From Aphanocapsa sp. GSE-SYN-MK-11-07L (GTDB lineage Bacteria > Cyanobacteriota > Cyanobacteriia > Thermosynechococcales > Thermosynechococcaceae), in contig JAHHGS010000095.1 of NCBI GenBank assembly GCA_019359715.1, forward strand, positions 1-49,881: a stretch of DNA of 49,881 bases, given 5' to 3'. Shown here in pieces: positions 1-49,881 of the stretch. Every line of letters begins with the position of its first letter. Positions within the stretch are counted from its first letter, which is position 1. The notes under the pieces were generated by a model that had not been told where the DNA came from, did no database searches, and saw only the letters and a list, made by a program, of their open reading frames with translations. Made by a program: the position numbers and the translations under genes.

Positions 1-132
1 GTCTACTCCCTAACTTATCTCCCAAAAAATATATACATGACACTCAAATCCGGCCCCTAGACAAGATTATTTACTAAAGTGCCTGTTTTTTCGTAATGTT
101 TTGTTACCTCAAAAGAGCCGCACCCAATTGAA

Positions 133-1533
133 TTGTCACAATGGCAGTCTGAACTGGCAGGCAGCGCCTTTTTGACCCAGACCAAACAAGTGTCTGCCCA
201 GACCTATCTGAGCATGAAGCAGCAGGTCGTGCAGAACTTGAGCCATCCCAGTCGCCAGCCGGAATGCCTGAGCGGCAGCGCCTACGATGAAAGACTGATG
301 CTGCCGCAACACGTTCAAGATCATGACCTGACAGCGATTTCTGGCGTTTATACCTACAAATTGCTGCTGGCCTTTACCTTTGGTCAGTACACAGCCGCGC
401 TCGAAAACGTGGCCCAAGCTCAGCCCTGTTTGATTGCCCTGTCACCGCCGCTGGTGCCGATCTTCCATTTCTATGCCGCTTTGACCTACCTCCAGCTTGC
501 TCCAACTCAGTCCGAGTCAGAGCAAGCTACAACCCTCGCCCAAGCCGAAACTCATCAAACCGCTCTCTACCAATCCGCCCAAACTGCGCCGATCAATTAT
601 CTCCACCAATGGCAATTGGTTGAGGCGGAGCGGCAGCGAGTTTTAGGGCAGACAGCCGCAGCCCTGGATTATTACGATCGGGCGATCGCCAGCGCCAAAG
701 CCAACCAGTTCCTCTCCGATCAAGCTCTGGCCAACGAACTGGCCGCTAAGTTCTACCTGGACTGGGATAAACCCGCGATCGCTCGCGATTAGCTGCTGCA
801 AGCCCGCCATCTTTACCAACGCTGGGGAGCAACCGCTAAGGTGAAGCAGCTAGACCAGCACTATCCGCAGTTGGGTCAGCCCACCCCTGATCAAACCAGG
901 AGGATTGCCACCAGCCAGATTCAAACCAACCAGCTAGACCTTGAAGCCGTGGTTGAGTCGATCCAGGCGATCGCCAGCCAGCATGACCTCAAAGACTGCT
1001 TGCCAGCTTTGCTGAAGATTCTGATTGATCACGCCGGGGCTGAGGTTGGCTATTTGTTCTTGCATACGCCCTCTGCTAGCGGCGAAGTCGGCCAATTCGC
1101 GATCGCTGCCAGCAGTAGCCTTGTGCCTACTGCCAAACCGATCAACCAGATCCTACCCGTCTCAGTCCTGCATTACGTGGCCCGCAAACGTGAGAGGGTT
1201 CTGCTCAACAATGCGGTAGTCGAGGGAGATTTCAGCTCTGATCCCTATATTCAATTAGCCCAACCGCTGTCGATTCTGTGTTATCCGCTGATCAATCAGG
1301 ACAAGCTGTTTGGGATTGTCTATCTGGAAAACAATCTGACCACAGCAGCCTTTAGCGCCGAGCGAGTCCAACTTTTGCATTTGCTGTCTGGGCAAGTGGC
1401 GATCGCAACCGAAAACGCGATGTTAAGCCTGAAATTAGCCTGGTGGGAAAGTCGGGCAGTGAATAACAATCAAACCAATAAATCAGCACGACCGCTCAGT
1501 TCTGCGGACAAACAGCTTCAGTTTCAAGAGTAA
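133..1533 (+). pseudogene. Remnant of a multi-sensor kinase (AAA/helical region plus GAF), interrupted by TAG
   Basis: Two reading segments, 133-792 and 841-1533, lie in the same frame and are separated by a TAG at 790-792. Read through, they match the large cyanobacterial proteins that join a Ser/Thr kinase, an AAA-type ATPase, a long helical region, a GAF domain and a histidine kinase. The first segment holds the end of the helical region; typical wording is LANELAAKFYLDW just before the stop. The second holds a GAF domain at about 855-1430. The N-terminal kinase and ATPase are missing upstream, and the histidine kinase expected after the GAF domain is absent, because the frame ends at 1533. 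The apparent start at 133 is a TTG inside the family homology, so it is not a real start. I read this as a decayed gene. The isolated GAF part might still be expressed, but nothing in the sequence suggests it. Confidence 0.75.
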
Positions 1534-1540
1534 GAGCTAT

Positions 1541-1590
1541 GGGGTGAGGAATGGCGATCGCAGGATATGATTTTGCGATCGCCAGTCCCC
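1541..1590. terminator. Candidate bidirectional terminator hairpin between convergent genes
   Basis: A perfect 11-bp inverted repeat (arms 1552-1562 and 1574-1584, loop of 11 nt) is built from two HIP1 octamers. It is flanked by GGGG (1541-1544) and CCCC (1587-1590), which can extend the stem across an internal loop. It sits between the end of the plus-strand pseudogene and the end of the minus-strand polyketide operon, where a shared terminator would be expected. There is no long T run, so the terminator role is inferred from position. Confidence 0.4.
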
Positions 1591-1605
1591 TATGCATCAA
1601 ATAAA

Positions 1606-2973
1606 TTACCAAGTGGCTTTAGCTTCATAACCTTGAAGAGTATCAGGATGACTGGCGGCTTTTGTTTTTAGAAGATAAAGATGCAGAAAAGAACTCATCA
1701 ACATCCTTGCAACTTTAAACAATGTGATCAGATTTAACGGTTGCTTGTTTCGCAAGCTCTGAACGAATAAGCGAGGATTAAGCAATATAGCCCACGGAAA
1801 TGTATCAGCAACAATCGACTCAATGTTGTGTTGACCGTAATTGAGTTTCAATGCCTCTATGCCAGACATCCAGCGAGTCATTTGCTCCAGCCAAGCTAGC
1901 TTTGATCTATCATCTGGAACAGTCTCATACTGGTCTGGAACACGATTAGTCTGAATCACATCCAGGCACAGCTCATGCTTGAAACCAGCGTGCTCTGCCA
2001 AAATAGTCAACTGAATATCCTCCAACCTTGCCCCTGGATACCGTTCTGAAATCACTGTTAGCAGGCTAATAACTACGTCAGATCTGCCAACGGTTCCCCC
2101 GCCAGGTTTTAACTGATAACCAGGGTAATATCCATGCACAATATTTAAAAACCAAGGAATTGGCGGCACATCTTGGCTGAAATCAGGCAAAAATATCTGT
2201 AATCCGTCCTGCTCAAACGGCTGATACACTGTGTGTCTGGGAGTAGCGCCGAGAATATCTAGGTCTGGATGATGGTTTAGCTGCTCAAGGATAGGCTGCA
2301 AACCATTAGAATCTAAATTAGGAGATAAGCCCGGTTGATCAAGCAAAAACTGAGATTCGGCATCAATCGTGACCAGCAAGGCAGGCAGATGCCAGCCCTG
2401 AGCAATACTGTTGATAAACAGAGAGCCATAAATATCACCTAGAATTCGGATTTTACCAGCCGAATAGGGACTAATTTTTTGATGAATAACAAAAATCCGA
2501 TGCTTTAATGCTAAGGAAGGGTTACTCTGAATGTAATAGGGTTCACCTTGAGCACTGGCATCAGCACATACCTTAGCTGGCAACTGGTTGGAAACCTTTG
2601 CTTCAGTGTACAAATCGATAATTTCAACATCAGAAATCTGATTAAAGCCAGCTATGACTTGTGGACAATCAAATCCATGATTTAAGCCAATCATTACATC
2701 AGCTTTAGCGCCAGCTTCAGCGATCTGAGCAATGATTTTAGGGATCGTGCGGGGTAAGTACCTTTCAGCCCCGCTTCCCGCGGCTAGAACGACTAGTACT
2801 CGATTTAAATCAAGACATTGGTTGGTTTGGGACTTGATCCATTTCTGACAAGATAAAACGCTCTCGACATCTGCGCGTAGTTTTTTGTTTTGCTCTGCCC
2901 GGAAAGTATGAACTGAGATACCAGTAGATTTGGTCAAAGAATCGGTTTTTACAGAGCGCTTGGTTAAGGTCAT
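1606..2973 (-). CDS. Putative GT-A type glycosyltransferase, last gene of the polyketide operon
   Basis: This is a 455-residue protein that I recognise only by fold. An early strand-loop segment (LVVLAAGSG) is followed by a second strand ending in IGLNHGFD, and further on by LLVTIDAES, which could be the metal-binding DxD-like motif of a GT-A sugar-nucleotide transferase. A glycine-rich PGGGTVGRSD segment and a hydrophobic C-terminal stretch (LITLFKVARMLMSSFLHLYLL) follow; the latter could hold the protein at a membrane. It is not obviously the HglT glucosyltransferase of heterocyst glycolipid synthesis. It lies 86 bp downstream of the SDR gene on the same strand, so glycosylation of the cluster's lipid product is a fair inference. 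The ATG at 2973 has no clear ribosome binding site. The family call is tentative. Confidence 0.5.
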   Translation of the reverse strand: MTLTKRSVKTDSLTKSTGISVHTFRAEQNKKLRADVESVLSCQKWIKSQTNQCLDLNRVLVVLAAGSGAERYLPRTIPKIIAQIAEAGAKADVMIGLNHGFDCPQVIAGFNQISDVEIIDLYTEAKVSNQLPAKVCADASAQGEPYYIQSNPSLALKHRIFVIHQKISPYSAGKIRILGDIYGSLFINSIAQGWHLPALLVTIDAESQFLLDQPGLSPNLDSNGLQPILEQLNHHPDLDILGATPRHTVYQPFEQDGLQIFLPDFSQDVPPIPWFLNIVHGYYPGYQLKPGGGTVGRSDVVISLLTVISERYPGARLEDIQLTILAEHAGFKHELCLDVIQTNRVPDQYETVPDDRSKLAWLEQMTRWMSGIEALKLNYGQHNIESIVADTFPWAILLNPRLFVQSLRNKQPLNLITLFKVARMLMSSFLHLYLLKTKAASHPDTLQGYEAKATW

Positions 2974-3059
2974 GAGATCTGTTTGATGAGGGCTTGCAGA
3001 TGTTTCCAGTTGAGTAACATTCTATTTCAGAGAATAATGTTTTATACGGTTCAGAGGGT

Positions 3060-4037
3060 TTAATTGACGAGATTGTTTTTTGATAGCCAATCTGCTGTGC
3101 GTTCCATTCCCTTGGCTAAATCAATTCGCGGCTGATAGCCCAATAACCGAGTTGCTTTTTCAATTGAATAGGCGTGTGATCGCGTCACAAAATCAATTGA
3201 TTCTGGCAGCAAATCAGCTTTTTTCCCCATCTGGCGCAGCGCCGTTTTCGCGGCTAAAGCAGGAACAGAGATCACTGGTTTAGGATACCCGCCAATTTCA
3301 GCTAGACATTCATAATATTCTCGCCAAGTAGTCTGACCGCCATCAGTCAGATTGAAAGCCTCTCCATAAGCCTCCTTCTCTACGGCTAAAAAGACTCCAT
3401 CAATTAGATTGTCAATGTAAATATGATTACAAATGCCGCGTCCACCATTTACTAACACAAACTTTTTCTTTTGCATCATGCTCAATGGTTGCATTACCCA
3501 AACACTTCCACCCGGCCCGTAAACATCGCCAGCTCGGATCACAATTATCCCAAATTTGTCGGCATGGTTGAGTTTAAGAACTTCCTGTTCGCTTTCTATT
3601 TTAGTCTGGCAAAATGGATTTTTTTGATTAACCAGCGGCTGATCTTCAGTCACGCAATTGGGAAAATGAAAACCATAGACCAACACACTAGAGAGATGAA
3701 TAAAGACTTTTGCACCGGCCTGTTTAGCGGCAGTGGCAGTTTTGATGGTTCCTTCGACATTAATGGCCCGGAATGAATCTATCGCGCCACTGGCATCGTT
3801 CTTAGATACAGTATGGAATACAATATCTGCCCCTTGACAGGCTTCTACTAATGTCAGTTCATCGTTCGTGCTGCCAATATGGACGGTTGCTCCAAGTTCC
3901 TCGGCTAGCTGAGCTTTTTCAGGTGAAAATTCTAGTCCCAGCACTTTCATTCCCCGTTCCAAAGCCATTTCAGCCGCCCGTCGGCCAATAAAATCACCAA
4001 TTCCGGTAATTAAGAGCGTTTTACTTTGTAAATCCAT
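3060..4037 (-). CDS. Extended SDR (NAD-dependent epimerase/dehydratase family) with Phe at the catalytic Tyr position
   Basis: The 325-residue protein begins with a Rossmann motif (TGIGDFIG, residues 11-18) and has the usual Ser region (HLSSVLVYG, about 114-122). It resembles extended short-chain dehydrogenases of the 3-beta-HSD/epimerase type, which oxidise or reduce hydroxyl or keto groups on sterols, sugars or polyketides using NAD(P). The YxxxK motif reads F-C-Q-T-K, with Phe142 where the catalytic tyrosine should be and Lys146 kept. The codon is TTT on the coding strand. The protein may therefore be inactive as a dehydrogenase, work by a different acid, or only bind ligand. It starts 11 bp after the end of the ICMT gene, so it is probably translated from the same message. 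The substrate is unknown; a keto or hydroxyl group on the lipid product is the contextual guess. Confidence 0.8.
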   Translation of the reverse strand: MDLQSKTLLITGIGDFIGRRAAEMALERGMKVLGLEFSPEKAQLAEELGATVHIGSTNDELTLVEACQGADIVFHTVSKNDASGAIDSFRAINVEGTIKTATAAKQAGAKVFIHLSSVLVYGFHFPNCVTEDQPLVNQKNPFCQTKIESEQEVLKLNHADKFGIIVIRAGDVYGPGGSVWVMQPLSMMQKKKFVLVNGGRGICNHIYIDNLIDGVFLAVEKEAYGEAFNLTDGGQTTWREYYECLAEIGGYPKPVISVPALAAKTALRQMGKKADLLPESIDFVTRSHAYSIEKATRLLGYQPRIDLAKGMERTADWLSKNNLVN

Positions 4038-4048
4038 AACAGCCCACT

Positions 4049-4657
4049 CTATGACAAGATGTTTTTGGCAGAAAGCTTAATCCGTCTGAACTTTGGGATC
4101 AAGTGGGGGTGATCTTTAAACAGTTGAGCATAGTTACTGTCTTCAGATAAAGCCTTTTCTTCAGCTCGGATGCGCCAGACGATTAAGATTGCGTTCGCAA
4201 CACTGAAGCCGATCGCTGTCAGGTAGGCTCCGTGAATCAGCGGCAGCGCCACGATTTCTAGACTGACTCCTAACCAGTTGGGGTGACGCAGATAGCGGTA
4301 GATGCCAGTATCGATCGCAGAGGCACCTGGAAGCGTGACGATTGGCAAAGTCCAGCGTTGCCCCAGTGCTTGCATTGATAAATAACGCAGGCTTTGACCA
4401 GCGATCACCATCATGAGTGAGATGACGGCTAACAGGGGGACAAACGGACGATTTAAACCCCAAACCTCAACAATCATGCCCACAAACCAACTGATTTGGA
4501 GGGCTTTGACAACTCCGATTAGATTAGAGCCATGCAGCCGTCCCCCCTGAGCCAACAGAGTAGAAACGTTTCTTTGGCTGATCCGAAGTTCAATTGCGCG
4601 CTGGATCACAACAGCGGCAATAATGACTAAGAAAATAGCTCTAGTAATCGATAGCAT
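4049..4657 (-). CDS. Isoprenylcysteine carboxyl methyltransferase (ICMT)-family membrane methyltransferase
   Basis: This 202-residue protein has several hydrophobic segments. Its C-terminal half carries the family signature: GIYRYLRHPNWLG, then a glutamate-containing helix (RIRAEEKALSED) and a YAQLFKDHP-like end. ICMT-family enzymes transfer a methyl group from SAM to substrates at the membrane. In Bacillus the YpbQ/BpsB member sits beside a type III PKS and O-methylates alkylpyrones. The same pairing is seen here, so O-methylation of a type III PKS product is the likely role. I chose the ATG at 4657 over the upstream in-frame start at 4717 because GAGG lies 8-11 nt before it. The TGA stop of the type III PKS overlaps that ribosome binding site, which suggests translational coupling. 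Confidence 0.85.
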   Translation of the reverse strand: MLSITRAIFLVIIAAVVIQRAIELRISQRNVSTLLAQGGRLHGSNLIGVVKALQISWFVGMIVEVWGLNRPFVPLLAVISLMMVIAGQSLRYLSMQALGQRWTLPIVTLPGASAIDTGIYRYLRHPNWLGVSLEIVALPLIHGAYLTAIGFSVANAILIVWRIRAEEKALSEDSNYAQLFKDHPHLIPKFRRIKLSAKNILS

Positions 4658-4667
4658 TAATGATTCC

Positions 4668-5792
4668 TCACCACTGCAAGAGAATTGCTTCCTGGGAGAA
4701 ACCTGGCCCCATGCCAATCATCAGGCCATAGGTTCCTGGCGAGGGCTGATCTTTAGAAGCGAAAAGCTGATTCAGCATATAAATCACGGTCGCGGATGAA
4801 ATATTACCCACCTCTGCCAGGGCCTCCCAGCTCAAATGCAACTGCTGCGGCTCCAGCCCAAACTCTTCTGCAACGGTATCTAAAACCTTGGGGCCGCCTG
4901 GATGGACGATCCAGCGATCGATTTGCTCAATCTTTAAATTGTGATCTGCCAGGAGGGGGTCAATCAGCTTCCGCAATCCATCTTTGAGATACTCTGTCAC
5001 CTGCGGTCTGAGGATATTGCGAAAACCAGTATCGACAATATCCATCCCCATCAGATGTCCAGTGTTTGGTAGCAGGATCGAGCGAGTGTCGATTACGCGC
5101 GGTCTACCCGGTTGAGCGAAGGGATGATCTTCACCGACGACTAAAATCGCGGCGGTGCCATCGGCAAACAGGGCCGCCGTCACAATATTGGAGATGATAT
5201 CACTATAGATGGCTGGATTTTCCGCTAGCTGACTGACCTGAGACTGTAAATCTAACTGCAAAGACCCCTGCCAGAGTGCAGAGGAAAGCTCACCCACAAA
5301 CATAATCGCCGCCTCGGTTGGGTGCCCTTGGAGATATTCTGCTATCCGTGACAAGCCAGCCGCCCCACCCATGCAGCCATAGCCAAACAGAGGCAATCTT
5401 CGGACGTAGGGCGAAAAGGGAATCCGATTCATCAACCGGGCTTCCAAGGGTGGAATCGCAATTGTTAAGGTGACGGAAGCCAGCAACGATATCGTCTGCG
5501 GATCGACTTGCGTCTGCTCTAACAGCTTTCGCACCGCTCCCTCAAACAGGTTCAAGGCTGTTTCCAGGGTGGCGCGACTTTGGGTGGCAAAGCCCTGCAT
5601 GTCATAGAAGGTGTCCAGCGGCAAAGCAAAGTATCGACCTTTGACTTTGACATTGCTAAAGAAGCGATCGATGGTATCTAAGTCGAAGTCTAGATCCATT
5701 GCCATGCAGTATTTGCGGAGCGCTACAGCCAGTACTTCCTGGCTGTAATAACTGGAGGGAAAATTAGTCGCGGTCGCAACAATTGAAACCAT
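4668..5792 (-). CDS. Type III polyketide synthase (chalcone/alkylresorcinol synthase family)
   Basis: The 374-residue protein has the full type III PKS triad: Cys140 (GYGCMGG), His297 (VHPGGP) and Asn330 (VGNISS), plus the C-terminal GMGPGFS loop. These homodimeric thiolase-fold enzymes extend an acyl starter with malonyl-CoA and cyclise the product to a pyrone, resorcinol or phloroglucinol without a built-in carrier protein. The sequence looks closer to bacterial long-chain enzymes (BpsA, PKS10/18, ArsB/C, SrsA) than to plant chalcone synthases, so a long-chain starter is likely. It sits directly after the KS-AT-ACP-TE gene (13-bp gap) and before the ICMT gene (10-bp gap). The sequence cannot tell which ring type is made. 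Start: ATG 5792, preceded by AAAAGGAG about 6 nt upstream. Confidence 0.93.
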   Translation of the reverse strand: MVSIVATATNFPSSYYSQEVLAVALRKYCMAMDLDFDLDTIDRFFSNVKVKGRYFALPLDTFYDMQGFATQSRATLETALNLFEGAVRKLLEQTQVDPQTISLLASVTLTIAIPPLEARLMNRIPFSPYVRRLPLFGYGCMGGAAGLSRIAEYLQGHPTEAAIMFVGELSSALWQGSLQLDLQSQVSQLAENPAIYSDIISNIVTAALFADGTAAILVVGEDHPFAQPGRPRVIDTRSILLPNTGHLMGMDIVDTGFRNILRPQVTEYLKDGLRKLIDPLLADHNLKIEQIDRWIVHPGGPKVLDTVAEEFGLEPQQLHLSWEALAEVGNISSATVIYMLNQLFASKDQPSPGTYGLMIGMGPGFSQEAILLQW

Positions 5793-5805
5793 AGTGCATC
5801 TCCTT

Positions 5806-8800
5806 TTACTGAAGTACGGGCCTGCGTATTTCCTGAGCGATCGCCATTAATAGTTCCTGTTGAGCCGTGTGCAGAAAGAAATGATCGCCAGGAAACAGGG
5901 TGAGCGTAAAATCGCCCCCGGTCTGATCGCGCCAGGCTGCCAACTGGGCCTGGTTAACTTTGGCATCTTCAGCCCCGCCAAAGGCGGCGATTGGGCAGGC
6001 GAGCGGGGGCTGGGTGGTATAAAAGTAAGTTTCTAACAGCGCGAAGTCCGCCCGGAGGGCGGGCAAAAACAGGCGCATCAACTCTGGATTTTGCAAGACT
6101 TCCTCTGGTGTACCCTTGAGACGGCGCAGGGCTTCTATGAACTGAGCATCTTCCAGACGATGAATTGGCAAATCTAAATCAGGAATCTGCGGGGCCCGAC
6201 AACCGGAAACTAAGAGTTGCACCGGAGAAGGTAAATTTTGCTTCCGCAGTTCCCGCGCCAGTTCAAAGCAAATCAGTCCGCCCAAACTATGCCCAAACAG
6301 CGCAAACGGAGTCTCTAAGTCGGCTCGAATTAAAGGAACAAGGGTCTGAATTAGGATAGCTAAACGAGTCAACGGCGGTTCACCAAACCGGGCTTCCCGG
6401 CCCGGAAGCTGGATTGGACAAACCTCAATCTCGGCGGGCAACATCTCTGACCACGGGCGGAAAACCGAAGCTCCAGCCCCAGCGTAAGGAAAGCAAAATA
6501 GACGCAACCGGGCGGCTGGGCGCGGATGAGGACGAGTGATCCAAACATGAGCGCTTTGTTGAGCGACATTGCGATCGCCATCGGGGGACTCTGGGACTGG
6601 GTCAGCAAACAGTTTGCCTTCCACAATCAGCAGCAGTTGGGTCACAAACTGGTCAACGCTCAAACTGGCAAAGTACTCCAGGGGCAGCACCACCTCTAGA
6701 TCTTGCTCGATCCGGCGGATCAACTCCACGGCCATTAAGGAGTCTAAGCCCAAGTTATACAGCGGTTGGTCTAAGTCCACTTTGCCGGTTGATAGCCCCA
6801 TCACTTTCGCTAACAGCCCGCTTAGGTAGGTTTCTAAAAGCGGGTGCCGATCGCCCGTTTGCGTTGCTAAAAGCTGCGATCGACTGACTTGCCACTCGGC
6901 AGCGATTGCAGCAGCTTCTGGTCCAGGTTCAGTTGCCTTACCTGTTGGTGGCTGATTTTGCTCATCTTCGTCTAGCCAATACCGCTGGCGCTGCCAGGGA
7001 TAGGCCGGTAACGAAACGGGCTGGCCGGTCGGATACAGTTTCCGCCACTCGACCGGAGAGCCAGCGGTATACAAACTGCCGAGGGCCCCTAGCATAACAA
7101 GTCGCTCTGGCTCCTGCCGCCGCAGGGAGGGCAGTACAATGCCAGCCTGGTTGCGATCGCGCAAATACTGGGAAATGTACATACCCAGAATCGGGTGGGG
7201 GCTAAGTTCAACAAACAGGTTGTGCTTGCGGTCTAACAGGTGTTCTACTGCCGCCGCAAACTGGACTGGCTCTCGAATGTTGCGGGCCCAATAGTCAGGG
7301 TCGAAGGCTTCGCCCGCTTGGGTCTGACCCGTTACCGTCGAAATGATTGGAATTGATGCTGCTTGGGGTTGGATGCCGGCTAGCGATCGGGCCAGCTCGG
7401 CCTGATAGGCAGCCATCTGCGGACTGTGGAAGGCATAGTTAACCCGCAGCAGCTTACAGAAAATCTGCGCTTGTTCTAGAGATTGGACGACTTCTAGAAT
7501 TGCTTCACCCTCCCCTGACAGCACCAGCGAATTCGGGCTGTTGATGGCGGCGATCGCGATTCGCTGATTATACTGGGCAATTAAACGCTTAGCTTCCGGC
7601 AGCGTTAACTGCACGGCGGCCATCTTGCCGTGCCCCGTGCCCTGCTGCATTAGCCGTCCCCGGTGGAAGACAACCTGGACGGCATCCGCCAAGCTGAGCG
7701 CCCCAGCCACATGGGCGGCAGCAACTTCGCCAATGCTGTGCCCGACCACGGCGTTCGGCTCAACTCCCCAAGCCCGCCACAGGTTAGCCAACCCGACTTG
7801 CAGGGCAAACAGAGCGGGCTGAGCCACCTCGGTTTCGCCCAAGCGAGACTTGTCTTCGTCTGCCTGCAATTCCCCCAATAGTGACCAATTGGCTAGGGGG
7901 GCCAACAGCGCATCACACTGCTCAATCGTGGCTCGAAATACGGGTTCTTGGGTCAAGAGTTCCCGTCCCATCGCCCACCATTGCGGCCCCTGACCAGAAA
8001 AGACAAAGGCTAATTTTGAGCGCCGATTCGGCTGCTTTTGCCCAACTGATAAGCCTGGCTGAGCTTGATCTTGTTCAAACGCTTCCAGAGCCACTTGCAG
8101 TTGCTCAAGATTGGCAAAGGCAACGCTGAGCCGATGGGGATGATGACTGCGACGAACGCTGGCCGTATAGCAGATGTCCAGGGCTGCGGCAGATTTCAGA
8201 TCATCTCGGTAGGCTTTTGCCAGCGCTTTCAGGGCGATGGGGCTGCGAGCAGACAGCGGTAGTAGGTAGGCATTACTTGGCGGTGGACTGACTGGGCAAG
8301 TCGGAGCCGCCGCCGCCAAAATCACGTGGGCGTTGGCACCGCCAAACCCAAAGGAGCTGACGCCTGCCACCGGCTCGGCTTCTTCCGGCCAGGCTGTGAG
8401 GGTTTGCTGCACCCGCAGCGGCAGTTGCTCAAACCGAATGTAGGGATTAGGGGTTTGGAAGTGCAGGCTGGGCGGCAGTTGGCGGTGCTGTAGCATTAGG
8501 GTCAGCTTGATCAGACCGGCAATCCCGGCGGCGGCTTCCAGATGACCAATATTGGTTTTGACAGAGCCGATCGCGCAGGGTTGATTTGGGTCGCGATCGC
8601 TGACCAATACCGCCCCCAGCGCCTCGGCCTCAATCGGATCACCCAGAGCTGTGCCCGTACCGTGGGCCTCAACATAGCTAATTTGGGCCGGTTTAAGCTC
8701 GGCATTGGCGATCGCCTGTTGGAGTAAAGCCTGCTGAGACAAGCCATTCGGAGCCGTCAGCCCGTTGCTGCGCCCGTCTTGATTAATCGCGGAACCCTTG

Positions 8801-9579
8801 ATCACAGACAAGATCTGGTCGCCATCTCTGACCGCATCCGAGAGCCGCTTCAGCACCACGATGCCGCAGCCTTCGCCTCGAACATAGCCATTCGCTCTCG
8901 CGTCAAAGGTTTTGCAGCGCCCATCAGCAGACATCATTTGGGCTTGAGAGAGGATAATTGTCAACTCTGGAGACAGCAGCAGATTTACCCCACCTGCTAA
9001 AGCCAGGTTCGACTCGCCGCTGCGCAGGCTCTGGCAAGCCAGATGAGTGGCGACCAGCGATGAAGAACAAGCGGTATCGATCGCCATACTTGGCCCGCGC
9101 AGATCGAATAAATAGGACAGCCGATTGGCCGCAATGCTAAAGGCGTTGCCGGTAGCCATATAAGCATTGATTTCGCCATAGCTATTCCGCAAGCGTTGAT
9201 GATAGTCACTGCCGGAAATACCGACAAACACGCCGGTACTGGTGCCAGCCAATTGATCGACCGCCTGACCGGCATCTTCCAAGGCTTCCCAAGCCACCTC
9301 TAGGAGCAGCCGTTGTTGGGGGTCCATGTAAACCGCTTCCCGTGGCGCAATCCCAAAGAATTGAGCATCAAACTGATCAATCTGCTCCAAAAAGCCACCC
9401 CAACGGGTACTCATTTTGCTAGGATTACCGGGGTCGTAGAGGGCTTCAATATCCCAGCGATCGCCAGGAACTTCCGTAATCGCATCGACGCCATTGCAAA
9501 TTAGCTGCCAAAAGTCGTCTGGATGCTTGGCTCCCGGAAAGCGACAGCTCATGCCAAGGATTGCGATCGGTTCCATCAT
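5806..9579 (-). CDS. Type I polyketide synthase module: KS-AT-ACP-thioesterase
   Basis: The protein has 1257 residues. The KS domain (about 1-430) has the active-site Cys171 in DTACSSS, followed by HGTGT and NIGHLEAAAG, so it should be catalytically competent. The AT domain (about 530-830) has Ser615 in GHSIGE and a YAFHS motif, compatible with malonyl loading. An ACP (about 910-990) carries the phosphopantetheine site Ser947 (GLDSL). The C-terminal 250 residues are a type II-like (GrsT/TEII family) thioesterase with Ser1098 in GHSLGG and a terminal GDHFFLH. No KR, DH or ER is present, so condensation products leave unreduced unless other proteins act. The thioesterase could release the chain, edit misloaded carriers, or feed the type III PKS encoded next. 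The first ATG (9579) overlaps the TGA of the ACP gene, and a GGAGG lies 7-8 nt before the second ATG. Confidence 0.93.
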   Translation of the reverse strand: MMEPIAILGMSCRFPGAKHPDDFWQLICNGVDAITEVPGDRWDIEALYDPGNPSKMSTRWGGFLEQIDQFDAQFFGIAPREAVYMDPQQRLLLEVAWEALEDAGQAVDQLAGTSTGVFVGISGSDYHQRLRNSYGEINAYMATGNAFSIAANRLSYLFDLRGPSMAIDTACSSSLVATHLACQSLRSGESNLALAGGVNLLLSPELTIILSQAQMMSADGRCKTFDARANGYVRGEGCGIVVLKRLSDAVRDGDQILSVIKGSAINQDGRSNGLTAPNGLSQQALLQQAIANAELKPAQISYVEAHGTGTALGDPIEAEALGAVLVSDRDPNQPCAIGSVKTNIGHLEAAAGIAGLIKLTLMLQHRQLPPSLHFQTPNPYIRFEQLPLRVQQTLTAWPEEAEPVAGVSSFGFGGANAHVILAAAAPTCPVSPPPSNAYLLPLSARSPIALKALAKAYRDDLKSAAALDICYTASVRRSHHPHRLSVAFANLEQLQVALEAFEQDQAQPGLSVGQKQPNRRSKLAFVFSGQGPQWWAMGRELLTQEPVFRATIEQCDALLAPLANWSLLGELQADEDKSRLGETEVAQPALFALQVGLANLWRAWGVEPNAVVGHSIGEVAAAHVAGALSLADAVQVVFHRGRLMQQGTGHGKMAAVQLTLPEAKRLIAQYNQRIAIAAINSPNSLVLSGEGEAILEVVQSLEQAQIFCKLLRVNYAFHSPQMAAYQAELARSLAGIQPQAASIPIISTVTGQTQAGEAFDPDYWARNIREPVQFAAAVEHLLDRKHNLFVELSPHPILGMYISQYLRDRNQAGIVLPSLRRQEPERLVMLGALGSLYTAGSPVEWRKLYPTGQPVSLPAYPWQRQRYWLDEDEQNQPPTGKATEPGPEAAAIAAEWQVSRSQLLATQTGDRHPLLETYLSGLLAKVMGLSTGKVDLDQPLYNLGLDSLMAVELIRRIEQDLEVVLPLEYFASLSVDQFVTQLLLIVEGKLFADPVPESPDGDRNVAQQSAHVWITRPHPRPAARLRLFCFPYAGAGASVFRPWSEMLPAEIEVCPIQLPGREARFGEPPLTRLAILIQTLVPLIRADLETPFALFGHSLGGLICFELARELRKQNLPSPVQLLVSGCRAPQIPDLDLPIHRLEDAQFIEALRRLKGTPEEVLQNPELMRLFLPALRADFALLETYFYTTQPPLACPIAAFGGAEDAKVNQAQLAAWRDQTGGDFTLTLFPGDHFFLHTAQQELLMAIAQEIRRPVLQ

Positions 9580-9887
9580 CCCTCCTCCGTTGCGGAGTTG
9601 ACCGCCAAAACTTCTGGCTGTTCGGCTAAGCGTTGGGACAGCAACTCAATCGTCGGATAATTCCAGACCAGGGTGGGCGGAATCTTCAAACCCAGCGACT
9701 TTTCAGCTCTACTAACAATAATCATGGCCTGAATTGATTCCAGCCCGAATTCGCTGATCGGCGATCGAATATCAATCTCATCTGGATCAAGACCAAGCTG
9801 TTCGGCAATTTGAGCGACCAACCAGTCCTGAATTTCCTCAGCACTGGCCGTCAACTCCGAGTTGGGGTCAGGTTTGACGTGTCTCAT
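9576..9887 (-). CDS. Free-standing acyl carrier protein
   Basis: This protein of about 103 residues is a single carrier domain with the phosphopantetheine attachment Ser near residue 51 (EFGLESIQAM). It is followed by the helix region (PPTLVWNYPTIELLSQRL) typical of PKS and HglB-type carriers; the HglB N-terminal domain in this cluster has nearly the same wording ([15 protein letters not shown]). It probably shuttles acyl chains between the two large synthases or to the type III PKS. The frame stays open to 10001, but the homology begins only after about residue 45, and the upstream part overlaps the methyltransferase gene. I chose ATG 9887, which has GGGAT a few bases upstream; ATG 9893 is also possible. 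The stop overlaps the start of the KS-AT-ACP-TE gene in an ATGA. Confidence 0.85.
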   Translation of the reverse strand: MRHVKPDPNSELTASAEEIQDWLVAQIAEQLGLDPDEIDIRSPISEFGLESIQAMIIVSRAEKSLGLKIPPTLVWNYPTIELLSQRLAEQPEVLAVNSATEEG

Positions 9888-9918
9888 GTGCATCCCATTT
9901 GACGCATTAATTAAGCTT

Positions 9919-10725
9919 CTACTTTTGCAATAGATAAAAGAAATATTCGTAGTCTCTGCTCTTAAAGCCCTGATAGTAATGCGTTCCCTCAATACCCGCA
10001 AAGGTACTGGTTAGTCCATGCAGAATTTTAGGAATACTATCTTGAATGATTTTGCTTTTGCGGTGATTTTCTAAATCCATCGCGGCCAGAACATTTGCGG
10101 CAATTGATTCTTGCTTGACCAACGTAAAGCCAGCTTGTTTGAGCTGGTTCAACAGGTCATTGATTTCAGGCTGGGGGCGAAAATCAGCGTAGAGAAAATA
10201 CCCATCGGGGCGCAAAACTCGAAACGATTCACTAAAGAAATCGCTGATATTGCGGTAACAGTGTGATGATTCGACATTGACTACAACATCAAAAGAGCCA
10301 TCGGCAAATTTTAATGCTTCTGCGTCGCCATGCCCAAAGGAAAGATTTGGAATTGCATATTTCTTCTTGCACAAATTGACGTTGTTATCAGAAATATCAA
10401 CTCCCGTCATTGACTTAGGACTCAGATAACGCTTAATAAACGAAGAACCGCCGCCTCGACCACAACCCACCTCCAGGACATCTTTGTCGTTGAGGGGGAT
10501 AGAACTAGCAACATGATGGTAAAGCTGCAAGCAGTAGCGTTCGCTCTCATCATGACTATTTAAATTCAACTTTGCAGCAGTTGGACTTAGCTCAGCAAAG
10601 CCATAGTTCATAAAACTAATATTGACATCAGAGAACAGGGAGGCAAACAGGTTATACCAGTTTGTCCAGAAGAATTTCTTGGCAAAGGGTAAGGTATAGG
10701 GCACAGAAAGCACTTTGTCTAGCAT
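9919..10725 (-). CDS. Class I SAM-dependent methyltransferase, phthiotriol-methyltransferase-like
   Basis: This is a 268-residue Rossmann-type methyltransferase. Motif I is EVGCGRGGG (about residues 85-93), followed by a GVDIS acidic loop and a VVNVESSHCY segment. That wording, together with the upstream FMNYGFAEL, resembles mycobacterial phthiotriol/phenolphthiocerol dimycocerosate methyltransferases, which O-methylate a hydroxyl on a polyketide lipid. The same kind of reaction on a long hydroxylated chain fits this operon. I chose ATG 10725 because GAGG lies 8-11 nt upstream. The longer frame starts at a TTG (10791) without a binding site and would add 22 residues with no family match. The gap to the HglB gene is about 95 bp, and the ACP gene follows after about 30 bp. 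Substrate and methyl acceptor are inferred. Confidence 0.85.
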   Translation of the reverse strand: MLDKVLSVPYTLPFAKKFFWTNWYNLFASLFSDVNISFMNYGFAELSPTAAKLNLNSHDESERYCLQLYHHVASSIPLNDKDVLEVGCGRGGGSSFIKRYLSPKSMTGVDISDNNVNLCKKKYAIPNLSFGHGDAEALKFADGSFDVVVNVESSHCYRNISDFFSESFRVLRPDGYFLYADFRPQPEINDLLNQLKQAGFTLVKQESIAANVLAAMDLENHRKSKIIQDSIPKILHGLTSTFAGIEGTHYYQGFKSRDYEYFFYLLQK

Positions 10726-10820
10726 ATTAATCCTCAGAAACGCTAAAACAGATTGGGCTGGCTTAAGTGATCGGCGCTGATTAAGGCTCAATCAAGACTG
10801 CTTGAGCCTGATTGACATCT

Positions 10821-12335
10821 CTAAACAAGGGTTAAGAAACCAGATTCAACCAGGTGTGAAGTGTATGTCATTAAGAGCTGAGCATCGATCGCTGGACAAG
10901 CAATCGAACTGCCAGCCAGGGCATCAAGAGTTGCTTGACAGCTAATGATTGGTCTTCGGGCTTGGAAGTATAAATCGGGAATCGTCAGTTGTTGGTCAGA
11001 CCAACGCTCTAACAAAAAGGGTCGCAGGGTGTAGAGCGGATTATCAGCCGAAGTAACATCATGAATTAGCGCTTGCCGCCATTGCTCGTAGGGAATCATC
11101 TCAATTGAGAAGCCAAACGAGCGAATCCATTCTACTAAAGAGGTCAAAGAGGCCGGCTCTGGATGCTGTAAATGGAATGCCTGACCGATTGATTTTACTT
11201 GCAGAGAAAGATAGACGATCGCCTTGCTGGCATAGTCAACCGGAGACATATCCAACATGTAGTCTACATCTGGGAAGGCTCCCATCTGGAAACAGCCTTT
11301 AATCATTAAATTAATAAAGTCATGGGTGTTCGAGACACCCGTTTCGCTATCACCAGAAATCAAAGGCAGTCTGTAAATGGTGACTGGAACTCCACGGCTA
11401 CCAGCAAGTTTAACCAACTTTTCTGCCACCCATTTGGTTTGTGAGTAACCGAGGAATATCCCTTGCCAGTCATCAAACTCTTGCGCTTCAACTACTACCT
11501 TGCCAGCGTAGGCAGTGGATTCAAAGACAGCAACGCTAGAAATATAGTGCACCGGCTTTAACTTGCCCTGACAAGCCAAGCGTAAAACTTCTTGCGTCCC
11601 CAGAACGTTTGCCGCTTTTAGGGCTGAGTAGGGGTAAACATAATTCAGTAAAGCACCACTGTGATAGATCGCATCAATCCGGGTTGCCAAAGCTTGGAAG
11701 TCTTCAGGCTCAATCCCCAACCAGGGTTGCGCCAAGTCGCCCGCAACCGGAAACAGTCTAGAGCTGTCTTTGCTATCCCAAAGTCCATACTTTTGGAGAT
11801 TATTTTTGATTTTTAGCTTGCCCTCGACCAGATCAGCCGCCCGCACTAAGCAGTAAATATTAGCCTGGGTTGCCCGGAGAAGTTCTCTGATTAAGAAAGC
11901 ACCCAAATAGCCTGTCGCCCCGGTCAGAAATATATTTTTCGGGTTGCTAAAAGCTGGAGTAGGATCACCAACTGGACGAATGGTTGAGTCCAGAACAACT
12001 TCAGCCGCCAAATCTAGGAAGGTCGAGGAAGTTTTTGGAGGACTAGCAGCCTTGTCTAGATCTTCAGGGTTAGATTGAGCCAGAAATTCTTCTGCCAACC
12101 GCTGAGAAAGGGAAGCGATCGTTGGATAATGCCAAAGCAAAACGGGAGAGGGCTTAAATCCCAATAATTTCTCTAGCTTGCTAACAATCGTCATGGCTTG
12201 CAGAGAATCTAAACCATAGTTCTCTAAATTTTCATCAACGTCGACTTGATCGGCTGAAATCATCAGGATTTCGGCCAAGTTGGATACCATTAATGTTTTG
12301 ATATCTGAGGCAGAGCAAGATCGTTCTAAATTCAT
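10821..12335 (-). CDS. hglB: HglB-like ACP-thioester reductase
   Basis: The 504-residue protein begins with a carrier domain whose phosphopantetheine site is Ser44 (YGLDSLQAM). This is followed by a thioester-reductase (NAD_binding_4) domain with the Rossmann motif GATGYLG at 139-145 and a YSQTK catalytic pair. Domain order and length agree with HglB (HetM) of heterocyst glycolipid synthesis, about 500 residues in Anabaena. The reductase releases a carrier-bound acyl chain as an aldehyde or alcohol using NAD(P)H. Its presence says that at least part of the product may leave as a fatty alcohol, as in heterocyst glycolipids, rather than entering the type III PKS. It ends 95 bp before the methyltransferase and begins 1 bp after the stop of the PfaD gene. 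The TAA-rich end of pfaD and this start are close enough for coupled translation. Confidence 0.9.
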
Positions 12336-12336
12336 G

Positions 12337-14001
12337 TTATATCTCTAGTTTAGAAACAACGGGTTGATACTGACTGTGGTAACTGGGCAACTGTAGTCCC
12401 TGCATATTTAAGTTCTGGATTCGATACAAAAAAGCAGTTCCATGCATGATTTGCTCTGCCACATCAACGACGCGCCGATTGCCGGATGCAAACAGATAAG
12501 AACCTCGCACCCAGTCATTGAAGCTGCCCATGGCTGGGCCACACCAAATTTGGTAGTCAATCTCGCGCTCTTTTTCGCCAGAGTTAGACCAGCGCGATGA
12601 TAGGCCCAAATACCAGCGAAAAATTAAAGCCATTTTCAGCTTGGGATTTTTTTCGGCCTTGGCAATTTTGTCGGGATTGCGTTTCGCTAGATAGGCCACC
12701 GTTTCTTCCCAAACCGATTCCAAACTTCTGCGAAAGATTTGTTGCTCTAGTTTGTCGCGTTCATCCTTGGGAATGTCAGCAATCGCGTTATAGGTTTTGT
12801 ACAAATCGAAGAGTTTTTGCGATCGCAGCGGAAACAGGGTTCCCCGTTTAAGCACTTGCAGTTTGACTCCCATTTCAAACATATCCGCCGCTGGGGCCAT
12901 CATCACATCCGGCATCTCGGCTTGAGTCAACAGGTTTTTAGCGTGTTCGGAAGTGCCAGCTTCCAGGCAAGATTGATTGATCGAGCCAGTCACCACGTAG
13001 GCGGCCCCCATCATAAAAGCCGCCAGGGCTGACTGCGGGGTGCCAATGCCGCCCGCTGCTCCTACCCTGACCGGAGTTGGGTAATCATACTGAGCTTGAA
13101 TTTGATTTCTTAATTCCAGAATCGAGGGCAAGAGGCATACCAGCGGGCGGTTATCGGTATGGCCGCCGGAATCGGCTTCCACGGTGATGTCATCTGCCAT
13201 TGGCACTTTTTCGGCCAGCGCTGCTTGCTGCTCTGTAATCAGATTTTTGCTAACTAATTCTCTCAGTAACTTGAGGGGGGCTGGCTGAAGAAACTTGGTT
13301 GCCACTTCTCGGCGGGAAATTTTGGCAATGACTTTATTTTTGATCTCAATTTGATTGCCGTGATTCAGGCTTAATCCAGCCGCTCGGTAGTAAACAATAT
13401 TGGCGGTTAAATCTAGAAAGGCAGAGGCTTCAACCGTGCGAACTCCGTATTTTAGATAAAGGTCAACTGCATTGCGTTCGATCGCGGGTTCGCTGGGACT
13501 GTGCAGCAGATTAAAAGCATAGGGCCCATGCGGTAAGGCTTGTTGAATCTTGTTAATCGCTGCTTCGACGCGGGCAGGAGACAACCCACCAGCCCCAAAT
13601 GAACTCAAAATTTTCGCTTTGCCCAGGGTTGTCACCAGCTCTTCTGAGGCAATTCCGCCTGCCATTGCGCCGGTCGCATAGGCATAGTTAACGCCATGAA
13701 AAGCCAGAAAACCTGGATCACCCAACTGCTGAATCGAAATCGCTGGCGTAGAAGCAAGCACTTCAATCTGTCTGGTTTTACCGTTGTCGGAGCGACTTAA
13801 ATAACCCTCATTGGTCACACCAATCTCTCCATCAACCCGTAAAACATAGCAGGGGCGATTTAACTTCAGTAGTTTAGTTCTGATCTCTGTTTCTTCAAAA
13901 GCGATACTCTCTAAGGCACCCTGCCAAAATTGATTCTCACCATAGAAAGGGTCAGAAAATTTAAGACTATTTTTACTTAACACTGTCTCTAATTTTTTCA
14001 C
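12337..14001 (-). CDS. pfaD: PfaD-type trans-acting enoyl reductase (FMN-dependent)
   Basis: The 554-residue protein matches the PfaD/PKS enoyl-reductase family, a TIM-barrel flavoprotein related to nitronate monooxygenase. Supporting motifs are the glycine-rich [10 protein letters not shown] segment, [25 protein letters not shown] and the [12 protein letters not shown] phosphate-binding region. In PUFA and Hgl-type synthases this protein works in trans, reducing enoyl-ACP intermediates that the multidomain synthase cannot reduce itself. With the KR and DH domains of the 2354-residue synthase it completes the set needed for fully saturated two-carbon units. The length is usual for the family. 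ATG 14001 starts the conserved N-terminal part. The C-terminal part ([14 protein letters not shown]) is also typical of PfaD. Confidence 0.92.
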
Positions 14002-14062
14002 AGCTAATGCTCACATTGGGGGTGAATCAGTCAGATTAAATTAATTTGATTTATAGTTAGGA

Positions 14063-17059
14063 CTATTTCCGAGTTGTCGAATGATTTGAGGAATGATGAT
14101 TTAACGGCGATTGATTGGTTAAGGTTTGATCGGTCAGAAACTGTTCAGACAAAGTAATTTGCATCTTAATCATCTCGCTGATTTGCTGGAGCGAATTGTG
14201 ACGATACTGTAAAAGCACTGAATGGTTTTTCGCGATCGCCGAAAAGTTTTCCGTCGGAACTTGGTGCTGATAGCCAAGCAGAAGCGGCGACTTGATTTTT
14301 GAATAAGATCTGTGATTCATTTTTGCACCGATCGCATGGTTGTTTTGCAGCCTTACTTTTCTGCCATTTTGCGAGTTTGAATTAGGCTTGTTTTCGTGCC
14401 CATTCATTGCAGCCTGAGTTTGCTCCGCCAAGGTTTGATTGGCAATATTTTTGTCGTTGGTGATAGTTGAACCATCAGGAATAATTCGTTTTTGGTCGAG
14501 TGCTAGAGCTGCAGAGAACTCTCTATTTTGATTAAAACCCGATTGATTTTGACCGTACAACACTGACAGGTCTAGTGACACCCGATGGCTGAGCAGCTTG
14601 GCCAAGGCTTTCAAAATAGAAGCAAAATCATCGACTCCTCGTTTATTGAGGGAAATTGTAACCTGATCCTGGGAATTGAGAGTTTCATTAATCCATCGAG
14701 AGCAAATTCCGCCTGCTCCCACTTCAACAAAAATTTTGTAGCCGTCCTGATAAGCTTGCTGCAACAGTCGCGGAAAATCAAATTGCTGGCATAACGTGTT
14801 GGCGATGCTATTACCGATCGACTGACTATCAAGGCTGATTGGTTGACAATTAGCCGCTGAATAAAGCTTGACCTTGGGCAAATTTTGGATCGGCAGCGTG
14901 TTCAATTTTGCCAGCTCGGAGTGTTCCGATCGCATGGCTTCGCAATGAATAACATGCTTAAACGGAGCCTGAATCGCATCACAGGCTAACGTTTCAATCA
15001 CTGTTTGGCAAGCTTGGGTATGACCGGCAATTACCACTTCTTTTGGAGAATTGATTTGAGTCAAGTAAACTCGTTGCTGATTTTTCAGGCAATCTATCAC
15101 CTGCGAGGCAGGTGCAATCAGAATATAGCTACTCCAAAAGTCTTGCTCTAGAAGCTCTGCGCTGGCTCCCCAAAACTCTCGCACGGCGTACTTTGGCCCA
15201 GAGAGTCTTTCCTCAAATAAAGGCGAAGACAGTAACGCACTGCTGCCTTGACTAAAGTTGTTCCAAACCCCTTGGGCATACATCATGCTAATTTCACCCA
15301 AACTGTACCCTAAGGCAGCCTGGGGCTGGATTTGGAAATAATCTCGCATCACCGCTGTCAACAGGCTAGCGATCCCAACTTCGGACTCAAACATAACTGG
15401 CAGGTCATCCAGCAATTTCTGCTCTAGTCGTTCAGACTCTCGGTTAGAAAGTTTATGCCGGCTTCTGGGATAGAGCAGTTTCTCAATGCTCGTCAAACGA
15501 TTGGTCACACTCTTGATCACCGGATCGTCATAGACCTTGGGAAACAGCTTGAACAGGTTGCGCCCGACCCCAACATAGGCGCCAAAAGCGCCAGGGTAAA
15601 CAAAGGCGATCGCGCTTGTTCTACCCAGAGGGTTGACGGTCAGGTAACTACCAACCGGGGTTTGCCAGTCTTTACCGGTTTCAAAAGCTGTATTAATGCC
15701 CTTAAATGCCCGCTGAATTTCCCGCTTTAACTCATCTTTGTTGCGCCCCAGAATTGCCAGGGCGTAGGTGGCTTCAGCCTGGGTTTGGAACATTTTGAAG
15801 GTCTGACTTGCAGTTTCAGCCAGAGAATCACTATCTGTAATTGCTTGTTCCAGTCCTACAAGCTGCTCAAGTAAAGCTGATTGCCGATCGGCGGCGATCG
15901 GAAACAAATAAAACGGCATTTGCTCCAAGTATCGGCTTTGACGATCAGGCTGGCTGCTGTCCTCTGACAGAATGATATGGGTGTAGCTGCCATTAAAGGT
16001 CAAGCTGTTGATCGCTGCTACCCGCTGAGTTGCTCCCTGGTTCAGAAACCACGGGCGCGATTCAGTTGGAACATAAAAGGGGCTGTCTTGCCAAAGCTCC
16101 GGTTGCTTTGGGCCGCTCCACTGCGGTATAGCTGGAATAAATCGGTGATAGAGGCAGAGAGCAGCTTTAATCAAACCAGCCAGTTCCAAACCAGTCTGAC
16201 CGATATTCACCTTGGCGCTGCCGATCGCGCAACTGAGTTCTGATTCTACAGTTTGATAGGCGGTGATCAAGCCCTGAATCTCAGCTTGGTCTTGGTCAGG
16301 CTGACCACTGGCTGTAACCTCCAGGTAGCCGACATTAGCAGGTTTGACATCTGCCTGCTGGAAAGCCAGTTGACAGGCTTGCTGAACTAGCAGATTTGGA
16401 GATTGAGTATCTGATGCTTGCTGCACCTGACTCACGGCATCGATAATAGCGTAGATGCGATCACCAGCTTGCTGGGCTGTTTCCAAGCGCTTCAATACGA
16501 CTGCACCCGCTCCTTCGCCCGGTACTTGATCCTTGGCATTCAGGTCATAGCTCAGCGTATGAATATCAGGTTGGGATTCTAAGCCAACATTCGTTAGATC
16601 TGCTAAATCTTCGAGCAGGTTGACTGCTCCGATCAGCACCGCATCCGCTTCGCCAGCAGCGAGAATTTGTTCGGCCGCCTTGAGAGCATCGAACAAAGAA
16701 TTGGCGACTGATTTCAGGCTGACCGCTGATTTTGGCCATTTCTGCTGCAACGCCTGCACTGGCAATTCAGTAGGGCCAATCATGATGATGCCTAAACGTC
16801 GGCCAGTAGCAGAGCCGAAATCTTGCAAAGCTCGGTCTGCAACTTGCAGTGTCAGTTGAGAAGGATCAAAGTTGCCGATCTGCTGACGTGTCTGACTTTG
16901 CGCCCCCCTAGCCCCCCAAGTTTGGGGGGAACCAGATTGGAAGTCCCCGTCATAAATACTGCGCTCAAAAGCATCTAGTCCATCGCAGGTTCCCCACCAG
17001 GAATCCATACCGACAATTGCCAGCTTGGTTGTTCCAATTGTTGTTGTAAGACTGGTCAT
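14063..17059 (-). CDS. HglC/PfaB-like protein: degenerate ketosynthase plus acyltransferase
   Basis: This protein of about 998 residues has a KS-like half (about 10-430) and an AT half (about 480-830), as in PfaB of PUFA synthases and HglC. The KS half has lost all three catalytic residues: the Cys motif aligns with LKSVANSL (Val for Cys), the HGTGT region reads LEVTASGQ, and NIGH reads NIGQ. It therefore probably acts as a chain-length-factor-like partner and not as a condensing enzyme. The AT half keeps its nucleophile in GYSLGEISM (near residue 585). The last 130 residues are low in complexity and then helical with spaced His/Gln/Leu residues, possibly a docking tail. ATG 17059 has AAGGA about 8 nt upstream; the longer frame starts at a TTG at 17080. 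A palindromic repeat lies inside the gene near its 5' end (see that entry). Confidence 0.87.
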   Translation of the reverse strand: MTSLTTTIGTTKLAIVGMDSWWGTCDGLDAFERSIYDGDFQSGSPQTWGARGAQSQTRQQIGNFDPSQLTLQVADRALQDFGSATGRRLGIIMIGPTELPVQALQQKWPKSAVSLKSVANSLFDALKAAEQILAAGEADAVLIGAVNLLEDLADLTNVGLESQPDIHTLSYDLNAKDQVPGEGAGAVVLKRLETAQQAGDRIYAIIDAVSQVQQASDTQSPNLLVQQACQLAFQQADVKPANVGYLEVTASGQPDQDQAEIQGLITAYQTVESELSCAIGSAKVNIGQTGLELAGLIKAALCLYHRFIPAIPQWSGPKQPELWQDSPFYVPTESRPWFLNQGATQRVAAINSLTFNGSYTHIILSEDSSQPDRQSRYLEQMPFYLFPIAADRQSALLEQLVGLEQAITDSDSLAETASQTFKMFQTQAEATYALAILGRNKDELKREIQRAFKGINTAFETGKDWQTPVGSYLTVNPLGRTSAIAFVYPGAFGAYVGVGRNLFKLFPKVYDDPVIKSVTNRLTSIEKLLYPRSRHKLSNRESERLEQKLLDDLPVMFESEVGIASLLTAVMRDYFQIQPQAALGYSLGEISMMYAQGVWNNFSQGSSALLSSPLFEERLSGPKYAVREFWGASAELLEQDFWSSYILIAPASQVIDCLKNQQRVYLTQINSPKEVVIAGHTQACQTVIETLACDAIQAPFKHVIHCEAMRSEHSELAKLNTLPIQNLPKVKLYSAANCQPISLDSQSIGNSIANTLCQQFDFPRLLQQAYQDGYKIFVEVGAGGICSRWINETLNSQDQVTISLNKRGVDDFASILKALAKLLSHRVSLDLSVLYGQNQSGFNQNREFSAALALDQKRIIPDGSTITNDKNIANQTLAEQTQAAMNGHENKPNSNSQNGRKVRLQNNHAIGAKMNHRSYSKIKSPLLLGYQHQVPTENFSAIAKNHSVLLQYRHNSLQQISEMIKMQITLSEQFLTDQTLTNQSPLNHHSSNHSTTRK
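16901..16935. repeat. C/G-rich palindromic repeat inside the HglC/PfaB-like gene
   Basis: The plus strand reads CCCCCCAA-GT-TTGGGGGG at 16912-16929, preceded by another C6 run at 16903-16908 and a TAG spacer. This layout matches a short palindromic repeat that I recall from intergenic regions of many cyanobacterial genomes. Here it stays in frame and encodes the segment SGSPQTWGARGAQSQ, about 30-40 residues into the protein, in a loop before the conserved FDP region of the KS fold. No second copy was seen in the window. The family identification rests on memory of the motif and needs a genome search. Confidence 0.6.
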
Positions 17060-17106
17060 GATTGATTCCTTAAATACCAACGGACAGAGGCTCAGGTCAG
17101 CGAAAA

Positions 17107-20100
17107 TCAGACTGGAACAACTTTAGCGGTTGCCCCTTTGCTGATCAGAGATTCATAGGTAATCTTCGATCTGAGTTCTAAAGCTGAAGGTAAAACGGTG
17201 GCCTTGGCCCCAATCATCTGGGTGTAAATTCTACCTTCGCGATCGTGGCTGATCACATCAGCAATGATTGTTGTTTTCTTGCGGGATTTGATTTCTGTTG
17301 AGACATAGAACAGCGTATCAAACGGAATCGGGGCGAAATGTTCAAATCTTTCAATTCCGGCTGGTAAACAACCTTGCTGACAAAGATGCTGTAATAACAC
17401 CCAGGTTGATTGAATCTGGACATCAGCAATGAAGGGATTAACGGTTTGGAGCGGAAACTGCCCTTGTTGTCTGGCGCTCAAACTGGGCAACAGACATTCT
17501 GCCGTAAGTCTTTCGGAGCTGGCATTTAAGATTGCCGTGATTCCCTGGAAAGATGGCCCATGAAACAGACTACCAGCCCCGTTTTGATAGAAAGGATGAC
17601 TCAGTTCAGTGAAAGATTGATCCTGGATTAACTGCAAGCCCTGATGAATCGGAGCAGTCGGGGTTTGTTGTTGCAGCAGCACTCGCGTACTGAAGTGATA
17701 GCGAACCTTCCCATCTTGATTTTGACTCCAGATTTTCACCTCGCACTCGATGGAGCCAGGACTGGTTTTATCAATTTCCTGGACATCAAGAATATACTCG
17801 TTAGCTAGGTTTTCATCGAAGATAATCCCCTTCAAAACCTTGTAATTCTGGCAGTGGAAGAAACGATAACCCGGATAGAATTGCTCACAAATATTGATCA
17901 TCCAGGTCAGAGCGCAGGTGGCTGGTAGAACAGCATGGCCAGCAATCACATGATCCTGGAGGAAAGGATTTTTCTCCAAAGTTAAGCGACGACGGATTTG
18001 AAACGACTTTAAGCTTGGATCGAGTTTCTCCGGTACGTGAACCAGAGGACTGCCAATCAACACCTGGGGGGTTTCTGCTGCCAATTCATTCACAAGCATC
18101 TGAGTGCCAGTTTGGAGCGGGATTAGGTCAATCTGGCGCTCTGCAAAGGCTTTTTTGAGTTCTGGGCTGACCATGCCGCCTTCCCACGGGCCCCAATTAA
18201 TCGCAACCGCATGACAGTTAGGCGAGTGCTGCTTGAGCAAGTGAGCCGATTTGTTGAGGATTTCGTTGGCGATCGCATAATCCGACTGCCCAACATTGCC
18301 GTAAAAGCCGACCACCGAAGAGAACAAAATCAGTTGATGAAGTTGATTAGCACTCACACAGCTCAACAGATTTTCCAGCCCCTTCACCTTGGCGTTATAA
18401 ACGGTGTCAAAATCTCGCTCAGATTTCTTCTCAATTCGTTTGTCGGCTAAGTTACCAGCGCCATGAATGATCCCGGTGACTGGGCCTAAACGCTCGATCA
18501 GTGGCGAAAGTTCGGTTCGGAGAGCAGCCAGATCCGTAACATCGACGCTCAGGTACTCAGCCTCTCCGCCTACCTGGGCGATCGCCGCTAGGGTTTTGGT
18601 AATTTCCCGTTGGGAGGCAATGACATTAAACTCTGCCTGTACCATCAACGGAGTAACTTTCTTGCCTTCCAGCGTCAAGCGATCAATAATCTGCTTTTTC
18701 AGGTCTGCTTCACTTTCGTATCCCGCCGCCCAAATTGGCTCCGCTTCCGAATGAACAGAACGCCCCAGCAAAATGAACTTACATTTGTGCTGCTTGGCAA
18801 TTTCTACTACGCACTGGGCGGTGATGCCTTTGCCACCCCCACTGACTAGAAATACCGAGGCTTGATTAATCCGGCTATTGACTGGCACCAGGGCCGCCGG
18901 TTCGCAAACCAAGGTTGACCGTCCCTGCAAGCTGTAGCCAACTTCGGTCAGCAAGCAGTTGGGATCGTGCAGTTCATCCCAGATCGCTTTAACCGATTGT
19001 TGAGCGCTTAGATCAGGGTGAAGATCGATCGCTCGGCAAAATACAGCCTGCCATTCTTGATTCAGGGTTTTGGTCAGTCCAAATAAACCGGATGGAATCA
19101 CGCTGAAATTGATCTGCTGCCCTAACCCAAATTCTCCATCCAGACGCGCCACCGTCATAAAACAACTGCGTCCTTGACCAGCAGCTTGATTAAGCGGGTC
19201 TTTAAGATGCTTAGCAATCAGAAACACCTGTTTTAGCAAAGCTGCATCACTGTCCTGAAAGCAGATCTGACCAGCTTGATTGGCCTGAGAAACCGGATGG
19301 AGATGGATAAAGGCGGAAATTGAGCCGTGGGTGGCAGCGATCGCCGCTAACTGCTGTTGCAGGTGTTCTTCGCTGAAGTCTGCTAGGCTAACTCGGTTCA
19401 CTGGCTGAGGCAAAGCAGAGGTCGCCACTCCTGGGAAACTGAGGACAACAGTTTGCCAGCCCCATTCAGTCAGAGCCTGAGCCAATTTTTGAGTGGTTGG
19501 GGAACCATCATCGCTCAGCAAGCAAATGTGACCCGCTGGCAGAGTAAAATCCAAGTAATCTGGTTCCGGCAGAGCTTTCAGCTTGACTGGGCTGCGGAGA
19601 ATTTTGCTATCAAGCTCTGGATTGCTCTCTGCTGGCTGCGGGCTTGGATTTGGATCAGTCGTCGAATCAGCCTCAGGCGCTTTGATCCAAGCCAGCAGTT
19701 GCGAGAGCGTAGATAGCTCTGTCAGTTGTTCGGAAGTCGGCTGGGTTAAGTCGGGACAGCGCTCTAGCAGGTCATCAATGATTTCCACCAGTTTGACGGC
19801 ATCAATTCCTAAGTCTGCATCGATCGCCATATCCATACCCAGCATTTCAGGTGGATAGCCAGTTTGTTCACTGACCACAGCCAGTAGGGTTTGAAGAATG
19901 TCATCAATATCTTCGATGTCATTAATATCTTCAGCAGCTTCGACAGCTTCGGCTAAGTCTTCAGCCCTGTTCTGAGCAGACACTAGTTCTGGCGCTTTGG
20001 GTTCAGCAACTTCGGCGATCGGATTCGCGGCTGCTGGCGCAGCGCTGGAAGCAGAATCCGCAACTTGGGACGGCGCTGGGGGCTGTGCGAGTAGAGTATG

Positions 20101-23100
20101 AATATACTCAGCAATTTGTTCAAGCGATCGCAGTTCTGCCAGTTCGTCCGGGTTGGGCTGGGGCAGACCCGGATAGAGATCCATGAGTGTACCCAGAATC
20201 TCAACCCGCTTAATTGAGTCGATCCCCAAATCAGCTTCCATATCCATCTGTAGCTCCAGCATGTCGGCGGGATAGCCCGTCTTATCGCTGACAATACCGA
20301 GCAAGGTTTGCGTGAGCTGTTCAATATCAACAGTGGCTAGTGCTACCGCAGCGACTTCTTCAGTTTTCTCTATAGGAGAAATTTCCTCGACAGGAGCGCT
20401 TTCTAGCTTGACTGGAACTGAGACTTCAGGTGGCTGAGTTTTCGGGCTAGCGATCGCCACCAGATGTTCCTGAACAGATTTATAGTCCTCGACCACAGTG
20501 TGACCGTTAGCATGACCATTGCCGTTGCCGTGACCATTGCCGTTACTAGATCCGTTCCTAGTCTTCAGCTCGGCTTCCAGTTGACTGTGACTGATCGGTG
20601 GCAGTGCTTCAAATTCGTAATCAGTCGGCTGATCAATAGAGTGACCATTCAGAGCAGCGAAATCGCCCTGCAAGAGCAGCCCATACTGTTCCTTCACCAA
20701 TTGGAAAAACTGGTTGTTATATTCCATCTCATGGTTAAGAAACTGTTCATGGATCTGGAGAGTTTCGGCTTGATGATGATGAAACTGCATCATGCTCCGC
20801 TCTGAACTTTGCAGAATTTCTCGCTTGATTTCCGCCTCTGGCTGAGCAAACTGACTGCTGCCAAACAGCGACTGCTGCTGTTGCATCAGTTGAAAGAAGA
20901 TTTTGGCGTATTCCGTTTGGCTCTGGAGAGCCTGGGTATGAGCTTGCAGCACATCAGATTGATGATGATTAAACTGAGTCAGCGTTTGCTCAATACTGCC
21001 CAAAACAGGATGCGGATCGACGGCATTGGCGAGCTTTTGGAACGTGTCTTGACGGGCGACTGGCTGCAAATCTTTGGTATTGCCAGGGGCAGCATTAGAT
21101 AACGTCGGTTCAGGAACTGTCTCGATTGGCTCAGCCTGAGTCGTTTTGCTATCTGCTAATTGAACACGATGCCCGTTTTGTAACGCCTGCTCGAAATTCA
21201 TTTTTGTTTTTTCCGCTAGGTTGACACTGCTCAGCCGCACATTGAGTGCACTATTTTTGGGTGCCTGGGTCATTTTCTGCCCAAGCTGGAAGGGATCACA
21301 GGCTTGCAATGGCAAACCAGCCACTCTTAACTGCACTACCGCTTCTCGCAACTGGCGATCGCTGTCCTTTTGGCGACTGCCATTCAGCGCAACCGCTAAA
21401 TGCGGGCGATCGCCAAGAATTTCTTTAACCAGATTGGTCAGAATACTTCTTGGCCCAAATTCAACGAAGAAATAGCCGCCGTCCGCATAGATATTTTCAA
21501 TTTCATCTTTGAATAGGACGGAATTGAGCAATTGCTCCTTGAGGATTTTCTGAATCGCTTGCGGTTCGCTTGGATAGCGTTTGCCAGTCACGTTGCTGTA
21601 CACGGGCACAGCGGTTTGCCTAAAAGTGACGGATTCCACCGCTTGGGCGAAGGGCTGTTGAGCATGGGCCACCAGCGGGGTATGGAAGGCGGCCGAGACA
21701 GGCAGTAAAACCGTTGAGAATCCTCGCTCGGTTAGAACCTGTTCTACCTTGGCAATTTCTGGCTTTGCTCCAGCTAATACTACCTGCCGAGGAGAGTTCC
21801 AATTAGCGACAGAGATTCTCTGGAATTCTTTGATCACAGACTCGATTTGAGTCACATCCCCTTCGACAGCCAGCATTGCTCCCGCATCAAACTTGGCATC
21901 CTTGGGCGTGGCCATCGCCTGACCCCTGGCTTTGACCAAGAAGAAGTAATCTTCGTCCGACAAAGCCTGATTCGCCCAGAGGGCGGTCAGTTCGCCGAAG
22001 CTGTGCCCAGCTATAAAGTCGGGCTTAAAGCCACCCTGCTGCAAAATCTTATAGAGTCCAGCGCTGATAGCGCCGATCGCGGGCTGAGCATATTCCGTTT
22101 GCTGCAACCGTGCCACCTGAGCCTGCCGAGCCTCTGGATCAAACACGGGTGGCGGAAAAACAGTTTCTGACAGCGACTGTAAACCATCGTTGAGCAACAG
22201 CCGATCCAAGTCGGTGAAGGTTTGGCGCAAGGTCGGAAAATTGATCACCATTTCCCGCCCCATTTCCAGGTACTGGGAACCTTGCCCAGAAAACAACGCG
22301 ACCACCTTGCCCTCAGTCACCATCCCCGCTTTGCGGTAGTAAATTCCCTGTGGGTGCTCCCAAGACTCAGCCGCTCCCATTTTTCGGAGCCAAGTCAGGC
22401 TGGTTTTCAACAAACTGCGGGCTTGGCTCAACGAACTGGCGACAAAGCCAATTCGAGCGTCTGAAGTTGGAATGGCGATCGCTTGGCTCGCTTCAATCAA
22501 GGCCTGATACTCCTGCTCTCCGGTTTCAGATTCCAACTGCAAGCCGAGTTGCTCACAGCGGGCAGTTAGTTCTTCTACCGTCGGCGCATTCACCAGCACA
22601 GACTGATCGGGTTGATGAAGCCGATAGGGGCGATCGTGCTCACCTTCATACTCTTCCAAGACAACATGGTAATTCGTCCCGCCGAAGCCAAAGGAACTCA
22701 CCCCAGCTCGCCTTGGTTCTGCTAGATCAGAATGAATCCAGGGGCGAGTTTCTGTATTTAAATAAAAGGGTGAACTCTCTAACTGCAATTTAGGATGCGG
22801 TTGAGTCACATTAATCGTCGGTGGCAGCACCTTATGGTGGAGCGCCAGCGCAGCTTTGATCAGGCTAGCTGCCCCAGCCGCAGCTTTCGTATGCCCAATT
22901 TGAGACTTCACGCTACCGAGGGCAATCTGCTGATTTTTGGTTTCATACTCGCCAAAAAACGCTTTCAGGGCAGTCACCTCGGTTGGATCACCCGCCATCG
23001 TGCCGGTACCGTGGGCTTCGATCAGCCCGACAGTGGTTGGCGAAACGCCTGCATCTTCATAGGCACGGCGCAGGGCATTAACTTGCCCCTCTGGGCGCGG

Positions 23101-24171
23101 CGCATAGATACTCTTATAGCGACCATCGCTAGAAGCACCAATGCCCCTAACCACAGCGTAAATGCGATCGCCGTCTCGCTCAGCATCCGCAAGTCGCTTC
23201 AAAACCAGCATCCCGACCCCTTCACCCAGCATCATGCCGTCAGAGTCAGCATCAAACGGACGCACCTTATCACCTTTAGAAACCGCCGGAGTTTTGCTAA
23301 AGCACATGTAAGCAACAATTGAGTTGTCAGTGTCAACGCCACCCGTCAGCATCATGTCACTGCGTCCTTCAACCAACTCGCTGATCGACATTTTCAGTGC
23401 CCCCAACGAACTGGCACAGGCAGCATCGACAACGCAGTTCATGCCGCCAAAATCAAGCCGATTTGCAATCCGGCCGGCAACCACGTTTGCTAACATACCG
23501 GGGAAAGCATTCTCCTCCCACTGCACGTAGGCGCTCTTAATTTTCTCGACAATAATTTGGGTATCTTGATCAGACAAGCCACTGCTTTTAAGCGCTTTTT
23601 CCCAAATTGGATACTCTAACCGGCTGGCCAGGGGCATACTTAATTGCCTGGCCAAGGCGACACCCAGCACCACTCCAGTCCGCTCATGACTATACTGCCG
23701 AGACTCTCCGTAACCGGCATCTTCCATTGCTGTCTTAGCAACGGCTAGGGCTAGCAACTGGGAAATATCTGTGACTTCCAAAATGTTAGGCGGTAGACCA
23801 AATTCCATTGGATTGAAATCAATCTCAGGAATAAAACCACCGCGATTGCAATAGGTTTTATCGGGCGCTTTAGGGTCGGGATCGTAGTATGTGTTGACAT
23901 CCCACCGGGAAGCTGGAACATCGGTAATACAGTCTAATTTGCGGATAATGGTTTCCCAGTATTCCTGTAAATTTAACGATTGCGGAAAAATAGAAGCCAT
24001 TCCGACAATAGCGATAGGGGTTTGTTGTAATTGATCGTTAATCCGATTAATTCCTACCGTTTTTTTAGACATCGTTTTCTTCCTTTTTTTCAGCCCGTCA
24101 AGAGCTTTTTCTAAATTGGCTAACTCGTTTTGCAATTGTGCTAAGGCTGCACTAATTCCTGTGGCATACAT
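17107..24171 (-). CDS. HglE/PfaA-like iterative synthase: KS-AT-ACP-ACP(dead)-KR-DH
   Basis: This 2354-residue protein opens the operon. The KS (about 50-500) has Cys252 in DAACASS, then HGTGT and QIGHTKAAAG. The AT (about 630-940) has Ser724 in AGHSFGE. A linker with two copies of a helical 44-residue repeat (about 1055-1170) and a Gly/Asn/His-rich stretch follows. Two carrier domains come next: the first has Ser1319 (LGIDSIK), the second has Ala1458 (LGIDAVK) and cannot be pantetheinylated. The KR (about 1790-2030) has a GGGKGIT cofactor loop and Tyr1965 (SDYAIAN). The C-terminal DH (about 2050-2330) has His2074 in HVIAGHAVLP and a second-half Asp in IADVQIQ. It should iteratively build and process a long acyl chain with the PfaD reductase. 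ATG 24171 gives a coiled N-terminal extension; ATG 24072, with GGAAG upstream, is an equally credible start (2321 residues). Confidence 0.93.
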   Translation of the reverse strand: MYATGISAALAQLQNELANLEKALDGLKKRKKTMSKKTVGINRINDQLQQTPIAIVGMASIFPQSLNLQEYWETIIRKLDCITDVPASRWDVNTYYDPDPKAPDKTYCNRGGFIPEIDFNPMEFGLPPNILEVTDISQLLALAVAKTAMEDAGYGESRQYSHERTGVVLGVALARQLSMPLASRLEYPIWEKALKSSGLSDQDTQIIVEKIKSAYVQWEENAFPGMLANVVAGRIANRLDFGGMNCVVDAACASSLGALKMSISELVEGRSDMMLTGGVDTDNSIVAYMCFSKTPAVSKGDKVRPFDADSDGMMLGEGVGMLVLKRLADAERDGDRIYAVVRGIGASSDGRYKSIYAPRPEGQVNALRRAYEDAGVSPTTVGLIEAHGTGTMAGDPTEVTALKAFFGEYETKNQQIALGSVKSQIGHTKAAAGAASLIKAALALHHKVLPPTINVTQPHPKLQLESSPFYLNTETRPWIHSDLAEPRRAGVSSFGFGGTNYHVVLEEYEGEHDRPYRLHQPDQSVLVNAPTVEELTARCEQLGLQLESETGEQEYQALIEASQAIAIPTSDARIGFVASSLSQARSLLKTSLTWLRKMGAAESWEHPQGIYYRKAGMVTEGKVVALFSGQGSQYLEMGREMVINFPTLRQTFTDLDRLLLNDGLQSLSETVFPPPVFDPEARQAQVARLQQTEYAQPAIGAISAGLYKILQQGGFKPDFIAGHSFGELTALWANQALSDEDYFFLVKARGQAMATPKDAKFDAGAMLAVEGDVTQIESVIKEFQRISVANWNSPRQVVLAGAKPEIAKVEQVLTERGFSTVLLPVSAAFHTPLVAHAQQPFAQAVESVTFRQTAVPVYSNVTGKRYPSEPQAIQKILKEQLLNSVLFKDEIENIYADGGYFFVEFGPRSILTNLVKEILGDRPHLAVALNGSRQKDSDRQLREAVVQLRVAGLPLQACDPFQLGQKMTQAPKNSALNVRLSSVNLAEKTKMNFEQALQNGHRVQLADSKTTQAEPIETVPEPTLSNAAPGNTKDLQPVARQDTFQKLANAVDPHPVLGSIEQTLTQFNHHQSDVLQAHTQALQSQTEYAKIFFQLMQQQQSLFGSSQFAQPEAEIKREILQSSERSMMQFHHHQAETLQIHEQFLNHEMEYNNQFFQLVKEQYGLLLQGDFAALNGHSIDQPTDYEFEALPPISHSQLEAELKTRNGSSNGNGHGNGNGHANGHTVVEDYKSVQEHLVAIASPKTQPPEVSVPVKLESAPVEEISPIEKTEEVAAVALATVDIEQLTQTLLGIVSDKTGYPADMLELQMDMEADLGIDSIKRVEILGTLMDLYPGLPQPNPDELAELRSLEQIAEYIHTLLAQPPAPSQVADSASSAAPAAANPIAEVAEPKAPELVSAQNRAEDLAEAVEAAEDINDIEDIDDILQTLLAVVSEQTGYPPEMLGMDMAIDADLGIDAVKLVEIIDDLLERCPDLTQPTSEQLTELSTLSQLLAWIKAPEADSTTDPNPSPQPAESNPELDSKILRSPVKLKALPEPDYLDFTLPAGHICLLSDDGSPTTQKLAQALTEWGWQTVVLSFPGVATSALPQPVNRVSLADFSEEHLQQQLAAIAATHGSISAFIHLHPVSQANQAGQICFQDSDAALLKQVFLIAKHLKDPLNQAAGQGRSCFMTVARLDGEFGLGQQINFSVIPSGLFGLTKTLNQEWQAVFCRAIDLHPDLSAQQSVKAIWDELHDPNCLLTEVGYSLQGRSTLVCEPAALVPVNSRINQASVFLVSGGGKGITAQCVVEIAKQHKCKFILLGRSVHSEAEPIWAAGYESEADLKKQIIDRLTLEGKKVTPLMVQAEFNVIASQREITKTLAAIAQVGGEAEYLSVDVTDLAALRTELSPLIERLGPVTGIIHGAGNLADKRIEKKSERDFDTVYNAKVKGLENLLSCVSANQLHQLILFSSVVGFYGNVGQSDYAIANEILNKSAHLLKQHSPNCHAVAINWGPWEGGMVSPELKKAFAERQIDLIPLQTGTQMLVNELAAETPQVLIGSPLVHVPEKLDPSLKSFQIRRRLTLEKNPFLQDHVIAGHAVLPATCALTWMINICEQFYPGYRFFHCQNYKVLKGIIFDENLANEYILDVQEIDKTSPGSIECEVKIWSQNQDGKVRYHFSTRVLLQQQTPTAPIHQGLQLIQDQSFTELSHPFYQNGAGSLFHGPSFQGITAILNASSERLTAECLLPSLSARQQGQFPLQTVNPFIADVQIQSTWVLLQHLCQQGCLPAGIERFEHFAPIPFDTLFYVSTEIKSRKKTTIIADVISHDREGRIYTQMIGAKATVLPSALELRSKITYESLISKGATAKVVPV

Positions 24172-24200
24172 AATAGGGATATGGCATACATAGGGATGGT
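24141..24200 (-). promoter_or_regulatory. Duplicated start-codon region with overlapping 16-codon leader frame
   Basis: On the minus strand the block CCCTA(TT)ATGTATGCC occurs twice in tandem. The downstream copy supplies the ATG at 24171 of the large synthase. The upstream copy supplies an ATG at 24191 that opens a different frame of 16 codons ending in TAG at 24143-24141, thus overlapping the main start. If the synthase really begins at 24171, translation of the leader frame would compete with it; if it begins at 24072, the leader frame would end about 70 nt before it. Neither ATG of the repeat has a clear ribosome binding site. Confidence 0.3.
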
Positions 24201-25249
24201 GTAGTGACTTGTAATTGTGTGTGGATACACAAATGTGCCGAAACTAGCGGTTACTGTTGGACGTAACTTGTATGCGCCTCATTCATCCTTTTGAGAGCTT
24301 ATGATTCCAATTGCGTTGAAGTTCCAGCTTCTGACGATACGTATATATCCCTTTTCTAGAAAATATTATCGAAGTCAGATCCCATTGAAGAAGCTAATGG
24401 AACTTTCTTGAACTTGATTAAAATCAATTTGTTTAGTAGCAACTAACGTAGTGATCAACTGCACTAGTAGGCTAATAAACTACGCAATAACTTGTAAGCT
24501 AAAGGACTGAAGGGACTTGAAAAACTTAAATCAGGCGAAATTAGACTACTTGTAGCCATTGATTTCGAGAGATATCACTTGAGTCAATACCCAAAACCTT
24601 CAAGTTTCGATTAAAGCCAAAGCGAGCGATCGCTTTGACCAGGTTTTGGCTTCTTAGGGGGTCGGAAATTCTGCACTCTAGGACGGCAAAATAGCTAGTG
24701 TTGATAACCATTGCATTAACCTTGCCTTAGGGCGTAAATAACTATACAAGAGCAGTCATAGCAGCTATTCGTAAACATTACGACTTAAACCTCAATGCTC
24801 ACCGACTTGGATGGGAGTAAATGATTAAAGGTCGGTAAAAATGGGCTTGATGTCTTCAAACATAATCAAAGAACATTGCTAATCTCTAGAAGCAATATTT
24901 TTGACTCGGTTTCACATTGATAACACACCTATTTTTGTGAATTACAGTCATTGTAACAAAGCTTCATAAACTAAACGGTTATTTGATATACATATCGTGA
25001 TAAATACTAAAGCTCTACCTTTGGACGATGACACAAAGATCAGCGATCGCTCTGTTTGATGCCCCGGAATTTTGCAAGTTAGGCATTAACAGCCGTGAGC
25101 GGACAGGGATAGCTTCGGCGATGATTCCGCTTCAACCAGGGGTAAATATCCAAGGTCAACCGGAAATCATTGCTTCAGTTAAGAGCTAAGATACACAGCA
25201 ATCGAGAAGAAATCGGGAAGATCAATTAAAAAATAATCCCTCTTCCACT
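24172..25249. other. Long intergenic region upstream of the polyketide operon
   Basis: About 1.08 kb separates the large synthase from the ParB-domain gene. It must hold the operon promoter. Seen in it: an inverted repeat TTGTGT-N6-ACACAA at 24215-24232, about 45 bp upstream of the synthase start and suited to be an operator. There is also a cluster of mutually exclusive hairpins at 24591-24652: CCAAAACCT (24591-24599) with AGGTTTTGG (24641-24649), AAGCC (24614-24618) with GGCTT (24648-24652), and AAAGCGA (24619-24625) with TCGCTTT (24630-24636) closing a GCGA tetraloop. A 53-codon frame lies at 25028-25189. No tRNA or known riboswitch was recognised, and no clean NtcA box (GTA-N8-TAC) was found. 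Confidence 0.4.
25028..25189 (+). CDS. Possible small protein of 53 residues, unknown
   Basis: An ATG-started frame (MTQRSAIALFDAPEF...) ends in TAA at 25187-25189, just before a strong hairpin at 25228-25263 that could terminate it. It contains a HIP1 octamer. No ribosome binding site better than GGACG is visible, and I recognise no family. It may be a chance frame or the remnant of a larger gene. Confidence 0.25.
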   Translation: MTQRSAIALFDAPEFCKLGINSRERTGIASAMIPLQPGVNIQGQPEIIASVKS

Positions 25250-25263
25250 TCAGGTTATTTTTT
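25228..25263. terminator. Bidirectional A/T-rich hairpin terminator at the 3' end of the ParB-domain gene
   Basis: Arms AAAAAATAA-t-CC (25228-25239) and GGTTATTTTTT (25253-25263) pair over 11 bp with one bulged base. The A run on one side and the T run on the other make it usable from both directions. The TGA of the ParB-domain gene (25252-25250) lies in the loop. Confidence 0.55.
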
Positions 25264-26617
25264 GAGGCTGTTTATCAGTGAAGACCTGCCACCGCGCGAT
25301 CGCCCGGCTAACCCGTACAGGGTCTTGATCGCCGACAAAACAGATCCGATTCATTCGCTCACAGACCATCAGAACTTCGCCCTCTCCAATAACCGGTGCT
25401 AGGACAAAATTGCCTGAATTTGTATAGGTGGCAACTAAAAATTCAATCACTCCAGCCATCCCGTCAATCGAGGCTGGTGGCTGAGGCGTCGGGATGGTTT
25501 GACGAGAGCAGATCGCGACGTATAAGCCGCCGATCAAAAGTTCAAATCGCACTGGCATCCGGTGGACTTTACAGAATTGATCAATCGAGCCGGCTGGGCG
25601 CACTACAGCCACCACTCTAGCCTCGTCAATCAAATAATCATGCTGCCAAGGCAAGCTGGAAGCAGCAATTGCTAGCGCAGCATGGGAAGGCAAAGCGCTT
25701 TTAAAGCTGTTGCTGGTGGTATCGCCACAGTAGACCAGATGGCGGTAAAGCAGCCATTGATCATTGGCTTTAATTTTTACGGCAGCGTTGAATGCTTCTT
25801 TGACTAATGTTTCTTCGGCTAAGCTCGGCATCTTAGGTTCAGAACTTTTCACCGTCAGCTTTTGATTTCGATCTAGCATCAAATCCTGCAAAGCAGCCAA
25901 CTGCAACTCTCGCTGTTTGACTCTTGCTGCTTGGGCAATCTGTGCCTGCTGGGCCGCTTCGTTTAGCCGTTGAGCTGCCTGAGCTTGCTGGAGGGCAATT
26001 TCTGCCTCTTCCGCTCTTTCACGCTCCGCTTGTCCGGCTTGTGCCAGTTTGAGCAACTTGGTCGGACTTTCGGCGATCGGCGTTCCTTTGATCAGATTCT
26101 TTACCTCTGGCACAATGCTTCTGGCGATTTGCTTGCCCTGTTGAAAGGTTCGCTTGGTGTAGCCTGCTTCCCGCGCTAATTCCACCGTGGTTTTGAGAGG
26201 TCGTGCATCAATTGCATGACCTACTTTTTTTTGGGTGTGCTGATTGTCTCCTCGCCTGGCCCGCAAACCCATTTGCTCAAGAATCCGATCGCGCTCCAAC
26301 CAGAGTTCAGCCCGCTCTAAAGCCTCAAGCTCACTGCGGATCAGATTTTCATCAATTTCTGCTAGCCGAGCCTGGTTAACATCTTCGCAGGTGATAATAT
26401 TGCAGTGGATCTGCTCTACCCCTAGTAGCTTGCAAGCCGTCAGCCGATGCAGGCCAGCGATTAAATTCAAATCTTGGTCTAGGGTAATCGGATTTAGGAG
26501 TCCATTAGCTCTGATCGACTCAATTAACTCGCTGACTTTGTGTTCCTTGACTGGGCGTCTGTTTAGCCCAACCTTAATCTCGGCAATTTTGATCCGTTCA
26601 ATTCCAACAGGGAGCAT
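25250..26617 (-). CDS. ParB-domain protein fused to a degenerate DNA-methylase-like domain
   Basis: The N-terminal 110 residues are a ParB/Srx-like nuclease domain (RPVKEHKVSELIESI, then the nucleotide-binding IAGLHRLTACKLLG). A helix-turn-helix follows (about 165-190, TTVELAREAGYTKRTF), then an Ala/Gln-rich coiled coil (about 200-260). The last 170 residues follow the layout of ParB-linked N6/N4 DNA methylases: a VYCGDTTS start, and an end reading GEGEVLMVCERMNRICFVGDQDPVRVSRAIARW, where methylases have FxGxGTT...EID...ERW. The DPPY catalytic motif is missing (ALAIAASSLPW stands there), so methylation is unlikely; a DNA- or SAM-binding regulatory role is more plausible. Start chosen at ATG 26617, with GAGG 6-9 nt upstream, rather than ATG 26623. 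No ParA gene is nearby, which argues against a plain partition system. Confidence 0.75.
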   Translation of the reverse strand: MLPVGIERIKIAEIKVGLNRRPVKEHKVSELIESIRANGLLNPITLDQDLNLIAGLHRLTACKLLGVEQIHCNIITCEDVNQARLAEIDENLIRSELEALERAELWLERDRILEQMGLRARRGDNQHTQKKVGHAIDARPLKTTVELAREAGYTKRTFQQGKQIARSIVPEVKNLIKGTPIAESPTKLLKLAQAGQAERERAEEAEIALQQAQAAQRLNEAAQQAQIAQAARVKQRELQLAALQDLMLDRNQKLTVKSSEPKMPSLAEETLVKEAFNAAVKIKANDQWLLYRHLVYCGDTTSNSFKSALPSHAALAIAASSLPWQHDYLIDEARVVAVVRPAGSIDQFCKVHRMPVRFELLIGGLYVAICSRQTIPTPQPPASIDGMAGVIEFLVATYTNSGNFVLAPVIGEGEVLMVCERMNRICFVGDQDPVRVSRAIARWQVFTDKQPQKIT

Positions 26618-26632
26618 ACACATCCTCGTAAA

Positions 26633-26648
26633 TGTATAACACTATACA
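26633..26648 (-). promoter_or_regulatory. Palindromic operator candidate overlapping the -10 box of the ParB-domain gene
   Basis: TGTATA-ACAC-TATACA is a perfect 6-bp inverted repeat with a 4-nt spacer, centred about 24 bp before the start codon. Read on the minus strand it contains TGTTATACA, an extended -10-like sequence. A repressor bound here, perhaps the ParB-domain protein itself, would block RNA polymerase. Confidence 0.4.
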
Positions 26649-26877
26649 AATCCTAGCCTAGATTCCGAACTCGTCAAACCCCGCTGGTACTTACGGTAAA
26701 TCATCCTTAAGACAGAGAATTTACTACCAGATTTCACTCTATGGATACATGCATAATTTTATGATATGCAAAACAGTGCTCGTAGGCGCTCTAGGCAAGG
26801 TTTACACGTTGTTGCCTGATCAAAGACCATTCAACTCTGGCAAAAGTTCCTTTGCAGATGGGTTAAGTCTCCCCGCT

Positions 26878-26914
26878 GATTGTCCTTGATTTAGAGTCGA
26901 TTGTCCTTGATTTA
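26878..26914. repeat. Two 16-bp direct repeats with 21-bp period
   Basis: GATTGTCCTTGATTTA occurs at 26878-26893 and again, identically, at 26899-26914. The 21-bp period places both copies on the same face of the DNA helix, as expected for cooperative binding of a regulator. It lies about 115 bp upstream of the TATAAT and 390 bp upstream of devB. Confidence 0.55.
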
Positions 26915-27306
26915 ATAGTGCCCACTTAAACATCATTAATATCATTGCTCCCCATTTTGGCTTCGGTTACTAGCTGAGCGAACTAGTAATTTTTGCTCAA
27001 AAGGTGTACAGATTCAAAAAGAATTGGCTATAATTCTGCCAAGACCTCAGCACTGCCCTCTTCGAAAGTATAGGCAAGTAATAGGCTCAGTGTGCTGCCG
27101 CCCAGTTTTCTCTCTAGTCCTGAGTAAGCCGACTCAGACAGTTTTGCTCGATCGCGTTTGGCTCGGTGGCTAAAAGGTGAGAGTGTCAAGATATCAATAC
27201 TGGATCGTTAACTGCTTGAATTGCTGCTTCGGTTCAAGAAAGGTTCTACCTCCTTCATTTGTAATTTGTATCCCTCAAACTAAACTAATATTTGGAAGTA
27301 ACAATC

Positions 27307-28503
27307 ATGCTTTTAAAGAATAAATCGGGGTTAGCCAAGCCAGTCGCACAACGTCCCTTCCTAATTGCGATCGCAACGGCTTTCTTGGCTGGAGGAATTT
27401 CTTTTTACGGGATTTTAAAGCTTTCTCAAGAATTTCCTGAGCGGCCTGCCACGGCTTCCGCTAACCGCCCCCCAGTCATAACTGCTGTGACTGGGTTAGG
27501 GCGTTTAGAACCTCAGGGAGAAGTGATTAATCTCTCTGCTCCAACTTCGGTTGAAGGGGTGCGAGTGAGGCAATTGTTAGTGCAGGAAGGCAATCAGGTT
27601 AAAGTTGGACAGGTGGTCGCGATTTTAGATAATTATGAACCGCGTTTAGCTGCCTTATACCAAGCCAGAAACCAAGTCCAAGTTGCCCAAGCTCGCTTAT
27701 CTAAAGTTAGGGCGGGAGCGCAAACTGGCACAATCGCTGCTCAATCAGCAACGATCGCCCGCTTGCAAGCCGAGTTAAGAGGAGAACTGCCCGTTCAGCA
27801 AGCAACGATTGATCGCTTAGAGGCAGAATTAGCAAATGCAGAATCAGACTATCAACGTCATCAAACGCTGTACGACGAGGGAGTCATTTCAGCTTCGCTG
27901 ATGGACACCAAACGTTTACCCGTAATTACGCTCCAAAAACAGATCAATGAAGCCAGAGCGGGCCTTGACCGGACAGTACAGAGCTATCAAGAGCAAATTA
28001 GCCAAGCCAGAGGAACGCTGAATGCAACGGCTGAAGTTCGGCCAGTGGATGTTAAGGTGGCGCAAGCAGAAGTAGAAAGCGCGATCGCTGCCGTTAAACA
28101 AGCTGAAGCAGACCTGACCCTGAGCTACGTGCGATCGCCAATTAACGGAGAAGTGCTCAAAGTTCACACGAGAGCTGGCGAGATTGTGACGACAGCCGGA
28201 ATTGTTGAGCTGGGTCAGATTGATCAGATGTATGCAGTGACCGAAATCTACGAAACCGATATTGCCAAAGTCCGTTTGGGGCAAAAAGCTGTTTTGACCG
28301 GTGCTGCCTTCCCAGGAGAGCTAGAAGGAGTAGTGGCCGAAATTGGCCGGAAAGTCAGCACTCAAAATGTCTTGAGTACCAACCCGCTGGCAGACACCGA
28401 TCAAAAAGTGATTGAAGTCAAAGTGCGGATTGCTAGACCCGAAGATAATCGACGCGTCAATAGCTTGACGAACCTCCAGGTGCAGGTGCGCATCTTGACA
28501 TAG
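27307..28503 (+). CDS. devB: DevB-like membrane fusion protein (HlyD family)
   Basis: This 398-residue periplasmic adaptor has one N-terminal membrane segment (about 16-36), then the DevB hallmark GLGRLEPQGEV, and paired lipoyl-like halves (about 60-90 and 255-300) flanking a long alpha-helical hairpin (about 95-250) rich in Ala, Gln and Arg. In Anabaena DevB links the DevC/DevA ABC pump to the outer-membrane channel TolC/HgdD and exports heterocyst glycolipids. It heads devBCA here, facing away from the polyketide operon but close to it, so export of that operon's lipid is a strong contextual inference. Start: ATG 27307, with GGAAG about 9 nt before. An upstream in-frame TTG at 27292 would add five residues and contains that binding site. 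No tolC gene is in the window. Confidence 0.9.
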   Translation: MLLKNKSGLAKPVAQRPFLIAIATAFLAGGISFYGILKLSQEFPERPATASANRPPVITAVTGLGRLEPQGEVINLSAPTSVEGVRVRQLLVQEGNQVKVGQVVAILDNYEPRLAALYQARNQVQVAQARLSKVRAGAQTGTIAAQSATIARLQAELRGELPVQQATIDRLEAELANAESDYQRHQTLYDEGVISASLMDTKRLPVITLQKQINEARAGLDRTVQSYQEQISQARGTLNATAEVRPVDVKVAQAEVESAIAAVKQAEADLTLSYVRSPINGEVLKVHTRAGEIVTTAGIVELGQIDQMYAVTEIYETDIAKVRLGQKAVLTGAAFPGELEGVVAEIGRKVSTQNVLSTNPLADTDQKVIEVKVRIARPEDNRRVNSLTNLQVQVRILT

Positions 28504-28565
28504 CCGTGGCGGAGGTTGTCTCCGACTGTGCAATTTCTAGTTCACCCTCATTAATCGTGATCCCA

Positions 28566-29741
28566 ATGCTTTTGAGTATTCCCCTCGGTTGGTATCAACT
28601 CTCTCGGCAAAAAGTCCGCTTCCTGGTCGTGCTGGCAGGCATTACCTTTATTGTTGTGCTGATGTTTATGCAATTAGGGTTCCAAGATGCGCTCTATTCC
28701 AGCGCAACCCAAGTTCATCGCAACTTGAAAGGAGATTTATTTTTAATTAGCTCCCAATATAAAGCGTTGACCTCGCAACAAAGTTTTCCGCGCGCTCGCC
28801 TCTACCAAGCCTTGGCCTTAGATGGCACCGAGTCGGTAAGTCCTTTATACGTGCAATTTGCTAAGTTTAAAAATCCTCAATCCGGTCAGAAATATCCGAT
28901 TTATGTTTTAGGCGTTGATCCGGCACAGCCTGTGGTTAATCTAGCTGATGTGCAAGACAATCTTGATATCATCAAACAGCCAAATCGGGTGCTGTTTGAT
29001 CGAGGATCTAGAGATGAATTTGGGCCGATCGCGGCGGATTTTTCAGCCGGAAAGCCCGTCGATATCGAAATATTTCCGTACAACGATCAAGTTGGTTATC
29101 GAGTCGCGATCGGGGGGTTATTTAAGCTCGGCCCTTCCTTTGGCGTTGATGGTAATTTAGTCGTCAATTACTCGACCATTTTACATATCTTTAAAGAGCG
29201 CGAGGCAGATCGAATTGATATCGGAGCAATTACGCTTAAGCCTGACACTGACCCACAAACATTTAAGGCAAATCTAGCATCCTTTTTACCTAAGGATATT
29301 GCGATTTTCACCCGCCAGGAATTTATTGATTTTGAAAAAGGCTATTGGTACATTAGAACGCCAATTGGATTTATTTTTAGCCTGATGGTAACCATGGGTT
29401 TTATTATTGGTGTGGTCGTTGTTTATCAAATTCTCTATACCAATATTTCAAGTCACTTGGTTGCCTATGCCACCCTGAAGGCCATTGGTTTTAATAATGT
29501 TTACTTACTTAATTTGGTGTTTCAGCAGGCGGGTGTCTTAGCAGTTTTGGGCTATATTCCAGGATTCGTCATTTCTTTGGGCTTGTATGACGTAGCCAGC
29601 AATGCAACTCGTTTACCGGTTGTGATGGATTTTGACAAAATAGCATTGGTATTTCTTTCAACGTTGTTAATGTGCTTTATCTCTGCATTTTTCTCGATTC
29701 TTAAACTGCGCTCTGTTGACCCAGCCGAGGTTATTTTCTAG
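28566..29741 (+). CDS. devC: DevC-like ABC transporter permease (MacB-type fold)
   Basis: The 391-residue inner-membrane permease has an N-terminal membrane segment (about 15-40, ending MFMQLGFQDALY, typical of DevC), a large extracytoplasmic domain (about 45-250), and three C-terminal membrane segments. The protein ends in the conserved LRSVDPAEVIF. With DevA it forms the ABC part of the DevBCA exporter. The frame opens at a GTG (28506), but DevC proteins begin with a PLAWLQL-like segment shortly after the start, so I place the start at ATG 28566 (MLLSIPLGWYQL). No good ribosome binding site is visible there, and the GTG cannot be excluded. It follows devB by 62 bp (2 bp if the GTG is used). 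Confidence 0.88.
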   Translation: MLLSIPLGWYQLSRQKVRFLVVLAGITFIVVLMFMQLGFQDALYSSATQVHRNLKGDLFLISSQYKALTSQQSFPRARLYQALALDGTESVSPLYVQFAKFKNPQSGQKYPIYVLGVDPAQPVVNLADVQDNLDIIKQPNRVLFDRGSRDEFGPIAADFSAGKPVDIEIFPYNDQVGYRVAIGGLFKLGPSFGVDGNLVVNYSTILHIFKEREADRIDIGAITLKPDTDPQTFKANLASFLPKDIAIFTRQEFIDFEKGYWYIRTPIGFIFSLMVTMGFIIGVVVVYQILYTNISSHLVAYATLKAIGFNNVYLLNLVFQQAGVLAVLGYIPGFVISLGLYDVASNATRLPVVMDFDKIALVFLSTLLMCFISAFFSILKLRSVDPAEVIF

Positions 29742-29837
29742 CTCTTATTTGTGATATAGCAATCCTAAATTAGTTATGAAAAGTGCATCTGTTCAGAGCG
29801 CGCCTTTCACAATTATCTTGCTCGCAAATTACATCGG

Positions 29838-30560
29838 ATGACTATAATTATGTTTAATATGCTTAATTCAAAACAAGTTGTAGTGTCAGTTCAGTACCTT
29901 AACCATTTTTTTGGTCAAGATGCATTACAACGGCAAGTTCTATTTGATATTAATCTAGAAGTCTGTGCGGGAGAAGTGGTGATTATGACTGGGCCGTCTG
30001 GGTCTGGCAAAACCACTTTACTCTCTTTAATTGGGGGTTTGCGCTCTGTGCAAGCGGGCAGTCTTGAGGTAGTCGGTCAGGAGCTGTATGGAGCCAGTCA
30101 TGATGTAGTCACCCAAAATCGTCGTCGGATTGGCTACATTTTCCAGGGACACAATCTGCTGGAATGCTTGACGGCTCGCCAGAATGTGCAAATGCCGCTT
30201 GAAATGCATCCAGATATTCCTGATGCAGACGCCCAAAGTAAAGCCGAAGCAATGCTGGAGTTAGTCCATTTAGAACATTTGTTCGGTTCTTACCCGAATC
30301 AACTCTCAGGCGGCGAAAAGCAAAGAGTGGCGATCGCCAGAGCATTGATCAGCCATCCTCAATTAGTGCTGGCGGACGAGCCGACGGCTGCTTTAGATAG
30401 CAAAACCGGGCGGGACATTGTGGAACTCTTGCAGCAGCTTTCTCGAAAACAAGGATGTGCAATTTTAATGGTGACGCACGACAATCGAATTTTGGATGTC
30501 GCCGATCGCAGAATTTATATGGAAGATGGAAAATTGCTTCAGGAAGTTGTGAATCGCTAA
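29838..30560 (+). CDS. devA: DevA-like ABC transporter ATPase
   Basis: The 240-residue nucleotide-binding subunit has Walker A GPSGSGKTT, signature LSGGEKQRVAIARAL, Walker B LVLADEP followed by TAALD, and the switch His in VTHD. It belongs to the MacB/LolD group and would power the DevBC exporter. Several in-frame ATGs lie close together (29838, 29850, 29859); GGATGA upstream of 29850 may be the ribosome binding site, so the start is uncertain by a few residues. It is 96 bp after devC with no clear terminator between them, consistent with one devBCA transcript. The 3' end faces the PPTase gene 32 bp away. Confidence 0.9.
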   Translation: MTIIMFNMLNSKQVVVSVQYLNHFFGQDALQRQVLFDINLEVCAGEVVIMTGPSGSGKTTLLSLIGGLRSVQAGSLEVVGQELYGASHDVVTQNRRRIGYIFQGHNLLECLTARQNVQMPLEMHPDIPDADAQSKAEAMLELVHLEHLFGSYPNQLSGGEKQRVAIARALISHPQLVLADEPTAALDSKTGRDIVELLQQLSRKQGCAILMVTHDNRILDVADRRIYMEDGKLLQEVVNR

Positions 30561-30592
30561 TCGTTCCAAACTGAAGTTAAAAAAATAGTATT

Positions 30593-31375
30593 TCAGCTTT
30601 GTATCTGACTCCACTGCCAGCATTGGACTGAGATTGGCTGTTTGGTTACTGGCAAGTTGGACGGTACAGTTTGCACCAAGGATGCAACGTAGTCTGGGCC
30701 CGGATTGAGCGTGTACAGAAGGCAGCGATCGCTGATCGGCTGATCAATCCGCCACGCATTCTCGGCTGGGATCTGGAGCAGCTTGACTTCAAACTGCGAT
30801 AAGCCAGCAAAAACACTCCCACCCTCCGCTTTAATGTAGGCCTCCTTGGCAGTCCAAATTTGAAAAAACGCTGTGGGTTGCTCCGCCAAGGGTAGTGAAA
30901 GCAGGCTTGCCACTTCTTGGGCGCTAAAAAAGCGCTGAGCGATCGCCAAATAGTTAAAGTCTGGTCGGATTTGCTCTAGGTCAATTCCCAACGGATGTTC
31001 AAGCGTAAAAGCATAGAGGGCTAGATCCCCGGAGTGGGTAAGATTAAATTCCAATCGTAAGTCATTAAAAGAACGTTGCAGCATTGGCTTGCCGTGTGCG
31101 CCATAGGTAAACGCCAGAGCTTGAGGAGGGCAGTTAAGATATCGGCTAAGCAGCAACCGTAAAATTCCCCGCGCTGCTATAAACCACTGCTGCGCTTTGG
31201 GTTGGCGAAACTTTTCTGCCCGCTGTTGCTCATCTTGAGAAAGCAAGCACCAAAACTCCGCTGTTTGCTCTGGCAGTAGGCTAGCCCGCCAGAGATGTAC
31301 CTCCGCCAGTTTTAGCGAAATATTGGCAGGCGGAATCTGCCAACTGGAAGAATCAATCCTATCCTTAAAAGTCAC
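30593..31375 (-). CDS. hetI: Sfp/HetI-type 4'-phosphopantetheinyl transferase
   Basis: The 260-residue pseudo-dimeric PPTase has the two metal/CoA motifs LGIDLEQ and FFQIWTAKEAYIKAEGG, and an N-terminal half with FIAARGILRLLLSRYL. Sfp-type enzymes move the phosphopantetheine arm from CoA to the serine of carrier proteins. Here the targets would be the four competent carrier sites of the polyketide operon (synthase ACP1, the ACP of the TE-bearing protein, HglB and the free ACP). In Anabaena hetI also lies near the hgl genes. The frame begins with a GTG at 31375 without a clear ribosome binding site, and no better start exists before the conserved part. It is convergent with devA. Confidence 0.87.
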   Translation of the reverse strand: MTFKDRIDSSSWQIPPANISLKLAEVHLWRASLLPEQTAEFWCLLSQDEQQRAEKFRQPKAQQWFIAARGILRLLLSRYLNCPPQALAFTYGAHGKPMLQRSFNDLRLEFNLTHSGDLALYAFTLEHPLGIDLEQIRPDFNYLAIAQRFFSAQEVASLLSLPLAEQPTAFFQIWTAKEAYIKAEGGSVFAGLSQFEVKLLQIPAENAWRIDQPISDRCLLYTLNPGPDYVASLVQTVPSNLPVTKQPISVQCWQWSQIQS

Positions 31376-31520
31376 TAAGCTTGCTCAAATCTATCCTTGT
31401 TCACGGACGCAAATTTTGGTCGTGCTAGTTAGTAACAGGCTAGCTTCTCGCAGTCAGAATCTCACGGCAAGGAGCATCACCAACGAAACATCTAATTTAA
31501 ACCGCGATCGCCCAAGCAAG

Positions 31521-32426
31521 CTAAGGCGATGGGTTAACCGAGGCAGGAGTGGAACTGAAGATTAACATTTGTTCGCCTGGCCGGCCCTCGCGCAGAGCAA
31601 CCACAACTGGACTCTTTTGGGGATCGGCATTCGCTGCTAAAGAGCGGAAAATGTATAGCCAGCCGGAGTCAGCAATTAATAATCGCCAAACAAGTGGCTT
31701 GGCAGTATCTCCCGTTTCATTAATTTCTTTGCCCTGAAATTGCTGCTCAAACAGCCCCAGGTCGCCAATCACCCGAAAATTTTGCAGGGAGGGATCAGTA
31801 AATAGGTCAGTTGGATTGCGCCCAAAAGCTGGAGTGCTTTGGTTACTGATAATCGTCACAACCGGTAGAGCAGAAGTGTCAATCCGGGCATCTCGACGGG
31901 CATCGGCTAAGCCCTGAACCTGGGCAATCCAAAACAGCCCCGCCAGCACCCAAGCCACAATAATCGAATCTCTCAGCAGCAAGCCTGGCACAACTGCTAG
32001 CAGCGATCGCAACCGCTGCAAAATCCACAGTCGGTTCAGTCGATCTAGCCAGGCTTGTGATTCTCGTGGAGACGGCACCAAACGCTGCTGCGGGCTAGCT
32101 GTGATTACACTGGCAGGCTGGACAATCCACAGCGAGAGCCAAATTAAGCCGATGGTGACTGCGACTGCAACTAGAGTTTGCAAGCGGGCTTGAATGCTGC
32201 CTAAAAACACCTGAATTGGCACCAGTAAGAAAGACTGAGGCGGAAAATTGAGGGTGGCTAACTCCAAATAATAAAAACTGAAATACGTCCAGCGGTAAAT
32301 CCAGCCGGTAAAGTAGAGGGCAATCCCTAACAGCCCCAGCAGCCCAGCAAAGGCGCTCAAGATTGCTGTTTGGGGCTTAGATGGTGAAGTTTCAGGCACA
32401 GGGTCTTTTGCGAACAGAAAGGACAT
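31521..32426 (-). CDS. Unknown inner-membrane protein
   Basis: The 301-residue protein has about four hydrophobic segments, roughly at residues 20-42, 65-80, 83-103 and 140-168. A C-terminal part of about 130 residues begins around residue 170 and should lie outside or inside the membrane as one domain. That domain contains VVTIISNQSTPAFGRNP and a strand-rich segment with WRLLIADSGWLYIF. I recognise no named family. Its start (ATG 32426) is only 45 bp from the divergent exported-protein gene, so the two share a promoter region. Confidence 0.7.
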   Translation of the reverse strand: MSFLFAKDPVPETSPSKPQTAILSAFAGLLGLLGIALYFTGWIYRWTYFSFYYLELATLNFPPQSFLLVPIQVFLGSIQARLQTLVAVAVTIGLIWLSLWIVQPASVITASPQQRLVPSPRESQAWLDRLNRLWILQRLRSLLAVVPGLLLRDSIIVAWVLAGLFWIAQVQGLADARRDARIDTSALPVVTIISNQSTPAFGRNPTDLFTDPSLQNFRVIGDLGLFEQQFQGKEINETGDTAKPLVWRLLIADSGWLYIFRSLAANADPQKSPVVVALREGRPGEQMLIFSSTPASVNPSP

Positions 32427-32471
32427 TCTATATTTAGGAAGTGTAAGCTAGGACGCAAATTGACAAGATAG

Positions 32472-32987
32472 ATGCAAAACTTTTTTAAGGTGTGCCTAAT
32501 TTCCCTGATGACTGGATGGATTGGATCAATTAATTTAATCAGCATTTCTTTTCAGCCAGAGCAACCTGCTGTCGCCCAAACCCCTGCTAGGGCGATCGCT
32601 GTTGTTTTTCCCCCCGTCGCTCAAGTTTTCCTAAAAGCTGGGGCATCAAAATCGGGTCGTTTGACCGCGATCGACCTGGCTAAGCAGGAAATCACTCTCT
32701 CTAGGGGCAGCCAGTCTACGACAATTCCGATCGCTCAAATTGCCAGAGTCCGGTTTTTAGATGAAGACCTCAGTCCCAATGCCACCCCAACCATTCGCGG
32801 CGGTGAACCTCGGACGTGGCAGGGGATTCCGCTCAATAACCTCAAGCTCAAAGATACGAGCCGGGGACGGGCAGAAGTCACCTTACCCCCCGGCGTTGAC
32901 CCCAAACCCAAGCCTGGCATTTATGTGATTGAAGGGCTGGAGTTTGCCGGGGCAGGGAAAGTAACGATTAGAGTTTCTGTAGAATAA
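32472..32987 (+). CDS. Exported hypothetical protein
   Basis: The 171-residue protein has an N-terminal signal peptide: hydrophobic core at about 5-27, and a probable cleavage after AVAQ (about residue 36). The mature part has an SGRLTAIDLAKQEITLSRG beta segment and an IPIAQIARVRF strand, like a small beta-barrel that sets a property from a parameter string. It ends in a Pro/Gly-rich stretch and a final strand. I know of no named family; similar proteins occur across cyanobacteria as hypotheticals. It is divergent from the membrane protein above. Confidence 0.7.
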   Translation: MQNFFKVCLISLMTGWIGSINLISISFQPEQPAVAQTPARAIAVVFPPVAQVFLKAGASKSGRLTAIDLAKQEITLSRGSQSTTIPIAQIARVRFLDEDLSPNATPTIRGGEPRTWQGIPLNNLKLKDTSRGRAEVTLPPGVDPKPKPGIYVIEGLEFAGAGKVTIRVSVE

Positions 32988-33014
32988 GCCTAAAAAACCG
33001 AAGAAATTCTAATC

Positions 33015-33287
33015 TTGCCATTGGCAGTAGGTGAGTATTTCCTAGATTGGAAATACTCACAAGATGAATGCTTGCGTCTAGCCGAACATTCCAGTGATAT
33101 AGTACGGGCTAACGCTTGTTTGGGACTTGCCTATGTTACACGAACAAAACAGCGTCTGGAAAAGCATCTTGTCAAGCCTATTCTTCTTCGCGAGCTTCGT
33201 TATCAAAGAGAATTTCGTTGGCGAGTAGAGGATGCAATAAAAGATATTAATCATTATCTGAAATGGCATTTAGCACGCAATCTCTAA
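33015..33287 (+). CDS. Short HEAT-repeat-like protein
   Basis: The 90-residue frame begins with TTG at 33015; no ATG exists in its N-terminal part. It reads as one HEAT-type helix pair, with SDIVRANACLGLAYVTR and a final RVEDAIKDINHYL. That is the layout of a small bacterial HEAT protein family that often accompanies polymorphic toxins or is found alone. The weak start and short length leave open that it is a 5'-truncated copy. Role unknown. Confidence 0.5.
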   Translation: MPLAVGEYFLDWKYSQDECLRLAEHSSDIVRANACLGLAYVTRTKQRLEKHLVKPILLRELRYQREFRWRVEDAIKDINHYLKWHLARNL

Positions 33288-33425
33288 GGAGAGACACGAT
33301 GAACAAGAATAGATTGGAATATTTGAGCGGCAATCGCCAATTTTAAGAGACGTTCGCACTAGCCTACGGCAAAGCCAGTCGCTCGATTTAACATAAAAGG
33401 GTACAGTTGAAACGAGGTCAAGCCG

Positions 33426-33701
33426 ATGGCAGTTCGACAACCCCGCTACAGTAAAGAAGAGTTTGCTCGACGTGGCGATGAGATTTATGATTCTCAGGTG
33501 CGCCAGCAGGTCGAAGAAGGCAATCATGGGAAGATTGTGGCGATCGACATTGAAACCGGAGCCTTTGAAGTGGCAGACGATATCGTGACCGCATCCGAGC
33601 ATCTTCTTGCCAAGTACCCCGATGCTCAAACTTGGTTTATTCGGATTGGACACAGAGCAGTCTACCATTTTGGGGCGCGGAGTTTGAGAGAAACTCTATG
33701 A
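33426..33701 (+). CDS. Conserved small protein paired with a retropepsin-like protein
   Basis: The 91-residue protein has an N-terminal basic segment (RYSKEEFARRGDEIYDSQVR) and a central KIVAIDIETGAFEVADD strand pair, ending in WFIRIGHRAVYHFG. I have seen similar short proteins in cyanobacteria directly before clan AA aspartic proteases. The next gene starts inside its stop codon (ATGA), so the two are probably translated together. The pair has a toxin-antitoxin-like layout, but no such function is established from the sequence. ATG 33426, with GAGG about 9 nt upstream. Confidence 0.65.
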   Translation: MAVRQPRYSKEEFARRGDEIYDSQVRQQVEEGNHGKIVAIDIETGAFEVADDIVTASEHLLAKYPDAQTWFIRIGHRAVYHFGARSLRETL

Positions 33702-34066
33702 TGCAGGGGAGGGTAAATCAGAATTGTGAGGCAATGCTTTCGATTGCCGTTAGAAATGTTGACATCATGAAAAGTGTTGATGCAGTTATCGATACAGGAT
33801 TCTCAGGGTTTTTAACCTTGCCATCCGGGATCATTGCGGAATTAGATCTAACTTGGAAGGGTCGTGATATAGCAACATTGGGCGATGGAGCTTCCTGTAT
33901 CTTTGAGGTTTATATTGCCAGTGTCATTTGGGATGGTGAGTATCGCATGATCGACATCAACGAATCAGAAACAGTTCCTTTGCTTGGGATGCGATTGCTA
34001 CGAGGCTACGATCTGAAGATTCGGACGATCGAGGGTGGTCTAGTGACGATCGAGGCATTTGAGTAG
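33698..34066 (+). CDS. Clan AA (retropepsin-like) aspartic protease family protein
   Basis: This 122-residue protein has the single-domain retropepsin layout: a strand leading to VIDTGFSGFLTLP (catalytic Asp in DTGxSG), and a later hydrophobic strand with PLLGMRLLRGYDLKI, which matches the second conserved segment (LIG.....L). Such proteins dimerise to form an aspartic protease active site. I start it at ATG 33698, which overlaps the preceding stop as ATGA, rather than at the upstream frame opening at 33632. Substrate unknown. Confidence 0.7.
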   Translation: MMQGRVNQNCEAMLSIAVRNVDIMKSVDAVIDTGFSGFLTLPSGIIAELDLTWKGRDIATLGDGASCIFEVYIASVIWDGEYRMIDINESETVPLLGMRLLRGYDLKIRTIEGGLVTIEAFE

Positions 34067-34187
34067 AGAAAGGTAGTCAGTGAGCCGCGGTCTAACAACC
34101 GTGTTGGAGCAGATTTACTCAGGTTTTTGATGCATTGCGAAGTTTTTGGAAACCACTGAACACGACCGTTAGATCTCCACATAAAGA

Positions 34188-34649
34188 ATGACACCAGGTA
34201 TTCAAATTATTCGGTACCCCTATGAAGAACCTGAGCAAATTCACCTAGAGCTGAAAATTGCTAATGATTATGTGAGTGGTATCTGTGATTTTTACGCAAA
34301 TGGCAACTGTTGTCTAGAATGGGCTGAAATGCTAGAGAAATTTCCTCAGTATTCTCAAGATATGTGTCTATGGGAAATTGGCTCTGAAAGAAGTGAGGAT
34401 ACGTGGGCGTATTATTTTCGCTTTCGGGCTTTTACTACTGACTCTCTAGGACACTGCGCTTTACAATTTCGATTCAACAATAATGCTAATTTACCTCAGC
34501 GAAAAATATTTGAATTCTGCATAGAAGCTGAAGCAGCAGCCATAAATCGGCTAGGTTCATTGCTTAGAAGATTTGGTCAGCTAGAACACCATTATCTTAA
34601 TTGGACATTACATGAAGGATTTCTGAGTGAAAATATACCTGATACCTAA
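34188..34649 (+). CDS. Hypothetical protein of 153 residues
   Basis: The protein is rich in aromatic residues and acidic residues (IRYPYEEPEQIHLEL, CLEWAEMLEKFPQY, WAYYFRFRAF), with no signal peptide or membrane segment. Its composition is like small cytoplasmic immunity proteins, but I recognise no family. The start is ATG 34188; the upstream ACATAAAG is a weak binding site. It stands alone between the retropepsin-like gene and the CHAT gene. Confidence 0.55.
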   Translation: MTPGIQIIRYPYEEPEQIHLELKIANDYVSGICDFYANGNCCLEWAEMLEKFPQYSQDMCLWEIGSERSEDTWAYYFRFRAFTTDSLGHCALQFRFNNNANLPQRKIFEFCIEAEAAAINRLGSLLRRFGQLEHHYLNWTLHEGFLSENIPDT

Positions 34650-34835
34650 ACGTTTTTAGGACTGAGTATTACCCTTCATCCAGCAAATAAAATAAATTGC
34701 ACTTGCGGTAAAATAGCTTCAGTTTGGCAATGATTTTAGCCTTAATCGGCAAGTTATTGACTGTACAGCCTCTGTCAACCTACTATCAAAACCTTGTCGC
34801 GATCAAGGTAAAGTGAAAGGCTAATCAATGCCGTT

Positions 34836-37529
34836 GTGCTTAGTTCTCCTGTGAAGCTCTACTCTCTGTCTTTGATCCTGCTAGTTTGCGCTCAGGGTAT
34901 GCTTGCCCCCGATCTGAGCCTTGCTCAAGCCAACGCCTCTGAGCTTATAGACCGCAAACTCCCTGTCCTAGCCGATCAACACTTCCTAGACGGACTCAAA
35001 CAGTTCAACGCAGGGCAGCCACAGGCAGCGATGCAGTCTTGGCAACAGGCCTTGAAGATTTACCAAGCGATTGGCGATCGCCCAAGTGAGGGCAAGACGC
35101 TGCACGAGTTGGGTTACGCTTACTATTCGCTGAGTGACTACGAGCAAGCCATCCCGGCCTACCAACAAAGCTTAGCCATTGCCAAAGAATTAGGCGATCG
35201 CCAACAGCAGTCCAAACTGCTGGAACGACTGGGTGATGCTTATTACTACCAGCAAAACGATTCGCAAGCGATCGGGCATTATCGGGCCAGTCTGGCGCTG
35301 CTCAAGCAGGGGGAACTGCAACGAGGGTGGTTCGCTGTTTATCGTCTGGGTGAGATTTACTTGAAGCAGAAAGGTTATGACAAAGCGGCCAAGTATTACG
35401 AACAAAGTCTAGCGATCGCCCAGGAAAAGGGCGATCGTGACTTGCAAAATCTTGCTCTGCAAGGGTTAGGGCTAGCTGCTTTTCAGCGTGAAGATTACAG
35501 CCAGGCAATTCGGTATCTTGAACAAAGCTGGCAGATTTCCCAAGCATTAAACCAAACCCAGGCCGCGGAAGGCACGCTCTATTTGCTGGGATTCTCTTAC
35601 TATTGGCTGAATGACTACGCCAAGGCAATCTCATACTACGAGCAGAGTTTAGCCACAGCGCGCCAAGCCAGTAATCAGGCCTCAGAGCAACTGGCGCTGG
35701 GAGGGCTGGGCACAGTTTATTTCTTACTGGGCGACTACGCCAGGGCACTGGAGTTTCATCAACAGAGCTTAGACTTAGCAGTTAAAGCAGCCGATCAAAA
35801 GAATCAAGCTGTTGCCTTGGTGAGTTTGGCAACGGATTACTATTTTCTCAACGATCCAGACCAGGCGATCGCGCTTTACCAACAGGCTTTGGCAGTGGCC
35901 AGATCCCACCACCTTGCCAACATTGAAGGCAATGCGCTTTCAGGCCTGGGGCAACTCTACTTTGAACAGGCAGATTACCCCAAAGCAATTGAGTTCTACC
36001 AGCAAGGCTTGGCTATTTTTCGCCAAATTGGCAATCGCTATAACGAAAGCAATCTGTTGAGAAATCTGGGTGGAGTCTACTTCCAGCAAGCAAACTATAG
36101 ACAGGCAATGGCATTGCAACGCCAGAGCTTAGCGCTATCCCAAGCGTCAGCAGATCCCTACGGTCAGGCCCAAGCTTTGACAAATCTGGGAGCAACCCTA
36201 TTCAAGCTCGGCAAGCTAAAACAGTCTGAAGCCAGTTTTAGAGCTGCGATCGATCGATTTGAATCGATTCGGCAAAAATTGGGTGACAAGGATGAGTTCA
36301 AGATTTCGATTTCTGAGACGCATACCTCGCCCTACATTGGACTCCAAAAGGTTTTAGTTGACCAAAACAAGCCGATTGAAGCGCTAGAAATTGCTGAACG
36401 AGGACGCGCTAGGTCGTTTGTGGAGCTGTTAAATCGGCGGCTGCAAGCCCCTGCCCAACCTGCCCCGCCCAGCTTGACTCAAATCCGCCAAATTGCTCAA
36501 AAGCAACAGGCAACCTTAGTTGAATACGGGGTATTTGATACGGTGCTTTACATTTGGGTTGTCCAGCCCACAGGTCAAATTAGCTTTCGCCAAGTCGATT
36601 TACAACCGCTGCAACAGCAGGAGAGTGGCTCTTTAAGCAAGCTCATTCAGGAGGCCCGCAGCAGCATCATTGCTGGCTATGATGCCCGCCCCGAACTCCA
36701 GCAACTCTCCCAATTGCTGATTCAACCGATCGCTGATCTTTTACCAATAAACCCCGAACAGCCGGTGGTGCTGATTCCCCAGGCTGACCTGTTTTTGCTG
36801 CCTTTTCCGGCTTTGATTGATGCTAGTGGCACTGCCTTAGTCGAACAGCATACGATTTTGACCGCTCCTTCAATTCAAGCCCTGGGACTGACCCAAGCTC
36901 TTGGCGATCGCCTAGCCAGCCAGACTACAAACACGCTCATTGTTGGCAACCCGACCATCGCTCCAGCCGTGATGCAGCAGTATCGGATTTCTCCCCTTCC
37001 CTTCGCCGCCCAAGAAGCCAACGATATTGCCCAACTGATCGGGGGGCAACCGCTGATTGGTGATCAAGCCACTAAAGCGGCGATCGTTCAGCAAATGTCG
37101 CAGGCTCGCAAAATTCATCTGGCTACCCACGGGATTTTGGACGATCAGCAGGGGTTAGCCAGTGCAGTGGTGCTAGCCCCGGCAGGTGCCAGTAATGGCT
37201 TACTAACGGCGAGTGAGATTCTTGACTTAGACCTGAAGGCAGAGCTGGTTGTCTTGAGTGCCTGTAACACCGGCCGAGGCAGAATTACGGGTGATGGTGT
37301 AATTGGCCTATCTCGCGCTTTAATCGCGGCTGGCGTACCGAGTGTGGTTGTCTCGCTGTGGTCGGTCAGAGATGATTCAACGGCCTTCTTGATGACAGAG
37401 TTTTACAAGCACCTCAAGGCTGGTTATGGCAAAGCTCAAGCCCTCCGGCAAGCGATGCTAATTACGATCAAAAAATATCCCAACCCGAAAGCCTGGTCTG
37501 CTTTTACGCTGATTGGTCAGGCGAATTGA
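34836..37529 (+). CDS. TPR-CHAT caspase-like protein, probably exported
   Basis: The 897-residue protein has an N-terminal hydrophobic stretch (about 7-30, ending near SLAQA) that looks like a signal peptide. About eleven tetratricopeptide repeats follow (about 45-480, recurring DYxxAIxxYQQSLAIA). A CHAT domain occupies about 560-897, with the catalytic pair His765 (LATHG) and Cys810 (LSACNTG) of caspase-HetF associated proteases. In this family TPRs bind the partner or substrate; some members are cyanobacterial developmental proteins such as HetF, others are effector proteases. The first codon is a GTG at 34836 and may be a few residues off. No obvious substrate gene is adjacent. Confidence in the domains is high; the biological role is open. 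Confidence 0.9.
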   Translation: MLSSPVKLYSLSLILLVCAQGMLAPDLSLAQANASELIDRKLPVLADQHFLDGLKQFNAGQPQAAMQSWQQALKIYQAIGDRPSEGKTLHELGYAYYSLSDYEQAIPAYQQSLAIAKELGDRQQQSKLLERLGDAYYYQQNDSQAIGHYRASLALLKQGELQRGWFAVYRLGEIYLKQKGYDKAAKYYEQSLAIAQEKGDRDLQNLALQGLGLAAFQREDYSQAIRYLEQSWQISQALNQTQAAEGTLYLLGFSYYWLNDYAKAISYYEQSLATARQASNQASEQLALGGLGTVYFLLGDYARALEFHQQSLDLAVKAADQKNQAVALVSLATDYYFLNDPDQAIALYQQALAVARSHHLANIEGNALSGLGQLYFEQADYPKAIEFYQQGLAIFRQIGNRYNESNLLRNLGGVYFQQANYRQAMALQRQSLALSQASADPYGQAQALTNLGATLFKLGKLKQSEASFRAAIDRFESIRQKLGDKDEFKISISETHTSPYIGLQKVLVDQNKPIEALEIAERGRARSFVELLNRRLQAPAQPAPPSLTQIRQIAQKQQATLVEYGVFDTVLYIWVVQPTGQISFRQVDLQPLQQQESGSLSKLIQEARSSIIAGYDARPELQQLSQLLIQPIADLLPINPEQPVVLIPQADLFLLPFPALIDASGTALVEQHTILTAPSIQALGLTQALGDRLASQTTNTLIVGNPTIAPAVMQQYRISPLPFAAQEANDIAQLIGGQPLIGDQATKAAIVQQMSQARKIHLATHGILDDQQGLASAVVLAPAGASNGLLTASEILDLDLKAELVVLSACNTGRGRITGDGVIGLSRALIAAGVPSVVVSLWSVRDDSTAFLMTEFYKHLKAGYGKAQALRQAMLITIKKYPNPKAWSAFTLIGQAN

Positions 37530-37814
37530 TTGGCTGATTACATACCGTTGAGCTAGCTGACTTTGCTCTGTCACTATTTAGTCAGTCTAGCTTTCAGGCG
37601 AAATCCTCCGGGGTTTTGGGAAGGACTCTCTAGGGGCTGCATAATGAACTAATCAATAATTCTAGAACACTAAAGTTATCTGTCGTAATGAGGCAAACTG
37701 ATTGCGATCGCAAGCTGAAGCGATAGTTACAGGCGCAAAAGCGCGAGTCGAGGAGATAATTTTGGGTGAGGGGACAGTCGAGTAAAGCGCAAATGGAAAT
37801 AGGAGCTTAAAGCC

Positions 37815-38183
37815 ATGAGTCTAGTCATTCCCGATGAGTTTCTGCAAACCGCCCATATTTCTGAAGCTGACCTCAAGCTTGAAATTGCCCTTCTGTTGTT
37901 TCAGCAGGAAAAGATTACTTTGGGCACAGCTAGTCAGTTTTTAGGCATAAATCAACTCGAATTTCAGCGTATTTTAGGCAGTCGCAAAATTCCCATTCAT
38001 TACGATGTTGAAGAATTCCGACAAGACTTAAGAACCCTAGAGGCAAATCGTTCCGAGCTTAAAGGAGCACTGCTAACTCAGGCAGAAATTCTCAACCGGA
38101 TTGAGCAGCGACGAACCTTTGCTCCAGCTCTCCGCAATTTACCTGACACCCTAACCTTGCTTCAGGAAGACCGTGTCCGATGA
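37815..38183 (+). CDS. UPF0175-family antitoxin
   Basis: The first 80 residues match UPF0175: IPDEFLQTAHISEADLKLEIALLLFQ, then a small DNA-binding helix set and the family end RKIPIHYDVEEFRQDL. The last 40 residues form an extension not usual in the family, which might bind the toxin. It is followed by a PIN-domain gene whose ATG overlaps its stop (ATGA at 38180-38183). This layout is that of a toxin-antitoxin operon, with the antitoxin first and probably autorepressing. ATG 37815 has AGGAG about 9 nt upstream. Confidence 0.85.
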   Translation: MSLVIPDEFLQTAHISEADLKLEIALLLFQQEKITLGTASQFLGINQLEFQRILGSRKIPIHYDVEEFRQDLRTLEANRSELKGALLTQAEILNRIEQRRTFAPALRNLPDTLTLLQEDRVR

Positions 38184-38632
38184 CAGCTTCTCTCCAATGT
38201 GTTGTTGATGCTAGCGTTGGCATCAAAAAATTTATCATTGAACCTCTCACCCCAAAAGTAGACCAGCTTTTTGCTCACTTAAACAATCCTGATGCTCGAC
38301 TTTATATTCCAGATTTGTTTTACATAGAATGCACAAATATCCTCTGGAAATACACTCGCGCTGGCTTGTATGACAGGGCAGAAGCTCAGGCAAATTTAAC
38401 CGATCTAAAATTGCTCCGCTTCACTGCAACTTCTACAGCCGAGCTAATGCTAGAAGCATTAACGCTCAGTGCGGCTCACGGAATTTCTGCCTATGATGCT
38501 TGCTATGTCGCCCTTTCCCAACACAATCATGTCCCGCTGCTGACTCAGGATCAACGGTTAGTCAACACATTGAAAAATGCGGACTTCAACGTTCAGTTGT
38601 TCTCGGACTTTGCGATTCCACCCATTCCATAA
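38180..38632 (+). CDS. PIN-domain toxin (VapC-like RNase)
   Basis: The 150-residue PIN domain has the acidic active-site residues Asp10 (VVDASV), the Glu of FYIECTNIL (about residue 50), Asp in ISAYDACYVAL and Asp in LLTQDQRL. VapC-type toxins cleave RNA, often tRNA or rRNA, when the antitoxin is lost. It overlaps the UPF0175 gene by 4 bp and is probably made with it. Its length is usual for the family. Confidence 0.87.
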   Translation: MTASLQCVVDASVGIKKFIIEPLTPKVDQLFAHLNNPDARLYIPDLFYIECTNILWKYTRAGLYDRAEAQANLTDLKLLRFTATSTAELMLEALTLSAAHGISAYDACYVALSQHNHVPLLTQDQRLVNTLKNADFNVQLFSDFAIPPIP

Positions 38633-38683
38633 AGTGCAGCGGCAATTCTATGGAAAAATAGCAGAGTTAAGCCAACGAATGTT

Positions 38684-39478
38684 ATGCCAAATTTGCCTGC
38701 TGTTGACCGCGATCGCCCGCTCCTAGAAGTTGAGGGTTTGACGCGGCAGTTTGGTGGCTTGGTGGCGGTGAATCAGGTGTCTTTTAATATCCGGCAGGGA
38801 GAAATTTTTGGCTTGATTGGCCCGAATGGAGCCGGTAAAACGACCCTGTTTAACTTGGTAACGGGGCTGATTCGCCCTTCGGCTGGGCAACTGCGATTCC
38901 AAACCGAGTCGATCGCTCATCTGCGCCCGCATCAGATTGCCAAACGCGGGATTGCCCGTACCTTTCAAAATGTCCGCTTGTTTGGTGAACTCTCAGCCTT
39001 GGAAAATGTGATGATTGCCCGCCACATTCACACCCGCAGCGGTTTAGTCAAAGGGATTTTTCGCCTGCCGCCCGCCCCCCAAGAAGAAGCTAAAACCCGA
39101 CAAATGGCTTGGGATCTCTTAAAGCTGGTTGGTTTGAGCGATCGCGCCGCCGAACAAGCCCGCAATTTTGCCTACGGCGATCAGCGGCGGCTGGAAATTG
39201 CCCGCGCCCTGGCCCTCTCGCCGCAAGTGCTGCTGCTAGACGAACCGGCAGCAGGCATGAACCCCCGTGAAAAACAGCAGTTGAGCCAGTTTATTCGGAC
39301 GATTCGCGATCAGTTTAATCTGACAGTTTTGCTAATTGAGCATCATGTGCCACTGGTAATGGGGCTGTGCGATCGGATTGCCGTGCTGGATTTTGGCCAA
39401 CTGATTGCCCTTGGCGACCCAACCACCGTCAAAAATGACCCAGCGGTGATTGAAGCGTATCTGGGAGTAGAGGCATGA
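38684..39478 (+). CDS. livG: ABC transporter ATPase, LivG type (branched-chain/neutral amino acids)
   Basis: The 264-residue subunit has Walker A GPNGAGKT, the LivG-specific signature form [15 protein letters not shown], Walker [10 protein letters not shown], and an H-loop His in IEHHV. LivG and LivF are the two ATPases of branched-chain or neutral amino acid importers (Nat system in cyanobacteria). The binding protein and permeases are absent from the window; in cyanobacteria these genes are often scattered. It overlaps livF by 4 bp. Confidence 0.9.
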
Positions 39479-40200
39479 CGATCGATTCAGCTCCTCGCCT
39501 GCTAGAAGTGCAAGGACTCAGCGTTAACTATGGCGGGATTCAAGCCCTCCAATCCGTCGATTTACAGATTGAAGCGGGTGAATGTGTGACTTTGATTGGA
39601 GCGAATGGAGCGGGCAAAAGCACCACTTTACGGACGATTTCCCGCCTGATTCCGCTCCGCAGTGGGCAAATTCTCTATGGCGGGCGCAATATTAATCGCT
39701 GCCGAGCCGATCAAGTCGTGCAGCTAGGGATTGCCCATAGTCCAGAAGGACGGCGGGTGCTGGCTCGTCAAAGCATTCTAGATAACTTGATTTTGGGCGC
39801 TTATATCCGTTCCGATCAGGCCCAGATCAAAGCCGATATTGAGCAGCAATTTCGCACCTTTCCCCGCTTGGCCGAGCGACGACACCAACTGGCGGGCACC
39901 CTCAGCGGTGGTGAACAGCAAATGCTGGCGATCGCCCGTGCCCTAATGAGCCGTCCCAAACTGCTGCTGCTGGATGAACCGAGTTTAGGCTTAGCGCCAG
40001 CGATCGTGCGGGAAATTTTTTCAATCATCGCCAATCTGCGCCAAGCCGGAATGACGATTTTGCTGGTGGAGCAAAATGCTAATTTAGCCCTGCAAGTCGC
40101 CGATCGTGGCTATGTCCTAGAAGCGGGGCAAATTACCCTGACTGGGCCGGCTAAAGAGCTATTGGTTGATCAGCGGGTCAAACAAGCCTACTTGGGCTAA
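39475..40200 (+). CDS. livF: ABC transporter ATPase, LivF type
   Basis: The 241-residue partner of LivG has Walker A GANGAGKS, signature [15 protein letters not shown] and Walker [13 protein letters not shown], which is the usual LivF wording. Its ATG overlaps the livG stop (ATGA), indicating coupled translation. Its TAA (40198-40200) abuts the TAA of the convergent lipase gene with no base between them. Confidence 0.9.
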
Positions 40201-40902
40201 TTAATTCAGATAGGTCAACCACTGTTTGAGTGGCGTTGGTGAGCCATACCAGACAGGAGCTTGAACAGTGGCTCCAACTGTTTTAGGAGAATGCATCACG
40301 CCTTCTAGGGTGAGATTTTGGGCCCCTGGTAAATGGGCAGCGTCAACCGGGGTAACGCCATCGCCCCAACATTCTCCCTTGCCGCAGGTAAGTTCGTAGC
40401 TTTGGTAGGTAAACCAGTCGGCAAAGCGCCAATTTTTGCTGCCATAAGCGGCTTTGCCAGCCACGCAAACATAGCGCACCGTCGAGTAAAATGCGCCCGG
40501 ATAATTGCCATTCACAAAATCAAGATTGCGCTTTGTCCAGCGCTCCTGGCTGCGGTGAGGAGTGCCAAGGGTAATTAGAGTGTTGACGATCGGATGCCTT
40601 TGCCAAACCTGACCGTAATAGGTCTGATCTCCCAGATAAATCCGGGCAATCCAGCCGCCGGCTGAGTGACCGACTAGATTAACCTGACTGGCATTAAAGG
40701 TAGTGAGTGCCTGCTGAACCGTGGTATCTAATGCCGCTAAAATTGGGCTGACAGGTCGCCCGCCCAGCGTCACTAACCAGTCGCTGGCTTTGAGTGGAAC
40801 AGTCACGGTCGGAAAACCCAATCCGTTTAAAGCTGCTTCCAAAGGACGATAGGCGATCGCCCCCGCAAGATAACCTGGCAATATGACCGTCGGCAAAACC
40901 AT
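40201..40902 (-). CDS. Alpha/beta-hydrolase, lipase/PGAP1-like
   Basis: The 233-residue hydrolase has the nucleophile elbow GHSAGGW, preceded by an NLV strand. The start of the fold is VILPGYLAGA, and a late His (VMHSPK) can complete the triad. It resembles lipases and esterases of the triacylglycerol-lipase type. ATG 40902 fits the fold start; the TTG at 40938 would add 12 residues. The end meets livF tail to tail. Substrate not evident; it is far from the polyketide operon, so a link is not claimed. Confidence 0.75.
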   Translation of the reverse strand: MVLPTVILPGYLAGAIAYRPLEAALNGLGFPTVTVPLKASDWLVTLGGRPVSPILAALDTTVQQALTTFNASQVNLVGHSAGGWIARIYLGDQTYYGQVWQRHPIVNTLITLGTPHRSQERWTKRNLDFVNGNYPGAFYSTVRYVCVAGKAAYGSKNWRFADWFTYQSYELTCGKGECWGDGVTPVDAAHLPGAQNLTLEGVMHSPKTVGATVQAPVWYGSPTPLKQWLTYLN

Positions 40903-40972
40903 AGTTTGAAGACTAGCAGCAAACGCCAATGGCGGCAACTAATGGTTTGGAATTGTTTCTGAGCTATAGGTT

Positions 40973-41608
40973 TCATCTGATTGCAGCTTGCAAACGCTTC
41001 AGAATTTGCAAGACGTCCCATAGCTGGTTACGACGGCGGGCAAACAGCGAGAAGTCATCAGATAAATCGTATTGGGGCGTAGGACTTTTAGCAGATTTGA
41101 TAAAGATAAACTGATCGCCATTCGTCACTAAGCCAAAACTCGGCAGAGCCAGATTAGGGTTGGCCATCATATAAGCCAGCGCCTGAGGAATCGCATCTGG
41201 GCAAGGAAAGGTTGTTCGCTTAGACTCTACAACGACAATCCAGAGCTGATTTTGGAGCACAAGGGTGTCAATGCGCCCTTGCAGAGTTGTCTCTCCGGCT
41301 TCAATTTCAATTTTGACAGAGGCTTCAGATCGAATTTTGAAAGGCGGATCGCATAATCCTGCCATGTATAAAAGTGGCGAAGTTAGAAGCAGATTGATCG
41401 CACCTTCAGCCAGAGCGCCATCTGACCGCTGATAGAGATAGGTTTTCTGAATTCGATCAAGCGTTTGCTGCTCTTGTTCTGTTAGCTCAGGTAGATGTTC
41501 AAACCACTCTGGAAAAAACTGAAGGTCGGTGGCTCGACTGAGATTAAAGCAGGTTTCTGCCTGGTTGATTGTAGTGATAGCATCAGTAACGGCAATAGTT
41601 TGGGGCAT
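40973..41608 (-). CDS. Restriction-endonuclease-like (HsdR N-terminal type) protein
   Basis: This 211-residue protein has a PD-(D/E)xK nuclease core: GRIDTLVL (Asp), then LWIVVVESKR (E-x-K). The N-terminal helix region and the QALAYMMAN segment match the stand-alone HsdR_N-like proteins common in cyanobacteria. No helicase or other restriction partner is nearby, so a restriction role is not supported; it may be a defence remnant or have another nuclease job. Start ATG 41608; the upstream TTG (41623) is less likely. Confidence 0.7.
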   Translation of the reverse strand: MPQTIAVTDAITTINQAETCFNLSRATDLQFFPEWFEHLPELTEQEQQTLDRIQKTYLYQRSDGALAEGAINLLLTSPLLYMAGLCDPPFKIRSEASVKIEIEAGETTLQGRIDTLVLQNQLWIVVVESKRTTFPCPDAIPQALAYMMANPNLALPSFGLVTNGDQFIFIKSAKSPTPQYDLSDDFSLFARRRNQLWDVLQILKRLQAAIR

Positions 41609-41675
41609 GAAAAAAGCCTGCAATGCGTCTGTCCTTCGATCTTACTTGCGATCGCCCGATATCCTGGCAAAATTC

Positions 41676-42953
41676 ATGGCCTCACCAATTTGGCAACCGT
41701 TTACGCAAATGAAAGCGGCTCCACCACCGTTCACCGTGGTGCGAGGTGAGGGGATTTGGTTAGAGCTAGCAGATGGGCGACGGTTGCTTGACTGCATCTC
41801 TAGCTGGTGGGTGACGCTGCATGGGCACGCTCATCCAGCTTTAGCAGAGACACTTTACCAGCAGGCCCAGACCCTAGAGCACGTTATTTTTGCCGGATTC
41901 ACCCACGCTCCGGCTGAGCAGCTCGCCCGCAAAGTCCTGAACCATTTGCCGTCAGAGTTAACGCGAGTCTTTTTCTCCGACAACGGCTCGACGGCGGTTG
42001 AGGTGGCGCTGAAAATGGCGTACCAGTATTGGCGCAACCAGGGTGAACAGCGGCAGGTATTTCTGGGTTTTGAGGGCGGCTATCATGGCGACACGCTGGG
42101 GGCAATGGCGATCGGGCAGGGATCGTCTTGGTGGCAACCGTTTCAGCCCTTAATGTTTACGACGGAACTAGTGCCGTTTCCGGCCACGTTTGAGGGTGAT
42201 TTAGAAGTAGAAACTAAAGAAGGGCAGGTTTTAGATCACCTAACGCGACTGTTAAAGCAGAACGGCGATCGCTATGCGGGCATTTTTATTGAGCCGCTTG
42301 TCCAGGGAGCTGGCGGGATGCGAATCTGCCGCCCGCAATTTTTGCAGTCCCTCGCTAAACTGGTGCGGCAGTTTGATCTGCTGCTGATTTATGACGAAGT
42401 GATGACTGGGTTTGGGCGCACAGGCGAGCTATTTGCCTGTTTGAAATCTAAGACTGTCCCCGACTTAATTTGCTTGTCGAAAGGGCTGTCGGGCGGCTGT
42501 TTGCCCTTAGCAGTCACGGTGGCAACAGAGCAAATTTATCAAGCGTTCTACAGCGATGACCCAGCCCAGACCTTCTATCATGGTCATTCCTATACGGGCA
42601 ATCCCTTGGCCTGCGCGACGGGGGTGACTTCATTGACCCTGCTAGAGGAAAATCCGCAGGCTTATCAAGGCTTAGAAGCTCAGCATCAATCCTATCTAGA
42701 TCAATTGCGCGATCATCCTTTAGTAGAGCAGATTCGGGTGTGCGGGACGATCGCCGCCTTTGAAGTCAAAACCGACAGCGCTAATGGGTATTTCAATGTG
42801 ATCGCTCCAATCTTGAAAACTCGTTTTTTAGAGGAAGGCCTACTGCTCCGTCCCCTGGGCAATACTCTCTACCTGATGCCACCCTATTGCATTACCCCGG
42901 CCGAACTAGAATCGGTTTACCAAATCATTCGCCGCGTGCTGGATTCAATTTAA
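41676..42953 (+). CDS. bioA: Adenosylmethionine-8-amino-7-oxononanoate aminotransferase
   Basis: The 425-residue PLP enzyme begins IWQPFTQMK, the usual BioA start, and has the substrate segment ISSWWVTLHGHAHP, the cofactor Asp region IYDEVMTGFGRTG, and the Schiff-base lysine in CLSKGLSGG. It converts KAPA to DAPA in biotin synthesis, using SAM as amino donor. I start at ATG 41676; the frame stays open upstream but overlaps the divergent nuclease-like gene. bioB follows on the same strand after 64 bp; bioF, bioC and bioD are not in the window. Confidence 0.93.
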   Translation: MASPIWQPFTQMKAAPPPFTVVRGEGIWLELADGRRLLDCISSWWVTLHGHAHPALAETLYQQAQTLEHVIFAGFTHAPAEQLARKVLNHLPSELTRVFFSDNGSTAVEVALKMAYQYWRNQGEQRQVFLGFEGGYHGDTLGAMAIGQGSSWWQPFQPLMFTTELVPFPATFEGDLEVETKEGQVLDHLTRLLKQNGDRYAGIFIEPLVQGAGGMRICRPQFLQSLAKLVRQFDLLLIYDEVMTGFGRTGELFACLKSKTVPDLICLSKGLSGGCLPLAVTVATEQIYQAFYSDDPAQTFYHGHSYTGNPLACATGVTSLTLLEENPQAYQGLEAQHQSYLDQLRDHPLVEQIRVCGTIAAFEVKTDSANGYFNVIAPILKTRFLEEGLLLRPLGNTLYLMPPYCITPAELESVYQIIRRVLDSI

Positions 42954-43017
42954 TCTCAGCCCTTAAAAAAATCCAACAGTAGGTCTAGAAACAACCAACT
43001 CTTGCTATTCTGCGCTT

Positions 43018-44067
43018 ATGAATACTGCTACTTGCTCAAACTGGAACCAGCTTGCCGATCGCACCCTCAGCGGAGACTGTCTGTCTCGACCAGAATGCTT
43101 GGCCGTTTTGCAAGCCGCCGATGATGTGCTGCTCGAGCAACTGGCGGCGGCTTATCGGGTGCGTCGCCACTACTGGGGCAACCGGGTGCGGCTGCATTAC
43201 TTGCTGAATGCCCAGAGCGGGTTGTGCCCTGAAGATTGCCACTATTGCTCACAGTCAAAAATTTCGACGGCCGAAATTGAAAAGTACCCGCTGCTAGCCA
43301 AAGACAAGATTTTAGCTGCTGCCGGTCGAGCGGCCGAGCTAAAAGCAGGCACCTTCTGCATGGTGATTTCTGGGCGATCGCCCAACGAATCTACCTTCCA
43401 GCGGGTTTTAGATGCCGTAGAAAGCGTCAAGGCCAACTATGACCTGAAAATCTGTGCCTGTCTGGGACTGCTAAGCGCAGAGCAAACTGATCGTCTGGCG
43501 GCGGCGGGAGTCGATCGGGTTAACCACAACCTCAACACTTCGGAGGCGCATCACGCCGATATTTGCACCACGCACGAATTTGGCGATCGCCTAAACACCG
43601 TTAACCACGTCAAAGCGGCAGGCATTACCACTTGCTCTGGCGGCATTCTGGGCATGGGCGAATCAGACGATGACGTGATTGACTTGGCCTTGGCGCTGCG
43701 GGAGTTAGGCGTGACCAGCGTACCTGTTAACTTTTTGATTCCAATTTCCGGCACTCCGTTTGCAGAGGTGAACAGCCTGACTCCGCGCCAATGCCTGCGG
43801 ATTCTCTGTCTGTTCCGGTTTCTGTTGCCTAGCCAAGAAATTCGGATTGCCGGTGGGCGAGAGGTGCATCTGCGATCGCTGCAACCGCTGGGGCTGTATG
43901 CAGCTAATTCAATTTTTGTTGGTGATTATTTAACGACAGCCGGTCAAGCTGCCCATCAAGACTGGCAGATGATTAGCGATGCTGGTTTTGTCTTGGAAGC
44001 GGCGGATGGCTCACCGCTGACGGAGACCTCAACTCCCTTGACTGCCATTGGGTTGAGCAGTGGTTGA
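43018..44067 (+). CDS. bioB: Biotin synthase
   Basis: This 349-residue radical-SAM enzyme has the cluster motif [11 protein letters not shown] (three cysteines binding the 4Fe-4S cluster) and the 2Fe-2S ligands in the usual later positions, ending with the conserved RIAGGRE segment. It inserts sulfur into dethiobiotin to form biotin, the last step of the pathway. Its length is normal. Its last 39 bp overlap the end of the convergent EcsC-like gene. Biotin is needed for acetyl-CoA carboxylase and hence for malonyl-CoA, but no special link to the polyketide operon is claimed. Confidence 0.95.
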
Positions 44068-44790
44068 GGCTTTCTGCTTACTTTCGTAAAATCGGCAAGC
44101 TGCGTAACCCAGCGAATAAAGCAGTGAGGCATCTCCAATCACGCCGACCACTGTCCCAGCACCAGGAATAATTTCCACAATGCTCAATCCCGTTTTCAAT
44201 ACGCTAGCGCCACCGGCAGATAAGCCCCAAATTGCAATTACTTCGCCCCGGCGGGTTGGTTCGCGCAGGTCAAACCCATAAATTTCCGCAATCCGATAGA
44301 CCATTTCTGCTTGCAGGGCGGAGATAGCGGCGATATCTACGGCAAAAAGCATCAGCGCCACGGGCGGAATAATATTCGTGACTAAACCAATCCCTGCCGC
44401 CTTAGTCGCAGCATCGACCATAACTCGGTGAGCTAATTGCTGAGGCGTTTCTAGTGGATATTGCCGACGCAGTTCCTCCACATTTTTCTGCACCTGCTCA
44501 ACGTTCACTTGTCCAACTGCTGCAATCAACACGTTGATTACGGGCACTTTGGTCGCAAATTTGAACCAAGGATTCTCAACGAATGGCGTCACAAATCTGC
44601 CTATTCTTTCAGTGCCTTGCTCAACAAATTGATGGGCCTGTCTAACGATTGTTTCGCCGATCGCAGGTGCGGTCTGGCTAACTGATTCTGCTGTTTCAGA
44701 GGCAGTTCTCACCGTTGCCATGCCGTAAGCAAAAGCGCTAGCGATCGCCTCAGTCAGGCAATTAAACTTAGGTTCTTGAGCTGATGTCAT
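44029..44790 (-). CDS. EcsC-family protein
   Basis: The 253-residue protein has the EcsC layout: an amphipathic N-terminal part, then [39 protein letters not shown]-type hydrophobic helices, and a final glycine-rich [19 protein letters not shown] helix. EcsC proteins are of unknown function and probably membrane-associated. The frame opens at 44997, but the family homology begins only after ATG 44790. Tail-to-tail overlap of 39 bp with bioB is unusual. Confidence 0.7.
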
Positions 44791-45063
44791 AGCGGGTAGA
44801 GTGAACCATAACAATGGGTCAGAACAGTAAGTACAGCAGAGGTCACAGTTATCAACCTTCTGTGCACTTACTTTTGATTCTAAGGGTCTCAATCTGTGGT
44901 CACAGCCATCTTGCGGTAGTGATTTCCCCCCTGAACGAGTCATTGGCAGCCGAAGTAGAATCACCGACCCCGTTTTAACAGGCAATAACTTGTCCATTCG
45001 ACTGAATTCAAACCGTCAATTGACTATACGTTAAGCCCCTTCGCTTCATTGAAGAGCCTGCCC

Positions 45064-47034
45064 TCAGTTTGCAACATGCTGATCAAAGCTGATCAACTTG
45101 GCTTCCAGAGGAATATGCTCAGTCGGTAAGCCATGACTGGCAGCCAATTCTGGGCAACAGGCGGGCAAGTCAAACCAGAAGGTAGTGCCTGCTCCCACTT
45201 CGCTGGTGACATGGATGCAGGAGCGGTGCTTTTCGATAATATTGCTGACGATCGAAAGCCCCAGTCCAGTCCCCTCTAAGGTATGAACCCGATTTTCAAC
45301 TCGCACAAAGCGGCCAAAAATGGCAGCTTGGTCTTCGGGGGCAATCCCAATTCCGGTATCGGCAACTTCAATTCGCACCTGCGGACGCAAATTATCAGTT
45401 TCTGACTCTGGCAAGTAGGCGCGGATCGTAACTTTTCCTTTGTTAAGCGTAAATTTGAGCGCATTGCCGACCAGATTCGCAAACACTTGCAGCAGCAAAT
45501 CATAGTTGCCCAGCACGGGCGGTAGGTTGGGCTGAATCTCTTGAACCAGTTCAATTCCTTTGTCGCGGGCGTTGAGTTGATAGGTGCGGAGAATTTGCTC
45601 AACGGTTTGATGCAGATCAACGGGTTCAAACTGATACAGCTTGCCAGATTCTAGGCGGGAAAGGTCTAGCACATCATTCACAAGCCGAGTCAGGCGATCG
45701 GTTTCCCGGTTGGCTGTATCGAGGAATTCTAGCCGCTGGACTTCGCTGAGGTCTTCGCCGTAGTCGTGCAGGGTTTCAATGAAAGATTTGATGTTGAATA
45801 GTGGCGTTCTTAGCTCGTGGGAGACATTGCTAATGAACTGGCTCTTGGCCTCGTTGAGTTCAACCTCACGGGTAATATCTTGAACAGTGATCGCAATTCC
45901 CTTTGGTTTCTCGCGGTTCTGATCTAGCACCTTCGTCAACAGCAGCCTGACAGTTCGAGACGTTGGCTCTTCGAGGGTGACGCGAAACTCACCTCCTTCC
46001 GATTCGCCTGCGGCAGTCAAAAACAGCGGACGGGTCAGCTCAGTACAAACGCTAGCAGGCAAACAGTGGAGAGCATTTTCTCCCACCACATCAATATTTT
46101 CCCAGCTAAACAGGTGGCGAGCGGTTGGGTTGACCAAAATCACTCGCATGTCGGTGTCGAGCAGAATTGCCCCATCGGCGATCGTCGACATCAGCGTATC
46201 TAGCTTGGCTTTCTCGGCCGTCAGCTCCTCGACGTTTTGCTCTTCGTAGCTGGCCAACCGTTCAGCCATTTCATTAAAGCTGCTAATCAATTCGCCCAAC
46301 TCACCACCAAAGGGGAGGTCAATTCGCTGCTTAAAGTTACCGGAGGCAATGTTTTTTACTCCGACGACCAGCTCTTTAATCGGCTTAGTGATTGTGATCG
46401 CGTTCATCACCCCGCCCAAGATCACCATAATCCAAATCGAAATGAAGACGGCGATCGCTACATCCCGCGTTAGCCCCGAAGAAGCAACCACAGCTGGGTT
46501 GGGGTTAATGCCGGCTGCTAGCACCCCTAAATACTTGTTTTCGTAGATCAGGGGCACAAACACATCGGCGACGGGCCCGTCAGGCGTACTGTGCTGGCGC
46601 ACCATTGGCCCCTCGGCTGTGTTGGCGTAGTTTTCCGGCAGTTGAATTCGCCGCCGCAGGGTAAGGGCATTATCAACTTGAGACTCAGAGTAGGGGATGC
46701 CGTAGAAAATATTGCCTTCTTCATCAGCATAAAGTAGGTAGCGTACACTGGAGCTACGGCTGTAGAATCGGCGCGAAAACTCGGCTAAGCCTGCATAATC
46801 GTGCTTGGCGACCAGCGGTGCCACATCAGCCGACAGCAATAACCCCAGGTCACGCCCATAGCGGGTGTCATTCAGGCGCGCATCCTGCTGGATTGTGTTG
46901 ACGGCCCAAAAGGTTAAGCCACTCATCAACAATGAAACAACGAGGGTAGCGACAACCATCAGTCGAGTCTGCATGTTCGACTCTGACCACCACTGACCTA
47001 AGGATTCTGCAAGCTGTTTCAACAAGGCAAACAA
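45064..47034 (-). CDS. nblS: Sensor histidine kinase NblS (Hik33/DspA family)
   Basis: The 656-residue kinase has two membrane segments (about 24-48 and 190-212) around a periplasmic sensor domain, then HAMP (about 213-270), PAS (about 280-390), HisKA with the phospho-accepting His406 (SHELRTP) and a HATPase_c domain (about 500-630, GTGLGLSIV). Wording such as DTRYGRDLGLLLSADVAPLV and HELRTPLFNIKSFIETLHDY is specific for NblS/Hik33, the conserved cyanobacterial kinase for high light, cold and nutrient stress that acts on RpaB. The start at 47034 is a TTG that agrees with the family N-terminus. It is divergent from the ABC exporter with 55 bp between the starts. Confidence 0.94.
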   Translation of the reverse strand: MFALLKQLAESLGQWWSESNMQTRLMVVATLVVSLLMSGLTFWAVNTIQQDARLNDTRYGRDLGLLLSADVAPLVAKHDYAGLAEFSRRFYSRSSSVRYLLYADEEGNIFYGIPYSESQVDNALTLRRRIQLPENYANTAEGPMVRQHSTPDGPVADVFVPLIYENKYLGVLAAGINPNPAVVASSGLTRDVAIAVFISIWIMVILGGVMNAITITKPIKELVVGVKNIASGNFKQRIDLPFGGELGELISSFNEMAERLASYEEQNVEELTAEKAKLDTLMSTIADGAILLDTDMRVILVNPTARHLFSWENIDVVGENALHCLPASVCTELTRPLFLTAAGESEGGEFRVTLEEPTSRTVRLLLTKVLDQNREKPKGIAITVQDITREVELNEAKSQFISNVSHELRTPLFNIKSFIETLHDYGEDLSEVQRLEFLDTANRETDRLTRLVNDVLDLSRLESGKLYQFEPVDLHQTVEQILRTYQLNARDKGIELVQEIQPNLPPVLGNYDLLLQVFANLVGNALKFTLNKGKVTIRAYLPESETDNLRPQVRIEVADTGIGIAPEDQAAIFGRFVRVENRVHTLEGTGLGLSIVSNIIEKHRSCIHVTSEVGAGTTFWFDLPACCPELAASHGLPTEHIPLEAKLISFDQHVAN

Positions 47035-47089
47035 GGATAAATTTGACGTTTGATTGAGCTATTACTATTTTTGCTACGTTTTTGTCATT

Positions 47090-48877
47090 ATGATTGACTC
47101 TCGAACACAAAGCCACCCCCTCCAGCGCCTGATCTTCTATGGGCGCAATTATCGGCGGCAAATTTGGCAAGCTTCGGTTTGTTCAGTTTTAAATAAAATT
47201 TTTGACTTAGCTCCCCCCGCCCTGATTGGAGCCGCCGTTGATGTCGTCGTGCAGCGACAAGATTCTCTGATTGCCCGCTGGGGCGTTAAGGATGTCACCC
47301 AGCAGCTCTTGGTGCTCACCGTCTTAACGGTGGTGGTTTGGGGGCTAGAGTCGCTGTTTGAGTATGCCTACGCCCGTCTCTGGCGCAATTTAGCCCAAAA
47401 GATTCAGCACGAGCTGCGTTTAGCGGCTTACGCCCATTTGCAAGACCTAGAACTGGCCTATTTTGAAGAGCACAGCACCGGCTCACTGCTGGCAATTCTA
47501 AACGATGACATTAACCAGCTAGAGCGATTTTTAGATGTCGGTGCCAATGAATTGCTGCAAGTTTCAACCACGGTGGTCGTGATTGGCGGCATCTTTGTCT
47601 ACTTGGCTCCAGAGGTAGCCTGGCTGGCGATGTTGCCGATGCCGTTTATTCTTTGGGGGTCGATCGCGTTTCAAAAAAAATTAGCGCCCCGCTACGCCGA
47701 GGTGCGAGCCAAGGCTGGTTTGCTGAGCGAGCGGCTATCGGCCAGTTTGACAGGTATCACGACAATTAAAAGCTTCACCGCCGAGGCCTATGAAATTGAC
47801 CGCCTCGAAGCCGAAAGCGCCGCCTACCGCCAAAGCAACCAGCGGGCGATCGCTCTTAGTGCGGCTTATGTACCCTTGATTAGAATCATTATTCTGTTTG
47901 GCTTCACGGCCACGCTCCTGGTGGGCGGCATCGCTGCTGCGAATGGGCAATTAAATGTCGGTAGCTACAGCGTCATGGTGTTTTTAATTCAACGCCTGCT
48001 CTGGCCGCTGACTCGTTTGGGCGACACCCTTGATCAGTACCAGCGGGCAATGGCTTCGACGAATCGGGTCATGAACCTGCTGGAAACCCCGATCGCCATT
48101 CATTCAGGGCATTTGGCACTGCCAACTCGCTCAGTTCGCGGCGAAGTTGAGTTTGCTGAGGTTAGCTTTGCCTATGCAGGACGATCGCCCGTGATCCAAA
48201 ATCTTTCACTGATCATTCCGGCTGGACAGACGATTGCGATCGTTGGCTCCACTGGGTCAGGCAAGAGCACGCTGGTCAAACTGCTGCTCCGCTTCTACGA
48301 AGTCCATATAGGCAAGATTTTGATCGATGGGCTAGAAATTCATCAACTCAATTTGCGCGATTTACGCGCCTGCATTGGGCTGGTCAGTCAGGATGTGTTT
48401 TTATTCCACGGTACAGTCCGCGAAAATATTGCTTACGGCAGCTTCGATGCTTCGCAGAAAGAGGTAATGACGGCGGCCAAAATTGCCGAAGCCCACGAGT
48501 TTATTCGCAACTTGCCCCAAGGCTACGACACTGTCGTCGGTGAGCGCGGTCAGAAGCTCTCCGGCGGGCAGCGGCAGCGATTGGCGATCGCCCGTGCCAT
48601 CCTCAAAGACCCACCCATTTTAATTTTGGATGAAGCCACCTCGGCGGTTGACAACGAAACCGAAGCGGCGATCCAGCGATCGCTAGAGCGAATCACCCAA
48701 AATAGAACGACAATTGCGATCGCCCATCGCCTCTCCACGATTCGCAATGCCGACTGCATCTATGTGATGGAACAAGGGCAACTGGTCGAACAGGGCAAAC
48801 ATGAGCAGCTCTTGGCTCAAAATGGCATCTACGCCAACCTCTGGCGCGTCCAAACAGGCGATAAGCTGAATGTATAA
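47090..48877 (+). CDS. ABC exporter, fused membrane and ATPase domains
   Basis: The 595-residue half-transporter has a six-helix membrane domain (about 1-310) and an ATPase domain (about 340-590) with Walker [10 protein letters not shown], signature [14 protein letters not shown], Walker [13 protein letters not shown] and H-loop IAHRLST. It works as a homodimer or heterodimer in the MsbA/lipid-or-peptide exporter group; the substrate cannot be told. I start at ATG 47090; the open frame begins 12 codons earlier. It is divergent from nblS, so the two may share control elements. Confidence 0.9.
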
Positions 48878-48907
48878 TTTCTATTTAAAGTGCGGTTTAT
48901 TAGTAAT

Positions 48908-49716
48908 AAGTAGGTAGGCGGGAAAAGAGTAAGCTATGTAACTATAGGTTAAAAAGTTTTATCGTCAGCGGGTCAACAGCACGATGGGTGCGCGTCTAAG
49001 GGTATTTCTAACGGCTGAGGAAGATCGGACACTGTTTGAACTGCGAACGGCAAGGACTGTCCCTCAACGGGTGAAAGACCGGGCAGAGGTCGTACGACTC
49101 AATGCCAAGGGTTGGTACGTCGAGAAAATCGCGGTTCATTTTGATTGGCATGTAGACACGATACGAGAGGCTCTGCGTCGTTGGCAAAAGGAGGGTTTGG
49201 AGGGATTGTGGGATGCCCCTTGTCCCGGTTGGCAACGACGGTGGGAGGAAGCAGGCATTTGGCACCCCCTGAAAAGCTTTACCTACGGCTTAAGCATCGG
49301 TGGGTTTGACAGTGAGAGTTACATTAAGATGATGGATGAGCAAGCCAAACAGGCGGCTCCAATGTTCCAGCAGACAGGACGGATCCGGGTGATTGCTCAA
49401 GACAACGGTTCCATTCATACCAGTGCTGAAGTGCGAGCGAAACAAACGGAATAGGAAGCACAAGGATTGTATCTCTTCTTTTTGGCCAAGTATTGTTCAG
49501 AGATGAATCCGATCGAATTGGAGTGGCAGCATCTCAAAGAAGACGAAATTGCCGGACAGATGTTTGAAGATGAATTGGATTTAGCTTACGCCATCATGGA
49601 TGGAGTCGATGCCAGAGGACAGCGCAACGGGCATTCAGTGGAACGGTTTCGATTTAAGCATGGATAACGCTTTACACTACTTCATGTAGCGTAGTTTTTC
49701 CTTGCCCGTCTACTTA
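48908..49716 (+). mobile_element. Decayed IS630-type insertion sequence
   Basis: The element is defined by imperfect terminal repeats: AAGTAGGTAGGCGGGAAAA near 48908-48926 on the plus strand and, read inward from the right end, AAGTAGACGGGCAAGGAAAA near 49697-49716. They enclose a broken IS630-family transposase. A TA lies near each end, as expected for IS630 targets, but exact ends and duplication are not certain. The total length of about 0.8 kb is shorter than an intact element because of a large internal deletion. Confidence 0.5.
48984..49667 (+). pseudogene. IS630-family transposase with internal deletion and in-frame TAG
   Basis: The frame starts with the IS630 N-terminal helix-turn-helix part (RAEVVRLNAKGWYVEKIA, then REALRRWQKEGLEGLWDAP). 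It then jumps directly to the DDE end part (IAQDNGSIHTS, CSEMNPIELEWQHLK, the usual NPIE... motif). Roughly 100-150 residues with the first catalytic Asp are missing between about 49240 and 49300. A TAG at 49452-49454 then breaks the frame, which continues in the same register to 49667. It is not expected to be functional. Confidence 0.8.
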
Positions 49717-49720
49717 GTAG

Positions 49721-49881
49721 AATCTCATCTTCACATTAGCAGAGGGGCTGATTTCTAAGAGTATGTTTGTAAACAAAGATTACGAGAGGAGTGACTGAAT
49801 TCTACTAACAGAGAGGATTAGGAAATCAGAGTTGCATGAGGCTAAGAGAATGGGACAACTCAAAACTTACGGCAGTGATTT
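49721..49881. other. No gene recognised at the right end
   Basis: The last 161 bases contain no convincing reading frame or RNA. GAGAGGAGTGACTGA and a GAGAGGATTAGG repeat-like pair are seen (49790-49825), but nothing I can name. A neighbouring gene may start beyond the window. Confidence 0.3.

Follow-up and report, generated by a model that had tools for sequence, protein, structure and literature searches.

In a non-nitrogen-fixing cyanobacterium, Aphanocapsa sp. GSE-SYN-MK-11-07L, and in several of its relatives, the chain-building machinery of heterocyst glycolipids is coupled to an aromatic-ring-forming enzyme, a pairing from which we predict that long-chain phenolic lipids of a new class are made and exported. 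On the evidence of the sequence, we put at about 0.58 the probability that, in the locus lying in the window (the whole stretch of 49,881 nucleotides analysed here), a relay starting from an Hgl-type synthase leads to a long-chain O-methylated alkylresorcinol and to its export.

Gene content and limits of the locus

The first-pass annotation had described eleven closely spaced genes on the minus strand, between positions 1606 and 24171. All of these open reading frames are present, with intergenic gaps of −83 to +86 bp when the longest frames are used, and the families proposed for them hold for every gene except a putative glycosyltransferase. The limits set at that stage were nevertheless too narrow, as the functional locus continues past 24171 to approximately 31.4 kb. 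This extension holds a conserved ParB_N gene, a HetI-like phosphopantetheinyl transferase and, in divergent orientation, a lipid exporter of the DevBCA type. Promoter and terminator consensus scans of the window returned sites no more frequently than in shuffled sequence, and an Rfam search of the window gave no match; the genes are presumably transcribed together.

The first half of the operon, all on the minus strand, is of the Hgl type. It comprises an HglE/PfaA-like synthase of 2354 aa (17107..24171; Pfam/NCBIfam, with TIGR02813 at 2168 bits, over the cut-off) with the order KS-AT-ACP-ACP-KR-DH; an HglC/PfaB-like protein of 1005 aa (14063..17080; TIGR02816, PfaB family, over the cut-off), whose KS-like domain lacks Cys and is followed by an AT, making it a CLF-AT protein; a PfaD-type enoyl reductase (12337..14001; TIGR02814, 656.6 bits for a cut-off of 449); and an HglB/HetM-like ACP-thioester reductase (10821..12335; TIGR01746 over the cut-off, PP-binding), with the ACP Ser and the TR YxxxK motif present. 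Next come a SAM methyltransferase related to phthiotriol dimycocerosate and fatty-acid O-methyltransferases (9919..10791; matches below equivalog cut-offs), homologues of which lie inside hgl clusters (54% in L157, 50% in L172), and a free ACP (9576..10001; PP-binding), whose translation more likely begins at an internal ATG near 9893. This ACP is of hgl type, with a mean score of 242 against ACPs of hgl loci versus 148 against those of FAAL clusters. Family-level profile matches to the hgl island components HglE, HglC, PfaD (HglA), HglB, an HgdBC-type exporter and HetI are present in the locus; an hgl island is defined by at least seven of 19 Anabaena hgl genes (PMC11804610).

The HglE motifs are intact in KS (DAACASS), AT (GHSFGE), KR (YAIAN) and first ACP (LGIDS), and the second ACP shows a Ser to Ala replacement (LGIDA). 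This replacement, together with the lack in the window's HglC of a KS that its counterparts in Moorena and a Nostocales MAG possess, could denote an hgl-island relic, decayed or mosaic, which took up a type III PKS cassette and lost its defined product. We regard such decay as very improbable, since no other catalytic motif and no reading frame is disrupted, the second ACP is also inactive in the HglE of L166, L168 and L172, and gene order is conserved across lineages.

Beyond the operon, which they adjoin, the exporter and transferase genes encode a DevB-type membrane fusion protein (27292..28503, plus strand; TIGR02971), a DevC-type permease (28506..29741, plus strand; TIGR01185 equivalog) and a DevA-type ATPase (29838..30560, plus strand; TIGR02982), all three over their cut-offs, and the HetI-like phosphopantetheinyl transferase (30593..31375, minus strand; PF01648, with NF042922 at 182.6 bits, below the equivalog cut-off of 370). 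DevBCA is found again in related loci. The ParB_N-domain protein (25250..26623, minus strand; Pfam) is a possible regulator, and homologues of its gene stand immediately upstream of HglE in L158 and L171.

The ring-forming cassette and the predicted product

The second half, also on the minus strand, starts with a KS-AT-ACP-TE extension module (5806..9579; family search, motifs and translated start) whose motifs are intact (DTACSSS, GHSIGE, LGLDSL and GHSLG). The hgl-type ACP directly precedes it in the window, with overlapping stop and start codons, and lies between the two blocks in other lineages. The module has no N-terminal docking domain: a segment of 35–43 residues, present after modular PKSs, is missing from the hgl-linked loci with a readable start. 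Taken together, the lack of a docking domain and the hgl type of the free ACP support a relay from the Hgl synthase, via the free ACP, to the extension step.

The type III PKS (4668..5792; family search, motifs, structure-database sequence match and tree) keeps the catalytic triad of Cys (GYGCMGG), His (VHPGGP) and Asn (GNISS) as well as the GCxGG motif. Its closest relative is CylI, an alkylresorcinol former, rather than Bacillus BpsA. CylI is the nearest solved structure (8YSP, E 2.7e-150, 504 bits), and the tree places the enzyme in the cyanobacterial group containing CylI. Because the enzyme belongs with CylI, an alkylresorcinol appears more likely than an alkylpyrone. Type III PKSs often yield both resorcinols and pyrones; the second-nearest solved relative is the α-pyrone synthase Pks11 (5e-65, 223 bits), and BpsA and BpsB, a type III PKS/methyltransferase pairing reportedly described by Nakano in 2009, offer a precedent for O-methylation by the ICMT enzyme, should the same relay end in a long-chain α-pyrone. 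With CylI far closer (504 versus 223 bits), we judge this outcome quite unlikely.

Downstream lies the gene of an ICMT-family membrane methyltransferase (4049..4717; PF04140, E 4e-23), which adjoins the type III PKS gene in most homologous loci. The two also neighbour each other in Streptomyces loci L092–L098, and we take SrsB to be probably a better model than BpsB for the window's ICMT. An OleD-like reductase of the NAD-dependent epimerase/3β-HSD family (3060..4037; family searches) follows, and adjoins the type III PKS or the ICMT in L057, L070, L072, L073 and L076 as well. The last gene (1606..2973) encodes a putative glycosyltransferase (GT-A) that belongs to no named family, with conserved DAE, GGG and ED motifs. 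The best Pfam hit of its product, a GT2 family, stays under the cut-off (E 0.11), and PDB sequences searched with a profile contained no match; four homologues occur among 386 genomes, two of them inside hgl-type loci. Identification by fold was discarded, the AlphaFold model (five sequences) having a pLDDT of 46.9 and its PDB matches, with some hyaluronan synthases among unrelated folds, being unusable. The protein is thus only likely to be a glycosyltransferase.

We propose that HglE, the CLF-AT protein and PfaD would build a very long acyl chain, reduced for the most part and by analogy of approximately C20–C26, which would be handed to the free ACP and then to KS-AT-ACP-TE for the addition of one malonyl unit. 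The CylI-like enzyme would lengthen the resulting β-ketoacyl chain and close the resorcinol ring, which the ICMT enzyme would O-methylate and the OleD-like reductase and putative glycosyltransferase would tailor. The HetI-like enzyme would prime the ACPs, and export of the lipid towards the outer envelope would fall to DevBCA. Part of the chain is probably diverted by HglB to an alcohol or aldehyde; HglB could also end the chain before the ring-forming enzyme is reached. Of the product first predicted, an O-methylated and possibly glycosylated alkylpyrone or alkylresorcinol, a long-chain O-methylated phenolic lipid stays likely, whereas the pyrone loses ground to the kinship with CylI and glycosylation depends on an enzyme that is only likely.

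Recurrence and history of the gene pairing

The order from synthase to type III PKS is contiguous in three other lineages, Cyanomargarita calcarea (L157/L057/L186), a Nostocales MAG (L161/L062) and an Acaryochloris MAG (L162/L073/L187), and in Moorena (L164/L165/L182) the two halves are adjacent divergent neighbours. The coupling is not unique to the Aphanocapsa genome, and to find this order on one contig in each of three further lineages, besides the Moorena halves, goes beyond chance.

Two neighbouring but independent pathways would also account for this layout, the hgl block and HglB yielding a fatty alcohol or diol analogous to heterocyst glycolipids while the type III PKS cassette turns ordinary fatty acids into an alkylresorcinol. 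In favour of this reading, the window retains HglB, some hgl loci (L166–L174) have no type III PKS, the Moorena halves are divergent, and strains that carry hgl islands but form no heterocysts contain C24 1,3-diols, analogues of heterocyst glycolipids (PMC11804610). However, the cluster lacks a FAAL, unlike FAAL-fed type III PKS loci (L064), the hgl-type ACP directly precedes KS-AT-ACP-TE in the window and lies between the blocks elsewhere, and the type of supplier follows the type III PKS phylogeny; independence is accordingly unlikely. On that tree, the chain-supplier label changes a single time, which 0 of 500 shuffles reached, with weak support for the hgl/modular split itself (45/88). Grouping all type III PKSs linked to hgl as one clade received an AU p of 0.034, and therefore the hgl side could be paraphyletic; its rows L070, L072 and L076 are short contigs without hgl synthase genes. 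In the HglE tree, the rows linked to a type III PKS are not a single clade (four changes, two of them forced by starred branches), so that gain or loss of the coupling may have happened more than once.

The Cyanomargarita and Moorena loci carry CylK- and CylC-like genes. The CylK-like enzymes keep Arg105 and Tyr473, with Asp440 replaced by Glu; the identity of the CylC-like protein is based on a weak similarity to the AurF family and on its context, as a PDB search gave no match. These loci hint at possible macrocycles with chains longer than those of known paracyclophanes. Tentatively, and with considerable doubt, Hgl synthases might feed an entire family of CylI-like resorcinol pathways, the CylK-like enzymes and CylC-like halogenases of Cyanomargarita and Moorena joining such resorcinols with very long chains into giant paracyclophanes or into alkylated macrocycles of another kind, and the window representing a linear, exported, O-methylated form.

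In the Aphanocapsa genome, 99.5% complete, no nifH exceeds the cut-off, the only CylK match is partial (33%, inside a 4025-aa frame), and a whole-genome search run without a positive control gave no CylC-like match; a heterocyst glycolipid or a paracyclophane is thus unlikely here. The former was set aside because neither nifH nor a second HglE was found, the latter because full-length CylK and CylC were missing. The upstream genes are Hgl-type rather than the FAAL, ACP and modular type I PKS of the (7.7)paracyclophane type, and no AMP-ligase occurs among the main genes scanned at 0.1–37.5 kb.

Comparison with known systems

The Streptomyces srs and Bacillus bps loci share with the window a type III PKS beside an ICMT methyltransferase; to our knowledge, these pairs have no dedicated long-chain synthase. 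Hgl and hgl-like islands share HglE, HglC, PfaD, HglB, an HgdBC/DevBC-type exporter and a HetI-like PPTase, to which the window adds the type III PKS, KS-AT-ACP-TE and ICMT, in a host without nifH over the cut-off. The 2025 survey of approximately 3,600 cyanobacterial genomes makes no mention of type III PKSs in its text, and leaves largely unexplained what is made by the smaller hgl-like islands and by those hgl islands that occur outside heterocyst formers (PMC11804610). For one subset of islands, the pairing offers a testable product class, long-chain alkylresorcinol ethers, together with an exporter.

The combination had been presented as new, which applies to its Hgl-type chain supplier. 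The other half, namely KS-AT-(ACP)-TE, CylI-like type III PKS and methyltransferase, is already known from the hybrid type I/III clusters for cylindrocyclophanes, merocyclophanes and MKS (PMC8086630). These contain the same cassette but are supplied by a FAAL and modular type I PKSs with docking domains instead of an Hgl synthase, and the window genome lacks a CylC or full-length CylK match. No paper describing the hgl/type III PKS coupling was found in the literature searched.

The nearest functional precedent is the ars system of Azotobacter vinelandii, in which type III PKSs form phenolic lipids from a C22–C26 chain supplied by a PUFA-like type I synthase (PMC3098273, PMC13291983). As regards gene content, ars (a type P secondary lipid synthase with two type III PKSs) likewise clusters synthase genes with a type III PKS, and the parallel drawn in the first-pass annotation stands for this conserved association of a PUFA/Hgl-type synthase with a type III PKS. 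It does not extend to the direct transfer from ArsA/D to ArsB/C, since here the chain would probably pass through the hgl-type ACP and KS-AT-ACP-TE that stand between. The window further differs from ars by its CylI-like type III PKS and by the presence of PfaD, HglB, DevBCA and ICMT. It may thus represent a second, and perhaps independent, solution to the coupling of a PUFA-like synthase with a type III PKS, to which an ACP relay and an extension module have been added.

Gene content and surroundings of the operon

All eleven minus-strand open reading frames of the first-pass annotation were found where it had placed them, and the short spacing it described was measured at −83 to +86 bp. Its gene list held for ten of them, which have family matches in Pfam and NCBIfam: an HglE/PfaA-like synthase (KS-AT-ACP-ACP-KR-DH; 17107-24171), a PfaB/HglC-like protein (14063-17080), PfaD (matching the NMO family), an HglB-type ACP-thioester reductase, a SAM methyltransferase, a free ACP, a KS-AT-ACP-TE protein, a type III PKS, an ICMT and an epimerase/3beta-HSD family protein (EPI). 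The putative glycosyltransferase (455 aa) is without a family, yet displays GT-A-like motifs, and two other genomes carry homologues within hgl-type loci. EPI scored highest with OleD-type reductases, under the equivalog cut-off. ICMT genes adjoining a type III PKS are widespread (Streptomyces, Pseudomonadota, Chloroflexota); SrsB of alkylresorcylic acid synthesis and a Bacillus type III PKS/methyltransferase pair are reportedly precedents.

Operon motifs are intact with two exceptions: the second HglE ACP has Ser replaced by Ala (HglE residue about 1458), and the KS-like part of HglC has no Cys. The same phosphopantetheine Ser is Ala or Gly in several hgl-like synthases (the window and loci L166, L168 and L172). 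An N-terminal KS of HglC is present in Moorena and a Nostocales MAG and absent from the window.

HglE is preceded by a ParB_N-domain gene (25250-26623), by DevB, DevC and DevA genes in divergent orientation (27292-30560, each above its NCBIfam cut-off) and by a HetI-like PPTase (30593-31375). ParB_N homologues also precede HglE in L158 (12707-14044) and L171 (115-1449), i.e. in three genomes including the window, and this protein is a possible regulator of hgl loci. Many related loci have DevBCA-type genes next to HglE or to the type III PKS, and the devBCA of Anabaena is an exporter of heterocyst glycolipids (PMC8064123). Past the exporter and PPTase genes, a TPR-CHAT protein (34836-37529) is probably unrelated.

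Recurrence in other cyanobacteria

Searching 386 genomes from the phylum with the type III PKS retrieved five close relatives (49-63%) besides the window; an HglE search retrieved 48 carriers. The gene order, which the first-pass annotation had proposed to seek elsewhere, recurs from HglE through to the type III PKS as contiguous same-strand operons in Cyanomargarita calcarea (HglE-OMT-HglC-PfaD-ACP-KS/AT/ACP/TE-T3PKS-ICMT-EPI), the Nostocales MAG (HglE in pieces-HglC-PfaD-ACP-KS/AT/ACP/TE-T3PKS-ICMT) and Acaryochloris CRU_2_0 (HglE in pieces, KS protein, HglC, FabA-like protein, PfaD, GT2, ACP, KS/AT/ACP/TE, T3PKS, ICMT, EPI, DevBCA). Moorena bouillonii has its hgl genes in divergent orientation to CylK-like-DevBCA-ACP-KS/AT/ACP/TE-T3PKS-ICMT-O-methyltransferase-sulfotransferase. 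By our own estimate, two unrelated single-copy loci would fall within 25 kb in a 5 Mb genome approximately 1% of the time; chance thus does not account for an adjacency that recurs in separate lineages.

Nostocales Centralia_MAG_434 (L158, L160, L161, L062, L076) apparently holds two hgl-linked type III PKS loci and a further hgl locus, and may be a strain mixture. In other hgl-like loci (L166-L168, L170, L173, L174, L185), an hgl-type ACP is paired with a PapA-like acyltransferase and no type III PKS, a pairing that would imply a different fate for Hgl chains; L168 and L174 hold a distant AurF-like protein in addition. Proteins of approximately 640 aa near an hgl-type ACP (L167:3357-5267, L171:16268-18214) have a TubC_N docking domain at the N-terminus as their sole Pfam domain.

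Proposed chain hand-over and candidate products

The window type III PKS matches solved CylI (8YSP; E 2.7e-150) far ahead of Pks11. In other cyanobacterial loci, the downstream cassette (KS-AT-ACP-TE, type III PKS and ICMT) is supplied by FAAL and ACP, or by modular PKSs. KS-AT-ACP-TE proteins that follow modular PKSs begin with a helical-looking docking segment of 35-43 residues; those of the window, Cyanomargarita, the Nostocales MAG and Moorena begin at the KS (the Acaryochloris start was unplaced by motif). The loci whose protein begins at the KS have a free ACP upstream of KS-AT-ACP-TE; in the window the two genes share 4 bp, and the ACP is nearer to hgl-locus ACPs (mean score 242) than to FAAL-cluster ACPs (148). 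The simplest reading of this anatomy is an ACP relay: the Hgl synthase would load the free ACP, and one further malonyl extension would precede CylI-like ring closure. Supplier type requires a single change on the type III PKS tree (34 rows), versus a shuffled mean of 9.1; this match is suggestive only, because the branch separating hgl from modular suppliers is weakly supported (45/88) and the contigs of three rows on the hgl side are too short for hgl genes to be seen. The window genome also has a second, distant type III PKS (G000:C109:24421-25338) and a modular type I PKS cluster (G000:C138).

A heterocyst glycolipid as product of the window locus is opposed by the lack of any nifH above cut-off in the genome and by its single HglE copy. 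Likewise, a paracyclophane is opposed by the genome's lack of a CylC match and by its sole CylK match being fragmentary. Cyanomargarita and Moorena do have CylK-like and CylC/AurF-like genes within their hgl-linked type III PKS loci or next to them (L057:15472-18333, L164:15373-17469, L182:9139-10365, L186:9238-11881). Their CylK homologues (E 1e-142 to 1e-150 versus 7RON/7FH7) keep, in our reading of the alignment, Arg105 and Tyr473, residues tied to alkyl-chloride activation (PMC8916777), with Asp440 changed to Glu. Macrocycles assembled from chains of the Hgl synthase are a possible product of these loci. In Moorena, a Methyltransf_2 O-methyltransferase and a sulfotransferase after ICMT (L059:11726-13992, L165:8538-10804) suggest, from gene content, a sulfated methyl ether.

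Relation to known systems

In the 2025 hgl-island survey, island products are called ‘enigmatic’ for organisms that do not form heterocysts, and Moorea is named in the discussion of island ancestry; its main text makes no mention of type III PKS (PMC11804610). Type III PKS and ‘nitronate monooxygenase-containing’ clusters both figure in a survey of CylC, which does not name hgl (PMC8406957); nitronate monooxygenase (NMO) is the family that PfaD matches. An earlier hgl/type III description may exist elsewhere, as the literature covered was open-access main text. Azotobacter ars, the parallel drawn by the first-pass annotation, is the precedent already in the literature for pairing a PUFA-like synthase with a type III PKS (PMC3098273, PMC13291983). 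In the cyl, cab, mer and MKS clusters described by Larsen et al., type I modules stand together with a type III PKS and, in part of the clusters, with a conserved methyltransferase; these type III PKSs were assigned there to an alkylresorcinol clade whose suppliers are type I PKSs (PMC8086630). Since those clusters already hold the downstream cassette, the novelty here is its Hgl-type supplier.
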